Positions 1 through 43,001 of a stretch of 43,001 bases of DNA are shown here, piece after piece (positions within the stretch are counted from its first letter, which is position 1; each line of letters opens with the position of its first letter). The stretch is from assembly GCA_902778995.1 (NCBI GenBank), contig CACYZW010000015.1:1-43001 (forward strand). The letters are read 5' to 3'. Origin of the DNA: an uncultured Eubacteriales bacterium (GTDB lineage: Bacteria > Bacillota > Clostridia > Christensenellales > Aristaeellaceae). The notes under the pieces were generated by a model. The model did not search any database. It was not told the DNA's origin and saw only the letters and a program-made list of their open reading frames with translations. The translations under genes were made by a program, and so were the position numbers.

Positions 1-918
1 CCCCCCATCGACCTGCTGGCCCAGGGCGAGGTGGAGGACACCTCCGCCCACGGGCAGCGCGACATGGAGAAGGCCCAGCTGCTGGAGGACACCCTGCGCA
101 GCTTCGGCATTTCCGCGAAGCTGACGGGCATTGCCCACGGCCCGGCGGTCACCCGATTTGAGCTGCAGCCCGCGCCGGGCGTGAAGGTGAGCCGCATTAC
201 ATCGCTGTCCGACGACATTGCGCTGAACCTGGCGGCGATGTCGGTGCGCATCGAAGCGCCCATCCCCGGAAAGGCCGCCGTGGGCGTGGAGATTCCCAAC
301 GACAAGGTGGAGATGGTGCGCCTGCGCGACGTGCTGGAATCCTCCGAGGCCCGGAAGCATCCGTCGCGCATCGCCGTGGGCCTGGGCAAGGACAACTCGG
401 GCCGTTACATCGTGGCGGACATCGCCAAGATGCCCCACGTGCTGATCGCCGGCCAGACCGGTTCGGGCAAGTCGGTGTGCATCAACGCCATCATCGCCTC
501 GATACTGTTCCGGGCCTCCCCCGACGAGGTCAAGCTGATACTGATCGACCCGAAGGTGGTGGAGCTGTCGGTCTACAACAACATCCCCCACCTGGTCTGC
601 CCGGTGGTCACCGACCCGAAGAAGGCCGCCAGCGCCCTGGATTGGGCCGTGGCGGAGATGACGAAGCGCTACAAGATGTTCGCCGAGCGGGGCGTCCGGG
701 ACATCAAGGGCTACAACAAGGCGCTGAAGGACGGCGAGCCGATGATGCCCCAGATGGTCATCATCATCGACGAGCTGGCCGACCTGATGATGGTCTCCCC
801 CGGCGAGGTGGAGGACAGCATCTGCCGCCTGGCCCAGCTGGCCCGCGCCGCCGCCTGGCCCAGCTGGCCCGCGCCTGCGGCATGCACCTGGTCATCGCCA
901 CGCAGCGCCCGTCGGTGA
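1..918 (+). pseudogene. ftsK: FtsK/SpoIIIE DNA translocase, 5' part before a frameshift (partial at window start)
   Basis: This is the motor part of a hexameric, membrane-anchored double-stranded DNA pump that moves chromosomal DNA through the septum at division or sporulation. The frame is open from base 1, so the N-terminal membrane domain lies outside the window. Walker A (GQTGSGKS) is at 451-474 and Walker B ([10 protein letters not shown]) near 757-790. The frame is lost in a 26-bp direct duplication (824-849 and 850-875). After it the reading becomes nonsense and stops at 918, while the homologous sequence resumes in another frame at 852. Removing one copy restores a continuous FtsK protein. 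This could be a true mutation or an assembly error. The family assignment is firm; FtsK and SpoIIIE cannot be told apart here. Confidence 0.85.
824..875 (+). repeat. 26-bp perfect tandem duplication inside ftsK
   Basis: Two exact 26-bp copies lie head to tail at 824-849 and 850-875. Twenty-six is not a multiple of three, so the second copy shifts the reading frame. One copy encodes the normal CRLAQLARA stretch of the motor domain. Confidence 0.95.
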
Positions 919-1379
919 GAGTATTTACCAATCATATTAAGGATAGTATTTCAACCCGTATAGCATTTTGTGCAAAGTCTCAAACAGAAAGTCTTCGTAT
1001 TATTGAAAACGCTGACGCGGAGAAGCTGCTGGGCAACGGCGACATGCTGTTCGTGCCCAACGGCATGAAGTTCATGCGCGTGCAGGGCGCGTGGGTGTCC
1101 GACGACGAGGTCCACGCCATCGTGGAATACATCAAGCAGTCCGGCGAGGCCGAGTACGACCCCGACATGCTGGAGCACATGGAAAACGCCACCCGCAGCG
1201 ACGCCGAGAAGGAGGACTTCGAGGCCGAGTACGACAACAAGCTGCCCGAGGCGGTGGACATCGCCATCGACCTGGGCCAGGTGTCCATATCCATGCTGCA
1301 GAGGAAGATGCGCATCGGCTACGCCCGCGCAGGCCGCATCATCGACGAGATGTCCAAAAGGATGAAAGGCGGTTTCTAA
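852..1379 (+). pseudogene. ftsK: FtsK/SpoIIIE DNA translocase, 3' part after the frameshift
   Basis: This continues the translocase in the frame shifted by the 26-bp duplication. It carries the motor segment IATQRPSV, then AEKLLGNGDMLF, and the C-terminal winged-helix gamma domain (from about 1245 to the stop), which in this family reads the KOPS/SRS orientation signals. The first in-frame ATG is at 882, which would not give a working protein alone. Bases 913-1013 are strikingly AT-rich and encode an unusual version of the segment after RPSV, where the family usually has a pattern like ITGxIKANxPSRI. GC-rich sequence resumes at about 1014. The stop is TAA at 1377-1379. Confidence 0.8.
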
Positions 1380-1380
1380 C

Positions 1381-1773
1381 GTGAATAACATAACAGAAAG
1401 AAATATAAATACACTCGATGAAAAAGTATACGAAAAGTTGAATACTTGGCAAGCAAGACAGCTCGAACTTGGAGTGGAACCACATGCAAAGAAAATCCAA
1501 CGCCGAAGCTGCGATAAAGAATACATAAAGATGTATCGTTGGACTGTTCTTAACAGGGTTATGGAATTAGTTTCTGAACCATTTGATAATGAAGATACCG
1601 CAACGCATTTTATGGAATGCTTCAATGATAGCTTTATCCTGAAAGCAGAGATAAAAAAGGAAAATGAGAAATATTACGTCTACTCAGGCTGGATGCCAAT
1701 AAATGGATATATCTCTTATTCGACCAATATGGGGCAAAACGGGCAGTATTTTGTCTTTGCAAATTGGTCTTAA
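1381..1773 (+). CDS. AT-rich orphan protein of unknown function (130 aa)
   Basis: A GTG-start reading frame begins two bases after the ftsK stop codon; a purine-rich AAAGGCGG inside the ftsK end (about 1362-1369) could serve as ribosome binding site. The protein is mostly polar and ends in an aromatic, Gly/Asn-rich tail (SGWMPINGYISYS, then FVFANWS). There is no signal peptide, membrane segment or motif that I recognise. Base composition is far more AT-rich than the genes around it, and codons such as AAA, AAT and ATA dominate, which suggests recent acquisition. Its small size and position at the end of a core gene would fit a cargo gene such as an immunity or defence protein, but nothing in the sequence proves that. 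Confidence 0.6.
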   Translation: MNNITERNINTLDEKVYEKLNTWQARQLELGVEPHAKKIQRRSCDKEYIKMYRWTVLNRVMELVSEPFDNEDTATHFMECFNDSFILKAEIKKENEKYYVYSGWMPINGYISYSTNMGQNGQYFVFANWS

Positions 1774-1807
1774 ATGACCATTTCTCTTATCAGTATAGAT
1801 CACGAAA

Positions 1808-1853
1808 ACAGGTTCCCTGACTCATTCATGGCGGGATGAGTCACGGAACCTGT
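1808..1853 (-). terminator. Hairpin terminator downstream of sigH
   Basis: Arms ACAGGTTCC (1808-1816) and GGAACCTGT (1845-1853) pair perfectly, and inner GACTCAT/ATGAGTC arms extend the stem. Read on the minus strand, the hairpin follows the sigH stop and is followed by a short T-run (TTTTCG). Confidence 0.65.
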
Positions 1854-1862
1854 CCACAGGAC

Positions 1863-2483
1863 TCACTTTTCCTCCAGGTATTTCAACAGCTTTCGCTTGA
1901 TCCGCTGCAGCGCGTTGTCGATGCTCTTGACGTGGCGGTGCATCTCGTCGGCGATTTCCACGTAGCTCTTGCCCTCCATATAGCGCACCAGCACTTCCTT
2001 TTCCAGGTCGGAGAGCATCTGGCCGATCTTGCCCTCGATGACCGACAGGTCCTCCCGGTCGATGATCATCTCCTCGGGATTGGAGATGCCCTCCTCGGTG
2101 ATCACGTCCAACAGCGTGCGGTCGGAATCCTCCTCATAGATGGGCCGGTTCAGCGAGATATAGCTGTTCAGCGGAATGTGCTTCTGCCGGGTGGCCGTCT
2201 TGATGGCGGTGATGATCTGCCGCGTGACGCACAGCTCGGCAAAGGCCCGGAAGGACGACAGCTTTTCCGCCTTGTAGTCGCGTATCGCCTTGTAGAGGCC
2301 GATCATGCCTTCCTGCACGATGTCCTCGTGATCCGCGCCGATCAGGAAGTAGCTGCGCGCCTTCGTGCGCACGAAATTCTTGTATTTGTTCAGCAGGTAT
2401 TCCAGCGCCGGGCTGTCCGTCTCCTGGGCCAGAACGACGACCTGCTCGTCTGTCATACTCTCAAAATCGCGTGTCGTAACCAT
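1863..2483 (-). CDS. sigH: RNA polymerase sigma-H factor (stage 0 / transition sigma)
   Basis: A sigma-70-family factor of 206 aa, the usual SigH length. Region 2 is visible in the N-terminal third (KNFVRTKARSYF, then DIVQEGMIGLYKAI), with the core-binding and -10 recognition helices. Region 4 sits near the C-terminus (SYVEIADEMHRHVKSIDNAL) as the -35 recognition helix-turn-helix. In Bacillus SigH drives early sporulation and post-exponential genes. It is the last gene of the mrnC-rlmB-yacP-sigH block, the same order as in Bacillus. ATG 2483 has an AAGGG ribosome binding site that overlaps the end of yacP. Its presence suggests sporulating ancestry, not proof of sporulation. Confidence 0.93.
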   Translation of the reverse strand: MVTTRDFESMTDEQVVVLAQETDSPALEYLLNKYKNFVRTKARSYFLIGADHEDIVQEGMIGLYKAIRDYKAEKLSSFRAFAELCVTRQIITAIKTATRQKHIPLNSYISLNRPIYEEDSDRTLLDVITEEGISNPEEMIIDREDLSVIEGKIGQMLSDLEKEVLVRYMEGKSYVEIADEMHRHVKSIDNALQRIKRKLLKYLEEK

Positions 2484-2486
2484 GGG

Positions 2487-3053
2487 TTATCCCTTACTGT
2501 TCGATCCTTTCCGCATTTGCTCCAGCCGCTGGCGCACCTCGGGGGGCAGTCGTTCGGCGATGGGATTGCGCCGGGGCACCGGCTTTTCGATTATCTGCCG
2601 GATGCCCGTGGCGCGCAGCTGTTCCATTTCGATCATCAGCTCCCGTGCGGACATGCGGGTGGCGCCCCGGCCCAGTATGATGGTCTGCTCCAGCGCGTCG
2701 GAGGACGCCACGCGCACCTCAAGCCGCCGAAGCTCGATGTCCCCCGCCAGCTCGTCGCAAAGCCGCTCGATGTAGCGGTCGGCGATCTCCCCCTTCTGGG
2801 TGTAGACCACCGTGACGCCGCCGTGGCGCTCCTCGGTGCGCCGGGCGCGGTCGGACATCCACGCGTCGAACACCAGCACGATCTGCTGGGCGGAATAGCC
2901 CGCGTAGTCCATCAGGTCGGAAAGCAGCCTGTCCCGGGCGTCGGCCAGGGAATAGCTGTCCATGTCCCCGCCGCTGCGCCGGGCGTTGATGATGTTGTAG
3001 CCGTCTACGATCAGCATGCGCCGCGGGGCCTTCCCCGCCCGCTTCCCGTTCAC
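2487..3053 (-). CDS. yacP: NYN (PIN-like) domain ribonuclease, YacP/Rae1 family
   Basis: 188 aa. The N-terminus has the NYN-domain signature LIVDGYNIINA with its metal-binding Asp, followed by LVFDAW and KGEIADRYIERL, which supply further acidic residues. In Bacillus, YacP (Rae1) is a ribosome-associated endoribonuclease that cuts mRNA in the A site. The gene starts with GTG at 3053-3051, overlapping the rlmB stop (GTGA), so translation is probably coupled. The C-terminal tail is basic and ends close to sigH. The family is clear from motif and position; activity is inferred. Confidence 0.88.
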   Translation of the reverse strand: MNGKRAGKAPRRMLIVDGYNIINARRSGGDMDSYSLADARDRLLSDLMDYAGYSAQQIVLVFDAWMSDRARRTEERHGGVTVVYTQKGEIADRYIERLCDELAGDIELRRLEVRVASSDALEQTIILGRGATRMSARELMIEMEQLRATGIRQIIEKPVPRRNPIAERLPPEVRQRLEQMRKGSNSKG

Positions 3054-4081
3054 TTTGCCCTGGCGCGGGCAATCTCATACATCAGTATACCCGCCGCCAC
3101 CGAGGCGTTCAGCGATTCAATGCGGCCCATCATGGGCAGCGCCACCGTCCGGTCGCACTTTTCCAGCGTCAGCCGCGCGATGCCCTCCCCCTCCGAGCCG
3201 ATCACCAGCGCGATGGGGCCGCTGAAGTCGGCGGCGAAGGCGTTCTCGCCGTCCATAGCCGTGCCCACGACCCATATGTTGCGCGCCTGGAGCGCTTCGA
3301 TGGCCCGGTTCAGGTTCTTCACCCGGGCGATGGGCATGTAGTTCAGCGCCCCCGCCGCCGCCTTGGCCGCCGCCGGGGTCAGCCCCGCCGCGCGGCGCTC
3401 CGGGATCACCACGCCGTGGGCCCCGGCGCACTCCGCCGAGCGCACGATGGCCCCCAGGTTGTGGGGGTCGGTGATGCCGTCCAGCAGCACCAGGAAGGGT
3501 TCCTCCCCCTTCCGCGCCGCCGAGGCGAGTATGTCCTCCAATTCGACATAGGACACCGCCGCCACATAGGCCAGCATGCCCTGATGGGCGGGATAGATCT
3601 GGTCCAGCCGCGCGCGCTCCACCCGCTGCACCACGGCGCCGGCCTCCCGGGCCAGGCGCACGATCTCCTGCGCCCCGCCGGACAGGTCGCCGGAGGCCAC
3701 CAGCAGCTTTTCCACCGGCCGCCCGGCCTTCAGCGCCTCCCGGATGGGGTTGCGCCCGGCCAGTATGTGGTCGTCCTCGGGCAAGCCGTCCCGCGTCCCG
3801 TCCATCGCCCGCTTGTACTGGCGCGGACCGGTGGGGGCGCGATAGGCGTCGCCGCGGTGAAGGGAAGCGCGGGGCGCGGGGCGCGGGGCTTCATGAACCG
3901 CATCTTCCTTCCGAAGCTCCGGCTCCCCCTCCGGCGACACCTGCATCGCCCGGGGCACGTTGGGCGCGATACGCCCCACCCGCGGCCCGTGGCCCGCCGC
4001 CTGGGGATAGGTGCGCCGCCCCGGACCCTGGGCGCGGTTGCCGGGGTAGGGCCTGCGATTGTCGTTGTCTTTCGTGCTCAT
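3050..4081 (-). CDS. rlmB: 23S rRNA 2'-O-methyltransferase RlmB-like (TrmH/SpoU family)
   Basis: 343 aa. A low-complexity Arg/Pro-rich N-terminal extension of about 100 residues is followed by the SpoU substrate-binding domain (ILAGRNPIREALKAG) and the knotted SPOUT methyltransferase domain. All three SPOUT motifs are visible: DPHNLGAIVRSAE, LVIGSEGEGI and SLNASVAAGILMYE. The enzyme methylates a guanosine ribose in 23S rRNA using S-adenosylmethionine. The extension makes it longer than the usual 245-250 aa; its basic character would suit RNA binding. Position between mrnC and yacP supports the YacO/RlmB assignment. Confidence 0.92.
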   Translation of the reverse strand: MSTKDNDNRRPYPGNRAQGPGRRTYPQAAGHGPRVGRIAPNVPRAMQVSPEGEPELRKEDAVHEAPRPAPRASLHRGDAYRAPTGPRQYKRAMDGTRDGLPEDDHILAGRNPIREALKAGRPVEKLLVASGDLSGGAQEIVRLAREAGAVVQRVERARLDQIYPAHQGMLAYVAAVSYVELEDILASAARKGEEPFLVLLDGITDPHNLGAIVRSAECAGAHGVVIPERRAAGLTPAAAKAAAGALNYMPIARVKNLNRAIEALQARNIWVVGTAMDGENAFAADFSGPIALVIGSEGEGIARLTLEKCDRTVALPMMGRIESLNASVAAGILMYEIARARAK

Positions 4082-4176
4082 GGGCGCGTCTTCCTTTTTG
4101 GGTGATTCGTCACTTCGTGGTCAGTAGAAACCGGCGCAGCGACGTATGAACGGCGTTTACCGTGAAAACAGGCAGC

Positions 4177-4563
4177 TCAGAATTCCGCCTCCGGCAGCGC
4201 CATCCGCAGCACCGCGTTCATGCGGTCCTTCTGGCCGGTGACGTAGAGCCAGCCGATCAGCGCCTCCAGGGCGGTGGCGTGGTGGTATTCGCCGGGGTCG
4301 GCGTTCTTTGGGGGGCTCTGGCGGGTGTTGCGGGCGCGGCGCACCACGTCCCGCTCGGCGTCGGTCAGCGCGTCCATGATCCGCAAAAGCGCCTGGCTCT
4401 GGGCGTGGGCGCACACCAGCGAAATGGCCTCGCGGTGCATCGCCCGCACCCGCCCGCCCTTGGCGATCAGATGCTCCCGCACGTACAGGTCGTACAGGCA
4501 GTCCCCCAGATAGGCCAGCTCCAGCGAGCCCGGCAGCGCATTGTGTTCAAAGTTGAATATCAT
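4177..4563 (-). CDS. mrnC: Mini-ribonuclease III
   Basis: 128 aa, the usual length. It is an RNase III catalytic domain without a double-stranded-RNA-binding domain and matures 23S rRNA ends in Gram-positives. The two acidic motifs are present: LAYLGDCLYDLYVRE near the start and ATALEALIGWLY near the end. The gene heads the mrnC-rlmB-yacP-sigH block. In Bacillus cysS precedes it, but here rhaB does. No good Shine-Dalgarno lies before ATG 4563, so the start is less certain than the identity. Confidence 0.9.
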   Translation of the reverse strand: MIFNFEHNALPGSLELAYLGDCLYDLYVREHLIAKGGRVRAMHREAISLVCAHAQSQALLRIMDALTDAERDVVRRARNTRQSPPKNADPGEYHHATALEALIGWLYVTGQKDRMNAVLRMALPEAEF

Positions 4564-4605
4564 ATTTTTCGGAGGGGAAATTCACGCGCACGCCGGCTTC
4601 ATCGA

Positions 4606-4633
4606 ATTTCCCGTTCCCAATTCCCCATTCCCC
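4606..4633. repeat. Heptamer tandem repeat, 4 units (variant ATTCCCC)
   Basis: Four consecutive 7-bp units (ATTTCCC, GTTCCCA, ATTCCCC, ATTCCCC) lie in the short gap between rhaB and mrnC. They resemble the heptamers at 12209-12229, 21026-21116 and 39279-39433. Confidence 0.7.
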
Positions 4634-4636
4634 GTT

Positions 4637-6118
4637 TTATTTGCCAAACAACTCTGTATATCTCGCATAGGCCCCGTCCCAGGCCGCGCCGTCGGTCTCG
4701 GGCAGGTAGGTCTCGGTGGGGAAGGACGCCTCCACCACCCGGCGCAGCGCCCAGATATCCTCGATCTCGCCCAGGGCGACGGCCTGCATCAGCAGGTTGC
4801 CGATCACGGTGCCCTCGCTGGGGCCGGTGATCACGGGGCGCCTGATGGCCTCGGCGGTGAACTTGTTCAGCAGCGCGTTTTTGCTGCCGCCGCCCACGAT
4901 GTTCAGGCTCCTGACGGGCTTTTTCAGGATGTCCTGCTCCAGCCGTTCGATGGCCCAGCGGTATTTCAGCGCCAGGCTCTCATACACCACCCGGGAGATC
5001 TCGCCCCGGCCCTGGGGCACGTCCTGGCCGGTCTTGCGGCAGTATTCCTGTATGCGGGCGGGCATGTCGCCGGGGGCCATGAAGCACTGGTCGTCCACGT
5101 CGATCATCGCCTTGAAGGCGGGGGCCTTCATCGCCCTCTCCACAAGGCCGGCAAAGTCCACGGCATCGCTGCGGCGATCCCACTCCCGCTTGCACTCCTG
5201 TATGATCCACAGGCCCATGATGTTCTTGAGCAGCCGGATGGAGCCGTTCACGCCGCCCTCGTTGGTGTAATTGGCGTTCATCACGCTCTGGGCGCACATG
5301 GGCTCGGGAATCTCCACGCCCAGCAGCGACCAGGTGCCGGAGCTGATGTAGGCGAAATCCGCGTCCTTCGCGGGCACGGCGGCGACGGCGCTGGCGGTGT
5401 CGTGGCCGCCCACGGCGATCACCGGAATCCTGTCCACACCGCACTCCCGGGCGATATCGGGCAGCAGCGTTCCCCGCACCGTGCCGGGCAGCCTGACCTC
5501 GCCCAGCATGGCGGTGGGGATGTCCAGCTTTTCAAGCAGCGCCCGATCCCAGTCGCGGGTATAGGGGTTGAGCAGCTGGCTGGTGGAGGCGATGGTGTAT
5601 TCGGTGCCCTTCTCCCCCGTCAGCAGCCAGGCCAGCAGGTCGGGCATGAACAGCAGGTCATGGGCCATGTCCAGGGCGGGGTCGCCCTCTTGGCGCATGG
5701 CGTAGAGCTGGTACAGCGTGTTGAAGGAATTGTAGGCCAGGCCCGTGCGGGCGAACAGGTCTGCGTCGGAGATGATCTCGCGCACCTTTTCCCGCATGCC
5801 GGCGGTGCGCTCGTCCCGGTAGTGCACCGGCAGGCCCAGCAGCCGCCCGTTTTTGTCCAGCAGGCCGTAGTCTACGCCCCAGGTGTCGATGCCGATGGCG
5901 TCCACCTTCACGTCCATATGGGAGATCTTCAGAAGCGCCTGCTTCATTTCGTACACCATGCGGGGCACGTCCCACACAAAGCGGCCGCACAGCATCACCG
6001 GGTCGTTTGAAAAGCGGTGGATTTCGCGGATCTCCAGCTTGCCGTCCGCCAGCGTGCCCAGCATTGCCCGGCCGCTGGACGCGCCGAAGTCAAAGCCCAA
6101 CAGGTTCAGGGTCTTCAT
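4637..6118 (-). CDS. rhaB: Rhamnulokinase
   Basis: 493 aa, a FGGY-family sugar kinase that phosphorylates L-rhamnulose to L-rhamnulose-1-phosphate. N-terminal phosphate-binding loop GFDFGASSGRAM, then GIDTWGVDYG (rhamnulokinase signature with catalytic Asp region), AVGGHDTASAVAAVP, SSGTWSLLG and the adenosine motif NIVGGGSKN near residue 390. The C-terminus ends normally. No isomerase or aldolase for rhamnose lies beside it in this window. The start ATG 6118 has GGAGTGACGGAGG upstream and its own promoter. The gene sits where cysS would be expected next to mrnC. Confidence 0.93.
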   Translation of the reverse strand: MKTLNLLGFDFGASSGRAMLGTLADGKLEIREIHRFSNDPVMLCGRFVWDVPRMVYEMKQALLKISHMDVKVDAIGIDTWGVDYGLLDKNGRLLGLPVHYRDERTAGMREKVREIISDADLFARTGLAYNSFNTLYQLYAMRQEGDPALDMAHDLLFMPDLLAWLLTGEKGTEYTIASTSQLLNPYTRDWDRALLEKLDIPTAMLGEVRLPGTVRGTLLPDIARECGVDRIPVIAVGGHDTASAVAAVPAKDADFAYISSGTWSLLGVEIPEPMCAQSVMNANYTNEGGVNGSIRLLKNIMGLWIIQECKREWDRRSDAVDFAGLVERAMKAPAFKAMIDVDDQCFMAPGDMPARIQEYCRKTGQDVPQGRGEISRVVYESLALKYRWAIERLEQDILKKPVRSLNIVGGGSKNALLNKFTAEAIRRPVITGPSEGTVIGNLLMQAVALGEIEDIWALRRVVEASFPTETYLPETDGAAWDGAYARYTELFGK

Positions 6119-6177
6119 CCTCCGTCACTCCTTATCTGTGAAATAAAAGGGTATTCCTTCTCTGTTCTGCTGTGGGT

Positions 6178-6206
6178 ATTATATCAGAAAAAAGTCGATA
6201 CCACAA
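6178..6206 (-). promoter_or_regulatory. Promoter of rhaB
   Basis: On the minus strand, TTGTGG (6206-6201), 17 bp, TATAAT (6183-6178). It lies about 60 bp before the rhaB start. Confidence 0.65.
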
Positions 6207-6412
6207 GTGTTTCGCGCCGGCGGAGCCGCGTTTTGAACGCAGGGCGCGTTAATTCCTGGGTATCGAACGGAAAAGAGGTGCTTTTATAGCGTGTCTCCAA
6301 GCGCGGGAGATGCCGTTTCGAACGGATCTGACTGCATCTCAGGGCGCCTTTCGCAGTACCGCATGACAAATCCTCTGGCTTTGTCCGCGGTCCGGGGGCG
6401 GCGCAGGCCGCC
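6207..6412. other. Gene-free stretch between rhaB promoter and NUDIX gene
   Basis: I see no convincing gene here. A GC-rich inverted repeat (GGGCGGC/GGCCGCCC, near 6395-6412) directly after the NUDIX stop on the minus strand could end its transcript. A minus-strand reading frame that runs on into this stretch is an out-of-frame shadow of the NUDIX gene. Confidence 0.4.
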
Positions 6413-6973
6413 CTACCTGCAGGCCCATGCGTAGCAGTACGCCTGGGTCCTGGCGGCGAAGCACTCGGTGCGAAGCAGATCGCGCATCTCCGCCTTGGTA
6501 TACCAGCCCGGGACGATCTCCTCGGCGTCGGAGGTGCTTTTGCGAAATTCCCCGGCGGCCGCGCCGAACACGCAGACGCTGCGCTCGTTGGCAAAGCCCA
6601 CGGCGTTGTAACTGCCGTCCAGCATGTCGTCGATGCGCACAAGCTCCAGCCCGGTCTCCTCCCAGAGCTCCCGACGGGCGCTCTGCTCCGGGGTCTCCCC
6701 CGGGTCGATCAGCCCTGCGGGAAAGTTGTAGATCCACTGGGCCATCGCCATGCGGTATTCCCGGTTGACGAGTATGCGCTCGCCGCTCTCGTCCGTCATG
6801 ATCATGACGACGGAGTCCGCCGTCCGGTTTTGCAGCGCCTCCAGCGTCCGGATGTCCCTGTTCCGGCTGATGATCTCATAGGTCTTGGGGTTCCCCTGCG
6901 CCGTGACGTAATCCACGTCGTAGCGGGTGATGAATTTGCCCTCGCATACCTTCCGAATGCCCTGATATTTCAT
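6413..6973 (-). CDS. NUDIX hydrolase (ADP-ribose pyrophosphatase-like)
   Basis: 186 aa counted from ATG 6973, which has a GGGAGG ribosome binding site about 6-8 bases upstream; an in-frame TTG at 7012 is less likely because it falls on the promoter -10. The Nudix box is intact: Gly, five residues, Glu, then REL-WEETGL (GLIDPGETPEQSA plus RRELWEETGL). The preceding NFPAGL segment is typical of ADP-ribose or nucleoside-diphosphate-sugar pyrophosphatases. Substrate is not determined. It is divergently transcribed from guaD. Confidence 0.85.
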   Translation of the reverse strand: MKYQGIRKVCEGKFITRYDVDYVTAQGNPKTYEIISRNRDIRTLEALQNRTADSVVMIMTDESGERILVNREYRMAMAQWIYNFPAGLIDPGETPEQSARRELWEETGLELVRIDDMLDGSYNAVGFANERSVCVFGAAAGEFRKSTSDAEEIVPGWYTKAEMRDLLRTECFAARTQAYCYAWACR

Positions 6974-7011
6974 GGCGCGGCCCTCCCGTTTTTCGTAATA
7001 TTGCCGGATCA

Positions 7012-7040
7012 ATTATATCACTTCGTTTCCTTGGACGCAA
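7012..7040 (-). promoter_or_regulatory. Promoter of the NUDIX gene
   Basis: Minus strand TTGCGT (7040-7035), 17 bp, TATAAT (7017-7012). It is back to back with the guaD promoter. Confidence 0.65.
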
Positions 7041-7064
7041 TTCTGTTTTACGCCCATGAAATTG

Positions 7065-7093
7065 TTGATTTGCGACGGTATTTTTGTTATAAT
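7065..7093 (+). promoter_or_regulatory. Promoter of guaD and probably of the purine operon
   Basis: TTGATT (7065-7070), 17 bp, TATAAT (7088-7093), giving a leader of roughly 50 bases before the TTG start at 7150. This is the first of a long run of plus-strand genes. The leader is too short for a purine riboswitch. Confidence 0.75.
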
Positions 7094-7149
7094 ACAGTAA
7101 GATACCCGGCAATCATCGGGCGATGCGCCGGGGGAAAGGAAAAACCGCC

Positions 7150-8430
7150 TTGAAGAGAAGCTTTGTCATAAAGGGGCATATCTGCCATACGCCCGAGGCG
7201 AACCGCATGGAGATCCGGGAAAACGCCTTCGTCGTGTGCGAGGCGGGCGTCTGCAGGGGCGTTTTTGACGCGGTTCCGGAGCGCTACGGCGCGCTGGAGG
7301 TCATCGATTGCGAAAACCTGCTGGTCATGCCGGGCATGGTGGATCTGCACACCCACGCGCCCCAGTACGCCTTCTGCGGCACGGGCATGGACTACGAGCT
7401 GCTGACATGGCTGATAAGGGTCACCTTCCCGGAGGAGCTTAAATACGCGGACGCCGAATACGCGGCGGCGGCCTATGACCGCTTTGCCCAAATGATGGCC
7501 CGCAGCGCCACGACGCGGGCGGTGATATTCGGCACGCGACACGCCGAAGCCACGCTGATGCTGATGGACCGCATGGAGAAGAGCGGCCTCGTGAGCTATG
7601 TAGGCAAGGTCAACATGGACCGCTGCGACCCGAAGGCGCTGGCCGAGCCGAGCGCCGCAGAAGCGGCGGCGGACACCCGGCGGTTCATCGAGGAGAGCCT
7701 TCGCCGGGAATACAGGCACACGAAGCCCATCGTCACGCCCCGGTTTGTGCCCAGCTGCTCCGACCAGCTGATGGCAGCGCTGGGCGAGCTTCGCAGGACA
7801 TACGGCCTGCCGGTGCAGTCCCATCTGTCGGAAAATCCCGACGAAGTCGAGCTGGTCAGGGAGCTTGCGCCCTGGTCGGCCTTCTACGGCGACGTTTACG
7901 ACCACTACGGTCTGTTTGGCGGCGATTGCAACACCGTCATGGCCCACTGCGTCCATTCCACGCCGCAAGAGGTGCAGCGGCTTCGGGACAACGGCGTGTG
8001 GGTGGCCCACTGCCCCTCCTCCAACATGAACCTCAGCTCCGGCATCGCGCCGATTCGCCGGTATATGGAGCAGGGGCTTCGCGTCGGCCTCGCCACGGAC
8101 GTGGCCGCCGGGACTTCCCCCTCGATGTTCCGGGCGACGACGGACGCCATACAGCTGTCCAAGCTGTACCAGCGCTGTATGGACGGGAACGCAAGGGCGC
8201 TCACCTTCCCGGAGAGCTTCTATCTGGCCACAAAGGGCGGCGGCAGCTTCTTCGGCAGGGTCGGCAGCTTCGAGGAAGGGTACGCCTTCGACGCGGTGGT
8301 GCTGGACGATTCCGCCGGGGCGCCGGGCGAGGCCATGCCGGTACAGGAACGGCTGCAACGGGCCTTCTACTGGGAGCTCGACAGGAACGGCATCGTGATG
8401 AAATTCGCAGACGGGGAAAGGATCTTTTAA
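7150..8430 (+). CDS. guaD: Guanine deaminase (amidohydrolase)
   Basis: Predicted to hydrolyse guanine to xanthine and ammonia, feeding the xanthine dehydrogenases downstream. About 427 aa from TTG 7150, which sits 8 bases after GGGGGAAAGGA; an in-frame ATG at 7123 lacks a good ribosome binding site. The amidohydrolase metal motifs are all visible: PGMVDLHTHAPQY (guanine deaminase type), VQSHLSEN, MAHCVHST, VAHCPSSNMNL and GLATDVAAGTSPSM with the catalytic Asp. It opens the run of purine genes, and its stop is about 95 bp before the next start. A related aminohydrolase activity cannot be ruled out, but HAPQY and context favour guanine. Confidence 0.9.
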   Translation: MKRSFVIKGHICHTPEANRMEIRENAFVVCEAGVCRGVFDAVPERYGALEVIDCENLLVMPGMVDLHTHAPQYAFCGTGMDYELLTWLIRVTFPEELKYADAEYAAAAYDRFAQMMARSATTRAVIFGTRHAEATLMLMDRMEKSGLVSYVGKVNMDRCDPKALAEPSAAEAAADTRRFIEESLRREYRHTKPIVTPRFVPSCSDQLMAALGELRRTYGLPVQSHLSENPDEVELVRELAPWSAFYGDVYDHYGLFGGDCNTVMAHCVHSTPQEVQRLRDNGVWVAHCPSSNMNLSSGIAPIRRYMEQGLRVGLATDVAAGTSPSMFRATTDAIQLSKLYQRCMDGNARALTFPESFYLATKGGGSFFGRVGSFEEGYAFDAVVLDDSAGAPGEAMPVQERLQRAFYWELDRNGIVMKFADGERIF

Positions 8431-8525
8431 CCGCGACGCCCAATTCATAGCGCCCGACCCGACGTACAGCACAGGGTTGGACGGATAAAAGGAAATCGGC
8501 GACAGCAATGAAAGGAGGACAGCCT

Positions 8526-10841
8526 GTGTATGCTGGACAGAAAATAAGGCGCGTGGATGCCTTTGACAAGGTCACCGGGCGCACCAAATATACGGAAGAC
8601 CTGTGCGACAGGGGGGCCTATGTCGCACGGGTGCTGCATTCCACCATCGCCAACGGCCGGGTCATACGCATCGACACGGCCGAAGCGGAAAGGGTGCCCG
8701 GCGTCGTCAGGGTGCTGACCTGCTTCGATCTGAAGGAAAAGCACTACTTTCCCACCGCAGGGCATCCTTGGTCCACCGACCCCGCCCACCAGGACGTGGC
8801 GGACCGGCTGATGCTGACGGAACGCGTGCGCTTCTGGGGGGACGACATCGCCGCCGTTGTGGCGGAGGACGAGATCGCCGCCGCCCGGGCGTTGAAGCTG
8901 ATCCGCGTGGAATACGAGGAATACCCCTTCGTGCTGGACGTACAGCAGGCCATGATGGACGGCGCGCCGCTGCTGCACGAGGCATTCCCGAACAACATTC
9001 TCCGGCATACCCAGACCCGGCTGGGCGACTACGAAAAGGCCATACAGGAGCCGGGCCTTACAAAGGTGGAGGGCTGGTACGAGACGCCGGTGGTGCAGCA
9101 CTGCCACATCGAGAACTTCATATGCTTCGCCGAGGCGGAGGGCGACCGGATCAAAGTCGTCACCTCCACCCAGATCCCCCACATCGTCCGGCGCGTCGTG
9201 GGCCAGGCCCTAGGCATTGACTGGGGCCGAGTCCGCGTAATCAAGCCCTATGTGGGCGGCGGCTTCGGCAACAAGCAGGACGTGCTCTACGAGCCGCTGT
9301 GCGCCTGGCTGAGCATGCAGGTGGGCGGCCATCTGGTCAAACTGGACGTGCCCCGGGAGGAGACCTTCGTCAGCAACCGCACCCGCCACTCGATTCGCAA
9401 CCACATCGTCTCCTGGGTGCGTCCGGACGGCACCTTCGCGGCCAGGAAGCTGGAGGCCTTCTCCGACCAGGGGGCCTACGCCTCCCACGGGCACAGCATC
9501 TGCGCCAAGGGCGCGGGGGCGTTCCCCCAGCTCTACCCCTGCGAAAACGTGGAGGTGGACGCCTACACCGTGTTCACCAACAAGTCGGTGGCCGGGGCCA
9601 TGCGCGGCTACGGCATCCCCCAGGCCATGTGGGCGGTGGAATCCCACACCGAGGACGTGTGCGCCGCCATCGGGGCCGACCCGGTGGAATTCCGCCGCAA
9701 AAACCTGATGCCCGTGGGCTATGTGGACGGCTTCTCGAAGAACGAGCTTTACTGCGATTCCTTCAACCAGTGCCTGGACAGGGCCATGGCCGCCATCGAC
9801 TACGAGCGCAAGTTCAAGGCCTATCAGAACCAGACCGGGGACGTGCGCCGGGGCATCGGCATCGCCATGTTCTGGTACAACACGGCGGTGTGGCCCATCT
9901 CGCTGGAATCCACCTCCTGCCGCATGGTGCTGAACCAGGACGGCTCCTTCCAGGTGCAGGTGGCGGAGACCGAGATCGGCCAGGGCGCGGACACGGCCTT
10001 CGCCCAGATGGCGGCGGACGTGGTGGGCGTTCCGCTGGAAAAGGTGCACGTGGTCTCCTGCCAGGACACGGACGTCGCCCCCTACGGCACCGGCGCCTAC
10101 GCCTCCCGGCAGACCTATGTGGCCGGGTTCTCCATCCGGCAGACGGGCCTGATGCTCAAGCAGCGCATACTGGACTACGCCCACTTGCTGACCCGCATGC
10201 CGGTGTTCAACCTGGACATCGCGGACGGCAACATCGTGCGCACCACCGACGGCAGGGTGCTGATGAGCCTGGCGGAGCTGGCGACGGAGGCCCTCTACAG
10301 CCTGACGGACAGCCGCCACATCACCGCCGAGAGCACCTACCAGGTCAAGTCCAACGCCTACTCCTTCGGCTGCACCATCGCCGAGGTGGAGGTGGACATT
10401 CCCATGTGCAAGGCGCGGCTTCTGAACATCGTGAACTGCCACGACGCGGGCAAGCTGATCAACCCCGCCCTGGCGGAGGCCCAGGTGCACGGCGGCATGA
10501 GCATGGGCATCGGCCTGGGCATGTCGGAAAAGCTGATGTTCGACGAAAGGACAGGCCGCCCGCTGAACAACAACCTGCTGGATTACAAGCTGCCCACCAT
10601 GCTGGATCACCCCCGGCTGGTGGCGGAATTCGTGGAAAACCCGGAGCCCACCAGCGCCTTCGGCACGAAGGCCCTGGGCGAGCCGCCGGCCTGTTCGCCG
10701 GCCCCGGCGATTCGCAACGCCATCCTCCACGCCACGGGCGTGGGGGTGAACACCGCGCCGGTCAATCCCCACAACCTGTTCCGCGCCTTCACCGAGGCCG
10801 GGCTGATTCACGACGAAAGCGAGGTGTCCCGCGATGTATGA
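8526..10841 (+). CDS. xdhA: Xanthine dehydrogenase, molybdopterin-binding subunit
   Basis: Large catalytic subunit of a three-subunit molybdenum hydroxylase that oxidises purines (xanthine, hypoxanthine). About 771 aa from GTG 8526, which follows AAAGGAGG (8511-8518) by 7 bases; ATG 8508 is in frame but lies upstream of that site. The N-terminus (KIRRVDAFDKVTGRTKY) is typical. Visible motifs are GGGFGNKQ near residue 243, AGAMRGYG near 357 (molybdopterin contacts), ETEIGQGADT near 480, and GTKALGEPP near 713 with the catalytic Glu. The FAD and iron-sulfur subunits follow with overlapping frames, so the three are one translation unit. Confidence 0.93.
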   Translation: MYAGQKIRRVDAFDKVTGRTKYTEDLCDRGAYVARVLHSTIANGRVIRIDTAEAERVPGVVRVLTCFDLKEKHYFPTAGHPWSTDPAHQDVADRLMLTERVRFWGDDIAAVVAEDEIAAARALKLIRVEYEEYPFVLDVQQAMMDGAPLLHEAFPNNILRHTQTRLGDYEKAIQEPGLTKVEGWYETPVVQHCHIENFICFAEAEGDRIKVVTSTQIPHIVRRVVGQALGIDWGRVRVIKPYVGGGFGNKQDVLYEPLCAWLSMQVGGHLVKLDVPREETFVSNRTRHSIRNHIVSWVRPDGTFAARKLEAFSDQGAYASHGHSICAKGAGAFPQLYPCENVEVDAYTVFTNKSVAGAMRGYGIPQAMWAVESHTEDVCAAIGADPVEFRRKNLMPVGYVDGFSKNELYCDSFNQCLDRAMAAIDYERKFKAYQNQTGDVRRGIGIAMFWYNTAVWPISLESTSCRMVLNQDGSFQVQVAETEIGQGADTAFAQMAADVVGVPLEKVHVVSCQDTDVAPYGTGAYASRQTYVAGFSIRQTGLMLKQRILDYAHLLTRMPVFNLDIADGNIVRTTDGRVLMSLAELATEALYSLTDSRHITAESTYQVKSNAYSFGCTIAEVEVDIPMCKARLLNIVNCHDAGKLINPALAEAQVHGGMSMGIGLGMSEKLMFDERTGRPLNNNLLDYKLPTMLDHPRLVAEFVENPEPTSAFGTKALGEPPACSPAPAIRNAILHATGVGVNTAPVNPHNLFRAFTEAGLIHDESEVSRDV

Positions 10842-11721
10842 CATCAAGGCGCTGTACGAGGCGGCGAGCGTGGCGGAAGCCATACGGCTGTTGCAGGAGC
10901 ATCCCCGGGCGCAGATCATCGCCGGTGGCAGCGACGTGCTGGTGCAGATTCGGGAGGGCCGGCGCGCAGGCGCCGAGCTGGTGAGCATCTACGGCATCGA
11001 CGCGCTGCGGGGCGTGACCTTCGACGGCGAGGGCGCGATTCGCATCGGCTCGCTGACCTCCTTTTCCCACATCGCGGCCTCCCCCATCATCCGGGAAAAG
11101 ATCGGGGTGCTGGGCGAGGCGGTGAGCCTGGTGGGCGGGCCGCAGATCCGCAACATCGGCACCATCGGCGGCAATACCTGCAACGGCGTGACCAGCGCCG
11201 ACTCCGCCTCCACGCTGCTGGCCTGGGACGCCGTGGTGGAGCTGACGGGCCCGGAGGGGATCCGCAGGCTGCCCATCAGGGACTTCTACATCCGGGCGGG
11301 CGTGGTAGACCTGCGCTCCGCCGAGCTGCAGACCGCCATCATCATCCCGAAGGCGGCTTATGAGGGCTACTTCGGCCACTACATCAAGTACGCCATGCGG
11401 GAGGCCATGGACATCGCCACCCTGGGCTGTTCGGTGAACGTGGCGCTGTCCGATGACCGGAAAACCATCCGCGACGCCCGCATCGCCTACGGCGTGGCCG
11501 GGCCGGTGCCCATGCGCGCCCCCTCCGCGGAGGCCGCCGCGGTGGGCCGCCCGGTGTGCGCCGATACCGTCGCCGCCTTCGCCCGGGCGGTGCTTTCCGA
11601 CATCCATCCCCGGGACAGCTGGCGGGCGGCCAGGGCCTTCCGGGAGCACATCGCGGTGGAGCTGGCCCGGCGGGCCCTGACAAAATCCATAGAGCTGGCG
11701 GGAGGTGCACTTGATGGATAA
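10834..11721 (+). CDS. xdhB: Xanthine dehydrogenase, FAD-binding subunit
   Basis: 295 aa. Carries electrons from the iron-sulfur subunit to NAD+ or another acceptor. The FAD-binding motifs are present: AGGSDVLVQIREG near residue 30 and IGTIGGNTCNG near 108-118, followed by the CO-dehydrogenase flavoprotein C-terminal domain. ATG 10834 overlaps the end of xdhA by 8 bases, and its own stop (11719-11721) overlaps the start of the iron-sulfur subunit. No odd features. Confidence 0.93.
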   Translation: MYDIKALYEAASVAEAIRLLQEHPRAQIIAGGSDVLVQIREGRRAGAELVSIYGIDALRGVTFDGEGAIRIGSLTSFSHIAASPIIREKIGVLGEAVSLVGGPQIRNIGTIGGNTCNGVTSADSASTLLAWDAVVELTGPEGIRRLPIRDFYIRAGVVDLRSAELQTAIIIPKAAYEGYFGHYIKYAMREAMDIATLGCSVNVALSDDRKTIRDARIAYGVAGPVPMRAPSAEAAAVGRPVCADTVAAFARAVLSDIHPRDSWRAARAFREHIAVELARRALTKSIELAGGALDG

Positions 11722-12229
11722 ATCAACGGGTAAGCAGTACAAGCTGATTCACTGCACGGTGAACGGAAAGGAACGGGAGGTCATGGTGGACGTGCGGGCC
11801 TCCCTGACCGACCTGCTGCGCAACGACTTCCGCCTGACCAGCGTGAAAAAGGGCTGCGAGGTGGGCGAGTGCGGGGCCTGCAACGTCATCATCGACGGCG
11901 AGTGCTTCAACTCCTGCATCTATCTGGCAGTGTGGGCCGACGGCAAGGACATACTGACGCTGGAGGGGCTGGAGGGCCCCAACGGCGAAATCTCCGACAT
12001 ACAGCAGGCCTTCATCGACGAGGCGGCGGTGCAGTGCGGCTTCTGCACGCCGGGGGCCATCATGAGCGCGGTGGAGATATTGAACGAGGGCCGGCTGCTG
12101 TCCGACGAGGAGATACGCATTCGCATGTCCGGCCACCTGTGCCGCTGCACGGGGTATGAAAACATCTTCCGCGCCGTGAAGAAGACGATGCTCAAAAGGC
12201 TGGAGGCAGGGAACAGGAAACAGGAATAG
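11714..12229 (+). CDS. xdhC: Xanthine dehydrogenase, [2Fe-2S] subunit
   Basis: About 171 aa from ATG 11714, 8 bases after GGAGG (11701-11705). Two [2Fe-2S] clusters: plant-ferredoxin type (CEVGECGACN, with a further Cys in FNSCIY) and the helical-domain type (CGFCTPG, then LCRCTGY). It passes electrons between the molybdenum centre and FAD. The last codons (encoding GNRKQE and the stop) lie in a heptamer repeat (12209-12229), so a mobile or expanding repeat seems to have set this C-terminus. The symbol follows the E. coli xdhABC naming; some genomes use xdhC for a different maturation factor. Confidence 0.92.
   Translation: MDKSTGKQYKLIHCTVNGKEREVMVDVRASLTDLLRNDFRLTSVKKGCEVGECGACNVIIDGECFNSCIYLAVWADGKDILTLEGLEGPNGEISDIQQAFIDEAAVQCGFCTPGAIMSAVEILNEGRLLSDEEIRIRMSGHLCRCTGYENIFRAVKKTMLKRLEAGNRKQE
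12209..12229. repeat. Heptamer repeat forming the xdhC C-terminus
   Basis: Three 7-bp units (GGGAACA, GGAAACA, GGAATAG) end at the xdhC stop codon. Same family, opposite orientation, as 21026-21116. Confidence 0.65.
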
Positions 12230-12283
12230 TCTTCGCCATCGATTTCTTCCAGGTCCATTTCATCATATTGAAGGAGTGATTCC

Positions 12284-13624
12284 ATGCTTCTTATCGGCAA
12301 CGGTCGCGTCATCACCCGCGACGGGGACAATCCCTATCTCCCCGACGGGGCGGTCGCCATCGACGGCAGCATCATCGTAGAGGTGGGCGAGCGCGGGGCG
12401 CTGCGCAAAAAATACCCGGACGCCGAGTTTATCGACGCCCGGGGCGGCGTGATCATGCCCGGCCTCATCAACGCCCACACCCACATCTATTCCGGGCTGG
12501 CCAGGGGGCTTTCCATCGAGGGCAACAACCCCACCAACTTCCTGGAGGTCCTGGAGGGCACGTGGTGGGCCATCGACCGCAGGCTGACCCTGGACGGCAC
12601 AAGGGCTTCCGCCTACGCCACCATACTGGACTGCATCCGCAACGGCGTGACGACCATCTTCGACCACCACGCCAGCTTCGGCGAGATTCCCGGCTCCCTG
12701 TTCGCCATAAAGGACGTGGCGAAGGAGACGGGCATGCGCGCCTGCCTTTGCTACGAGGTGTCCGAGCGCGACGGCGCGGAAAAGACCGCGCAGGGCATAA
12801 AGGAGAACGCCGATTTCGCCAAATGGGCCAGGGACGCCGACGACCCCATGATCAGGGCCATGTTCGGCGGCCACGCGCTGTTTACGATCTCCGACAGGAC
12901 CTTTGAGAAGATGGTGGAGGCCAACGACGGCATGACCGGCTTCCACATCCACGTGGCGGAGGGCATGAACGACGTATACGACAGCCTGCGCAACTACGGC
13001 TGCCGCCCGGTGAACCGCCTGCTCTACAACGGCATACTGGGCGACAGGACGCTGCTGGGCCACTGCATCCACGTCAGCCCCGCCGAGATGGACATTATCC
13101 GCCAAACCTGCACGATGGTGGTCAACAACCCCGAGTCCAACATGGGCAACGCCGTGGGCTGCGCGCCGGTATTGCAGATGCTGAAAAAGGGCATCACCGT
13201 CGGCATGGGCACCGACGCCTACACCCACGACATGCTGGAGAGCATGAAGGTGTTCCTGATCATCCAGCGGCACAACGCCGCCCTGCCGAACGTGGCCTGG
13301 GGCGAGGACGTGACCATGCAGTTCGTCAACAACCGGGTCATCGCCCAGAAGTACTTCGGCGTGCCCCTGGGCATTTTGAAGGCAGGGGCGGCGGCGGACG
13401 TCATCGTCATGGACTACAAGCCCTTCACGCCCTTCAGCGACGCAAACATCGACGGGCACATGCTGTTCGGCATGAACGGGCGCAACTGCCGCACCACGGT
13501 CATCAACGGCCGCGTGCTGTACAGGGACCGCCAGTTCGTGGACCTGGACGAGGAGCGCATCAACGCCTGGACGCTGGAGCAGAGCAAGCGGCTGTGGGGC
13601 GAGCTGAACCACAGGCAGTATTGA
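12284..13624 (+). CDS. ssnA: SsnA-type aminohydrolase
   Basis: 446 aa, amidohydrolase superfamily. Metal-site motifs: NAHTHIYSG near residue 63, FHIHVAEG near 223, LGHCIHVS near 258 and GTDAYTHDM near 308, all matching the SsnA subfamily. SsnA genes co-occur with ygfK, dpaL, ygeY, ygeW and selenium-dependent hydroxylases, and the set has been shown to be needed for anaerobic urate/purine breakdown in gut bacteria. The exact substrate is not visible from sequence; a deamination or ring-opening step on a purine intermediate is the likely role. Start ATG 12284 follows GAAGGAG. Confidence 0.9.
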   Translation: MLLIGNGRVITRDGDNPYLPDGAVAIDGSIIVEVGERGALRKKYPDAEFIDARGGVIMPGLINAHTHIYSGLARGLSIEGNNPTNFLEVLEGTWWAIDRRLTLDGTRASAYATILDCIRNGVTTIFDHHASFGEIPGSLFAIKDVAKETGMRACLCYEVSERDGAEKTAQGIKENADFAKWARDADDPMIRAMFGGHALFTISDRTFEKMVEANDGMTGFHIHVAEGMNDVYDSLRNYGCRPVNRLLYNGILGDRTLLGHCIHVSPAEMDIIRQTCTMVVNNPESNMGNAVGCAPVLQMLKKGITVGMGTDAYTHDMLESMKVFLIIQRHNAALPNVAWGEDVTMQFVNNRVIAQKYFGVPLGILKAGAAADVIVMDYKPFTPFSDANIDGHMLFGMNGRNCRTTVINGRVLYRDRQFVDLDEERINAWTLEQSKRLWGELNHRQY

Positions 13625-13649
13625 TAGCTTGCATCGAAAGGAGGATCCC

Positions 13650-16646
13650 ATGAGCGATATCATGCGCCCGATGTCCTTCGGGCATCTGATGAACTGGATA
13701 TTGGCGGAATACAAAAAAACCGGCGCCATATTCGGCGTGTCCAACCCCATAAAGCACGACAACGGACAGGCCCTTCCGATCTTTGACGAAAAAATCGAGG
13801 CGCCCTTCGGCCCGGCTGCCGGGCCGAACACGCAGCTGGCGCAGAACATCGTCGCGGCCTACGTCGCCGGCGCGCGCTTCTTCGAGCTGAAGACGGTGCA
13901 GGTCATGGACGGCCCGGAGCTGGCCGCCTGCGTAAACAAACCCTGCATCACCGCCGGGGACGAGTGCTACAACTGCGAATGGTCCACGGAGCTGTACGTG
14001 ACCCAGGCCTACGTGGAATATGTGAAGGCCTGGGTGGCCTGCAAGCTCCTGGCCAGGGAATACGGCCTCGGCGACCCGGACGCCTTCGTGTTCAACATGT
14101 CCGTGGGCTACGACCTGGCCGGGATAAAGTCCGACAAGATCAACGCCTTCATCGACGGCCTGATCGAAGCGAAGGACAGCGAGGCCTTCAGGGCGTGCAT
14201 CGACTGGGCGCTGGCGAACGTCGGCCGGTTCGACCGCGTGGACGCGGCGTACATCCGGGGCATCAGCTCCCGCATCTCCGCCTCGATCACGGAATCCACG
14301 CTGCACGGGTGTCCCCCGGACGAAATCGAGCGAATCGCCACCTATCTGATCGGGGAAAAGCACCTGAACACCTACATCAAGCTGAACCCGACGCTGCTGG
14401 GCTACGATTACGCGCGGCAGCGGCTCGACAGCCTGGGCTACGACTACGTCTGTTTCGACGACCGGCACTTCCGGGAGGATTTGCAGTGGGCCGACGCGGT
14501 GCCGATGCTTCAGCGGCTGACGGCGCTGGCGGGCGAAAAGGGCCTCGAATTCGGCGTCAAGCTGACGAACACCTTCCCGGTGGACGTGACCCGGGGCGAG
14601 CTTCCCAGCGAGGAGATGTACATGGCGGGGCGCGCCCTCTTCCCGCTGACCATCCATCTGGCGGCGAAGATCAGCGAGACCTTCGGCGGGCGGCTGCGCA
14701 TCTCGTATTCGGGCGGCGCGACCGTCGCCAACGCCGCCGCCCTGTTCAACGCGGGCATCTGGCCGATCACGATGGCCACCACGATACTGAAGCCGGGCGG
14801 CTACCAGCGGCTGGCGCAGATCGCCCAGGGGCTCATGGACTGCGGCAGCGAACCCTTCCGGGGCGTGGATGTCGCGGCGGTCAGGGCGCTGGACGCGGGC
14901 GTCGCCGCATCCGGGCTCTACCGCAAACCGGTAAAGCCGCTGCCGGAGCGGAAGACCGGCAGGCCGCTGCCCCTCTTCGGCTGCTTCTCCGCGCCGTGCA
15001 GGGACGGCTGCCCCATCGCCCAGGACATCCCGGCCTATCTGCAGGCGATGGTGGAGGGCGACGCCCAAAAGGCGCTTCGGATCATACTGGAGCGCAATCC
15101 CCTGCCCTTCATTACAGGCAGCATATGCCCCCATCACTGCGGGGACAAGTGCATGCGCAACTACTACGAGCAGAGCGTGCGCGTCCGCGAAACCAAGCTG
15201 GAGGCCGCAAGGCGCGGCTTTGAGGGCGTGTTCCCGACCCTGCGCCCGGCCCCCATGCGCGCCGATAAAAAGGTCGCCGTGGTAGGCGCGGGGCCTGCGG
15301 GCCTGTCGGCGGCGATGTTCCTTTCCAGGGCCGGCGTGCCCGTGACCGTGTTCGAGCGCAGGAGCGCCCCCGGCGGCGTGGTCGCCCATGTGATTCCCGA
15401 CTTCAGGATCGCCGCCTCCGACATTGAAAAGGACATCGAAATCTGCAGGGCGTTCGGCGCGAAGATCGTCTGCGGACGGGAGATCCGTTCCGTGGACGCA
15501 TTGAAGGCCGAGGGCTTCACCGACGTGATCGTCGCCGTGGGCGCGTGGAAGCACGGCAAAAACCCGCTTCAATCCGGCGAATGTCTGGACGCGCTGGCCT
15601 TCCTGGAGGCGATCAGGCAGAACCCCGACGCCGTGAACCCCGGCGAAGACGTGGCGGTGCTGGGCGGCGGCAACACGGCCATGGACGTGGCCAGGGCGGC
15701 AAAGCGGCTGCCGGGCGTAAAGCGCGTGCGGCTGGTCTACCGGCGCACCCGGCGCTACATGCCGGCGGATGAGGAAGAGCTGCAAATGGCGCTGGACGAC
15801 GGCGTGGAATTCATGGAGCTGCTGGCCCCGGAACGGCTGGCGGACGGCCAGCTGATCTGCCACGTCATGGGGCTGGGCGCGCCGGACGCATCCGGCAGGC
15901 GCGCGCCCGTGGACACCGGCGAGACGGTACAGATCCCTGCGGACGCGGTGATCGCCGCCGTGGGCGAGCGCGTGGACACGGCGCTGTTTGAGGCCGCGGG
16001 CTGCGCCATCGGCGCGAAGGGACTGCCGGAGGTGGACGCCGACATGCGCACCAGCGTGGCGGGCGTCTACGCCGTGGGCGACGCGCGGCGCGGCCCCGCC
16101 ACCGTGGTGGAGGGCATCGCCGACGCCGCGGCGGCAGCGGCGGCCATCGCGGACATCCGCTTCGACGGCTATGCCGCTGAGAACCGCGCCGCAGGCGAAG
16201 AAAAATACCGCTTCAAGAAGGGCATGGTCGCGGAGGATGTGTCCGCCGTCCCCGACTGGCGCTGCCTGGGCTGCCCGTCGATCTGCGCGGTGTGCGCGGA
16301 CGTGTGCCCGAACCGGGCCAACGCGGTGATCCACGTTCCCGGCCGGCGCCGGGCGCGGATCGTCCATGTGGACGGCATGTGCAACGAGTGCGGCAACTGC
16401 GCCGTGTTCTGCCCCTACGACGGCAGGCCCTACCGCGACAAGTTCACGCTGTTCTGGTCCGAGGAGGACTTTGCGGGCAGTGAAAACGAGGGCTTCCTGA
16501 TGCTCGGCGACGACCGCGTCAGGCTGCGCCTCGACGGGCGCGAGCAGACCGTCGCCGTGGACGCGCTGGACGGCGTATCTGCGGACGCGGCGGGCTTGAT
16601 CCGCGCGATCATCGGGGACTATCCCTGGCTGCTGCAAAACGACTGA
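13650..16646 (+). CDS. ygfK: YgfK-type multidomain iron-sulfur flavoprotein oxidoreductase
   Basis: About 998 aa from ATG 13650, 6 bases after AAAGGAGG. Domains in order: a dihydroorotate dehydrogenase-like barrel (1 to about 440; FGPAAGPNTQLAQN near the start); a glutamate-synthase small-subunit-like iron-sulfur segment (CFSAPCRDGCP near 443, CPHHCGDKCMRNYY after it); an FAD domain (VAVVGAGPAGLSAA near 542); an NAD(P) domain (VAVLGGGNTAMDVA near 668); and a C-terminal ferredoxin-like part (CLGCPSICAVCADVCPN near 871, CNECGNCAVFCPY near 910). Named a putative selenate reductase subunit in older databases, but genetics ties it to purine degradation. Likely reduces or isomerises a purine-derived intermediate; the reaction is unknown. 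Confidence 0.92.
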   Translation: MSDIMRPMSFGHLMNWILAEYKKTGAIFGVSNPIKHDNGQALPIFDEKIEAPFGPAAGPNTQLAQNIVAAYVAGARFFELKTVQVMDGPELAACVNKPCITAGDECYNCEWSTELYVTQAYVEYVKAWVACKLLAREYGLGDPDAFVFNMSVGYDLAGIKSDKINAFIDGLIEAKDSEAFRACIDWALANVGRFDRVDAAYIRGISSRISASITESTLHGCPPDEIERIATYLIGEKHLNTYIKLNPTLLGYDYARQRLDSLGYDYVCFDDRHFREDLQWADAVPMLQRLTALAGEKGLEFGVKLTNTFPVDVTRGELPSEEMYMAGRALFPLTIHLAAKISETFGGRLRISYSGGATVANAAALFNAGIWPITMATTILKPGGYQRLAQIAQGLMDCGSEPFRGVDVAAVRALDAGVAASGLYRKPVKPLPERKTGRPLPLFGCFSAPCRDGCPIAQDIPAYLQAMVEGDAQKALRIILERNPLPFITGSICPHHCGDKCMRNYYEQSVRVRETKLEAARRGFEGVFPTLRPAPMRADKKVAVVGAGPAGLSAAMFLSRAGVPVTVFERRSAPGGVVAHVIPDFRIAASDIEKDIEICRAFGAKIVCGREIRSVDALKAEGFTDVIVAVGAWKHGKNPLQSGECLDALAFLEAIRQNPDAVNPGEDVAVLGGGNTAMDVARAAKRLPGVKRVRLVYRRTRRYMPADEEELQMALDDGVEFMELLAPERLADGQLICHVMGLGAPDASGRRAPVDTGETVQIPADAVIAAVGERVDTALFEAAGCAIGAKGLPEVDADMRTSVAGVYAVGDARRGPATVVEGIADAAAAAAAIADIRFDGYAAENRAAGEEKYRFKKGMVAEDVSAVPDWRCLGCPSICAVCADVCPNRANAVIHVPGRRRARIVHVDGMCNECGNCAVFCPYDGRPYRDKFTLFWSEEDFAGSENEGFLMLGDDRVRLRLDGREQTVAVDALDGVSADAAGLIRAIIGDYPWLLQND

Positions 16647-16660
16647 TACGGGAGGCATAC

Positions 16661-17881
16661 ATGGAAAACATCAAATGGGTACTCAATAAAATGCCGAAGA
16701 GCGCGGACGAGCACCTGTCGATCATGTCCCCGGACAACGTCGACAAGGCCAGGGCGTTTTTTGCAGGCTTTCCCCAGTATGCCGTGACGCCGCTGGCAAA
16801 GCTGGACGGCATGGCCGCGCGGCTGGGGCTGGGCGACCTGTTCGTGAAGGACGAGAGCTACCGCTTCGGGCTGAACGCCTTCAAGGTGCTGGGCGGGGCC
16901 TTCGCCATCGCCCGCTATATCGCAAGCGAGACGGGCAGGGACATCGGGGAAATCACCTATGATTACCTGACAAGCGACCAGCTGTACGAGGACTTCGGTC
17001 AGGCCACCTTCTACACCGCCACCGACGGCAACCACGGCCGGGGCGTGGCCTGGGCGGCGCAGCAGCTGGGCCAGAAGGCCGTGGTCCACATGCCCAAGGG
17101 CAGCGCGAAGATGCGCTTTGACAACATCGCCAAAGAGGGCGCAGAGGTCACCATCGAGGAGATGAACTACGACGACTGCGTGCGCCTCGCCGCCGCCGAG
17201 GCCGCCCGGACCGAGCACGGCGTGGTGATGCAGGACACCGCCTGGGAGGGCTACGAGCTGATCCCCTCCTGGATCATGCAGGGCTACGGCTGCATGGCTC
17301 AGGAGGCCATACAGCAGCTTCGCGCCCTGGAGATCAACCGGCCCACCCACGTGTTCGTGCAGGCAGGCGTCGGCTGCATGGCCTCGGCGGTGGTGGGCTA
17401 TTACGCCAACCTGTTCCCCTCCCATCCGCCCAAATTCATCGTCATGGAGGCGGAAGCGGCGGCCTGCCTGTACAAGGGGGCCTGCCAGGGGGACGGCAGC
17501 CCCGCCATCGTGGGCGGCGACCTTTCCACCATCATGGCCGGCCTGGCCTGCGGCGAGCCCAACACGCTGAGCTGGGACATACTGCGCAACCACGCCGACG
17601 CCTTCCTGGCGATTCCGGACTGGGTCAGCGCCCGGGGCATGCGGATGCTGGCCGCGCCGATGAGGGGCGACCCCGCCGTCGTGAGCGGCGAATCCGGGGC
17701 CGTGGGCATGGGCGTCGTGGACGCGCTGATGACCGACCCGACCTGCGGGGCTTTGAAGGAAGCCCTCGGGCTCGACAAAAACAGCAGCGTGCTGCTGTTC
17801 TCCACCGAGGGCGACACCGACCCCGAAAATTACCGAAGGATCGTATGGGGCGGCGCGTACCCGACGGTTGAAGCACAGTGA
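16661..17881 (+). CDS. dpaL: Diaminopropionate ammonia-lyase
   Basis: 406 aa, PLP-dependent fold type II enzyme (YgeX). It splits 2,3-diaminopropionate to pyruvate and two ammonia, which fits a pathway ending in pyruvate or lactate. The PLP lysine is in FGLNAFKVLGGAFAIAR near residue 72; the phosphate loop region follows in VQAGVGCMASAV, and TDGNHGRGVAW is typical. ATG 16661 is preceded by GGGAGG. It follows ygfK by 14 bases, so it is in the same operon. Another diamino-acid substrate is possible. Confidence 0.93.
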   Translation: MENIKWVLNKMPKSADEHLSIMSPDNVDKARAFFAGFPQYAVTPLAKLDGMAARLGLGDLFVKDESYRFGLNAFKVLGGAFAIARYIASETGRDIGEITYDYLTSDQLYEDFGQATFYTATDGNHGRGVAWAAQQLGQKAVVHMPKGSAKMRFDNIAKEGAEVTIEEMNYDDCVRLAAAEAARTEHGVVMQDTAWEGYELIPSWIMQGYGCMAQEAIQQLRALEINRPTHVFVQAGVGCMASAVVGYYANLFPSHPPKFIVMEAEAAACLYKGACQGDGSPAIVGGDLSTIMAGLACGEPNTLSWDILRNHADAFLAIPDWVSARGMRMLAAPMRGDPAVVSGESGAVGMGVVDALMTDPTCGALKEALGLDKNSSVLLFSTEGDTDPENYRRIVWGGAYPTVEAQ

Positions 17882-17936
17882 ATGGCGGCCCGGAGGCCGC
17901 CGCTGCACAAACCCTGAGGGACGTCTCATACTCTTT

Positions 17937-18055
17937 TCAAATTGAAATTGGAAGATCCTTCGCTGCGCTCAGGATGACAAGCTTACGACGCAACGGTGTC
18001 ATTCTGAGCGGAGGCGAAGCCGAAGTCGAAGAATCTTTGTTTATTTTCAATTTGA
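17937..18055. repeat. 119-bp inverted-repeat element (MITE-like)
   Basis: Perfect 11-bp ends TCAAATTGAAA (17937-17947) and TTTCAATTTGA (18045-18055), with inner complementary arms (CTCAGGATGACA against TGTCATTCTGAG). It carries no reading frame and lies in the 253-bp gap between dpaL and ygeY, which is otherwise empty apart from a small GC hairpin (about 18073-18093). Confidence 0.75.
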
Positions 18056-18134
18056 GAATAGTATCACATGTAGCGGCGGCGTCTGCGCCGCCGCCAAGGC
18101 GCGCATACAACGGCATTGAAAGGAGCATTTCCCC

Positions 18135-19514
18135 ATGGCACTGGATTATTCTGCGATCAGGGCGGCCGCCGAGGGCTATCGGGCGGACATGGTTCGCTTC
18201 CTGCGGGCGATGATCGCCCATCCCAGCGAGAGCTGCGAGGAAAAGGAGGTCGTGGCCTGCATCAGGGCCGAGATGGAAAAGCTCGGCTATGATAAAGTCG
18301 AGGTGGACGGCCTGGGCAACGTCATCGGCTGGATGGGCGAGGGCGAGAAGATCATCGCCATCGACTCCCACGTGGACACCGTGGGCATCGGCAACCGGGA
18401 CAACTGGACGGCGGACCCCTACGAGGGCTACGAGACCGACGAGATCATCTACGGGCGCGGCGCCTCCGACCAGGAGGGCGGCATGGCCAGCGCGGTCTAC
18501 GGGGTGAAGATCATGAAGGATCTGGGCCTGATCCCCGAGGGCTATAGGATCATGGTGGTCGGCTCCGTGCAGGAGGAGGACTGCGACGGCATGTGCTGGC
18601 AGTACATCGTCAACAGGGACGGCGTGCGCCCCGAGTTCGTCATCTCCACCGAGCCCACCGACGGCGGCATCTACCGGGGCCAGCGGGGCCGCATGGAGAT
18701 TCGCGTGGACGTGCGGGGCGTTTCCTGCCACGGCAGCGCCCCCGAGCGCGGCGACAACGCCATCTACAAGATGGCCGACATCATCGCCGACATACGCGCC
18801 CTGAACAACAACGGCTGCGACGAGAGCACCGCCATCAAGGGCCTGGTGAAGATGCTCGACGCGAAGTACAACCCCGACCACTGGGAGGACGCCCGCTTCC
18901 TGGGCCGGGGCACCTGCACCGTCTCCCAGATCTACTTTACCTCCCCCAGCCGCTGCGCCGTGGCCGATTCCTGCGCCATTTCCGTGGATCGCCGGATGAC
19001 CGCCGGCGAGACCTGGGAGAGCTGCCTCGACGAGATTCGCAACCTGCCCGCCGTCAGGAAGTACGGCGAGGACGTGCAGGTCTCCATGTACATGTACGAC
19101 AGGCCCTCCTGGACCGGCGAGGTCTACGAGACCGAGGCCTACTTCCCCACCTGGATCAACCGGGAGAGCGCCGCCCACGTCAGGGCGCTGGTGGACGCCC
19201 ATGTGGCCCTGTTCGGCGACAGGCGCATCGGCGCGCCCGGCAGCATGAGCACCCGGGAGGGCAGGCCCCTCACGGACAAGTGGACCTTCTCCACCAACGG
19301 CGTGGCCATACAGGGCCGCTACGGCATCCCCTGCGTGGGCTTCGGCCCCGGCGCGGAGAGCCAGGCCCACGCCCCCAACGAGATCACCTGGAAGCAGGAC
19401 CTGGTCACCTGCGCGGCGCTGTACGCTGCGGCGATCAGCCTGTACCCCACCGAGGAAAAGACCGGCGACGCGACCCAGTTCCGGGCGGGGGCAACCAACA
19501 ACGACATTCAGTAA
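18135..19514 (+). CDS. ygeY: YgeY-type M20 metallopeptidase/hydrolase
   Basis: 459 aa, longer than the roughly 400 aa of E. coli YgeY, mostly at the C-terminus. Zinc-site motifs of family M20: [10 protein letters not shown] near residue 77 and [13 protein letters not shown] with the bridging Asp, then SVQEEDCDG with the catalytic Glu pair. Family members hydrolyse N-acyl or N-carbamoyl amino acids. In this context it probably cleaves a ureido or amide intermediate that yields diaminopropionate for dpaL (inference). Start ATG 18135 follows AAGGAG. Confidence 0.9.
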
Positions 19515-19531
19515 TCAAGGAGGGCATTGAC

Positions 19532-20728
19532 GTGGATTCCAAACTGCAGGCCTATATCGATAAACTGAACGCGCTGGATTTCAGCGGGATGTACGAAAGC
19601 GACTTCTTCCTGACCTGGGAGAAGACCGACGACGAGCTGGCCGCCGTGTTCACCGTGGCCGACGCGCTGCGCCACATGCGGGAAAACAACATCTCCACCA
19701 AAATCTTCGATTCCGGCCTGGGCATCTCCCTGTTCCGGGACAACTCCACCCGCACCCGCTTCTCCTTCGCCTCCGCCTGCAACCTGCTGGGCCTGGAGGT
19801 TCAGGACCTGGACGAGGGCAAGAGCCAGATCGCCCACGGCGAGACCGTCCGCGAGACGGCCAACATGGTCTCCTTCATGGCGGACGTGATCGGCATCCGG
19901 GACGACATGTACATCGGCAAGGGCAACAGGTACATGCACGACGTTGTAGACGCCGTGACCGACGGCCACAGGCAGGGCGTCCTGGAGCAGAAGCCCACGC
20001 TGGTCAACCTCCAGTGCGACATCGACCACCCCACCCAGTGCATGGCGGACCTGCTGCACGTGATCCATACCTTCGGGGGCGTGGAGAACCTCAGGGGCAA
20101 GAAGGTGGCCATGACCTGGGCCTACTCCCCCAGCTACGGCAAGCCCCTGTCCGTGCCCCAGGGCGTCATCGGCCTGATGACCCGCTTCGGCATGGACGTG
20201 GTGCTGGCCCATCCCGAGGGCTACGAGGTCATGCCCGAGGTCGAGGCCGTCGCGAGCGCCAACGCCGCAAAGAGCGGCGGGCATTTCAGCAAGACCAATT
20301 CCATGGCCGAGGCCTTTAAGGACGCGGACATCGTGTACCCCAAGAGCTGGGCCCCCTTCGCCGCCATGGAAAAGCGCACGAACCTGTACGGCCAGGGCGA
20401 TACAGAGGGCATCAGGGCGCTGGAAAAGGAGCTGCTCGCCCAGAACGCCGACCACAAGGACTGGTGCTGCACCGAGGAACTGATGAAGACCACGAAGGAC
20501 GGCAAGGCCCTGTACCTGCACTGCCTGCCCGCCGACATCAGCGGCGTCAGCTGCGCGGAGGGCGAGGTGGCGGCCTCGGTGTTCGACCGCTACCGCACCC
20601 CGCTGTACAGGCAGGCCAGCTTCAAGCCCTACATCATCGCCGCCATGATCTTCCTGGCGAAGGTGAAGAACCCCCAGGCGACGCTGAAGGCGCTGGAGGA
20701 GAAGGGCAAAGCACGTTTTTTTCAGTAA
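19532..20728 (+). CDS. ygeW: Knotted carbamoyltransferase YgeW
   Basis: 398 aa from GTG 19532, 7 bases after AAGGAGGG. Aspartate/ornithine carbamoyltransferase fold. The carbamoyl-phosphate motif DNSTRTRFSFASAC, the DIDHPTQCMADL segment and HCLPAD near the C-terminus are visible. E. coli YgeW is not an aspartate or ornithine enzyme and its substrate is unknown. With carbamate kinase two genes on, it probably runs backwards, giving carbamoyl phosphate from a carbamoylated (ureido) purine product. Stop at 20726-20728. Confidence 0.92.
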   Translation: MDSKLQAYIDKLNALDFSGMYESDFFLTWEKTDDELAAVFTVADALRHMRENNISTKIFDSGLGISLFRDNSTRTRFSFASACNLLGLEVQDLDEGKSQIAHGETVRETANMVSFMADVIGIRDDMYIGKGNRYMHDVVDAVTDGHRQGVLEQKPTLVNLQCDIDHPTQCMADLLHVIHTFGGVENLRGKKVAMTWAYSPSYGKPLSVPQGVIGLMTRFGMDVVLAHPEGYEVMPEVEAVASANAAKSGGHFSKTNSMAEAFKDADIVYPKSWAPFAAMEKRTNLYGQGDTEGIRALEKELLAQNADHKDWCCTEELMKTTKDGKALYLHCLPADISGVSCAEGEVAASVFDRYRTPLYRQASFKPYIIAAMIFLAKVKNPQATLKALEEKGKARFFQ

Positions 20729-20738
20729 ATGTATTTGT

Positions 20739-20883
20739 TTAAGGAAGCACCGCACAATGCTCATGGCGCCTGCTGCCTGCTGATTTCTTGACTTGCCGCC
20801 AGCAAGCCTGCGAAACCTGCAGTTTGCAATCGACTACAATTCATCTCGTTACTGCACGACTCGATTATGCGGTGTTTCCTTAA
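20739..20883. repeat. Inverted-repeat element, long copy (145 bp)
   Basis: Ends TTAAGGAAGCACCGCA (20739-20754) and TGCGGTGTTTCCTTAA (20868-20883) pair with one mismatch. Both flanking cores (CACAATGCTCATGG and TTACTGCACGACTCGATTA) recur in the copy at 22087-22153; the middle, about 80 bp, is extra. Confidence 0.85.
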
Positions 20884-20910
20884 TTCCTTCTTGATGGGTT
20901 AAGTGCGAAA

Positions 20911-21116
20911 AGGAACCAGGAACCAGAAATAGTGGCTACCGCAATTACATTCTGTCTCTCAGTTCTCATAAACGCCGGTTCGCGGGAACGCAACGTTCAA
21001 AAAAGCATATCTACTGAGCGCGGCTATTCCTAGTTCCTAGTTCCTAGTTCCTAGTTCCTAGTTCCTAGTTCCTGGTTCCTAGTTCCTGGTTCCTGGTTCC
21101 TGGTTCCTAATTCCTG
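20911..21116. repeat. Heptamer-repeat element with facing arrays
   Basis: Thirteen 7-bp units (mostly GTTCCTA or GTTCCTG) run without a break from 21026 to 21116. Two inverted units (AGGAACC) open the element at 20911-20924. The sequence between holds no gene. Together with 20739-20883 it fills the gap between ygeW and carbamate kinase. Not a CRISPR: there are no spacers. Confidence 0.85.
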
Positions 21117-21148
21117 TCCTGAACGATCACACAAAGAAGGTGTCTCTC

Positions 21149-22090
21149 ATGTCCAAGCGCATCGTCATCGCCCTGGGCGGGAACGCCCTGGGCACCAATC
21201 TGCCGGAGCAGATGGCGGCGGTTCAGATCACGGCCAGGGCCATCGTGGACCTCATCGCGGACGGCCACAAGGTGGTCATCTGCCACGGCAACGGCCCCCA
21301 GGTGGGCATGATCCAGAACGCCATGACCGAGCTGACCCGCTCCGACCCGGAAAAGTACATCCCCTGCCCCCTGTCGGTGTGCGTGGCCATGAGCCAGGGC
21401 TATATCGGCTACGACCTTCAAAACGCCCTGCGGGAGGAGATGCTGAACCGGGGCATCAACAAGGGCGCGGCCACGGTGCTGACCCAGGTGGAGGTCGACC
21501 CGAACGACCCGGCCTTCCTGAACCCCACCAAGCCCATCGGCTCGTTTATGACCGAGGCGGAGGCCCGCAGGATGGAACGGGAGCGGGACTATCGCGTGGT
21601 CGAGGACGCCGGACGCGGCTGGCGGCGCGTCGTCGCCAGCCCCGAACCGAAGGCCATCATAGAGATCGACACCATCCGCTCGCTGGTCAACACCGACCAT
21701 GTGGTGGTGGCCTGCGGCGGCGGCGGCATCCCGGTGTTCCCCACCGGGCGCAACCACCTGAAGGGCGCCGCGGCGGTGATCGACAAGGATTTTGCCGCCG
21801 CCGTGCTGGCGAAGCAGCTGGACGCGGACATGCTCATCATACTCACCGCCGTGGAAAAGGTGGCGATCCACTTCGGCAGGCCGGACCAGCAGTGGCTGGA
21901 CCGCCTGACCCCCGAGGACGCCCGGCGCTACATCGAGGCGGGCGAATTTGCCCCCGGCTCCATGCTGCCGAAGGTGGAGGCGGCGCTGTCCTTCGTGGAA
22001 TCCAAGCCCGGAAGGCAAGCCCTCATCACCCTGCTGGAAAAGGCCCGGGAAGGCATCGAGGGCAGGACCGGCACGCGGATTGTTTCTTAA
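21149..22090 (+). CDS. yqeA: Carbamate kinase
   Basis: 313 aa from ATG 21149, 8 bases after AAGAAGG; the in-frame GTG at 21140 overlaps that site. It converts carbamoyl phosphate plus ADP to ATP, carbon dioxide and ammonia, so it is the likely energy-yielding step. Motifs: VIALGGNALG at the N-terminus, HGNGPQVG near residue 50, VACGGGGIPV near 190 and DKDFAAA near 212. E. coli yqeA lies near this gene set, hence the symbol; it is equally an arcC homologue. Its stop codon TAA (22088-22090) lies within a TTAAGGAA repeat end. Confidence 0.92.
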   Translation: MSKRIVIALGGNALGTNLPEQMAAVQITARAIVDLIADGHKVVICHGNGPQVGMIQNAMTELTRSDPEKYIPCPLSVCVAMSQGYIGYDLQNALREEMLNRGINKGAATVLTQVEVDPNDPAFLNPTKPIGSFMTEAEARRMERERDYRVVEDAGRGWRRVVASPEPKAIIEIDTIRSLVNTDHVVVACGGGGIPVFPTGRNHLKGAAAVIDKDFAAAVLAKQLDADMLIILTAVEKVAIHFGRPDQQWLDRLTPEDARRYIEAGEFAPGSMLPKVEAALSFVESKPGRQALITLLEKAREGIEGRTGTRIVS

Positions 22091-22153
22091 GGAAACACCG
22101 CACAATGCTCATGGTGCATTACTGCACGACTCGATTATGCGGTATTTCCTTAA
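22087..22153. repeat. Inverted-repeat element, short copy (67 bp)
   Basis: Ends TTAAGGAAACACCGCA (22087-22102) and TGCGGTATTTCCTTAA (22138-22153) pair with one mismatch and would fold into a strong hairpin. It supplies the yqeA stop codon and touches the ribosome binding site of the next gene (22155-22160). Confidence 0.9.
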
Positions 22154-22170
22154 AAAGGAGAGTCGATTAA

Positions 22171-24750
22171 ATGCCTTATCAGTTCATCGTCAACAACAAG
22201 CTGTGTTCCACGGATGAGGACAAGCCCCTGCTGCGCTATCTTCGGGACGACCTGCATCTGCATTCCGTGAAGGACGGCTGCAGCGAGGGCGCCTGCGGCA
22301 CCTGCACCGTCATCGTGGACGGCGCGGCGGTGAAGTCCTGCGTGATGTCCACCCGGAAGATGGATGGGCGGCGTATCCAGACGGTGGAGGGCCTTTCGGA
22401 TTTCGAGAAGGAGGCCTTTGTCTACGCCTTTGGCGTCAGCGGATCGGTGCAGTGTGGCTTCTGTACGCCGGGCATGGTGATGGCCGGGAAGGCGCTGATC
22501 GGCAAAAACCCCGACCCCAGCGAAGAGGAGATCCGCAAGGCCATCCGGGGAAACCTGTGTCGCTGCACGGGCTACCGGAAGGTGATCGACGGCATCAAGC
22601 TGGCGGCGGCCATACTGCGGGGGGACGCGAAGATCGACCCGGAGGCGGAGAAGGGCGACGACTACGGCGTGGGCCAAAGCGCCTTCCGGGTGGACCTGCG
22701 GCAGAAGGTGCTGGGCTACGGCAAATATCCCGACGACATCGAAATGGAGGGCATGCTGCACCTGTCCGCCGTGCGTTCGCAATACGCCCGGGCGCGGGTG
22801 CTGTCCATCGACGCCGCCGCGGCGCTGGCGCTTCCGGGCGTGGTGGGCGTGCTGACGGCGGCGGACGTGCCCCACAACAAGGTGGGCCATATCCAGCAGG
22901 ACTGGGACGTGATGATCGCGGAGGGCGAAATCACCCGCTGCGTGGGCGACGCCATTTGCCTGGTGGTCGCGGAAACGGAGGAGCTCCTGGAGGTCGCCAA
23001 GAAGCTGGTCTATGTGGACTATGAGGTGCTCAAGCCCGTGACCTCCATCGCCGAGGCCATGGCCCCTGACGCGCCGAAGGTGCACAGCGCGGGAAACCTC
23101 TGCCAGACCCGCCACGTCACCCGGGGCGACGCCGCGGCGGCGCTGAAAAGCTCGGCCCACACCGTGACGAAATCCTTCTCCACCCCCTTTACCGAGCACG
23201 CCTTCCTGGAGCCGGAGTGCGCCGTGGCGTTTCCCTACGGGGACGGCGTGAAGATCCTGAGCGCCGACCAGGGCGTCTATGACACCCGCAGGGAGGTCGC
23301 CATCATGTTCGGCTGGGCGCCCGAGCGGGTGGTGGTGGAAAACACGCTGGTGGGCGGCGGCTTCGGCGGCAAGGAGGACGTGTCGGTCCAGCATATCGCC
23401 GCCCTGGCGGCCTGGAAATTCCAGCGGCCGGTCAAGGCAAAGCTCTCCCGCCAGGAATCCATGCGCTTCCACCCCAAGCGCCACGCCATGGAGGGCACCT
23501 TCACCCTGGGCTGCGACGAAAACGGCATTTTCACGGCGCTGGACTGCGATATCTGGTTCGACACCGGAGCCTACGCCTCCCTGTGCGGGCCGGTGCTGGA
23601 GCGGGCCTGCACCCATTCCGTGGGGCCCTACTGCTACCAGAACACCGACATCCGGGGCTACGGCTATTACACCAACAATCCCCCCGCCGGGGCCTTCCGG
23701 GGCTTTGGCGTCAGCCAGAGCGAATTCGCCCTGGAGACCATGATCAACCTGCTGGCGGAAAAGGCGGGCCTGTCCCCTTGGGAGATACGCTTCCGCAACG
23801 CCATCGAGCCGGGCAAGGCGCTGCCCAACGGCCAGATCGCCGACTGCTCCACCGCCCTGAAGGAGACGCTGCTGGCCGTGAAGGACGTGTACGAGGCCAA
23901 TCGCGGGCATGCGGGCATCGCCTGCGCCATGAAGAACGCCGGCGTGGGCGTGGGCCTTCCCGACAAGGGCCGGGCGCGGCTGGTCGTGGAAGACGGCGTC
24001 TGCGTCATCTACTGCGCCGCCTCGGACATCGGCCAGGGCTGCCTGACGGTGTTCTGCCAGGACGTGGCCCAGGCCACGGGCCTGCCGCTTTCGAAGATAC
24101 GCAACGGCCCCGGCAGCACGGAGCTGGCCCCGGATTCGGGCACCACCTCCGGCTCCCGGCAGACGCTGCTCTCCGGCGAGGCCGTGCGCCAGGCGGCGAT
24201 GCAACTCAAACAAGCCCTGGACGAGATGGGCGGCGACCTCCGCGCCCTCGAGGGCCGGGATTTCTTCTACGAATACTTTGAGCCCACCGACAAGCTGGGG
24301 GCCGACGTGCCCAACCCCAAGAGCCACATCGCCTACGGCTACGCCACCCATGTGGTGGTTTTGGACGAAGACGGGCGGGTGACGGACGTCTACGCGGCCC
24401 ACGACTCCGGCAGGGTGGTCAATCCCACCGCCATACAGGGGCAGATCGAGGGCGGCGTGCTGATGAGCATGGGCTACGCCCTGACGGAGGATTTCCCCCT
24501 GAAGGACGGCGTCCCCACCGCGAAATTCGGCACGCTGGGGCTGCTGCGGGCCAACCAGATTCCCGACATACACGCCATCTATGTGGAGAAGGACCAGCTG
24601 CTGAGCGTGGCCTATGGCGCGAAGGGCATCGGCGAAATCGCCGCCATCCCCACCGCGCCCGCCGTGCAGGGGGCCTATTACGCCCTGGACGGCGTGTTCC
24701 GCACGAAGCTGCCGCTGGAAAACACCTGGTACCGGAAGAAGAAAAGCTGA
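22171..24750 (+). CDS. xdhD: Selenium-dependent xanthine dehydrogenase (fused [2Fe-2S] and molybdopterin domains)
   Basis: 859 aa in one chain. N-terminal iron-sulfur domains (CSEGACGTCTV near residue 38, CGFCTPGM near 94, LCRCTGYRK near 130) are joined to the molybdenum hydroxylase domain (VGGGFGGKEDVS near 393, AFRGFGVSQ near 508, AKGIGEIAAIPTAP near 817 with the catalytic Glu). There is no FAD domain, unlike xdhABC, so electrons must leave through a partner, perhaps YgfK. This architecture matches the family in which a labile selenium ligand on molybdenum is needed; the selenium genes downstream support it. Strong AAGGAG 10 bases before ATG. Confidence 0.92.
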   Translation: MPYQFIVNNKLCSTDEDKPLLRYLRDDLHLHSVKDGCSEGACGTCTVIVDGAAVKSCVMSTRKMDGRRIQTVEGLSDFEKEAFVYAFGVSGSVQCGFCTPGMVMAGKALIGKNPDPSEEEIRKAIRGNLCRCTGYRKVIDGIKLAAAILRGDAKIDPEAEKGDDYGVGQSAFRVDLRQKVLGYGKYPDDIEMEGMLHLSAVRSQYARARVLSIDAAAALALPGVVGVLTAADVPHNKVGHIQQDWDVMIAEGEITRCVGDAICLVVAETEELLEVAKKLVYVDYEVLKPVTSIAEAMAPDAPKVHSAGNLCQTRHVTRGDAAAALKSSAHTVTKSFSTPFTEHAFLEPECAVAFPYGDGVKILSADQGVYDTRREVAIMFGWAPERVVVENTLVGGGFGGKEDVSVQHIAALAAWKFQRPVKAKLSRQESMRFHPKRHAMEGTFTLGCDENGIFTALDCDIWFDTGAYASLCGPVLERACTHSVGPYCYQNTDIRGYGYYTNNPPAGAFRGFGVSQSEFALETMINLLAEKAGLSPWEIRFRNAIEPGKALPNGQIADCSTALKETLLAVKDVYEANRGHAGIACAMKNAGVGVGLPDKGRARLVVEDGVCVIYCAASDIGQGCLTVFCQDVAQATGLPLSKIRNGPGSTELAPDSGTTSGSRQTLLSGEAVRQAAMQLKQALDEMGGDLRALEGRDFFYEYFEPTDKLGADVPNPKSHIAYGYATHVVVLDEDGRVTDVYAAHDSGRVVNPTAIQGQIEGGVLMSMGYALTEDFPLKDGVPTAKFGTLGLLRANQIPDIHAIYVEKDQLLSVAYGAKGIGEIAAIPTAPAVQGAYYALDGVFRTKLPLENTWYRKKKS

Positions 24751-24848
24751 GGCTTGAGGATTGCAGTGCGCAAAAAGCATTCCGCGTGGATTTCCACGTT
24801 CCCCTTCGATTTGTATTGCTCAATGAATGACAGGAGGTTCCAATCGCC

Positions 24849-26234
24849 ATGAAAGCGCTGATTCGCGGTGGTACGATCGTAACGGACGAGGCGTCGTTCG
24901 CAGGGGATGTCCTGATCCGGGACGGGGTCATACTTAAAGTTGCGGAGCGCATCGACGCCCCGGACGCGGCGGTCGTCGACGCGGCGGGGAAGCTGGTTCT
25001 GCCAGGGGCGGTGGACATACACACCCACATGGACCTGGACGTGGGCATCGCCCGGGTGATCGACGATTTCTTCACCGGCACCGTGGCGGCGGCCTGCGGC
25101 GGCACGACCACCATCGTGGATCATATGGCCTTCGGCCCCGTCGGATGCAGCCCCTGGCATCAGGTGAAGGCGTACCACCGGCTGGCGGACGGCGTCGCCG
25201 CGGTGGATTACGGCTTTCACGGGGTCCTGCAGCACGTCGATGATTCGGTGCTGGACGACATGGCGCAGATCGCCGCCCAGGAGGGCATCACCAGCTTCAA
25301 GGCCTACATGACCTACGACGGCCGACTGGACGACCTGGCGCTGATGCGGGTGCTGGAGCGGGCCGCGCAGGAGGGCATACTGATCGCCGTCCACTGCGAA
25401 AACCACGGCATCGTGACCTGCCTGCGGGAGCGCTTCGTCCGGGAGGGCAAGACCCAGGCGCGATGGCACCCCGTCAGCAGGCCCGCCGTGGCCGAAGCCG
25501 AGGCGGTCAACCGGCTGCTCTGCCTGGCCAGGGCGGCGGGCGACGCGCCGGTGTACGTGGTGCACCTGTCCACCCGGATGGGTCTGGAGGCGATTCGCAG
25601 GGCCCGGGCGAACGGCCAGAGGCACTTCGGGGCCGAGACCTGTCCGCAATACCTCCTGTTGGACGAGGCGCTGTACGGCGATCCCCGGGAGGGTCTCAAG
25701 GCCATCATGGCCCCGCCGCTGCGCAGGCAGGCGGACCGGGACGCGCTGTGGGACGCCCTTTCGGGGGACGAGCTGGACACCGTCGCCACAGACCACTGCC
25801 CCTTCACCTTCGCCCGCCAGAAGCAGCAGGGGGCGGCGGATTTCACCCGATGCCCCAGCGGCGCACCCGGCGTGGAGGAACGGCTGGCGCTGCTCTATTC
25901 CGAGGGCGTGGCAAAGGGCAGGCTCACCCTGCCCCAGCTGGTGAAATACGCCTGTGCGAACCCCGCGCGGGTGGCGGGGCTGTACCCGCGCAAGGGCGCG
26001 ATTGTGGAAGGGGCGGACGCCGACCTGGTCATCTTCGACCCGCAGCGGAAATGGACGCTGACGACGGCAGCGCTGCACGGCAACGCGGACTACACCTGCT
26101 ACGAGGGCATGAAGGTCGTGGGCCGCGTGGAGCGGGTGCTGCTCCGGGGCAAGACCATCGTCCGGAATGGCGCATTTGTCGGCGCGCGGGGCGACGGCCA
26201 ATACCTGCGCCGGGAAAAGAGCAGCCTGGCATGA
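24849..26234 (+). CDS. hyuA: Dihydropyrimidinase/hydantoinase-like hydrolase
   Basis: 461 aa, cyclic amidohydrolase. Motifs: DIHTHMDLD near residue 56, SFKAYMTYDG with the carboxylated metal-bridging Lys near 151, CENHG near 181, VVHLSTRMG near 237 and ATDHCPF with the catalytic Asp near 315. It opens a cyclic amide ring; in the purine cluster this is probably a hydantoin-like or pyrimidine-ring intermediate. AGGAGG lies 11 bases before ATG 24849. It is followed by mocA with an ATGA overlap. Confidence 0.92.
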   Translation: MKALIRGGTIVTDEASFAGDVLIRDGVILKVAERIDAPDAAVVDAAGKLVLPGAVDIHTHMDLDVGIARVIDDFFTGTVAAACGGTTTIVDHMAFGPVGCSPWHQVKAYHRLADGVAAVDYGFHGVLQHVDDSVLDDMAQIAAQEGITSFKAYMTYDGRLDDLALMRVLERAAQEGILIAVHCENHGIVTCLRERFVREGKTQARWHPVSRPAVAEAEAVNRLLCLARAAGDAPVYVVHLSTRMGLEAIRRARANGQRHFGAETCPQYLLLDEALYGDPREGLKAIMAPPLRRQADRDALWDALSGDELDTVATDHCPFTFARQKQQGAADFTRCPSGAPGVEERLALLYSEGVAKGRLTLPQLVKYACANPARVAGLYPRKGAIVEGADADLVIFDPQRKWTLTTAALHGNADYTCYEGMKVVGRVERVLLRGKTIVRNGAFVGARGDGQYLRREKSSLA

Positions 26235-26842
26235 GCGCGCCTGAAGCCATCAAGGACATCGGCTGCATCGTGATGGCCTCCGGGCTGTCGGCGCGATACG
26301 GCAGGGACAAGCTGCTGGAAATGCTCGGCAACAGAGAAATCATACTGCACACCGTCGGCAGCCTGTCGGCGGCGGGCTTTATGCCGCTGGTGGTGACCCG
26401 AAGTGAGGCCGTCGCGGCGCTGATGAAGCGGGAGGCCGTCGCCTGCGCCCTTCACGACGGGCCGCTCAAGAGCGACACCATGCGCGCGGGCCTGGAAGCC
26501 CTGCCCCCGGACGCGGCGGGCTGGCTGTTCATGCCCGCCGACCAGCCCCTCGCACAGCCTGCCTCGCTGCGAAGGCTGGCGGCGCGGTTCCTGAATTGCC
26601 CGGCACGGGCCGTCCGGCTGGGCTTCGGGGCGGACGCGGGCAGCCCCGTGCTGTTCCCCGCCGCCTGCCGCAGCGCCCTGCTGGCCTACCGGGGCGACCG
26701 GGGCGGCATGGACGTGCTGAAAGAGCGGCGCATCCCCTGCGACGTCGTGTCGGCGGAATACGCCTGGGAGCTTTGGGACGTGGACACGCCTGAGGGGATG
26801 GACCGGTTGCGGGAGGTCTATAGCCAATTCGTTCGTAGCTGA
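26231..26842 (+). CDS. mocA: Molybdenum cofactor cytidylyltransferase-like (MocA/YgfJ)
   Basis: 203 aa from ATG 26231, overlapping the hyuA stop. Nucleotidyltransferase fold with the N-terminal motif VMASGLSARYGRDKLL and the metal motif PADQPL. It should attach CMP to molybdopterin for the hydroxylases in this locus. The family version close to selenium hydroxylases is called YgfJ and may act on the selenium-bearing form. No odd features. Confidence 0.88.
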   Translation: MSAPEAIKDIGCIVMASGLSARYGRDKLLEMLGNREIILHTVGSLSAAGFMPLVVTRSEAVAALMKREAVACALHDGPLKSDTMRAGLEALPPDAAGWLFMPADQPLAQPASLRRLAARFLNCPARAVRLGFGADAGSPVLFPAACRSALLAYRGDRGGMDVLKERRIPCDVVSAEYAWELWDVDTPEGMDRLREVYSQFVRS

Positions 26843-26846
26843 GCCC

Positions 26847-26875
26847 TTGACAACCCCAAATGACCATAGTACAAT
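26847..26875 (+). promoter_or_regulatory. Near-consensus promoter of the ModE-like gene and selenium genes
   Basis: TTGACA (26847-26852), 17 bp, TACAAT (26870-26875). A 7-bp dyad (ACCATAG 26863-26869, CTATGGT 26878-26884) wraps around the -10. This would let the downstream regulator or another protein block transcription. Confidence 0.8.
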
Positions 26876-26893
26876 AGCTATGGTTATTTTTTT
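26863..26893 (+). terminator. Dyad plus T-run after mocA: terminator and/or operator
   Basis: The same dyad is followed by TTATTTTTTT (26884-26893), the form of a weak intrinsic terminator for the upstream operon. It also overlaps the promoter -10. The two roles are not exclusive. Confidence 0.55.
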
Positions 26894-26937
26894 GGATGAA
26901 TAACGACTGCCCGCCGTTTTTTGATAAGGAGCGTCCC

Positions 26938-27336
26938 ATGAGCACAAATCAAAACCCAATTTCGCCCGTCACAGCGCGGGTCCGGCTGACGCTGCACACC
27001 GGCGAGCGGTTTTTCGGCCCCGGCGTGTGCGAGCTGTTGGAACGCATCCGGGAGACGGGCTCCATACAGGCGGCGGCGGCGGAGATGGAGATGTCCTACA
27101 CCAAGGCCTGGCGGATACTGAACCGGGCCGAGCGGGAGATGGGCGTGCAGCTGATCACCCGGGTCAGCGGCGGCAAAAAGGGCGGCAGCTCGACCCTGAC
27201 GGAGGCGGGCGAAAGGGCGGTGCGCGACTTCAGGGCGATGGAGGCGAAGCTCTGCGAGGCCGCCGACGCCCTGTTGGCGGCGCACGGCGCTTCCTTCGCG
27301 CCCAAGGGCGTTCAGCGCACGGAACGGGACGATTGA
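26938..27336 (+). CDS. ModE-like transcriptional regulator, DNA-binding domain only
   Basis: 132 aa from ATG 26938 after AAGGAG; an in-frame ATG 14 codons upstream has no such site. Winged helix-turn-helix of the LysR-like ModE N-terminal type: TGSIQAAAAEMEMSYTKAWR is the recognition region. The molybdate-binding MOP domains of full ModE are absent. It probably controls the locus in response to something other than molybdate, or is a partner-dependent regulator. It has its own promoter with a dyad over the -10, which would suit autoregulation. Confidence 0.82.
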   Translation: MSTNQNPISPVTARVRLTLHTGERFFGPGVCELLERIRETGSIQAAAAEMEMSYTKAWRILNRAEREMGVQLITRVSGGKKGGSSTLTEAGERAVRDFRAMEAKLCEAADALLAAHGASFAPKGVQRTERDD

Positions 27337-27352
27337 AGCGAGGCGCAGGACT

Positions 27353-28795
27353 ATGGACGAACGATACGGCGTGGGCATCGACATCGGCTCCACCTGTGCA
27401 AAGACCGTGGTCGTCGACGGGGACGGGCGCATCCTCTGGCGCGATCTGCGGCCCACCGGCTGGAGCAGCGTGGACACCGCCGGGGCCATACGGCGCGACT
27501 TGACGGAGGCGGTGAAGGACGGCGCGCTCGTGCGGTTCGTCGCCACCGGCTACGGCCGCGTATCGGTGCCCTTCGCCCACAGGTGCGTGACGGAGATCAG
27601 CTGCCACGCCAGGGGCGCGGCGGGACAAATACTGTTGATGAAGGAGTACCCCATGATCTATCTGGACAACGCCGCGACCACGATGACGAAGCCCGCCTGC
27701 GTCGTCCGCGCGGTGACGGAGGCGCTCACCTCCCTGGGCAACACCTCCCGCGGGGCCCACGAGGGGGCGCTGAACACCAACCGGCTGCTGTACAGGACCC
27801 GGAAAAAGCTGGCGGACTTCTTCGGCTGCCCGAGGTCGGAGCAGGTTGTCTTCACGAACAATTCCACCGAAGCGCTGAACATCGCCATCTGCGGCACGAT
27901 CCATCGGGGCGACCACGTGATTACCACAGTGCTGGAACACAACTCGGTGCTGCGCCCGCTGTACCGGCTGGAAAAAGAGCGCGGCGTACAGCTCTCCTTC
28001 GTACAGGCGGACCGGCTGGGGAGGATCAATTACTCCGATTTTGAGCGCCTGATCCAGCCGAACACCCGGGCCATCGTCTGCACCCACGCCTCCAACCTGA
28101 CGGGAAATATGCTGGACATCGACCGCATCGGCAAAATCGCGGCGGCCCACGGCCTGCTGTTCATACTGGACGCCTCCCAGACGGCGGGCGCGACGCCCGT
28201 CCACATGGCGAAGTCCGGCATTTCCCTGCTGTGCTTCACCGGGCACAAGTCCATGATGGGGCCCCAGGGCACCGGCGGGCTGTGCATCAACGGGGATGTC
28301 GAAGTGGACCCCTTCAAGGTGGGCGGCACCGGCGTGCAGTCCTATCTGACAGAGCAGCCCCGGGAATACCCCACCCGGCTGGAGGCGGGCACACTGAACG
28401 GTCACGGCATCGCGGGACTGTCGGCGGCGGTGGATTTCATTGCCGCCACCGGCATGGACGCGATTCACGCCCATGAGATCGCCCTGTGCCGCCGGTTCTA
28501 CGAGGCCGTCGTCAGTATTCCGAAGGTGCGCGTCTACGGCGATTTTTCCAGCTGGAACCGCTGCCCCGTCGTGGCGCTGAACATCGGCGAAACCGATTCT
28601 GCGGTGGTCTGCGACGCGCTGGCCTGCGACTACGGCATCGCCACCCGCGCGGGGGCCCACTGCGCCCCGCTGATGCACAGGGCGCTGGGCACGGAAGCCC
28701 AGGGTGCGGTGCGGTTCAGCTTCGGATACTTCAACACCGCCGAAGAGGTGGACGCGGCGATTGAGGCCGTGAGAGACATCGCGGGAAGAAATTGA
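27353..28795 (+). CDS. Cysteine desulfurase (class V aminotransferase) with an N-terminal activase fragment
   Basis: 480 aa open from ATG 27353. Residues 1 to about 93 match the start of an acyl-CoA dehydratase activase (ASKHA ATPase): GIDIGSTCAKT, FVATGYGR, EISCHARGA, but the rest of that roughly 260-aa domain is missing. From residue 101 (ATG 27653, after AAGGAG and 6 bases) a full-length desulfurase of about 380 aa follows: YLDNAATT, PLP Lys in GHKSMMGP (residue 299), catalytic Cys in AGAHCAP (residue 437). It likely delivers sulfur or selenium for the hydroxylase cofactor. Translation may start at 27653, leaving the first part a remnant; no stop separates the two. Confidence 0.85.
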   Translation: MDERYGVGIDIGSTCAKTVVVDGDGRILWRDLRPTGWSSVDTAGAIRRDLTEAVKDGALVRFVATGYGRVSVPFAHRCVTEISCHARGAAGQILLMKEYPMIYLDNAATTMTKPACVVRAVTEALTSLGNTSRGAHEGALNTNRLLYRTRKKLADFFGCPRSEQVVFTNNSTEALNIAICGTIHRGDHVITTVLEHNSVLRPLYRLEKERGVQLSFVQADRLGRINYSDFERLIQPNTRAIVCTHASNLTGNMLDIDRIGKIAAAHGLLFILDASQTAGATPVHMAKSGISLLCFTGHKSMMGPQGTGGLCINGDVEVDPFKVGGTGVQSYLTEQPREYPTRLEAGTLNGHGIAGLSAAVDFIAATGMDAIHAHEIALCRRFYEAVVSIPKVRVYGDFSSWNRCPVVALNIGETDSAVVCDALACDYGIATRAGAHCAPLMHRALGTEAQGAVRFSFGYFNTAEEVDAAIEAVRDIAGRN

Positions 28796-28839
28796 AATTT
28801 GACAGTTGTATATAAATGAAAAACCGGGAGGTACAAGTT

Positions 28840-29457
28840 ATGGAACGCACAATCGACTGCATGGGCATGGCCTGTCCGCTGCCCGTGATCAACGCGAAGA
28901 AGGCCATCGAGGCCTTCACCGAGGACGGGACGCTGCACATCAGGGTGGACAACGAGACGGCGGTGCAAAACCTGATTCGCCTGGGCGAGCACAACGGCTT
29001 TGTGGTCGCATCGGCGCAAAACGGAGACAATGCCTACACGGTCACCATGGCCGTGGTCGCCGGTCAGGCCAAAGGGGCGCAGGTCCCGGCGGAGGCCCTC
29101 AGCTGCGCCGCGCCCGCGAAGGGCGGCAAGGTGGTGGTGCTGTCGGCGGACACCATGGGCAGCGGCGACGAAAAGCTGGGCAAAAAGCTGATGAAGGCCT
29201 TCATATTCGCCCTGACCAACCAGGACGAGGCGCCGGACAAGGTGATCTGCTACAACACGGGGGCCTTCCTGACCACCCGGGACGCGGACACCGTCAAAGA
29301 TCTGAAGACCCTCGAGGCGGCGGGAACCACCGTCATGACCTGCGGCACCTGCCTGGATTTCTACGGCCTGAAGGCGGAATTGCAGGTGGGCATCGTCTCC
29401 AACATGTACGACATCGTGGAGGCCCAGATGAGCGCCGCGCAGATCATCCGGCCTTAG
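28840..29457 (+). CDS. yedF: Selenium metabolism protein YedF (TusA-like plus DsrE-like)
   Basis: 205 aa from ATG 28840, 8 bases after GGGAGG. The N-terminal TusA domain has CMGMACPLPV with the carrier Cys12. The C-terminal DsrE-like domain has CGTCLDFYG (Cys168 and Cys171), which is also suited to carry a chalcogen. Family members co-occur with SelD and selenium-dependent hydroxylases. It probably passes persulfide or perselenide between the desulfurase and the acceptor protein. No odd features. Confidence 0.9.
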   Translation: MERTIDCMGMACPLPVINAKKAIEAFTEDGTLHIRVDNETAVQNLIRLGEHNGFVVASAQNGDNAYTVTMAVVAGQAKGAQVPAEALSCAAPAKGGKVVVLSADTMGSGDEKLGKKLMKAFIFALTNQDEAPDKVICYNTGAFLTTRDADTVKDLKTLEAAGTTVMTCGTCLDFYGLKAELQVGIVSNMYDIVEAQMSAAQIIRP

Positions 29458-29461
29458 CCCC

Positions 29462-29698
29462 ATGAGGATCCGGGAAAGGCGGCTGATCGTCGCGTTTTAC
29501 ACGACCCACGACGCCATGGCTTTCGAGGATTTCTGCCTCGACCGTGGGATCGGTGGGCGGCTGATTCCCCTGCCCCGGGAGATCAGCGCCGGCTGCGGGC
29601 TCGCATGGAGCGCCCCGCCCGGCGACCCGGCGGGGCTTCGGGCGCTGCTCGCCGAGGCGGGCGTCGCGCCGCAGCACATGAAGGAGATGGATATCTGA
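29462..29698 (+). CDS. DUF3343 small putative Se/S carrier
   Basis: 78 aa. A short cysteine-bearing protein (Cys25; Cys45 in SAGCGLAW) of the family now described as putative Se/S carrier-like. It starts four bases after the yedF stop, with no clear ribosome binding site, so it is probably translated by coupling. SelD follows at once. Function is predicted from conserved neighbourhood only. Confidence 0.82.
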   Translation: MRIRERRLIVAFYTTHDAMAFEDFCLDRGIGGRLIPLPREISAGCGLAWSAPPGDPAGLRALLAEAGVAPQHMKEMDI

Positions 29699-29699
29699 C

Positions 29700-30734
29700 A
29701 TGGAGACGAACGCAAGGCTCACGCGCCTGGCCGCCTGCGCCGGGTGCGGCGCGAAGGTGGGCGCCGGTACGCTGGCCGCCCTGCTGGGCGATTTCAGGAC
29801 GCGGACGGACCCCAACCTGATCGTCGGCTTCGACAAGAGCGACGACGCCAGCGTCTATGTCATCAACGACGACACGGCGCTGATCCAGACCGTGGATTTC
29901 TTCCCGCCCATCGTGGACGACCCCTATCTGTTCGGCCAGATTGCCGCCGCCAACGCCCTCTCGGACGTCTACGCCATGGGCGGCGAGCCGCGCCTGGCCC
30001 TGAACGTGATGTGCGTGACGGAGAACATGGAGGAGGCCTGGATCCGGGATATCCTGCGCGGCGGCTACGACAAGGCCTACGAGGCCGGGGCGATCATCTC
30101 CGGCGGGCACACCATCCGGGGCAGTGAGCCCCTCTACGGCCTGTCGGTCACGGGCTTTGCAAGGCCTTCGCAGATACGGCGCAACGACGCCGCCAGGCCG
30201 GGGGATGTGCTGATCCTGACGAAGCCCCTGGGCGTGGGCATACTGACCACGGCGGCCAAGGCGGACATGACAAAGCCGGCGCTGATGGAAAAAATATACC
30301 GGCAGATGACGACCCTGAACCGGGACACCTGCCGGGCGATGCAGCGCTGCCGCGTGCACGGCTGCACCGACGTGACGGGCTTCGGCCTGATGGGCCACGG
30401 CTGCGAGATGGCCCAGGGCAGCGGCTGCACGCTGCACATACAGGTGGACAAGGTGCCCTTCCATACGGAGGCCCTGGAGCTTGCGGACATGGGGCTGGTG
30501 CCCGCCGGGGCCTACCGCAACCGGGACTTCGCCGAAAAATCGGTGGAAATCCGGGGCGACGTTTCCCGGGCCATGCAGGACATACTCTACGACCCCCAGA
30601 CCAGCGGCGGGCTGCTGATCGCCGTGGACGAAGGGGACGGTGAGGCGCTGCGGGAGGAAATCCCCGGGGCCGCCATCATCGGCCATGTGACCGAAAGGGA
30701 AGACAAGGCGCTGGTGCTGGAGGCAAAGCCATGA
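29700..30734 (+). CDS. selD: Selenide, water dikinase (Cys form)
   Basis: 344 aa; makes selenophosphate from selenide and ATP. The catalytic site is AGCGAK (Cys16 and Lys19), so this is the cysteine, not selenocysteine, form; the second Cys of E. coli is Ala here. Other motifs: TVDFFPPIVDDPYLFGQ, ANALSDVYAMGG and DPQTSGGLL. No selA or selB appears in the window. Selenophosphate could thus serve the molybdenum cofactor rather than selenocysteine (the orphan-SelD idea). ATG 29700 lies a base after the DUF3343 stop. Confidence 0.93.
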   Translation: METNARLTRLAACAGCGAKVGAGTLAALLGDFRTRTDPNLIVGFDKSDDASVYVINDDTALIQTVDFFPPIVDDPYLFGQIAAANALSDVYAMGGEPRLALNVMCVTENMEEAWIRDILRGGYDKAYEAGAIISGGHTIRGSEPLYGLSVTGFARPSQIRRNDAARPGDVLILTKPLGVGILTTAAKADMTKPALMEKIYRQMTTLNRDTCRAMQRCRVHGCTDVTGFGLMGHGCEMAQGSGCTLHIQVDKVPFHTEALELADMGLVPAGAYRNRDFAEKSVEIRGDVSRAMQDILYDPQTSGGLLIAVDEGDGEALREEIPGAAIIGHVTEREDKALVLEAKP

Positions 30735-31621
30735 TGGATCATGCGGACCTCGTCGTCGTCCGCGGGGCGGGCGATATCAGCACCGGCACGATTCACCGGC
30801 TATTTTGCGCCGGGTTTGACGTGCTGGTGCTGGAGGCGGCGCGTCCCTCCGCCATACGAAGGCAGGTCGCCTTTTCAGAAGCGGTTTACGACGGCGCGGC
30901 GACGGTGGAGGGCGTCACGGCGGTGCGGATCGCCGACCTGTCGGAGGCGGGCGCGGCCCTGAACCGGGGCGCGGTGCCGCTGCTGGTGGACCCGGCGGGC
31001 GAAAGCATCCGGCGGGTCCAGCCGCTTGCCGTGGTGGACGCCATACTGGCGAAGCGAAACCTCGGCACCTCGATGGACATGGCGGCGCTGACCGTCGCCC
31101 TGGGGCCGGGCTTCGAGGCCGGGCGGGACGTGCACTATGTGATCGAGACCATGCGGGGGCACGACCTGGGGCGCATCATCGCCTCGGGCAGCGCCGCCGC
31201 AAACACGGGCATTCCCGGCATCATCGGCGGCTACGGCATCGAGCGGGTCGTTCGCGCCCCCGCCCCGGGGGTGTTCCGCATGCGCAGGGACATCGGCGAC
31301 ATCGTGGCAGCGGGCGAGATCATCGGCGTGGTCGTCGCCCCGGAGGGGGAAACGCCGGTGCGCGCGCAGATATCCGGGCTGCTGCGGGGCATCCTGCGGG
31401 ACGGCTACCCCGTCACGGCGAGCTTCAAGCTGGCCGACGTGGACCCCCGGACGGGGGAGCTGAAGAACTGCGCCACCATCTCCGACAAGGCCCGCTGCAT
31501 CGCCGGAAGCGTGCTGGAGCTGGTCAGCGCGGCCCGATGGCGCAGGGAAAGGCATCCCGCTCAATCAGGTCGCACAGCCGCCTGGCGCGTTCCGGTTCCT
31601 TCAACACATCCGTCTGATTGA
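30731..31621 (+). CDS. yqeB: YqeB-type selenium-dependent hydroxylase maturation protein
   Basis: About 296 aa, overlapping selD by ATGA. It has the VRGAGDISTGTIHRL nucleotide-binding-like start and the SGSAAANTGIPG segment; the final part (ISGLLRGILRDGY, then DVDPRTGEL) is typical of the family. It is linked to selenium insertion in molybdenum hydroxylases by co-occurrence. The usual C-terminus ends near ARCIAGSVLELV (about 31525); beyond that the frame continues about 30 codons through the antisense of yqeC. The true end may have been lost by deletion or fusion. Confidence 0.87.
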   Translation: MMDHADLVVVRGAGDISTGTIHRLFCAGFDVLVLEAARPSAIRRQVAFSEAVYDGAATVEGVTAVRIADLSEAGAALNRGAVPLLVDPAGESIRRVQPLAVVDAILAKRNLGTSMDMAALTVALGPGFEAGRDVHYVIETMRGHDLGRIIASGSAAANTGIPGIIGGYGIERVVRAPAPGVFRMRRDIGDIVAAGEIIGVVVAPEGETPVRAQISGLLRGILRDGYPVTASFKLADVDPRTGELKNCATISDKARCIAGSVLELVSAARWRRERHPAQSGRTAAWRVPVPSTHPSD

Positions 31622-32210
31622 CGAGATAGCAGTCCGCCAGGGCCTCCCGGTTCAAAACCTCCGCGATATGTTCCTCGCGCACCGGCGCATCGGGCGCGAT
31701 GCCCGCCAGGGCGCAGAACAGCTCGGGGCGGTGGGCAGCTGCGCCGGCCGGACGGTCGATCCCGGAGGCTCCCACCAGGCAGACGGTCATCGATGTGCAG
31801 GCCGGAATGACCGGCTCCCAGGGCATATGGGCCTTCAGGGGGCGTCCCGCCGCCCCGTCCGCCTCCACGACCACATAGTCCGCCTCCGAAAGCAGGGCCT
31901 CGAAGGGAATCACATTTGACGGGTCGGCCAGCTTGCCGGAGGGCAGCAGCTTCCCCAGGCAGATCACCCGGCTGCGGGCCAGGGCGGCGCGAAGCGCTTC
32001 CACGACCCGCCGCCGGTTCCCGGGCGACGCGTCCGCACCCGCGTCCACGAGGGGCATGTCCGAAAAGGGGAACATGTGGGTCGAGGTCGTCAGTACGACG
32101 GTTCCGGGCAGGCGCTCGGACAGATGGCGCAGGGTCGTGGTCTTTCCCCCGCTGCCGATCACCGAAATAAACCTTCCGTTGACATGGAACGCTTCAAAGG
32201 GCCTGTACAT
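31524..32210 (-). CDS. yqeC: YqeC-type selenium-dependent hydroxylase accessory protein
   Basis: 228 aa. A P-loop nucleotide-binding protein with SVIGSGGKTTTLRHL near the N-terminus and a VVVEADGAAGRPLK segment near residue 115; both are typical of YqeC. It is thought to help install the selenium ligand or load cofactor. It runs against yqeB and the last 98 bp overlap. It has its own promoter (TTGACC-N18-TATAAT). Confidence 0.9.
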   Translation of the reverse strand: MYRPFEAFHVNGRFISVIGSGGKTTTLRHLSERLPGTVVLTTSTHMFPFSDMPLVDAGADASPGNRRRVVEALRAALARSRVICLGKLLPSGKLADPSNVIPFEALLSEADYVVVEADGAAGRPLKAHMPWEPVIPACTSMTVCLVGASGIDRPAGAAAHRPELFCALAGIAPDAPVREEHIAEVLNREALADCYLVNQTDVLKEPERARRLCDLIERDAFPCAIGPR

Positions 32211-32257
32211 GCCGGCTTTCCCCCTTCGTCGAACGCGGTGCGATCATTCCCGAAGCC

Positions 32258-32287
32258 ATTATAATACGCTTCCCGTGTCCCGGTCAA
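32258..32287 (-). promoter_or_regulatory. Promoter of yqeC
   Basis: Minus strand TTGACC (32287-32282), 18 bp, TATAAT (32263-32258). GAAGGGGG serves as ribosome binding site for ATG 32210. Confidence 0.65.
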
Positions 32288-32330
32288 ATGCCTTTCCCCC
32301 AGATTTTCCCCGCTGTTTAATGCGCCCTTC

Positions 32331-32359
32331 TTGCAGAGGGGCCTTTTATTGTGTATAAT
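32331..32359 (+). promoter_or_regulatory. Promoter of argS
   Basis: TTGCAG (32331-32336), 17 bp, TATAAT (32354-32359), about 38 bases before ATG 32397. Confidence 0.75.
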
Positions 32360-32396
32360 GGTGATATTGCGAACGATATTGACGAGGTGTGTGATC

Positions 32397-34109
32397 ATGG
32401 ATTTCAAGACCGCCGTTGCAAACGAGATACTGACCGCGCTGAAGGCGTCCTTCGGCGAGGTGGACATCACCCCTGAAACCGTCGCCGCCGCGCTGGAAAT
32501 CCCGCCGGACACGGCCCTGGGCGACTACGCCTTTCCCTGCTTCAAGCTGTCCAAGGCGCTGCGCAAGAGCCCGATGATGATCGCCGACGCCCTGGCCGGG
32601 GCCATCCATGTCGATTTCCTGGGCAAGGTGGAATCGGTGAAGGGCTATCTGAACTTCTTCATCGACCGGGCCACCTACGCCGAGAAGGTGCTGACGGGGG
32701 TCCTGGAGGCCGGGGAGCGCTACGGCGCGGACGATTCCGGCGCGGGCAGGACCGTGGTGCTGGACTATTCCAGCATCAACATCGCCAAGCGCTTCCACAT
32801 CGGCCATCTCTCCACCACGATGATCGGCAACAGCCTGTACCGGCTGCACAAATTCTTCGGGTGGAACGCGGTGGGCGTGAACCACCTGGGCGACTGGGGC
32901 ACCCAGTTCGGCAAGATGATCGCCGCCTACAAGCGCTGGGGCGACCACGACACCGTGGCCGCGGGCGGCGTGGACGAGATGGTGAAGCTGTACGTGCGCT
33001 TCAACGAGGAGGCCAAGCACAACGAGGCCCTGAACGACGAGGGCCGCGCCTGGTTCAAGAAGATCGAGGACGGCGACCCGGAGGCGCTGGAGATCTTCAA
33101 CTGGTTCAAGTCGGTGACGCTGAAGGACGCGGAGCGGGTCTACGACCTGCTGGGCGTGACCTTCGACAGCTACGCCGGCGAGAGCTTCTACAACGACAAG
33201 ATGCAGCCCGTCATCGACGAGCTGAAGGCCAAGAACCTTCTGATCGAGGACAAGGGCGCGCAGATCGTGGACCTGCAGGAATGGGGCATGCCCCCGGCGC
33301 TGATTTTGCGCTCGGACGGCGCGACGCTGTACATCACCCGCGACCTGGCGGCGGCCAAGTATCGCAAGGACACCTATGACTTCGACAAGAGCCTCTACGT
33401 GGTGGCCTACCAGCAGGACCTGCACTTCCGCCAGCTTTTCAAGGTGCTGGAGCTGATGGGCTACGAGTGGTACAGGGACTGCGAGCACGTGGCCTTCGGC
33501 ATGGTGTCCTTCGGCGGCGAGAGCCTGTCCACCCGCGAAGGCCGCGTGGTGTACCTGGACGACCTGCTGCATGAGGCCATCGCCAAGGCCCGGGCCATCA
33601 TCGAAGAGAAGAGCCCCGACCTGGAAAACAAGGACGAGGTGGCCCGCCAGGTGGGCATCGGCGCGGTGGTGTTCTTCGACCTGTACAACAATCGCATCAA
33701 GGACATCGATTTCACCTGGGAGCGGGCGCTGAACTTCGACGGCGAAACGGGCCCCTATGTGCAGTACACCCACGCCCGGGCCTGCTCGGTACTGCGCAAG
33801 GCCGAGGGGATCGACACGTCCTCCCCCGACTTCGCCGCCCTTTCCGACCCCTTCAGCCAGGACGTGGTGCGCCTGATCGAGCAGTTCCCGGACATCCTGA
33901 AATCCGCCGTGAACCGCTCAGAGCCCTCCATGGTCACCCGCTTCTCGGTGGACCTGGCCCAGGCCTTCAACAAGTTCTACTATGAAAACAAGGTGATGGT
34001 GGACGAGCCCGGCACCCGCGCCGCCCGTCTGCTGCTCACCGACGCCGTCCGGCAGACGTTGAAGCAGGCCCTGTACCTGATCGGCGTGGAAGCGCCGGAG
34101 CGGATGTAA
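32397..34109 (+). CDS. argS: Arginyl-tRNA synthetase
   Basis: 570 aa from ATG 32397 (GAGG ribosome binding site at about 32384). Class I synthetase with FHIGHLSTT (HIGH motif, near residue 134), NHLGDWGTQFGKM, and the degenerate KMSKS region LSTREG. N-terminal Arg-S add-on and C-terminal DALR anticodon-binding domains are in place. Charges tRNA-Arg. It is a housekeeping gene with its own promoter, divergent from yqeC. Confidence 0.95.
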   Translation: MDFKTAVANEILTALKASFGEVDITPETVAAALEIPPDTALGDYAFPCFKLSKALRKSPMMIADALAGAIHVDFLGKVESVKGYLNFFIDRATYAEKVLTGVLEAGERYGADDSGAGRTVVLDYSSINIAKRFHIGHLSTTMIGNSLYRLHKFFGWNAVGVNHLGDWGTQFGKMIAAYKRWGDHDTVAAGGVDEMVKLYVRFNEEAKHNEALNDEGRAWFKKIEDGDPEALEIFNWFKSVTLKDAERVYDLLGVTFDSYAGESFYNDKMQPVIDELKAKNLLIEDKGAQIVDLQEWGMPPALILRSDGATLYITRDLAAAKYRKDTYDFDKSLYVVAYQQDLHFRQLFKVLELMGYEWYRDCEHVAFGMVSFGGESLSTREGRVVYLDDLLHEAIAKARAIIEEKSPDLENKDEVARQVGIGAVVFFDLYNNRIKDIDFTWERALNFDGETGPYVQYTHARACSVLRKAEGIDTSSPDFAALSDPFSQDVVRLIEQFPDILKSAVNRSEPSMVTRFSVDLAQAFNKFYYENKVMVDEPGTRAARLLLTDAVRQTLKQALYLIGVEAPERM

Positions 34110-34118
34110 AGGGCATTG

Positions 34119-34164
34119 TGCGGAAGTATGCTGCCTGTCGCGGCATGCTTCCGCAAATTTTGTT
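34119..34164 (+). terminator. Hairpin terminator of argS
   Basis: GCGGAAGTATGC (34120-34131) pairs with GCATGCTTCCGC (34143-34154), followed by AAATTTTGTT. It lies 10 bp after the argS stop. Confidence 0.65.
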
Positions 34165-34252
34165 ACTGCTCTGCCTACGGCTTCGCAGTAACTGTCGAAG
34201 GGGGACAGGTCCCCCTTCGAACAGGCGCGGCGCTTCAATCCGCAGGATTGAA
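34120..34252 (+). repeat. Array of four hairpins after argS
   Basis: After the terminator hairpin come GTTACTGC/GCAGTAAC (34162-34192), TCGAAGGGGGA/TCCCCCTTCGA (34195-34220, 4-nt loop) and TTCAATCC/GGATTGAA (34234-34252). Bases 34253-34392 hold no gene that I can see. Confidence 0.75.
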
Positions 34253-34392
34253 CCGTCCGCGTCCCGGCCTTTGGCCTCCGCCAGAAAAATGCCTGCGGGG
34301 TCGGCGTACATGCCGCCGCCCCCGATTGGAAACGGGAACCCTAAGAAGTTACCAAGTTTTTGAGCGAACCGCCTTTTTCCAACCCCGGTGTC

Positions 34393-34421
34393 TTGACAGC
34401 AATATTATATGCTGGTAAAAT
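34393..34421 (+). promoter_or_regulatory. Promoter of the BspA-type gene
   Basis: TTGACA (34393-34398), 17 bp, TAAAAT (34416-34421). GGGAGG ribosome binding site at 34454-34459. Confidence 0.75.
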
Positions 34422-34466
34422 CATATAAGATTCCACATTAAACCATCCACCAAGGGAGGAACGAGC

Positions 34467-36896
34467 ATGAAAAAGCTGCTTTTGATGCTGCTCTGCGTGG
34501 CGCTGGCCCTGACACAGACAGTCTGTGCCCTGGGCGACGGCCTCGAGCTGGAGCTTGACCCCGGAATTGTCGACGAAGGCGGCGCACCCGCGCCTGAAAT
34601 CGAAATCGAGCCGGATATCGCGCTGGATACCGCCAACGTGTCCGTGGACGGCCTGGGCGGGCTGACCCTCGACGGCCTCGAATCGACGGCTGTCGCGCCC
34701 GGCGCGCAGGCAAAAAACGAGACTGAAATCTTCATTCCCGATCAGAACAATCCGGACAGGCTGGCCGAATATCGGGGCGATACCTCGACCGTTGAGATCC
34801 CTTCCCATTTCACATCCATCGGCGAGTGTGTGTTCGGGGGCCACAGTGAGATAACAGATGTCATATTCCCGGCCGGACTCAAGACCATCGAAGGCGGTGC
34901 GTTCGAGGGCTGCGACGGGCTTAAGGAGATTGTCATTCCGAATAAGGTGACTTTCATCGGCGACAGCGCCTTTGAAAATTGCGACGGGCTGACAAACGTC
35001 GTCATTCCCGACAGCGTGATCCGCATTGAGGCCGAAGCCTTCCGCGATTGCGACACCCTCTCCGCCATTACGGTTCCCGGCGGCGTGAAAAGCCTCGGCG
35101 ACGGCGTGTTCCGGTATTGCGACGCGCTGAGGACGGTCAACCTCAACGAAGGTCTGGAAAGCATTGGCAACGTCGCCTTTTCAGATACTCCCCTCGCGAG
35201 CATCACGCTTCCCAACACCGTGAGCCGCGTCGGGGAAGGGGCGTTCGGCGACTGCACCAATCTGATTTCAGCCACCCTGTCCAACAGTCTGACCAGCCTT
35301 GAAGGTGGACTGTTCTGGGGCTGTTCAAGCCTGACCACCATCGTCGTTCCCGACGGCGTGACCACCATCGGCACCTCGGCGTTCATCTATTGCGACAAGC
35401 TGGCGAGCGTGACGCTCTCCAACGCGCTGGCGACCATCGACGTCAGCGCCTTCGAGGGCTGCGCCAGCCTGAACGGAATCACCCTGCCGGGCACCGTTAC
35501 CGGCATTGGTGAAACGGCTTTCAAAGGCTGCACCAGCCTGACCTCCATCGCGCTGCCGGACAGCCTGGTCAGCCTTGGCCAAAATGCCTTCCAGGATTGC
35601 AAAGCGCTGTACCAGGTCACGCTGTCAAAGAACCTTACGACGATCCCGGACGGGGCGTTCAAGGTTACCGGCCTGAAGCAGATCGCCCTGCACGAAGGCC
35701 TGACGAGCATCGGCGAACAAGCCTTCGAGGGCTGCGAGGCCCTGTCCTCCGTCGCCCTCCCGTCCACCCTGAATCGCATCGGCGCATTGGTTTTTCACGA
35801 CTGTTTTTCGCTGAGCGATGTAACCCTGTCCGCAAGCATCACGGAGATTCCCAGCCGTGCCTTTGAAGGCACCGGCCTGTCGAAGATTGCCCTGCACGAA
35901 GGCATTACCAGCATCGGCGACAATGCCTTTCGCGGCTCGGCCCTCGTCGAGATCGCCCTTCCCGGCGGTCTGAAAAAACTGGGCGACTGCGCTTTCGGGG
36001 GGTGCGAACAGCTCAAGAGCGTCGAGGTTCCCGCCAGCATCACCAGCATGAGCGACAGCGCCTTCGACGGGTGCAAACCCACGATCATAGGCGAGCGGGG
36101 CTCCTACGCCGAGCGCTACGCCCAGACCCACGATTTGCCCTTCCGGGGCTATGGGGACGCCATTCAATTGAACAAGTCCGGAACGGTCTCGCTGGAACGG
36201 GGCAAGAAGCTCCAGCTTAAGGCCATCCTCACGCCCTCGGATGCCGAAACGACGCTGACCTGGACCTCTGATGACGAGGAGATCGCGACGGTTTCCAGCG
36301 CCGGCCTGGTCAAGGGGGTCAGCAAGGGCGTCACGACCGTCACGGCCACGACCGCCAACGGCCTGTCCGCGTCGGTGAAAATCAACGTGATCGCGCCCAA
36401 GCCCACCACCGTCACCATCACCAACGGGAAGAGCGCCACGCTGTACATGGGCAACACGCTGAAGCTGACCGCGAAGCTGAAGCCCGCGGACGCCGTGACG
36501 AAGCTGACCTGGAAGCCCTCAAAGACGAGCGTCGCCACGGTAAAGTCCTCCGGTAAGAATTGCGTGGTGACGCCGAAGAAGGCAGGCACGGTAAAGATCA
36601 CCGTAACAACTTCCAACAAGAAGAGCGCCACGATCACCGTGAAGGTGATCGACGCCAGCGGCGTAAAGATCAAGGAAGGCAAGAGCAAGACCCTTAAGGT
36701 GGGCAAGAAGCTGACGCTGCACGCGGTGGTGTCCCCCTCGAAGGTCAAGACCAAGTGCACGTGGACCAGCAGCAACACCAAGGTCGCAACGGTATCCGGC
36801 AAGGGCGTGGTCACGGCCAGGAAGAAGGGCACTGCGAAGATCACCGTCAGGACCGCCAACAAGAAGAGCGCCACGATCACCATCAAGGTGAATTAG
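34467..36896 (+). CDS. Secreted BspA-type leucine-rich repeat protein with BIG2 domains
   Basis: 809 aa. Signal peptide MKKLLLMLLCVALALTQ with likely cleavage after VCA. From about residue 115 to 560 there are many 22-23-residue BspA/LRR_5 repeats (pattern xIP-x-x-V-x-x-IGxxAFxxC-x-x-L). From about 565 to the end are three BIG2 (immunoglobulin-like) domains with the usual VATVSxxGxVT pattern. No LPxTG or transmembrane anchor was seen, so it is either released or held non-covalently. Such proteins mediate adhesion. A strong terminator follows. Confidence 0.88.
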   Translation: MKKLLLMLLCVALALTQTVCALGDGLELELDPGIVDEGGAPAPEIEIEPDIALDTANVSVDGLGGLTLDGLESTAVAPGAQAKNETEIFIPDQNNPDRLAEYRGDTSTVEIPSHFTSIGECVFGGHSEITDVIFPAGLKTIEGGAFEGCDGLKEIVIPNKVTFIGDSAFENCDGLTNVVIPDSVIRIEAEAFRDCDTLSAITVPGGVKSLGDGVFRYCDALRTVNLNEGLESIGNVAFSDTPLASITLPNTVSRVGEGAFGDCTNLISATLSNSLTSLEGGLFWGCSSLTTIVVPDGVTTIGTSAFIYCDKLASVTLSNALATIDVSAFEGCASLNGITLPGTVTGIGETAFKGCTSLTSIALPDSLVSLGQNAFQDCKALYQVTLSKNLTTIPDGAFKVTGLKQIALHEGLTSIGEQAFEGCEALSSVALPSTLNRIGALVFHDCFSLSDVTLSASITEIPSRAFEGTGLSKIALHEGITSIGDNAFRGSALVEIALPGGLKKLGDCAFGGCEQLKSVEVPASITSMSDSAFDGCKPTIIGERGSYAERYAQTHDLPFRGYGDAIQLNKSGTVSLERGKKLQLKAILTPSDAETTLTWTSDDEEIATVSSAGLVKGVSKGVTTVTATTANGLSASVKINVIAPKPTTVTITNGKSATLYMGNTLKLTAKLKPADAVTKLTWKPSKTSVATVKSSGKNCVVTPKKAGTVKITVTTSNKKSATITVKVIDASGVKIKEGKSKTLKVGKKLTLHAVVSPSKVKTKCTWTSSNTKVATVSGKGVVTARKKGTAKITVRTANKKSATITIKVN

Positions 36897-36913
36897 AACC
36901 GTCATACATGCGC

Positions 36914-36968
36914 GGGGCTGTGAAGGATCGTATATCACCTGCGATCCTTCACAGCCCCCTTTTTCTTT
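36914..36968 (+). terminator. Strong intrinsic terminator of the BspA-type gene
   Basis: A perfect 17-bp stem (36914-36930 with 36942-36958) is followed by a T-rich run (TTTTTCTTT). Confidence 0.92.
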
Positions 36969-36996
36969 GGCACTTCACGGAAAGTTGTGGAATGAA

Positions 36997-37119
36997 AACT
37001 CCCTCCGGCCTCTCTGCGATCGGCCACCTCCCTCGGTGAGGGAGGCAGGATGACCGCCTTCGCTGCCTGAAGGCTCCCTCCCTGAGGGAGCTGGCATGCG
37101 CAGCATGACTGAGGGAGTT
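36997..37119. repeat. Inverted-repeat element with AACTCCCTC ends (123 bp)
   Basis: Ends AACTCCCTC (36997-37005) and GAGGGAGTT (37111-37119) are perfect complements, with inner CTCCCTC/GAGGGAG arms. It lies in the 500-bp gene-free gap before the PTS gene. Confidence 0.7.
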
Positions 37120-37198
37120 CCCCAAAATCCCACAAGAAAACGTGAAGAACCTTTCTTTTCCCCGGCACTTCCCGCAACCCCCCATTCCCCGCATTGAA

Positions 37199-37262
37199 AG
37201 CAGCGACGCACAATGCCCACGGCCCATTGCCGCACGATTCGATTATGCGGTTTTTCCTTAAC
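37199..37262. repeat. Inverted-repeat element, degenerate copy
   Basis: The right half (CGATTATGCGG then TTTTTCCTTAA) matches the copies at 20739 and 22087; the left end is degenerate (GCAGCGACGCA in place of GGAAACACCGCA). Confidence 0.7.
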
Positions 37263-37289
37263 GAAAACAAGACAAATTGAACTTTATAC

Positions 37290-37318
37290 TTTACAATGCG
37301 TCCCGGATATAGTAAAAT
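37290..37318 (+). promoter_or_regulatory. Promoter of the PTS gene
   Basis: TTTACA (37290-37295), 17 bp, TAAAAT (37313-37318), in an AT-rich patch about 85 bases before ATG 37403. Confidence 0.7.
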
Positions 37319-37402
37319 GAAATTAATTGGTGGTTTATGTGCGTTTCTGCCATTGAAACGATCGCAGAGGCCCCGAAAACAACAGAAAGGGGAGACAGAT
37401 CC

Positions 37403-38284
37403 ATGGCATTGAACTACCGCAAATGCGCTGAAGAGATCGCCGCCAACATCGGCGGCGGCAGCAACGTCATCAGCGCCGCCCACTGCGCGACCCGACTGAG
37501 GCTGGTCATTGCCGACAACAGCAAGGTCAACAAGGAGGTCCTGGAGAACATCGACGGCGTCAAGGGCATGTTTGAATCCAACGGTCAGCTCCAGCTGATC
37601 ATCGGCACCGGCACCGTCAACAAGGTCTACGACGAATTCCTGTCCGTCACCGGCGCTTCCGCCGCCACCAAGGCCGACGTGAAGGCCGCCGCAGCCAGCA
37701 AGATGCCCCTTTGGAAGAAGATCCTGAAGACCCCCGGCGACGTGTTCGTGCCCATACTGCCCGCCATCGTGGCCTCCGGCCTGATGATGGGCCTGGTGGA
37801 GGCGCTGGCCAAGGCCATACCCTCCTTCGCGGACAGCGGCTGGTTCGGCTTCCTGGACATGGTCGCCAACACCGCCTTCGCCCTGCTGCCCATACTGGTG
37901 GCCGTCTCCGCCGCCCGCGTGTTCGGCGGCAACATCTTCCTGGGCGCCGTCATCGGCATGATGATGGTCCACCCCGCGCTGATGAACGCCTGGACCGTCT
38001 CCCCCACCAACCAGCCCGCCGTATGGGATCTGGGCATCGTGAAGATCGCCCAGGTAGGCTACCAGGGCCACGTCATACCCGTCATACTGGCCGTGCTGTT
38101 GATGTCGACCCTTGAAAAGTGGCTGCACAAGAAGGTGCCCGAGATGATCGACCTGTTCGTCACTCCGCTGGTCACCGTGCTGGTCACCGCCTTCGCCACC
38201 TTCGTGGTCATCGGCCCCATCTTCTCCATCCTCGAGAACTACGTGCTCAAGGGCGCGGAGTGGCCGGCGGCATCGGCGCGCTGA
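37403..38284 (+). pseudogene. PTS sugar transporter EIIBC, 5' part before a frameshift
   Basis: From ATG 37403 (AAAGGGGAG upstream). IIB domain first, with phosphocysteine 28 in AAHCATRLRL and GVKGMFESNGQLQLIIGTG; then about two thirds of the IIC membrane channel. The type is the glucose/sucrose superfamily, closest to sucrose or trehalose carriers by motif. The frame goes wrong near 38262 and stops at 38284 (tail PAASAR). The downstream reading continues the same IIC domain in another frame. Confidence 0.85.
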
Positions 38285-38286
38285 TC

Positions 38287-39234
38287 ATGGGCGCGCTGTA
38301 TCCCTGGACGGTGGTCATGGGCCTGCACCACATGTACAACGTCATCGAGGCCGGCATGCTTTCCGGCCCAATGGGGCTTAACATCTGGATGCCCATCGCC
38401 TCGGCGGCCAACTTCGCCCAGTTCGGCGCCTGCCTGGCCGTGGCGATCAAGTGCAGGAACAAGAAGCTGAAGTCCGTGGCGCTGCCCTCCTCGCTGTCCG
38501 CGTCCCTGGGCATCACCGAGCCCGCCATCTTCGGCGTGAACTTCCGCTTCATGAAGCCCTTCATCGCGGGCGTCATCGGCGGCGCGATCGGCGCGCTGTT
38601 CGGATCGCTGACCCACCTGGGCGCGACCACCTACGGCGTCACCGGCATCCCCGGCCTGCTGGCCATCAACAACATCCCGATCTACTGTGTCGAGCTGCTG
38701 ATCTCCGCGGGCGTGGCCTTCCTGGTGACCACCGTGATCTGGAAGGAGGACCTGCCCAAGCCCGCCGCCGCCGCGCCCGTGCCGGCGAAGATTGAAGCGC
38801 CCACCGTCAGCGTCATACGCTGCGCCAACGGCAGGGTGCTCCAGCCCGTGAAGGGCAACGTCATCCCCTACGACCAGATTCCGGACGACACCTTCGCCTC
38901 CGGCGTGCTGGGCGTGGGCGTGGGCATACAGCCCACCGACGAGGTCGTGGTCGCGCCCTTCGACGGCGAGATCACCTCCGTGGCCGACAGCAAACACGCC
39001 GTGGGCGTCGCCGCCAACGACATGGAGCTGCTGATTCACGTGGGCGTGGACACCGTGGCCATGAACGGCGACGGCTTCGACTGCCTGGTGAAGGAGGGCG
39101 ATCAGGTCAAGGCCGGCCAGCCCCTGATCCGCTTCAGCCGCGACAAGATCAAGGCCGCCGGCTACAGCGACACCGTGGCGGTACTGCTGACCAACTCCGA
39201 CGACCTGGACGGCGTGGAGTACGGGGCGAAGTAA
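38287..39234 (+). pseudogene. PTS sugar transporter EIICA, 3' part after a frameshift
   Basis: Continues the IIC channel (homology resumes at about 38262: GGIGALIMGALYPW, then GLHHMYNVIE; ATG 38287 is the first Met in frame) and ends in a full IIA domain. IIA motifs are VVVAPFDGEI and ELLIHVGVDTV with the phosphohistidine. A single-base loss (or gain of two) would restore a normal EIIBCA of about 610 aa. It may be an assembly error. Confidence 0.83.
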
Positions 39235-39278
39235 TCCTTGATTTGGCATTTATTGCCAGCCTGATGCCGAAATAATGG

Positions 39279-39433
39279 GGAATCAGGAATTGGGAATCAG
39301 GAATGGTGGATGCAATCCTGACGGATTTCCTTAATTGGATTAATGGGAATGCGTCATGTATGTTCCATATTTAATCAAACAAATCCCAGAGGGATTTGAA
39401 CATCCATTCCTCATTCCTCATTCCTCATTCCTA
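39279..39433. repeat. Heptamer-repeat element with facing arrays (second copy)
   Basis: Four units (GGAATCA, GGAATTG, GGAATCA, GGAATGG) at 39279-39306 face four inverted units (ATTCCTC x3, ATTCCTA) at 39406-39433. The 99-bp middle holds no gene. Confidence 0.85.
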
Positions 39434-39472
39434 ATTAATTATGTATAACGACCAAATAAACGAGAAAGGGGT

Positions 39473-41161
39473 ATGAAAAAAATGATTTCCATCCAGGGCA
39501 AGGGCGTATCCACCGGTGTGGCCATGGGGCCGCTCTACTATTACCAGCGGGCCAAGAGCATCATCCGCCGCGTCAAGGTGGAGGATGTAAAGGCCGAATG
39601 GGAGCGCTTCAAGGCCGCCCAGTCCAAAGCCATCGAGCAGCTGGGCGAGCTGTATGAAAAGGCGCTCAAGGAGGCCGGTGAGGAGGCCGCGTTCCTGTTC
39701 GAGACCCACCAGATGATGTGCGAGGACGACGACTACGTGGAGTCCATCGAGGGCCTCATCAAGGATGAAAAGCTGAACGCCGAGGCCGCCGTCACCGACA
39801 TCGCCGCCCGGTTCGCGGACATGTTCGCCCAGATGGACGACGCCTACATGCAGGCCCGCGCCGCCGACGTGAAGGACGTGTCCGGCCGCATCATCGGCAT
39901 ACTCACCGGCGTGGCCCAGGGCGGCATCGACAGCCCCGTGCCCGTGATCCTGGCGGCGGACGACCTGGCCCCGTCGGAGACGGTGCAGCTGGACAAGAGC
40001 AAGATACTGGCCTTCGTCACCGAGGGCGGCAGCGGCTCCAGCCACACGGCCATACTGGCCCGCACCATGGGCATTCCCGCCATCATCGGCGTGGGCGACC
40101 AGTTGAAGCCCGAATACGAAGGCCGCGAGTGCATCGTGGACGGCGCCACCGGCACCGTGGTGCTGGACGCCGACGAGGCCACCAAGGCCGTGATGATGGC
40201 CAAGCGGGAAGAGCAGCTCAAGCGCCAGAAGCTGCTGGAGCAGCTCAAGGGCCAGCCCAACGTCACTAAGGACGGCCAGAGCATCAAGGTGTTCTGCAAC
40301 ATCGGTAATCCCGAGGACGTGCCCGTGGTGTTGAGCAACGATGGCGGCGGCATCGGCCTGTTCCGCTCGGAATTCCTGTATCTGAACTGCACCGACTATC
40401 CCACCGAGGATTACCAGTTCGAGGCCTACAAGAAGGTGCTCTCCGACATGGGCGGCAAGGAGGTCGTCATCCGCACGCTGGACATCGGCGCGGACAAGCA
40501 GATCGACTACTTTGATATGCCCAAGGAGGAAAACCCCGCCCTGGGCAACCGCGCCCTGCGCATCTGCCTGAACCGGCCCGAGATCTTCAAGACCCAGCTG
40601 CGCGCCCTGTATCGCGCCTCCGCCTTCGGCAAGCTGGGCATCATGTTCCCGATGGTCACCTCCGTGTGGGAGGTCAGGGAAGCCAAGAAGATGTGCGAGC
40701 TGGTGAAGAAGGAGCTGACCGCCGAAGGCAAGCCCTTCGCCGACGACGTGCAGATCGGCATTATGATCGAAACCCCCGCCGCCGCCGTGATGAGCGACCG
40801 GCTGGCGAAGCTGGTGGACTTCTTCTCCTGCGGCACCAACGACCTGACCCAGTACACGCTGGCCTGCGACCGGCAGAACAATGACCTGGGCCGCTTCTTC
40901 AACCCCCATCACCCGGCGGTGCTGCGGCTTTTGAAGATGGTGTGCGACAACGCCCACAAAAACGGCGTCTGGGTCGGCATCTGCGGCGAACTGGGCGCAG
41001 ACCTGGAGCTGACCGAGACCTTCCTGTCCATCGGTATCGACGAGCTGTCGGTCTCCCCGCGCTCGGTGCTGCCTCTTCGCCAGAAGATCCGCGAGACCAC
41101 CGTCGGCGACGTGAAGGAAAAGATACTGAACGACCTTTTCAGCGACGACGTGACGCCGTAA
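39473..41161 (+). CDS. ptsI: PTS enzyme I (phosphoenolpyruvate-protein phosphotransferase)
   Basis: 562 aa. It takes phosphate from PEP and passes it to HPr. The phosphohistidine is in GSGSSHTAILAR (His191). PEP-site motifs GIGLFRSEFLY, GTNDLTQYTLACDRQ and the active-site Cys in VGICGELGAD are intact. Start ATG 39473 follows AAAGGGG. No HPr gene is in the window. Follows the PTS transporter by 238 bp, which hold the heptamer element. Confidence 0.94.
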   Translation: MKKMISIQGKGVSTGVAMGPLYYYQRAKSIIRRVKVEDVKAEWERFKAAQSKAIEQLGELYEKALKEAGEEAAFLFETHQMMCEDDDYVESIEGLIKDEKLNAEAAVTDIAARFADMFAQMDDAYMQARAADVKDVSGRIIGILTGVAQGGIDSPVPVILAADDLAPSETVQLDKSKILAFVTEGGSGSSHTAILARTMGIPAIIGVGDQLKPEYEGRECIVDGATGTVVLDADEATKAVMMAKREEQLKRQKLLEQLKGQPNVTKDGQSIKVFCNIGNPEDVPVVLSNDGGGIGLFRSEFLYLNCTDYPTEDYQFEAYKKVLSDMGGKEVVIRTLDIGADKQIDYFDMPKEENPALGNRALRICLNRPEIFKTQLRALYRASAFGKLGIMFPMVTSVWEVREAKKMCELVKKELTAEGKPFADDVQIGIMIETPAAAVMSDRLAKLVDFFSCGTNDLTQYTLACDRQNNDLGRFFNPHHPAVLRLLKMVCDNAHKNGVWVGICGELGADLELTETFLSIGIDELSVSPRSVLPLRQKIRETTVGDVKEKILNDLFSDDVTP

Positions 41162-41225
41162 AGGAAGCGACGCATGATCGAACCGTACAGTAACCGCAGC
41201 GTTTTTTACAGTCTTTTCTCCCCGG

Positions 41226-41258
41226 GTGACGGTTCTGTGACGGAGGATCGGATATACT
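41226..41258 (+). promoter_or_regulatory. Promoter with GTGACGG direct repeats before the SH3 gene
   Basis: Two GTGACGG copies (41226-41232 and 41237-41243, period 11 bp) lie 9 bp before a TATACT -10 (41253-41258); the -35 is poor. This is the layout of an OmpR/PhoB-type response regulator site. A GAATCG/CGATTC hairpin (41265-41280) follows in the leader. Confidence 0.55.
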
Positions 41259-41278
41259 GTTCACGAATCGAAAGCGAT

Positions 41279-43001
41279 TCAAAATGAAGCACAGACCGAA
41301 CACAGACCAAGAAGGAGCGTGTGATTATGGATAACCATGAAGAAATCTTCGAGCTGAGCGCAGAGGATATGGAAAAGATCTCCGGCGGCAAAAAGCAGCT
41401 GGTGCGGGCGGCCAAGCCCGGCGTCAACATCCATTCGTTGCCCGGCGCGAACGAGCCGGTCATCTCCCAGACCACCTCCAACGCCATCGCCAATTACACC
41501 GGCGAGATGGTGTTCGTGAAAGGCGACCCATGGATCAAGGTGTCGTGGGGCGGCAAGACCGGTTGGATTCTCGCCAAGTACGTGCAAATTATGTGATGTC
41601 ACAATCATGGCGGCGGGGCGGTCAGTCGAAAAGACTGGCCGCCCCGCTTGATATAATATGGGATTATAAACCGGTTCTTCACCCCGCCATGTCATGTCGA
41701 TTTCGATGGGCTGGACATCGGCTTCGTTTCCCGCCTTCCCGGACGCTGTCTTGACCGTCTCGGCCTTCGACCAGGCGGAATAGTAGTTCTTCTCGCTTAC
41801 GGTCTTGTAGGTCCGGATCCGCACGTAGTAGGTCGTCTTGACCTTCAGATCCCCAATCGTCGCCTTCAGGGTCTTGGCGTCCGTGATATTGACCTTCCCT
41901 GCGCCCTTGAAATCCTTCTTCAGGCTGTACTGGATCTGGTAGCCGGTGATGTTCGCCTGCTTTTTCCACTTCAGCGTGATGCTCTGCTTGCCTGTCAGCA
42001 GCGTGATGATCTGCTTGCCGCCCGTCAGACTGGTAAACGCCGTGCCCTTCGGAATGATGTTGAACGTCACCTTTTTAGAGCCTGTGTAGTTCCCCTTGCC
42101 CACGACGGTCACCGCCGCCGGACCGATGGCCTTGAGCTTTTTGTCGTAGGACAGCGTGTAGTCCGTGCCGGCTTTCAGCGTCTTCTTGCCGTACTTGACC
42201 GTCACTGCGGCCTTCATCGCCTTGGCCGTGACCGCCTTGCCGGTGTAAGTCAAGCTCTTGACGGTGATCTTGCATTTGCTGATGTCGATCTGCTTGGCCG
42301 CCGTCTTGACCGTGCCGACCTTCGACCATGCGGAGTAGTAGCCCTTCTTGCTTACGGTCTTATAGGTCCGGATGCGCACATAGTAGGTGATGGTTGCCGT
42401 GAGGGTCTTGGCCTTGTCGATCCTGACTTTCTTGCTGCTCTTGAAATCCTTCTTCAGGCTGTACTCGATCTGGTAACCGGTGACGTTCCCCGGGTTCTTC
42501 CACTTCAGCGTGATCTGCTGCGCACCGCCCGTCAGCTTGGTGAACGCCGTGCCCCACGGAATGATGTTGAAATCCACTTCCTTCGAGCCCTTGTAGTTCC
42601 CCTTGCCCACGACGGTCACCGCCGCCGGGCCGACGGCCTTGAGCGCCTTGTCGTAGGTCAGGCTATAATCCGTGCCGTTTTCGAGGGTCTTCTTGCCGTA
42701 TTTGACCGTCACTGCGGCCTTCATCGCCTTGGCCGTGACCGCCTTGCCGGTATAGGTCACGCTCTTGACGGTGATCGTGCACTTGCTGATATTGATCTTC
42801 TTGGCCGCTTCCTCGGCGGCCTTGACCTGATCCTCAGCGGTGGTCAGCCTGGCCAGCACGTCGCCAGAGACCAGCTTCTTCTGATCGTCCGTCAGTTTGT
42901 CATAGGCGGCGCGGGCGGCGGCTACCGCCTCCTTGTCGCCCACACCGGCGCTTTCGGGGAGCGCGTTGATGAGGTCAACCACTTTCTTCGCGGCGGCTTC
43001 G
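41279..43001 (-). CDS. Cell-surface repeat protein (helical spacer, YTG-type and FN3 repeats), truncated by window end
   Basis: Open past the right window edge, so the N-terminus is missing. It begins (in this window) with an alanine-rich helical repeat (AYDKLTDDQKKLVS), then two tandem units, each a YTGKAVTAKAMKAA/GKGNY repeat followed by an FN3-like domain (ITLKWK, GYQI, YSLKKDF, YYVRIRTYKTV). The first FN3 lacks about seven residues (GDLKVKT in the second); the second has a short duplication (LTGGKQIITLLTGKQ). True homology ends near 41695 (SAWSKAETVKTA). From about 41650 to 41279 the frame runs through the hairpin and antisense of the SH3 gene, so the real end has probably been lost or lies earlier. 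Confidence 0.75.
   Translation of the reverse strand, partial: EAAAKKVVDLINALPESAGVGDKEAVAAARAAYDKLTDDQKKLVSGDVLARLTTAEDQVKAAEEAAKKINISKCTITVKSVTYTGKAVTAKAMKAAVTVKYGKKTLENGTDYSLTYDKALKAVGPAAVTVVGKGNYKGSKEVDFNIIPWGTAFTKLTGGAQQITLKWKNPGNVTGYQIEYSLKKDFKSSKKVRIDKAKTLTATITYYVRIRTYKTVSKKGYYSAWSKVGTVKTAAKQIDISKCKITVKSLTYTGKAVTAKAMKAAVTVKYGKKTLKAGTDYTLSYDKKLKAIGPAAVTVVGKGNYTGSKKVTFNIIPKGTAFTSLTGGKQIITLLTGKQSITLKWKKQANITGYQIQYSLKKDFKGAGKVNITDAKTLKATIGDLKVKTTYYVRIRTYKTVSEKNYYSAWSKAETVKTASGKAGNEADVQPIEIDMTWRGEEPVYNPILYQAGRPVFSTDRPAAMIVTSHNLHVLGENPTGLAAPRHLDPWVAFHEHHLAGVIGDGVGGGLGDDRLVRAGQRMDVDAGLGRPHQLLFAAGDLFHILCAQLEDFFMVIHNHTLLLGLCSVCASF
41327..41596 (+). CDS. Small protein: double-glycine leader plus SH3-like core
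   Basis: 89 aa from ATG 41327, 9 bases after AAGGAG (41312-41317). Residues 1-21 resemble a double-glycine export leader (FELSAEDMEKISGG), the type cut by PCAT or C39 ABC transporters. The rest (about 68 aa, basic start, then NIHSLPGANEPVI, and WIKVSWGGKTGWILAKYV) looks like a bacterial SH3 (SH3b) domain that usually binds cell wall. No transporter, peptidase or modifying enzyme is visible in this window. It could be a secreted cell-wall-binding effector or bacteriocin-like peptide; the combination is unusual. Confidence 0.75.
   Translation: MDNHEEIFELSAEDMEKISGGKKQLVRAAKPGVNIHSLPGANEPVISQTTSNAIANYTGEMVFVKGDPWIKVSWGGKTGWILAKYVQIM
41613..41647. terminator. Hairpin after the SH3 gene (possibly bidirectional)
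   Basis: A 15-bp stem with one G-T pair (41613-41627 with 41633-41647; loop GAAAA). No T-run follows, so termination is uncertain. Confidence 0.5.

Follow-up and report, generated by a model that had tools for sequence, protein, structure and literature searches.

The locus described here probably encodes anaerobic purine degradation along the reductive urate route and, with it, a SelD-dependent selenium trait in which selenium serves a cofactor only. It lies in a window of 43,001 nucleotides, the whole stretch of DNA that was analysed, from an uncultured Eubacteriales bacterium, and one run of genes there joins two known sets, the reductive purine/urate genes and the orphan-SelD genes, as a sequence-only reading had proposed. 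Our confidence in this reading is slightly lowered by five loci of other genera in which the selenium genes have no one-chain xanthine dehydrogenase (XDH) in reach. This kind of locus is already known, having been described in 2008, and the window adds another member. The chief new detail is a deletion scar at a site where some close relatives retain a predicted ATP-driven iron-sulfur reductase.

Gene content and layout of the locus

From guaD to yqeB 19 genes run in one direction, and yqeC, at the end of the locus, is convergent (Table 1). Family and profile searches of the open reading frames (ORFs) recovered every gene named by the sequence-only reading on the strand it had given, including the convergent yqeC; three starts were corrected, that of the locus to 7123, that of ygeW to a GTG at 19532 and that of the desulfurase proper to 27653. 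Gaps of more than 100 bp occur in two of the 18 junctions (ygeY is preceded by 253 bp and yqeA by 411 bp), the run being otherwise tight, and the tails of yqeB and yqeC overlap by 98 bp. NCBIfam curated cut-offs were passed by XdhA, XdhB, XdhC, SsnA, YgfK, DpaL, YgeY, YgeW, carbamate kinase, Se_dep_XDH, dihydropyrimidinase (HyuA), the cysteine desulfurase family, YedF, SelD, YqeB and YqeC. GuaD (331 vs 375 bits), MocA (87 vs 186 bits) and the ModE-like protein (66 vs 98 bits; Pfam gives only a LysR-type HTH) scored below theirs, so these three names denote best matches only. The genome that carries the window (G000) is a draft of 239 contigs, 83% complete. In it and in G086, G099, G100 and G101 of the same genus, guaD, yqeC and most genes between them lie on a single contig, while G080, G081 and G090 have the observed ones on two contigs, with contig ends inside the locus.

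Table 1. Features of the locus, with positions in the window; paired bit scores are the match and the curated cut-off.
Feature	Position	Strand	Evidence or remark
guaD, guanine deaminase-like	7123..8430	+	below curated cut-off; 31% to E. coli GuaD
xdhA, xanthine dehydrogenase Mo subunit	8508..10841	+	1193 vs 780 bits
xdhB, FAD subunit	10834..11721	+	curated family
xdhC, Fe-S subunit (not XdhC_CoxI chaperone)	11705..12229	+	curated family
ssnA, aminohydrolase	12284..13624	+	curated family
ygfK, flavin/Fe-S reductase	13629..16646	+	1300 vs 835 bits
dpaL/ygeX, diaminopropionate ammonia-lyase	16661..17881	+	curated family
ygeY, M20 hydrolase	18135..19514	+	curated family
ygeW, knotted carbamoyltransferase	19532..20728	+	GTG start; 794 vs 500 bits, scored on 19529-20728
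yqeA, carbamate kinase	21140..22090	+	curated family
one-chain Se-type xanthine dehydrogenase	22171..24750	+	TIGR03311, 1238 vs 830 bits
hyuA, hydantoinase/dihydropyrimidinase	24849..26234	+	curated family
mocA-like nucleotidyltransferase	26231..26842	+	best match, below curated cut-off
ModE-like winged-helix gene	26896..27336	+	best match, below curated cut-off
remnant of acyl-CoA dehydratase activase-type ATPase, first 90 codons	27353..27622	+	sequence match; open in frame into desulfurase
deletion junction, 4 nt common to matches on both sides	27620..27623		comparison with relatives
cysteine desulfurase family gene	27653..28795	+	TIGR01977, 430 vs 377 bits; own ribosome site (AAGGAG) and ATG
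yedF	28816..29457	+	curated family
DUF3343, Se/S carrier-like	29462..29698	+	Pfam PF11823
selD, selenophosphate synthetase	29700..30734	+	394 vs 125 bits
yqeB	30731..31621	+	curated family
yqeC, P-loop NTPase-like	31524..32210	-	curated family; convergent with yqeB

Predicted purine and urate degradation

The reductive urate set, whose chemistry is known in other species, is present together: YgfK, SsnA, HyuA, YgeW, YgeY, YgeX and an XdhD-type enzyme, a role that we assign presumptively to the one-chain XDH. The E. coli enzymes of the pathway have been assayed, and E. coli YgfK dearomatizes yanthine, according to the available text of PMC12507026. In the proposed pathway GuaD would deaminate guanine, XdhABC would act between hypoxanthine/xanthine and urate, and the one-chain Se-type XDH would convert urate to yanthine, the ring of which YgfK and SsnA would reduce and then open. 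The remainder would be turned into pyruvate and ammonia by HyuA, YgeW, YgeY and DpaL, and carbamoyl phosphate from YgeW would yield ATP via YqeA. As the one-chain XDH is only 27% identical to E. coli XdhD, its role as urate reductase is a putative one.

The sequence-only reading had called the locus a near-complete unit with its own cofactor factory, which is too strong. The own genome, at 83% completeness, yielded no PF00860-type permease for urate or xanthine, YqeB has no XdhC half, the genes of the activase, the double-cubane protein and a second DUF3343 were apparently lost (see below), and no basic molybdenum-cofactor synthesis genes are among the window ORFs scanned. A PF00860-type permease is a feature of the E. 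coli locus and not a strict criterion for a reductive urate cluster.

The predicted selenium trait

Selenium would be freed by the desulfurase, carried by YedF and DUF3343 and converted to selenophosphate by SelD, while MocA would build the cytidine form of the molybdenum cofactor; YqeB, assisted by YqeC, would then put selenium on the molybdenum. The exact roles of YqeB, YqeC, YedF and DUF3343 in this scheme are those that we infer. The link of the orphan SelD set to selenium-dependent hydroxylases was published in 2008 by Haft and Self (PMC2276186), and the requirement for SelD and YqeB is known from C. difficile, where mutants in either gene show poor growth with xanthine and with urate (available text of PMC11448449). 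Our own evidence consists of the gene families, their co-inheritance and the lack, as far as tested, of other selenium traits.

YqeB and YqeC, markers of the orphan-SelD trait, are both in the locus. SelD and YqeB score above cut-off in the identical eight of 28 genomes of the genus, and the other 20 have neither above cut-off. SelA was found in none of the eight SelD genomes, and selenouridine synthase above cut-off in none of the 28, the own genome included; on these grounds SelD of the genus looks to be in cofactor-only use. The sequence-only reading had pointed to selA, selB and tRNA-Sec as the genes whose absence would support such use, and this is what the own genome (83% complete) gave: SelA was not found, SelB was not found above cut-off in a search covering three members of the genus (G000, G016 and G060), and the best tRNA-Sec match, in a search of G000 only, reached 42.8 bits vs a gathering score of 47. 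The counts leave out a SelA match in G093, a genome without SelD, where 83 of 367 positions are covered (27.6 bits vs a cut-off of 22.8), and a PF20256 match in G016, a fragment that lies at the edge of its contig and shares 29% identity with xdhA, was taken as another hydroxylase. Three short weak matches to selenouridine synthase lie in the SelD-less G085, G093 and G103. The genus is a clean natural case, with SelD, YqeB and both hydroxylases together in eight of 28 genomes and no other selenium use detected.

Destination of the selenium

The search of the own genome (83% complete) turned up two molybdenum hydroxylases, XdhABC and the one-chain XDH, both in the locus. The latter has two 2Fe-2S domains and the Mo domains, with no FAD domain found; its best solved relatives are 1sij and 1dgj, and it belongs to the selenium-dependent hydroxylase sequence family TIGR03311. 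No sequence feature indicates the presence of Mo=Se, and either of the two hydroxylases may receive selenium.

According to the sequence-only reading the selenium genes serve the one-chain XDH, an exclusiveness that the comparison does not bear out. XdhABC and the Se-type XDH are each present in all eight SelD genomes of the genus, an equally strict co-occurrence, and in five loci of other genera (L009, L012, L013, L014 and L016) no one-chain XDH match is found near the selenium genes in the stretch searched; for L013 this stretch is 21 kb and contains hyuA, selD, yqeB, yqeC and part of guaD. It is accordingly conceivable, if rather doubtful, that the cofactor is destined for XdhABC or for both enzymes and not chiefly for the one-chain XDH, as they are the sole hydroxylases found here, and good growth of C. 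difficile on xanthine and on urate both requires selD (available text of PMC11448449). The one-chain XDH as chief recipient is favoured by its curated family name, selenium-dependent XDH, where that of XdhA has no mention of selenium, and by its gene being placed towards the selenium genes, beside hyuA and mocA. Such arguments concern labels and position, not chemistry. In E. faecalis, Zhang and others described in 2008 a protein of 30 kDa with labile selenium, and they judged the evidence for molybdenum hydroxylases not strong at that time (PMC2432076). In L009 a flavoprotein lies between hyuA and mocA.

A probable deletion before the desulfurase gene

The desulfurase is preceded in the same frame by a piece of an activase gene, which the sequence-only reading had overlooked. 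After the junction, in a different frame, comes what is left of a DUF3343-type gene, its five final codons (RDKYC, stop). By comparison with relatives, the window appears to have lost about 2 kb here, with the activase gene (bar its start), the double-cubane gene and a second DUF3343 gene. Since positions 27353-27622 are the broken start of another gene, the desulfurase proper is taken from 27653; it missed the cut-off of the selenocysteine lyase SclA (NF040779; 359 vs 525 bits).

Read as one uninterrupted frame, the 480 codons, whose residues 7-90 match an activase significantly, could encode a functional protein in which part of an ASKHA ATPase is fused to a desulfurase. We consider this very improbable and, instead of a novel fusion of domains, see in the ORF the scar of a deletion: the extension has only 90 codons vs about 255 in the activase gene of L005, relatives have the activase, the double-cubane protein and mostly also a DUF3343 gene between the two stretches, the end of the DUF3343 gene persists out of frame next to the 4-nt overlap, and the desulfurase retains its own ribosome site and ATG. 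An assembly error at the junction, the three genes being intact in the organism, would be in keeping with a draft of 239 contigs and 83% completeness. It is nevertheless unlikely, as the sole double-cubane-type match in the genome at E<=1e-30 is a 31% identical paralogue on contig C184, and a short shared sequence at the join is frequent in real deletions.

The double-cubane pair in related loci

Besides the window genome, seven genomes of the genus have SelD; four of them (G080, G081, G090 and G099) retain the activase and the double-cubane reductase at this site, and G086, G100 and G101 are without the pair. The L005 double-cubane gene scores 479 vs 350 bits with NF040772 and matches 6eno, the solved structure for the known double-cubane cluster protein and its activase, over 421 residues, while the window keeps the activase start only. 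Eighteen loci were considered (L004-L020 and L022), L010 being excluded with zero upstream DNA; L004, L005, L006, L008 and L019, whose contigs are equal in length to those of G101, G081, G080, G100 and G099, were taken as the same records and counted once. Ten of the 17 have a double-cubane gene (L005, L006, L007, L009, L011, L014, L016, L018, L019 and L022) and seven do not (L004, L008, L012, L013, L015, with just 1.2 kb upstream, L017 and L020). The search covered loci up to L027; L021 and L023-L027 were searched outside the count, and in L024 and L025 double-cubane-type and activase genes lie about 4-9 kb from the desulfurase.

We tentatively suggest that the activase, the double-cubane protein and the second DUF3343 might form an ATP-driven low-potential reductase that gives SelD reduced selenium. 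As G080, G081, G090 and G099 have neither SelA nor selenouridine synthase above cut-off, such a reductase would there serve the Mo-Se cofactor and not selenocysteine. If this were true, the window species would naturally lack the reductase step through deletion, with the desulfurase route left for supply. As the pair is intact in some genomes of the genus, absent from others and scarred in the window, any part that the double-cubane enzyme may have in selenium use can be probed directly. A part for the pair in urate reduction is not favoured, since L007, L016 and L018 have it, L014 has the double-cubane gene at a contig edge, and in none of these four loci did a search of the stretch, with selected ORFs scanned, reveal urate genes; this argument is weakened by short upstream DNA, about 1.5 kb in L014 and about 2 kb before the pair in L018. 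Absence of the pair follows no rule with the form of YgfK: in G086, without the pair, YgfK matches over its full length, and YgfK is full in the window as well, while in G100 and G101, also without it, the match is split to the two ends of YgfK (G100: 559 residues, 651 vs 835 bits).

Comparison with known systems

Nearly the same set as in the window is found in E. faecalis, EF_2563 to EF_2582 (PMC2276186, Table 1). Common to both are yqeB, yqeC, a YedF-type gene, selD, selenocysteine lyase, a YgfJ/MocA-type gene, one-gene XDH, yqeA, ygeW, ygeY, dpaL, a hyuA-type gene, ygfK and ssnA. Against that table the window alone has guaD, separate xdhABC, the ModE-like gene, DUF3343 and the activase piece, whereas the permease (a one-way best hit) is in the table only, none having been found in the window.

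In E. coli K-12 MG1655, 14 window genes have counterparts in one region from xdhABC to guaD (b2866-b2883), where yqeB, yqeC and mocA accompany the purine set; 13 match their namesakes (BLAST E<=1e-5) and mocA corresponds by annotation and family only. E. coli selD is elsewhere (b1764), in contrast to the window selD inside the locus. The E. coli region has YgfM plus XdhD, with no TIGR03311-type gene annotated there, its YqeB carries the XdhC half that the window YqeB is without, and, unlike the window, it has the YgeV regulator and permeases. C. difficile also makes selenocysteine. Its yqeB, yqeC and selD lie apart from one another (available text of PMC11448449).

YqeB and YqeC

Structure prediction gave for YqeB a mean pLDDT of 47.5 with only residues of about 170-240 usable, and in the model these appear to match biotinyl/lipoyl domains. 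The biotin-bearing motif, MKM, is not in the window YqeB sequence. A 29.3% AccB likeness noted for YqeB is consistent with the biotinyl/lipoyl match (available text of PMC11448449), and the same text reports that deletion of yqeC alone has no effect on growth of C. difficile. The YqeC model is good (92.5). Foldseek with it returned nothing at E 0.001, the best match being to SRP-type GTPases at 1.6e-3, and a profile search with YqeC gave chance-level matches. YqeC is read as a P-loop NTPase; GGKT, EADG and NQxD are invariant in an alignment of ten sequences, and NQxD is partly retained in E. coli YqeC.

Selenium use and the purine half within the genus

SelD passed the cut-off in eight of the 28 genomes of the genus sample (the window's own genome, G000, and G080, G081, G086, G090, G099, G100 and G101), and YqeB passed it in exactly the same eight, which also carry both hydroxylases of the locus, the three-gene XdhABC and the Se-type one-chain xanthine dehydrogenase (XDH). 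This all-or-none pattern within one genus is one of two points of interest in the locus. A ninth genome, G016, has no SelD match and carries a hydroxylase fragment at a contig edge, with 29% identity to xdhA. SelA was found in none of the eight SelD genomes, which are drafts; the sole match in the genus is a partial hit of 27.6 bits in G093, a genome without SelD. Selenouridine synthase, the other known user of SelD, was over the cut-off in 0 of the 28 genomes. The results indicate that SelD in this genus serves the cofactor trait alone, as far as tests on drafts reach, those for SelB and tRNA-Sec covering, among the eight, the window's own genome. The sequence-only reading had proposed a search there for selA, selB and tRNA-Sec, and in this 83.1% complete draft (3.88 Mb, 239 contigs, the window being on contig CACYZW010000015.1) none was found over cut-off: SelA was absent, the best SelB match scored 141.7 against 242 bits and the best tRNA-Sec match 42.8 against a gathering score of 47. 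In the wider family sample six of 80 genomes passed the SelB cut-off and all 80 have lower matches, which we take to be other translation factors.

In G000, G099, G100 and G101 the two halves of the locus, purine and selenium, are direct neighbours on a single contig; no yqeA was seen in G101, and that of G099 is in two parts. G086 also has both halves on one contig, with about 10 kb between them; its hyuA is grouped with the selenium genes, and the 37 kb examined of this 38 kb contig showed no dpaL. The locus is interrupted by contig ends in G080 and G081 and likewise in G090, where ssnA to yqeA are absent from the stretches examined. The YgfK ORF of G100 has 559 residues and matches the two ends of YgfK only, while the following ORF of 354 residues matched no Pfam family; the YgfK match of G101 (stretch L130) is split in the same way.

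Layout and standing of the locus

Family scans bore out the gene list of the sequence-only reading. GuaD, MocA and the ModE-like gene are named by best matches, each below the curated cut-off, and the desulfurase lies above the cut-off of its own family and below that of the selenocysteine lyase SclA. The genes are tightly packed, the only larger gaps being of 253 and 411 bp. The tail-to-tail overlap of yqeB with the opposite yqeC is a feature of the window, whereas both genes occur without overlap in L008 (G100) and in L009, from another genus. The other scanned ORFs of the window (among them an FtsK end, FGGY kinase, argS, BspA-type repeat protein, PTS genes, PEP-utilising enzyme and fibronectin-type protein) have no apparent relation to the locus.

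Coordinates of features in the window and in stretches from relatives
Stretch	Position	Feature
Window	7123-31621 (+)	guaD to yqeB, 19 genes in one direction
Window	22171-24750 (+)	one-chain XDH
Window	27353-28795	desulfurase ORF
Window	27353-27652 region	initial piece of desulfurase ORF, matching acyl-CoA dehydratase activases
Window	27620-27623	4-nt overlap at the scar
Window	30731-31621 (+)	yqeB
Window	31524-31621	yqeB/yqeC overlap, 98 bp
Window	34467-36896	large protein with BspA-type leucine-rich repeats and bacterial Ig-like domains
Window	37337-39234	PTS sugar transporter, EIIB-EIIC in one frame and EIIC-EIIA in a second, overlapping one; looks like a frameshift
L004 (G101)	6758-9966	AAA ATPase and McrBC-type restriction gene
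L008 (G100)	7233-9455	MatE-type transporter ORF
L137 (G090)	8457-9492	desulfurase match in two pieces
L127 (G100)	11204-13970	YgfK ORF and the ORF after it
L009	4439-6223	flavoprotein with FAD_binding_2 and FMN_bind
L014	6405-9068	XdhC-type maturation gene downstream of yqeC; molybdate transporter permease
L016	14805-15896	XdhC-type maturation gene downstream of yqeC

Around the orphan selD of E. faecalis, Haft and Self (2008, PMC2276186) listed nearly the same gene set, and they proposed hydroxylases that depend on selenium, the breakdown of purines and even a link to gout; Zhang and others (2008, PMC2432076) described the third selenium trait, judging the evidence for Mo-hydroxylases not strong. 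In E. coli K-12, 14 of the window's locus genes are found in one region. Loci of this kind are thus already known, and the present one is real, was well described by the sequence-only reading and is ordinary for its kind.

A probable deletion scar before the desulfurase

In L005, a contig of G081, the counterpart of the initial piece of the window's desulfurase ORF forms the beginning of a complete activase (about 255 residues). Next comes a double-cubane family protein of 424 residues, with a family score of 479 against 350 bits and a match to 6eno along 421 residues; the desulfurase lies further along. In eight of the ten stretches read, a second, small DUF3343-type gene separates the double-cubane gene from the desulfurase, with none shown in L005 and L018; one of the eight, the L006 copy, gave a match when run against Pfam. 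The window's activase ends at codon 90, its start being joined by a 4-nt overlap to the final five codons of the DUF3343-type gene, which survive in a different frame as RDKYC and a stop. Comparison with L006 and L019 (contigs of G080 and G099) puts the loss at about 2.0 to 2.2 kb. The broken activase start runs in frame into the desulfurase, which retains its ribosome site and ATG.

The pair of activase and double-cubane protein is intact in four genomes of the genus, G080, G081, G090 and G099, with 92-100% identity to the L005 protein (G081's own copy). G086, G100 and G101 have no such pair next to the desulfurase, and the window carries the scar. The availability of intact, absent and deleted states in one genus is a second point of interest. 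Double-cubane paralogues of 31-33% identity are present in G000, G086 and G095. The desulfurase search gave 17 loci that could be assessed, five of them genus members already counted here, and ten of the 17 have the double-cubane gene. The two genes listed for L004, between mocA and the desulfurase, occupy the place where others carry the ModE-like and activase genes; the transporter ORF of L008 lies between mocA and the ModE-like gene, and the divided match in G090 suggests a broken desulfurase frame.

The link between double-cubane proteins and selenium is partly published already: the gene was "provisionally linked" to selenium metabolism, several genomes with double-cubane gene clusters having selD and selenium-cofactor enzymes and no selABC (PMC10418091), and in Slackia activase and dehydratase-type genes are listed with YedF, DUF3343 and others (Table 1, PMC5322559). 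A placement of the pair within the orphan-SelD hydroxylase locus was not found in the literature searched, mostly without subscription papers.

Urate route and the selenium recipient

E. coli enzymes were used to assay the route that leads from urate, by way of yanthine, to diaminopropionate and pyruvate (PMC12507026), and the window genes would, by family, take the same roles. C. difficile mutants of selD and of yqeB reportedly did not profit from urate and profited little from xanthine, while deletion of yqeC had no clear effect (PMC11448449). By analogy with the selD and yqeB mutants, selenium should govern a hydroxylase step in the window's locus.

The sequence-only reading had assigned the selenium genes to the one-chain XDH. 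The name of its family and the position of its gene speak for this enzyme as the recipient, but XdhABC co-occurs with the selenium genes equally, in 8 of 8 genomes, so the genomes do not discriminate between the two. Domain scans of the one-chain XDH gave matches to 2Fe-2S and molybdenum domains and none to an FAD domain. Its best solved relatives are the aldehyde oxidoreductases 1sij and 1dgj. A similar make-up is described for C. difficile XdhD, in which the E. coli enzyme's FAD subunit is missing (PMC12507026). Five loci from other genera (L009, L012, L013, L014 and L016) have selenium genes and no one-chain XDH match in the stretch searched, and there the gene may lie elsewhere in the genome or the client of selenium may be a different one. 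In L009 the flavoprotein occupies the interval from hyuA to mocA, in which the search showed no one-chain XDH. No urate genes were found in the searched stretches of the L014 and L016 selenium cassettes; L014 also has a molybdate transporter permease.

The YqeB of the window consists of the YqeB part only, whereas that of E. coli has an additional XdhC half. In the predicted structures the only well-modelled part of YqeB is a biotinyl/lipoyl-like domain at about residues 170-240, and YqeC is well modelled as a P-loop protein with no clear nearest fold. In E. faecalis, labile selenium was observed in a protein of 30 kDa (PMC2432076), and YqeB, which is of about this size, could be a selenium carrier.
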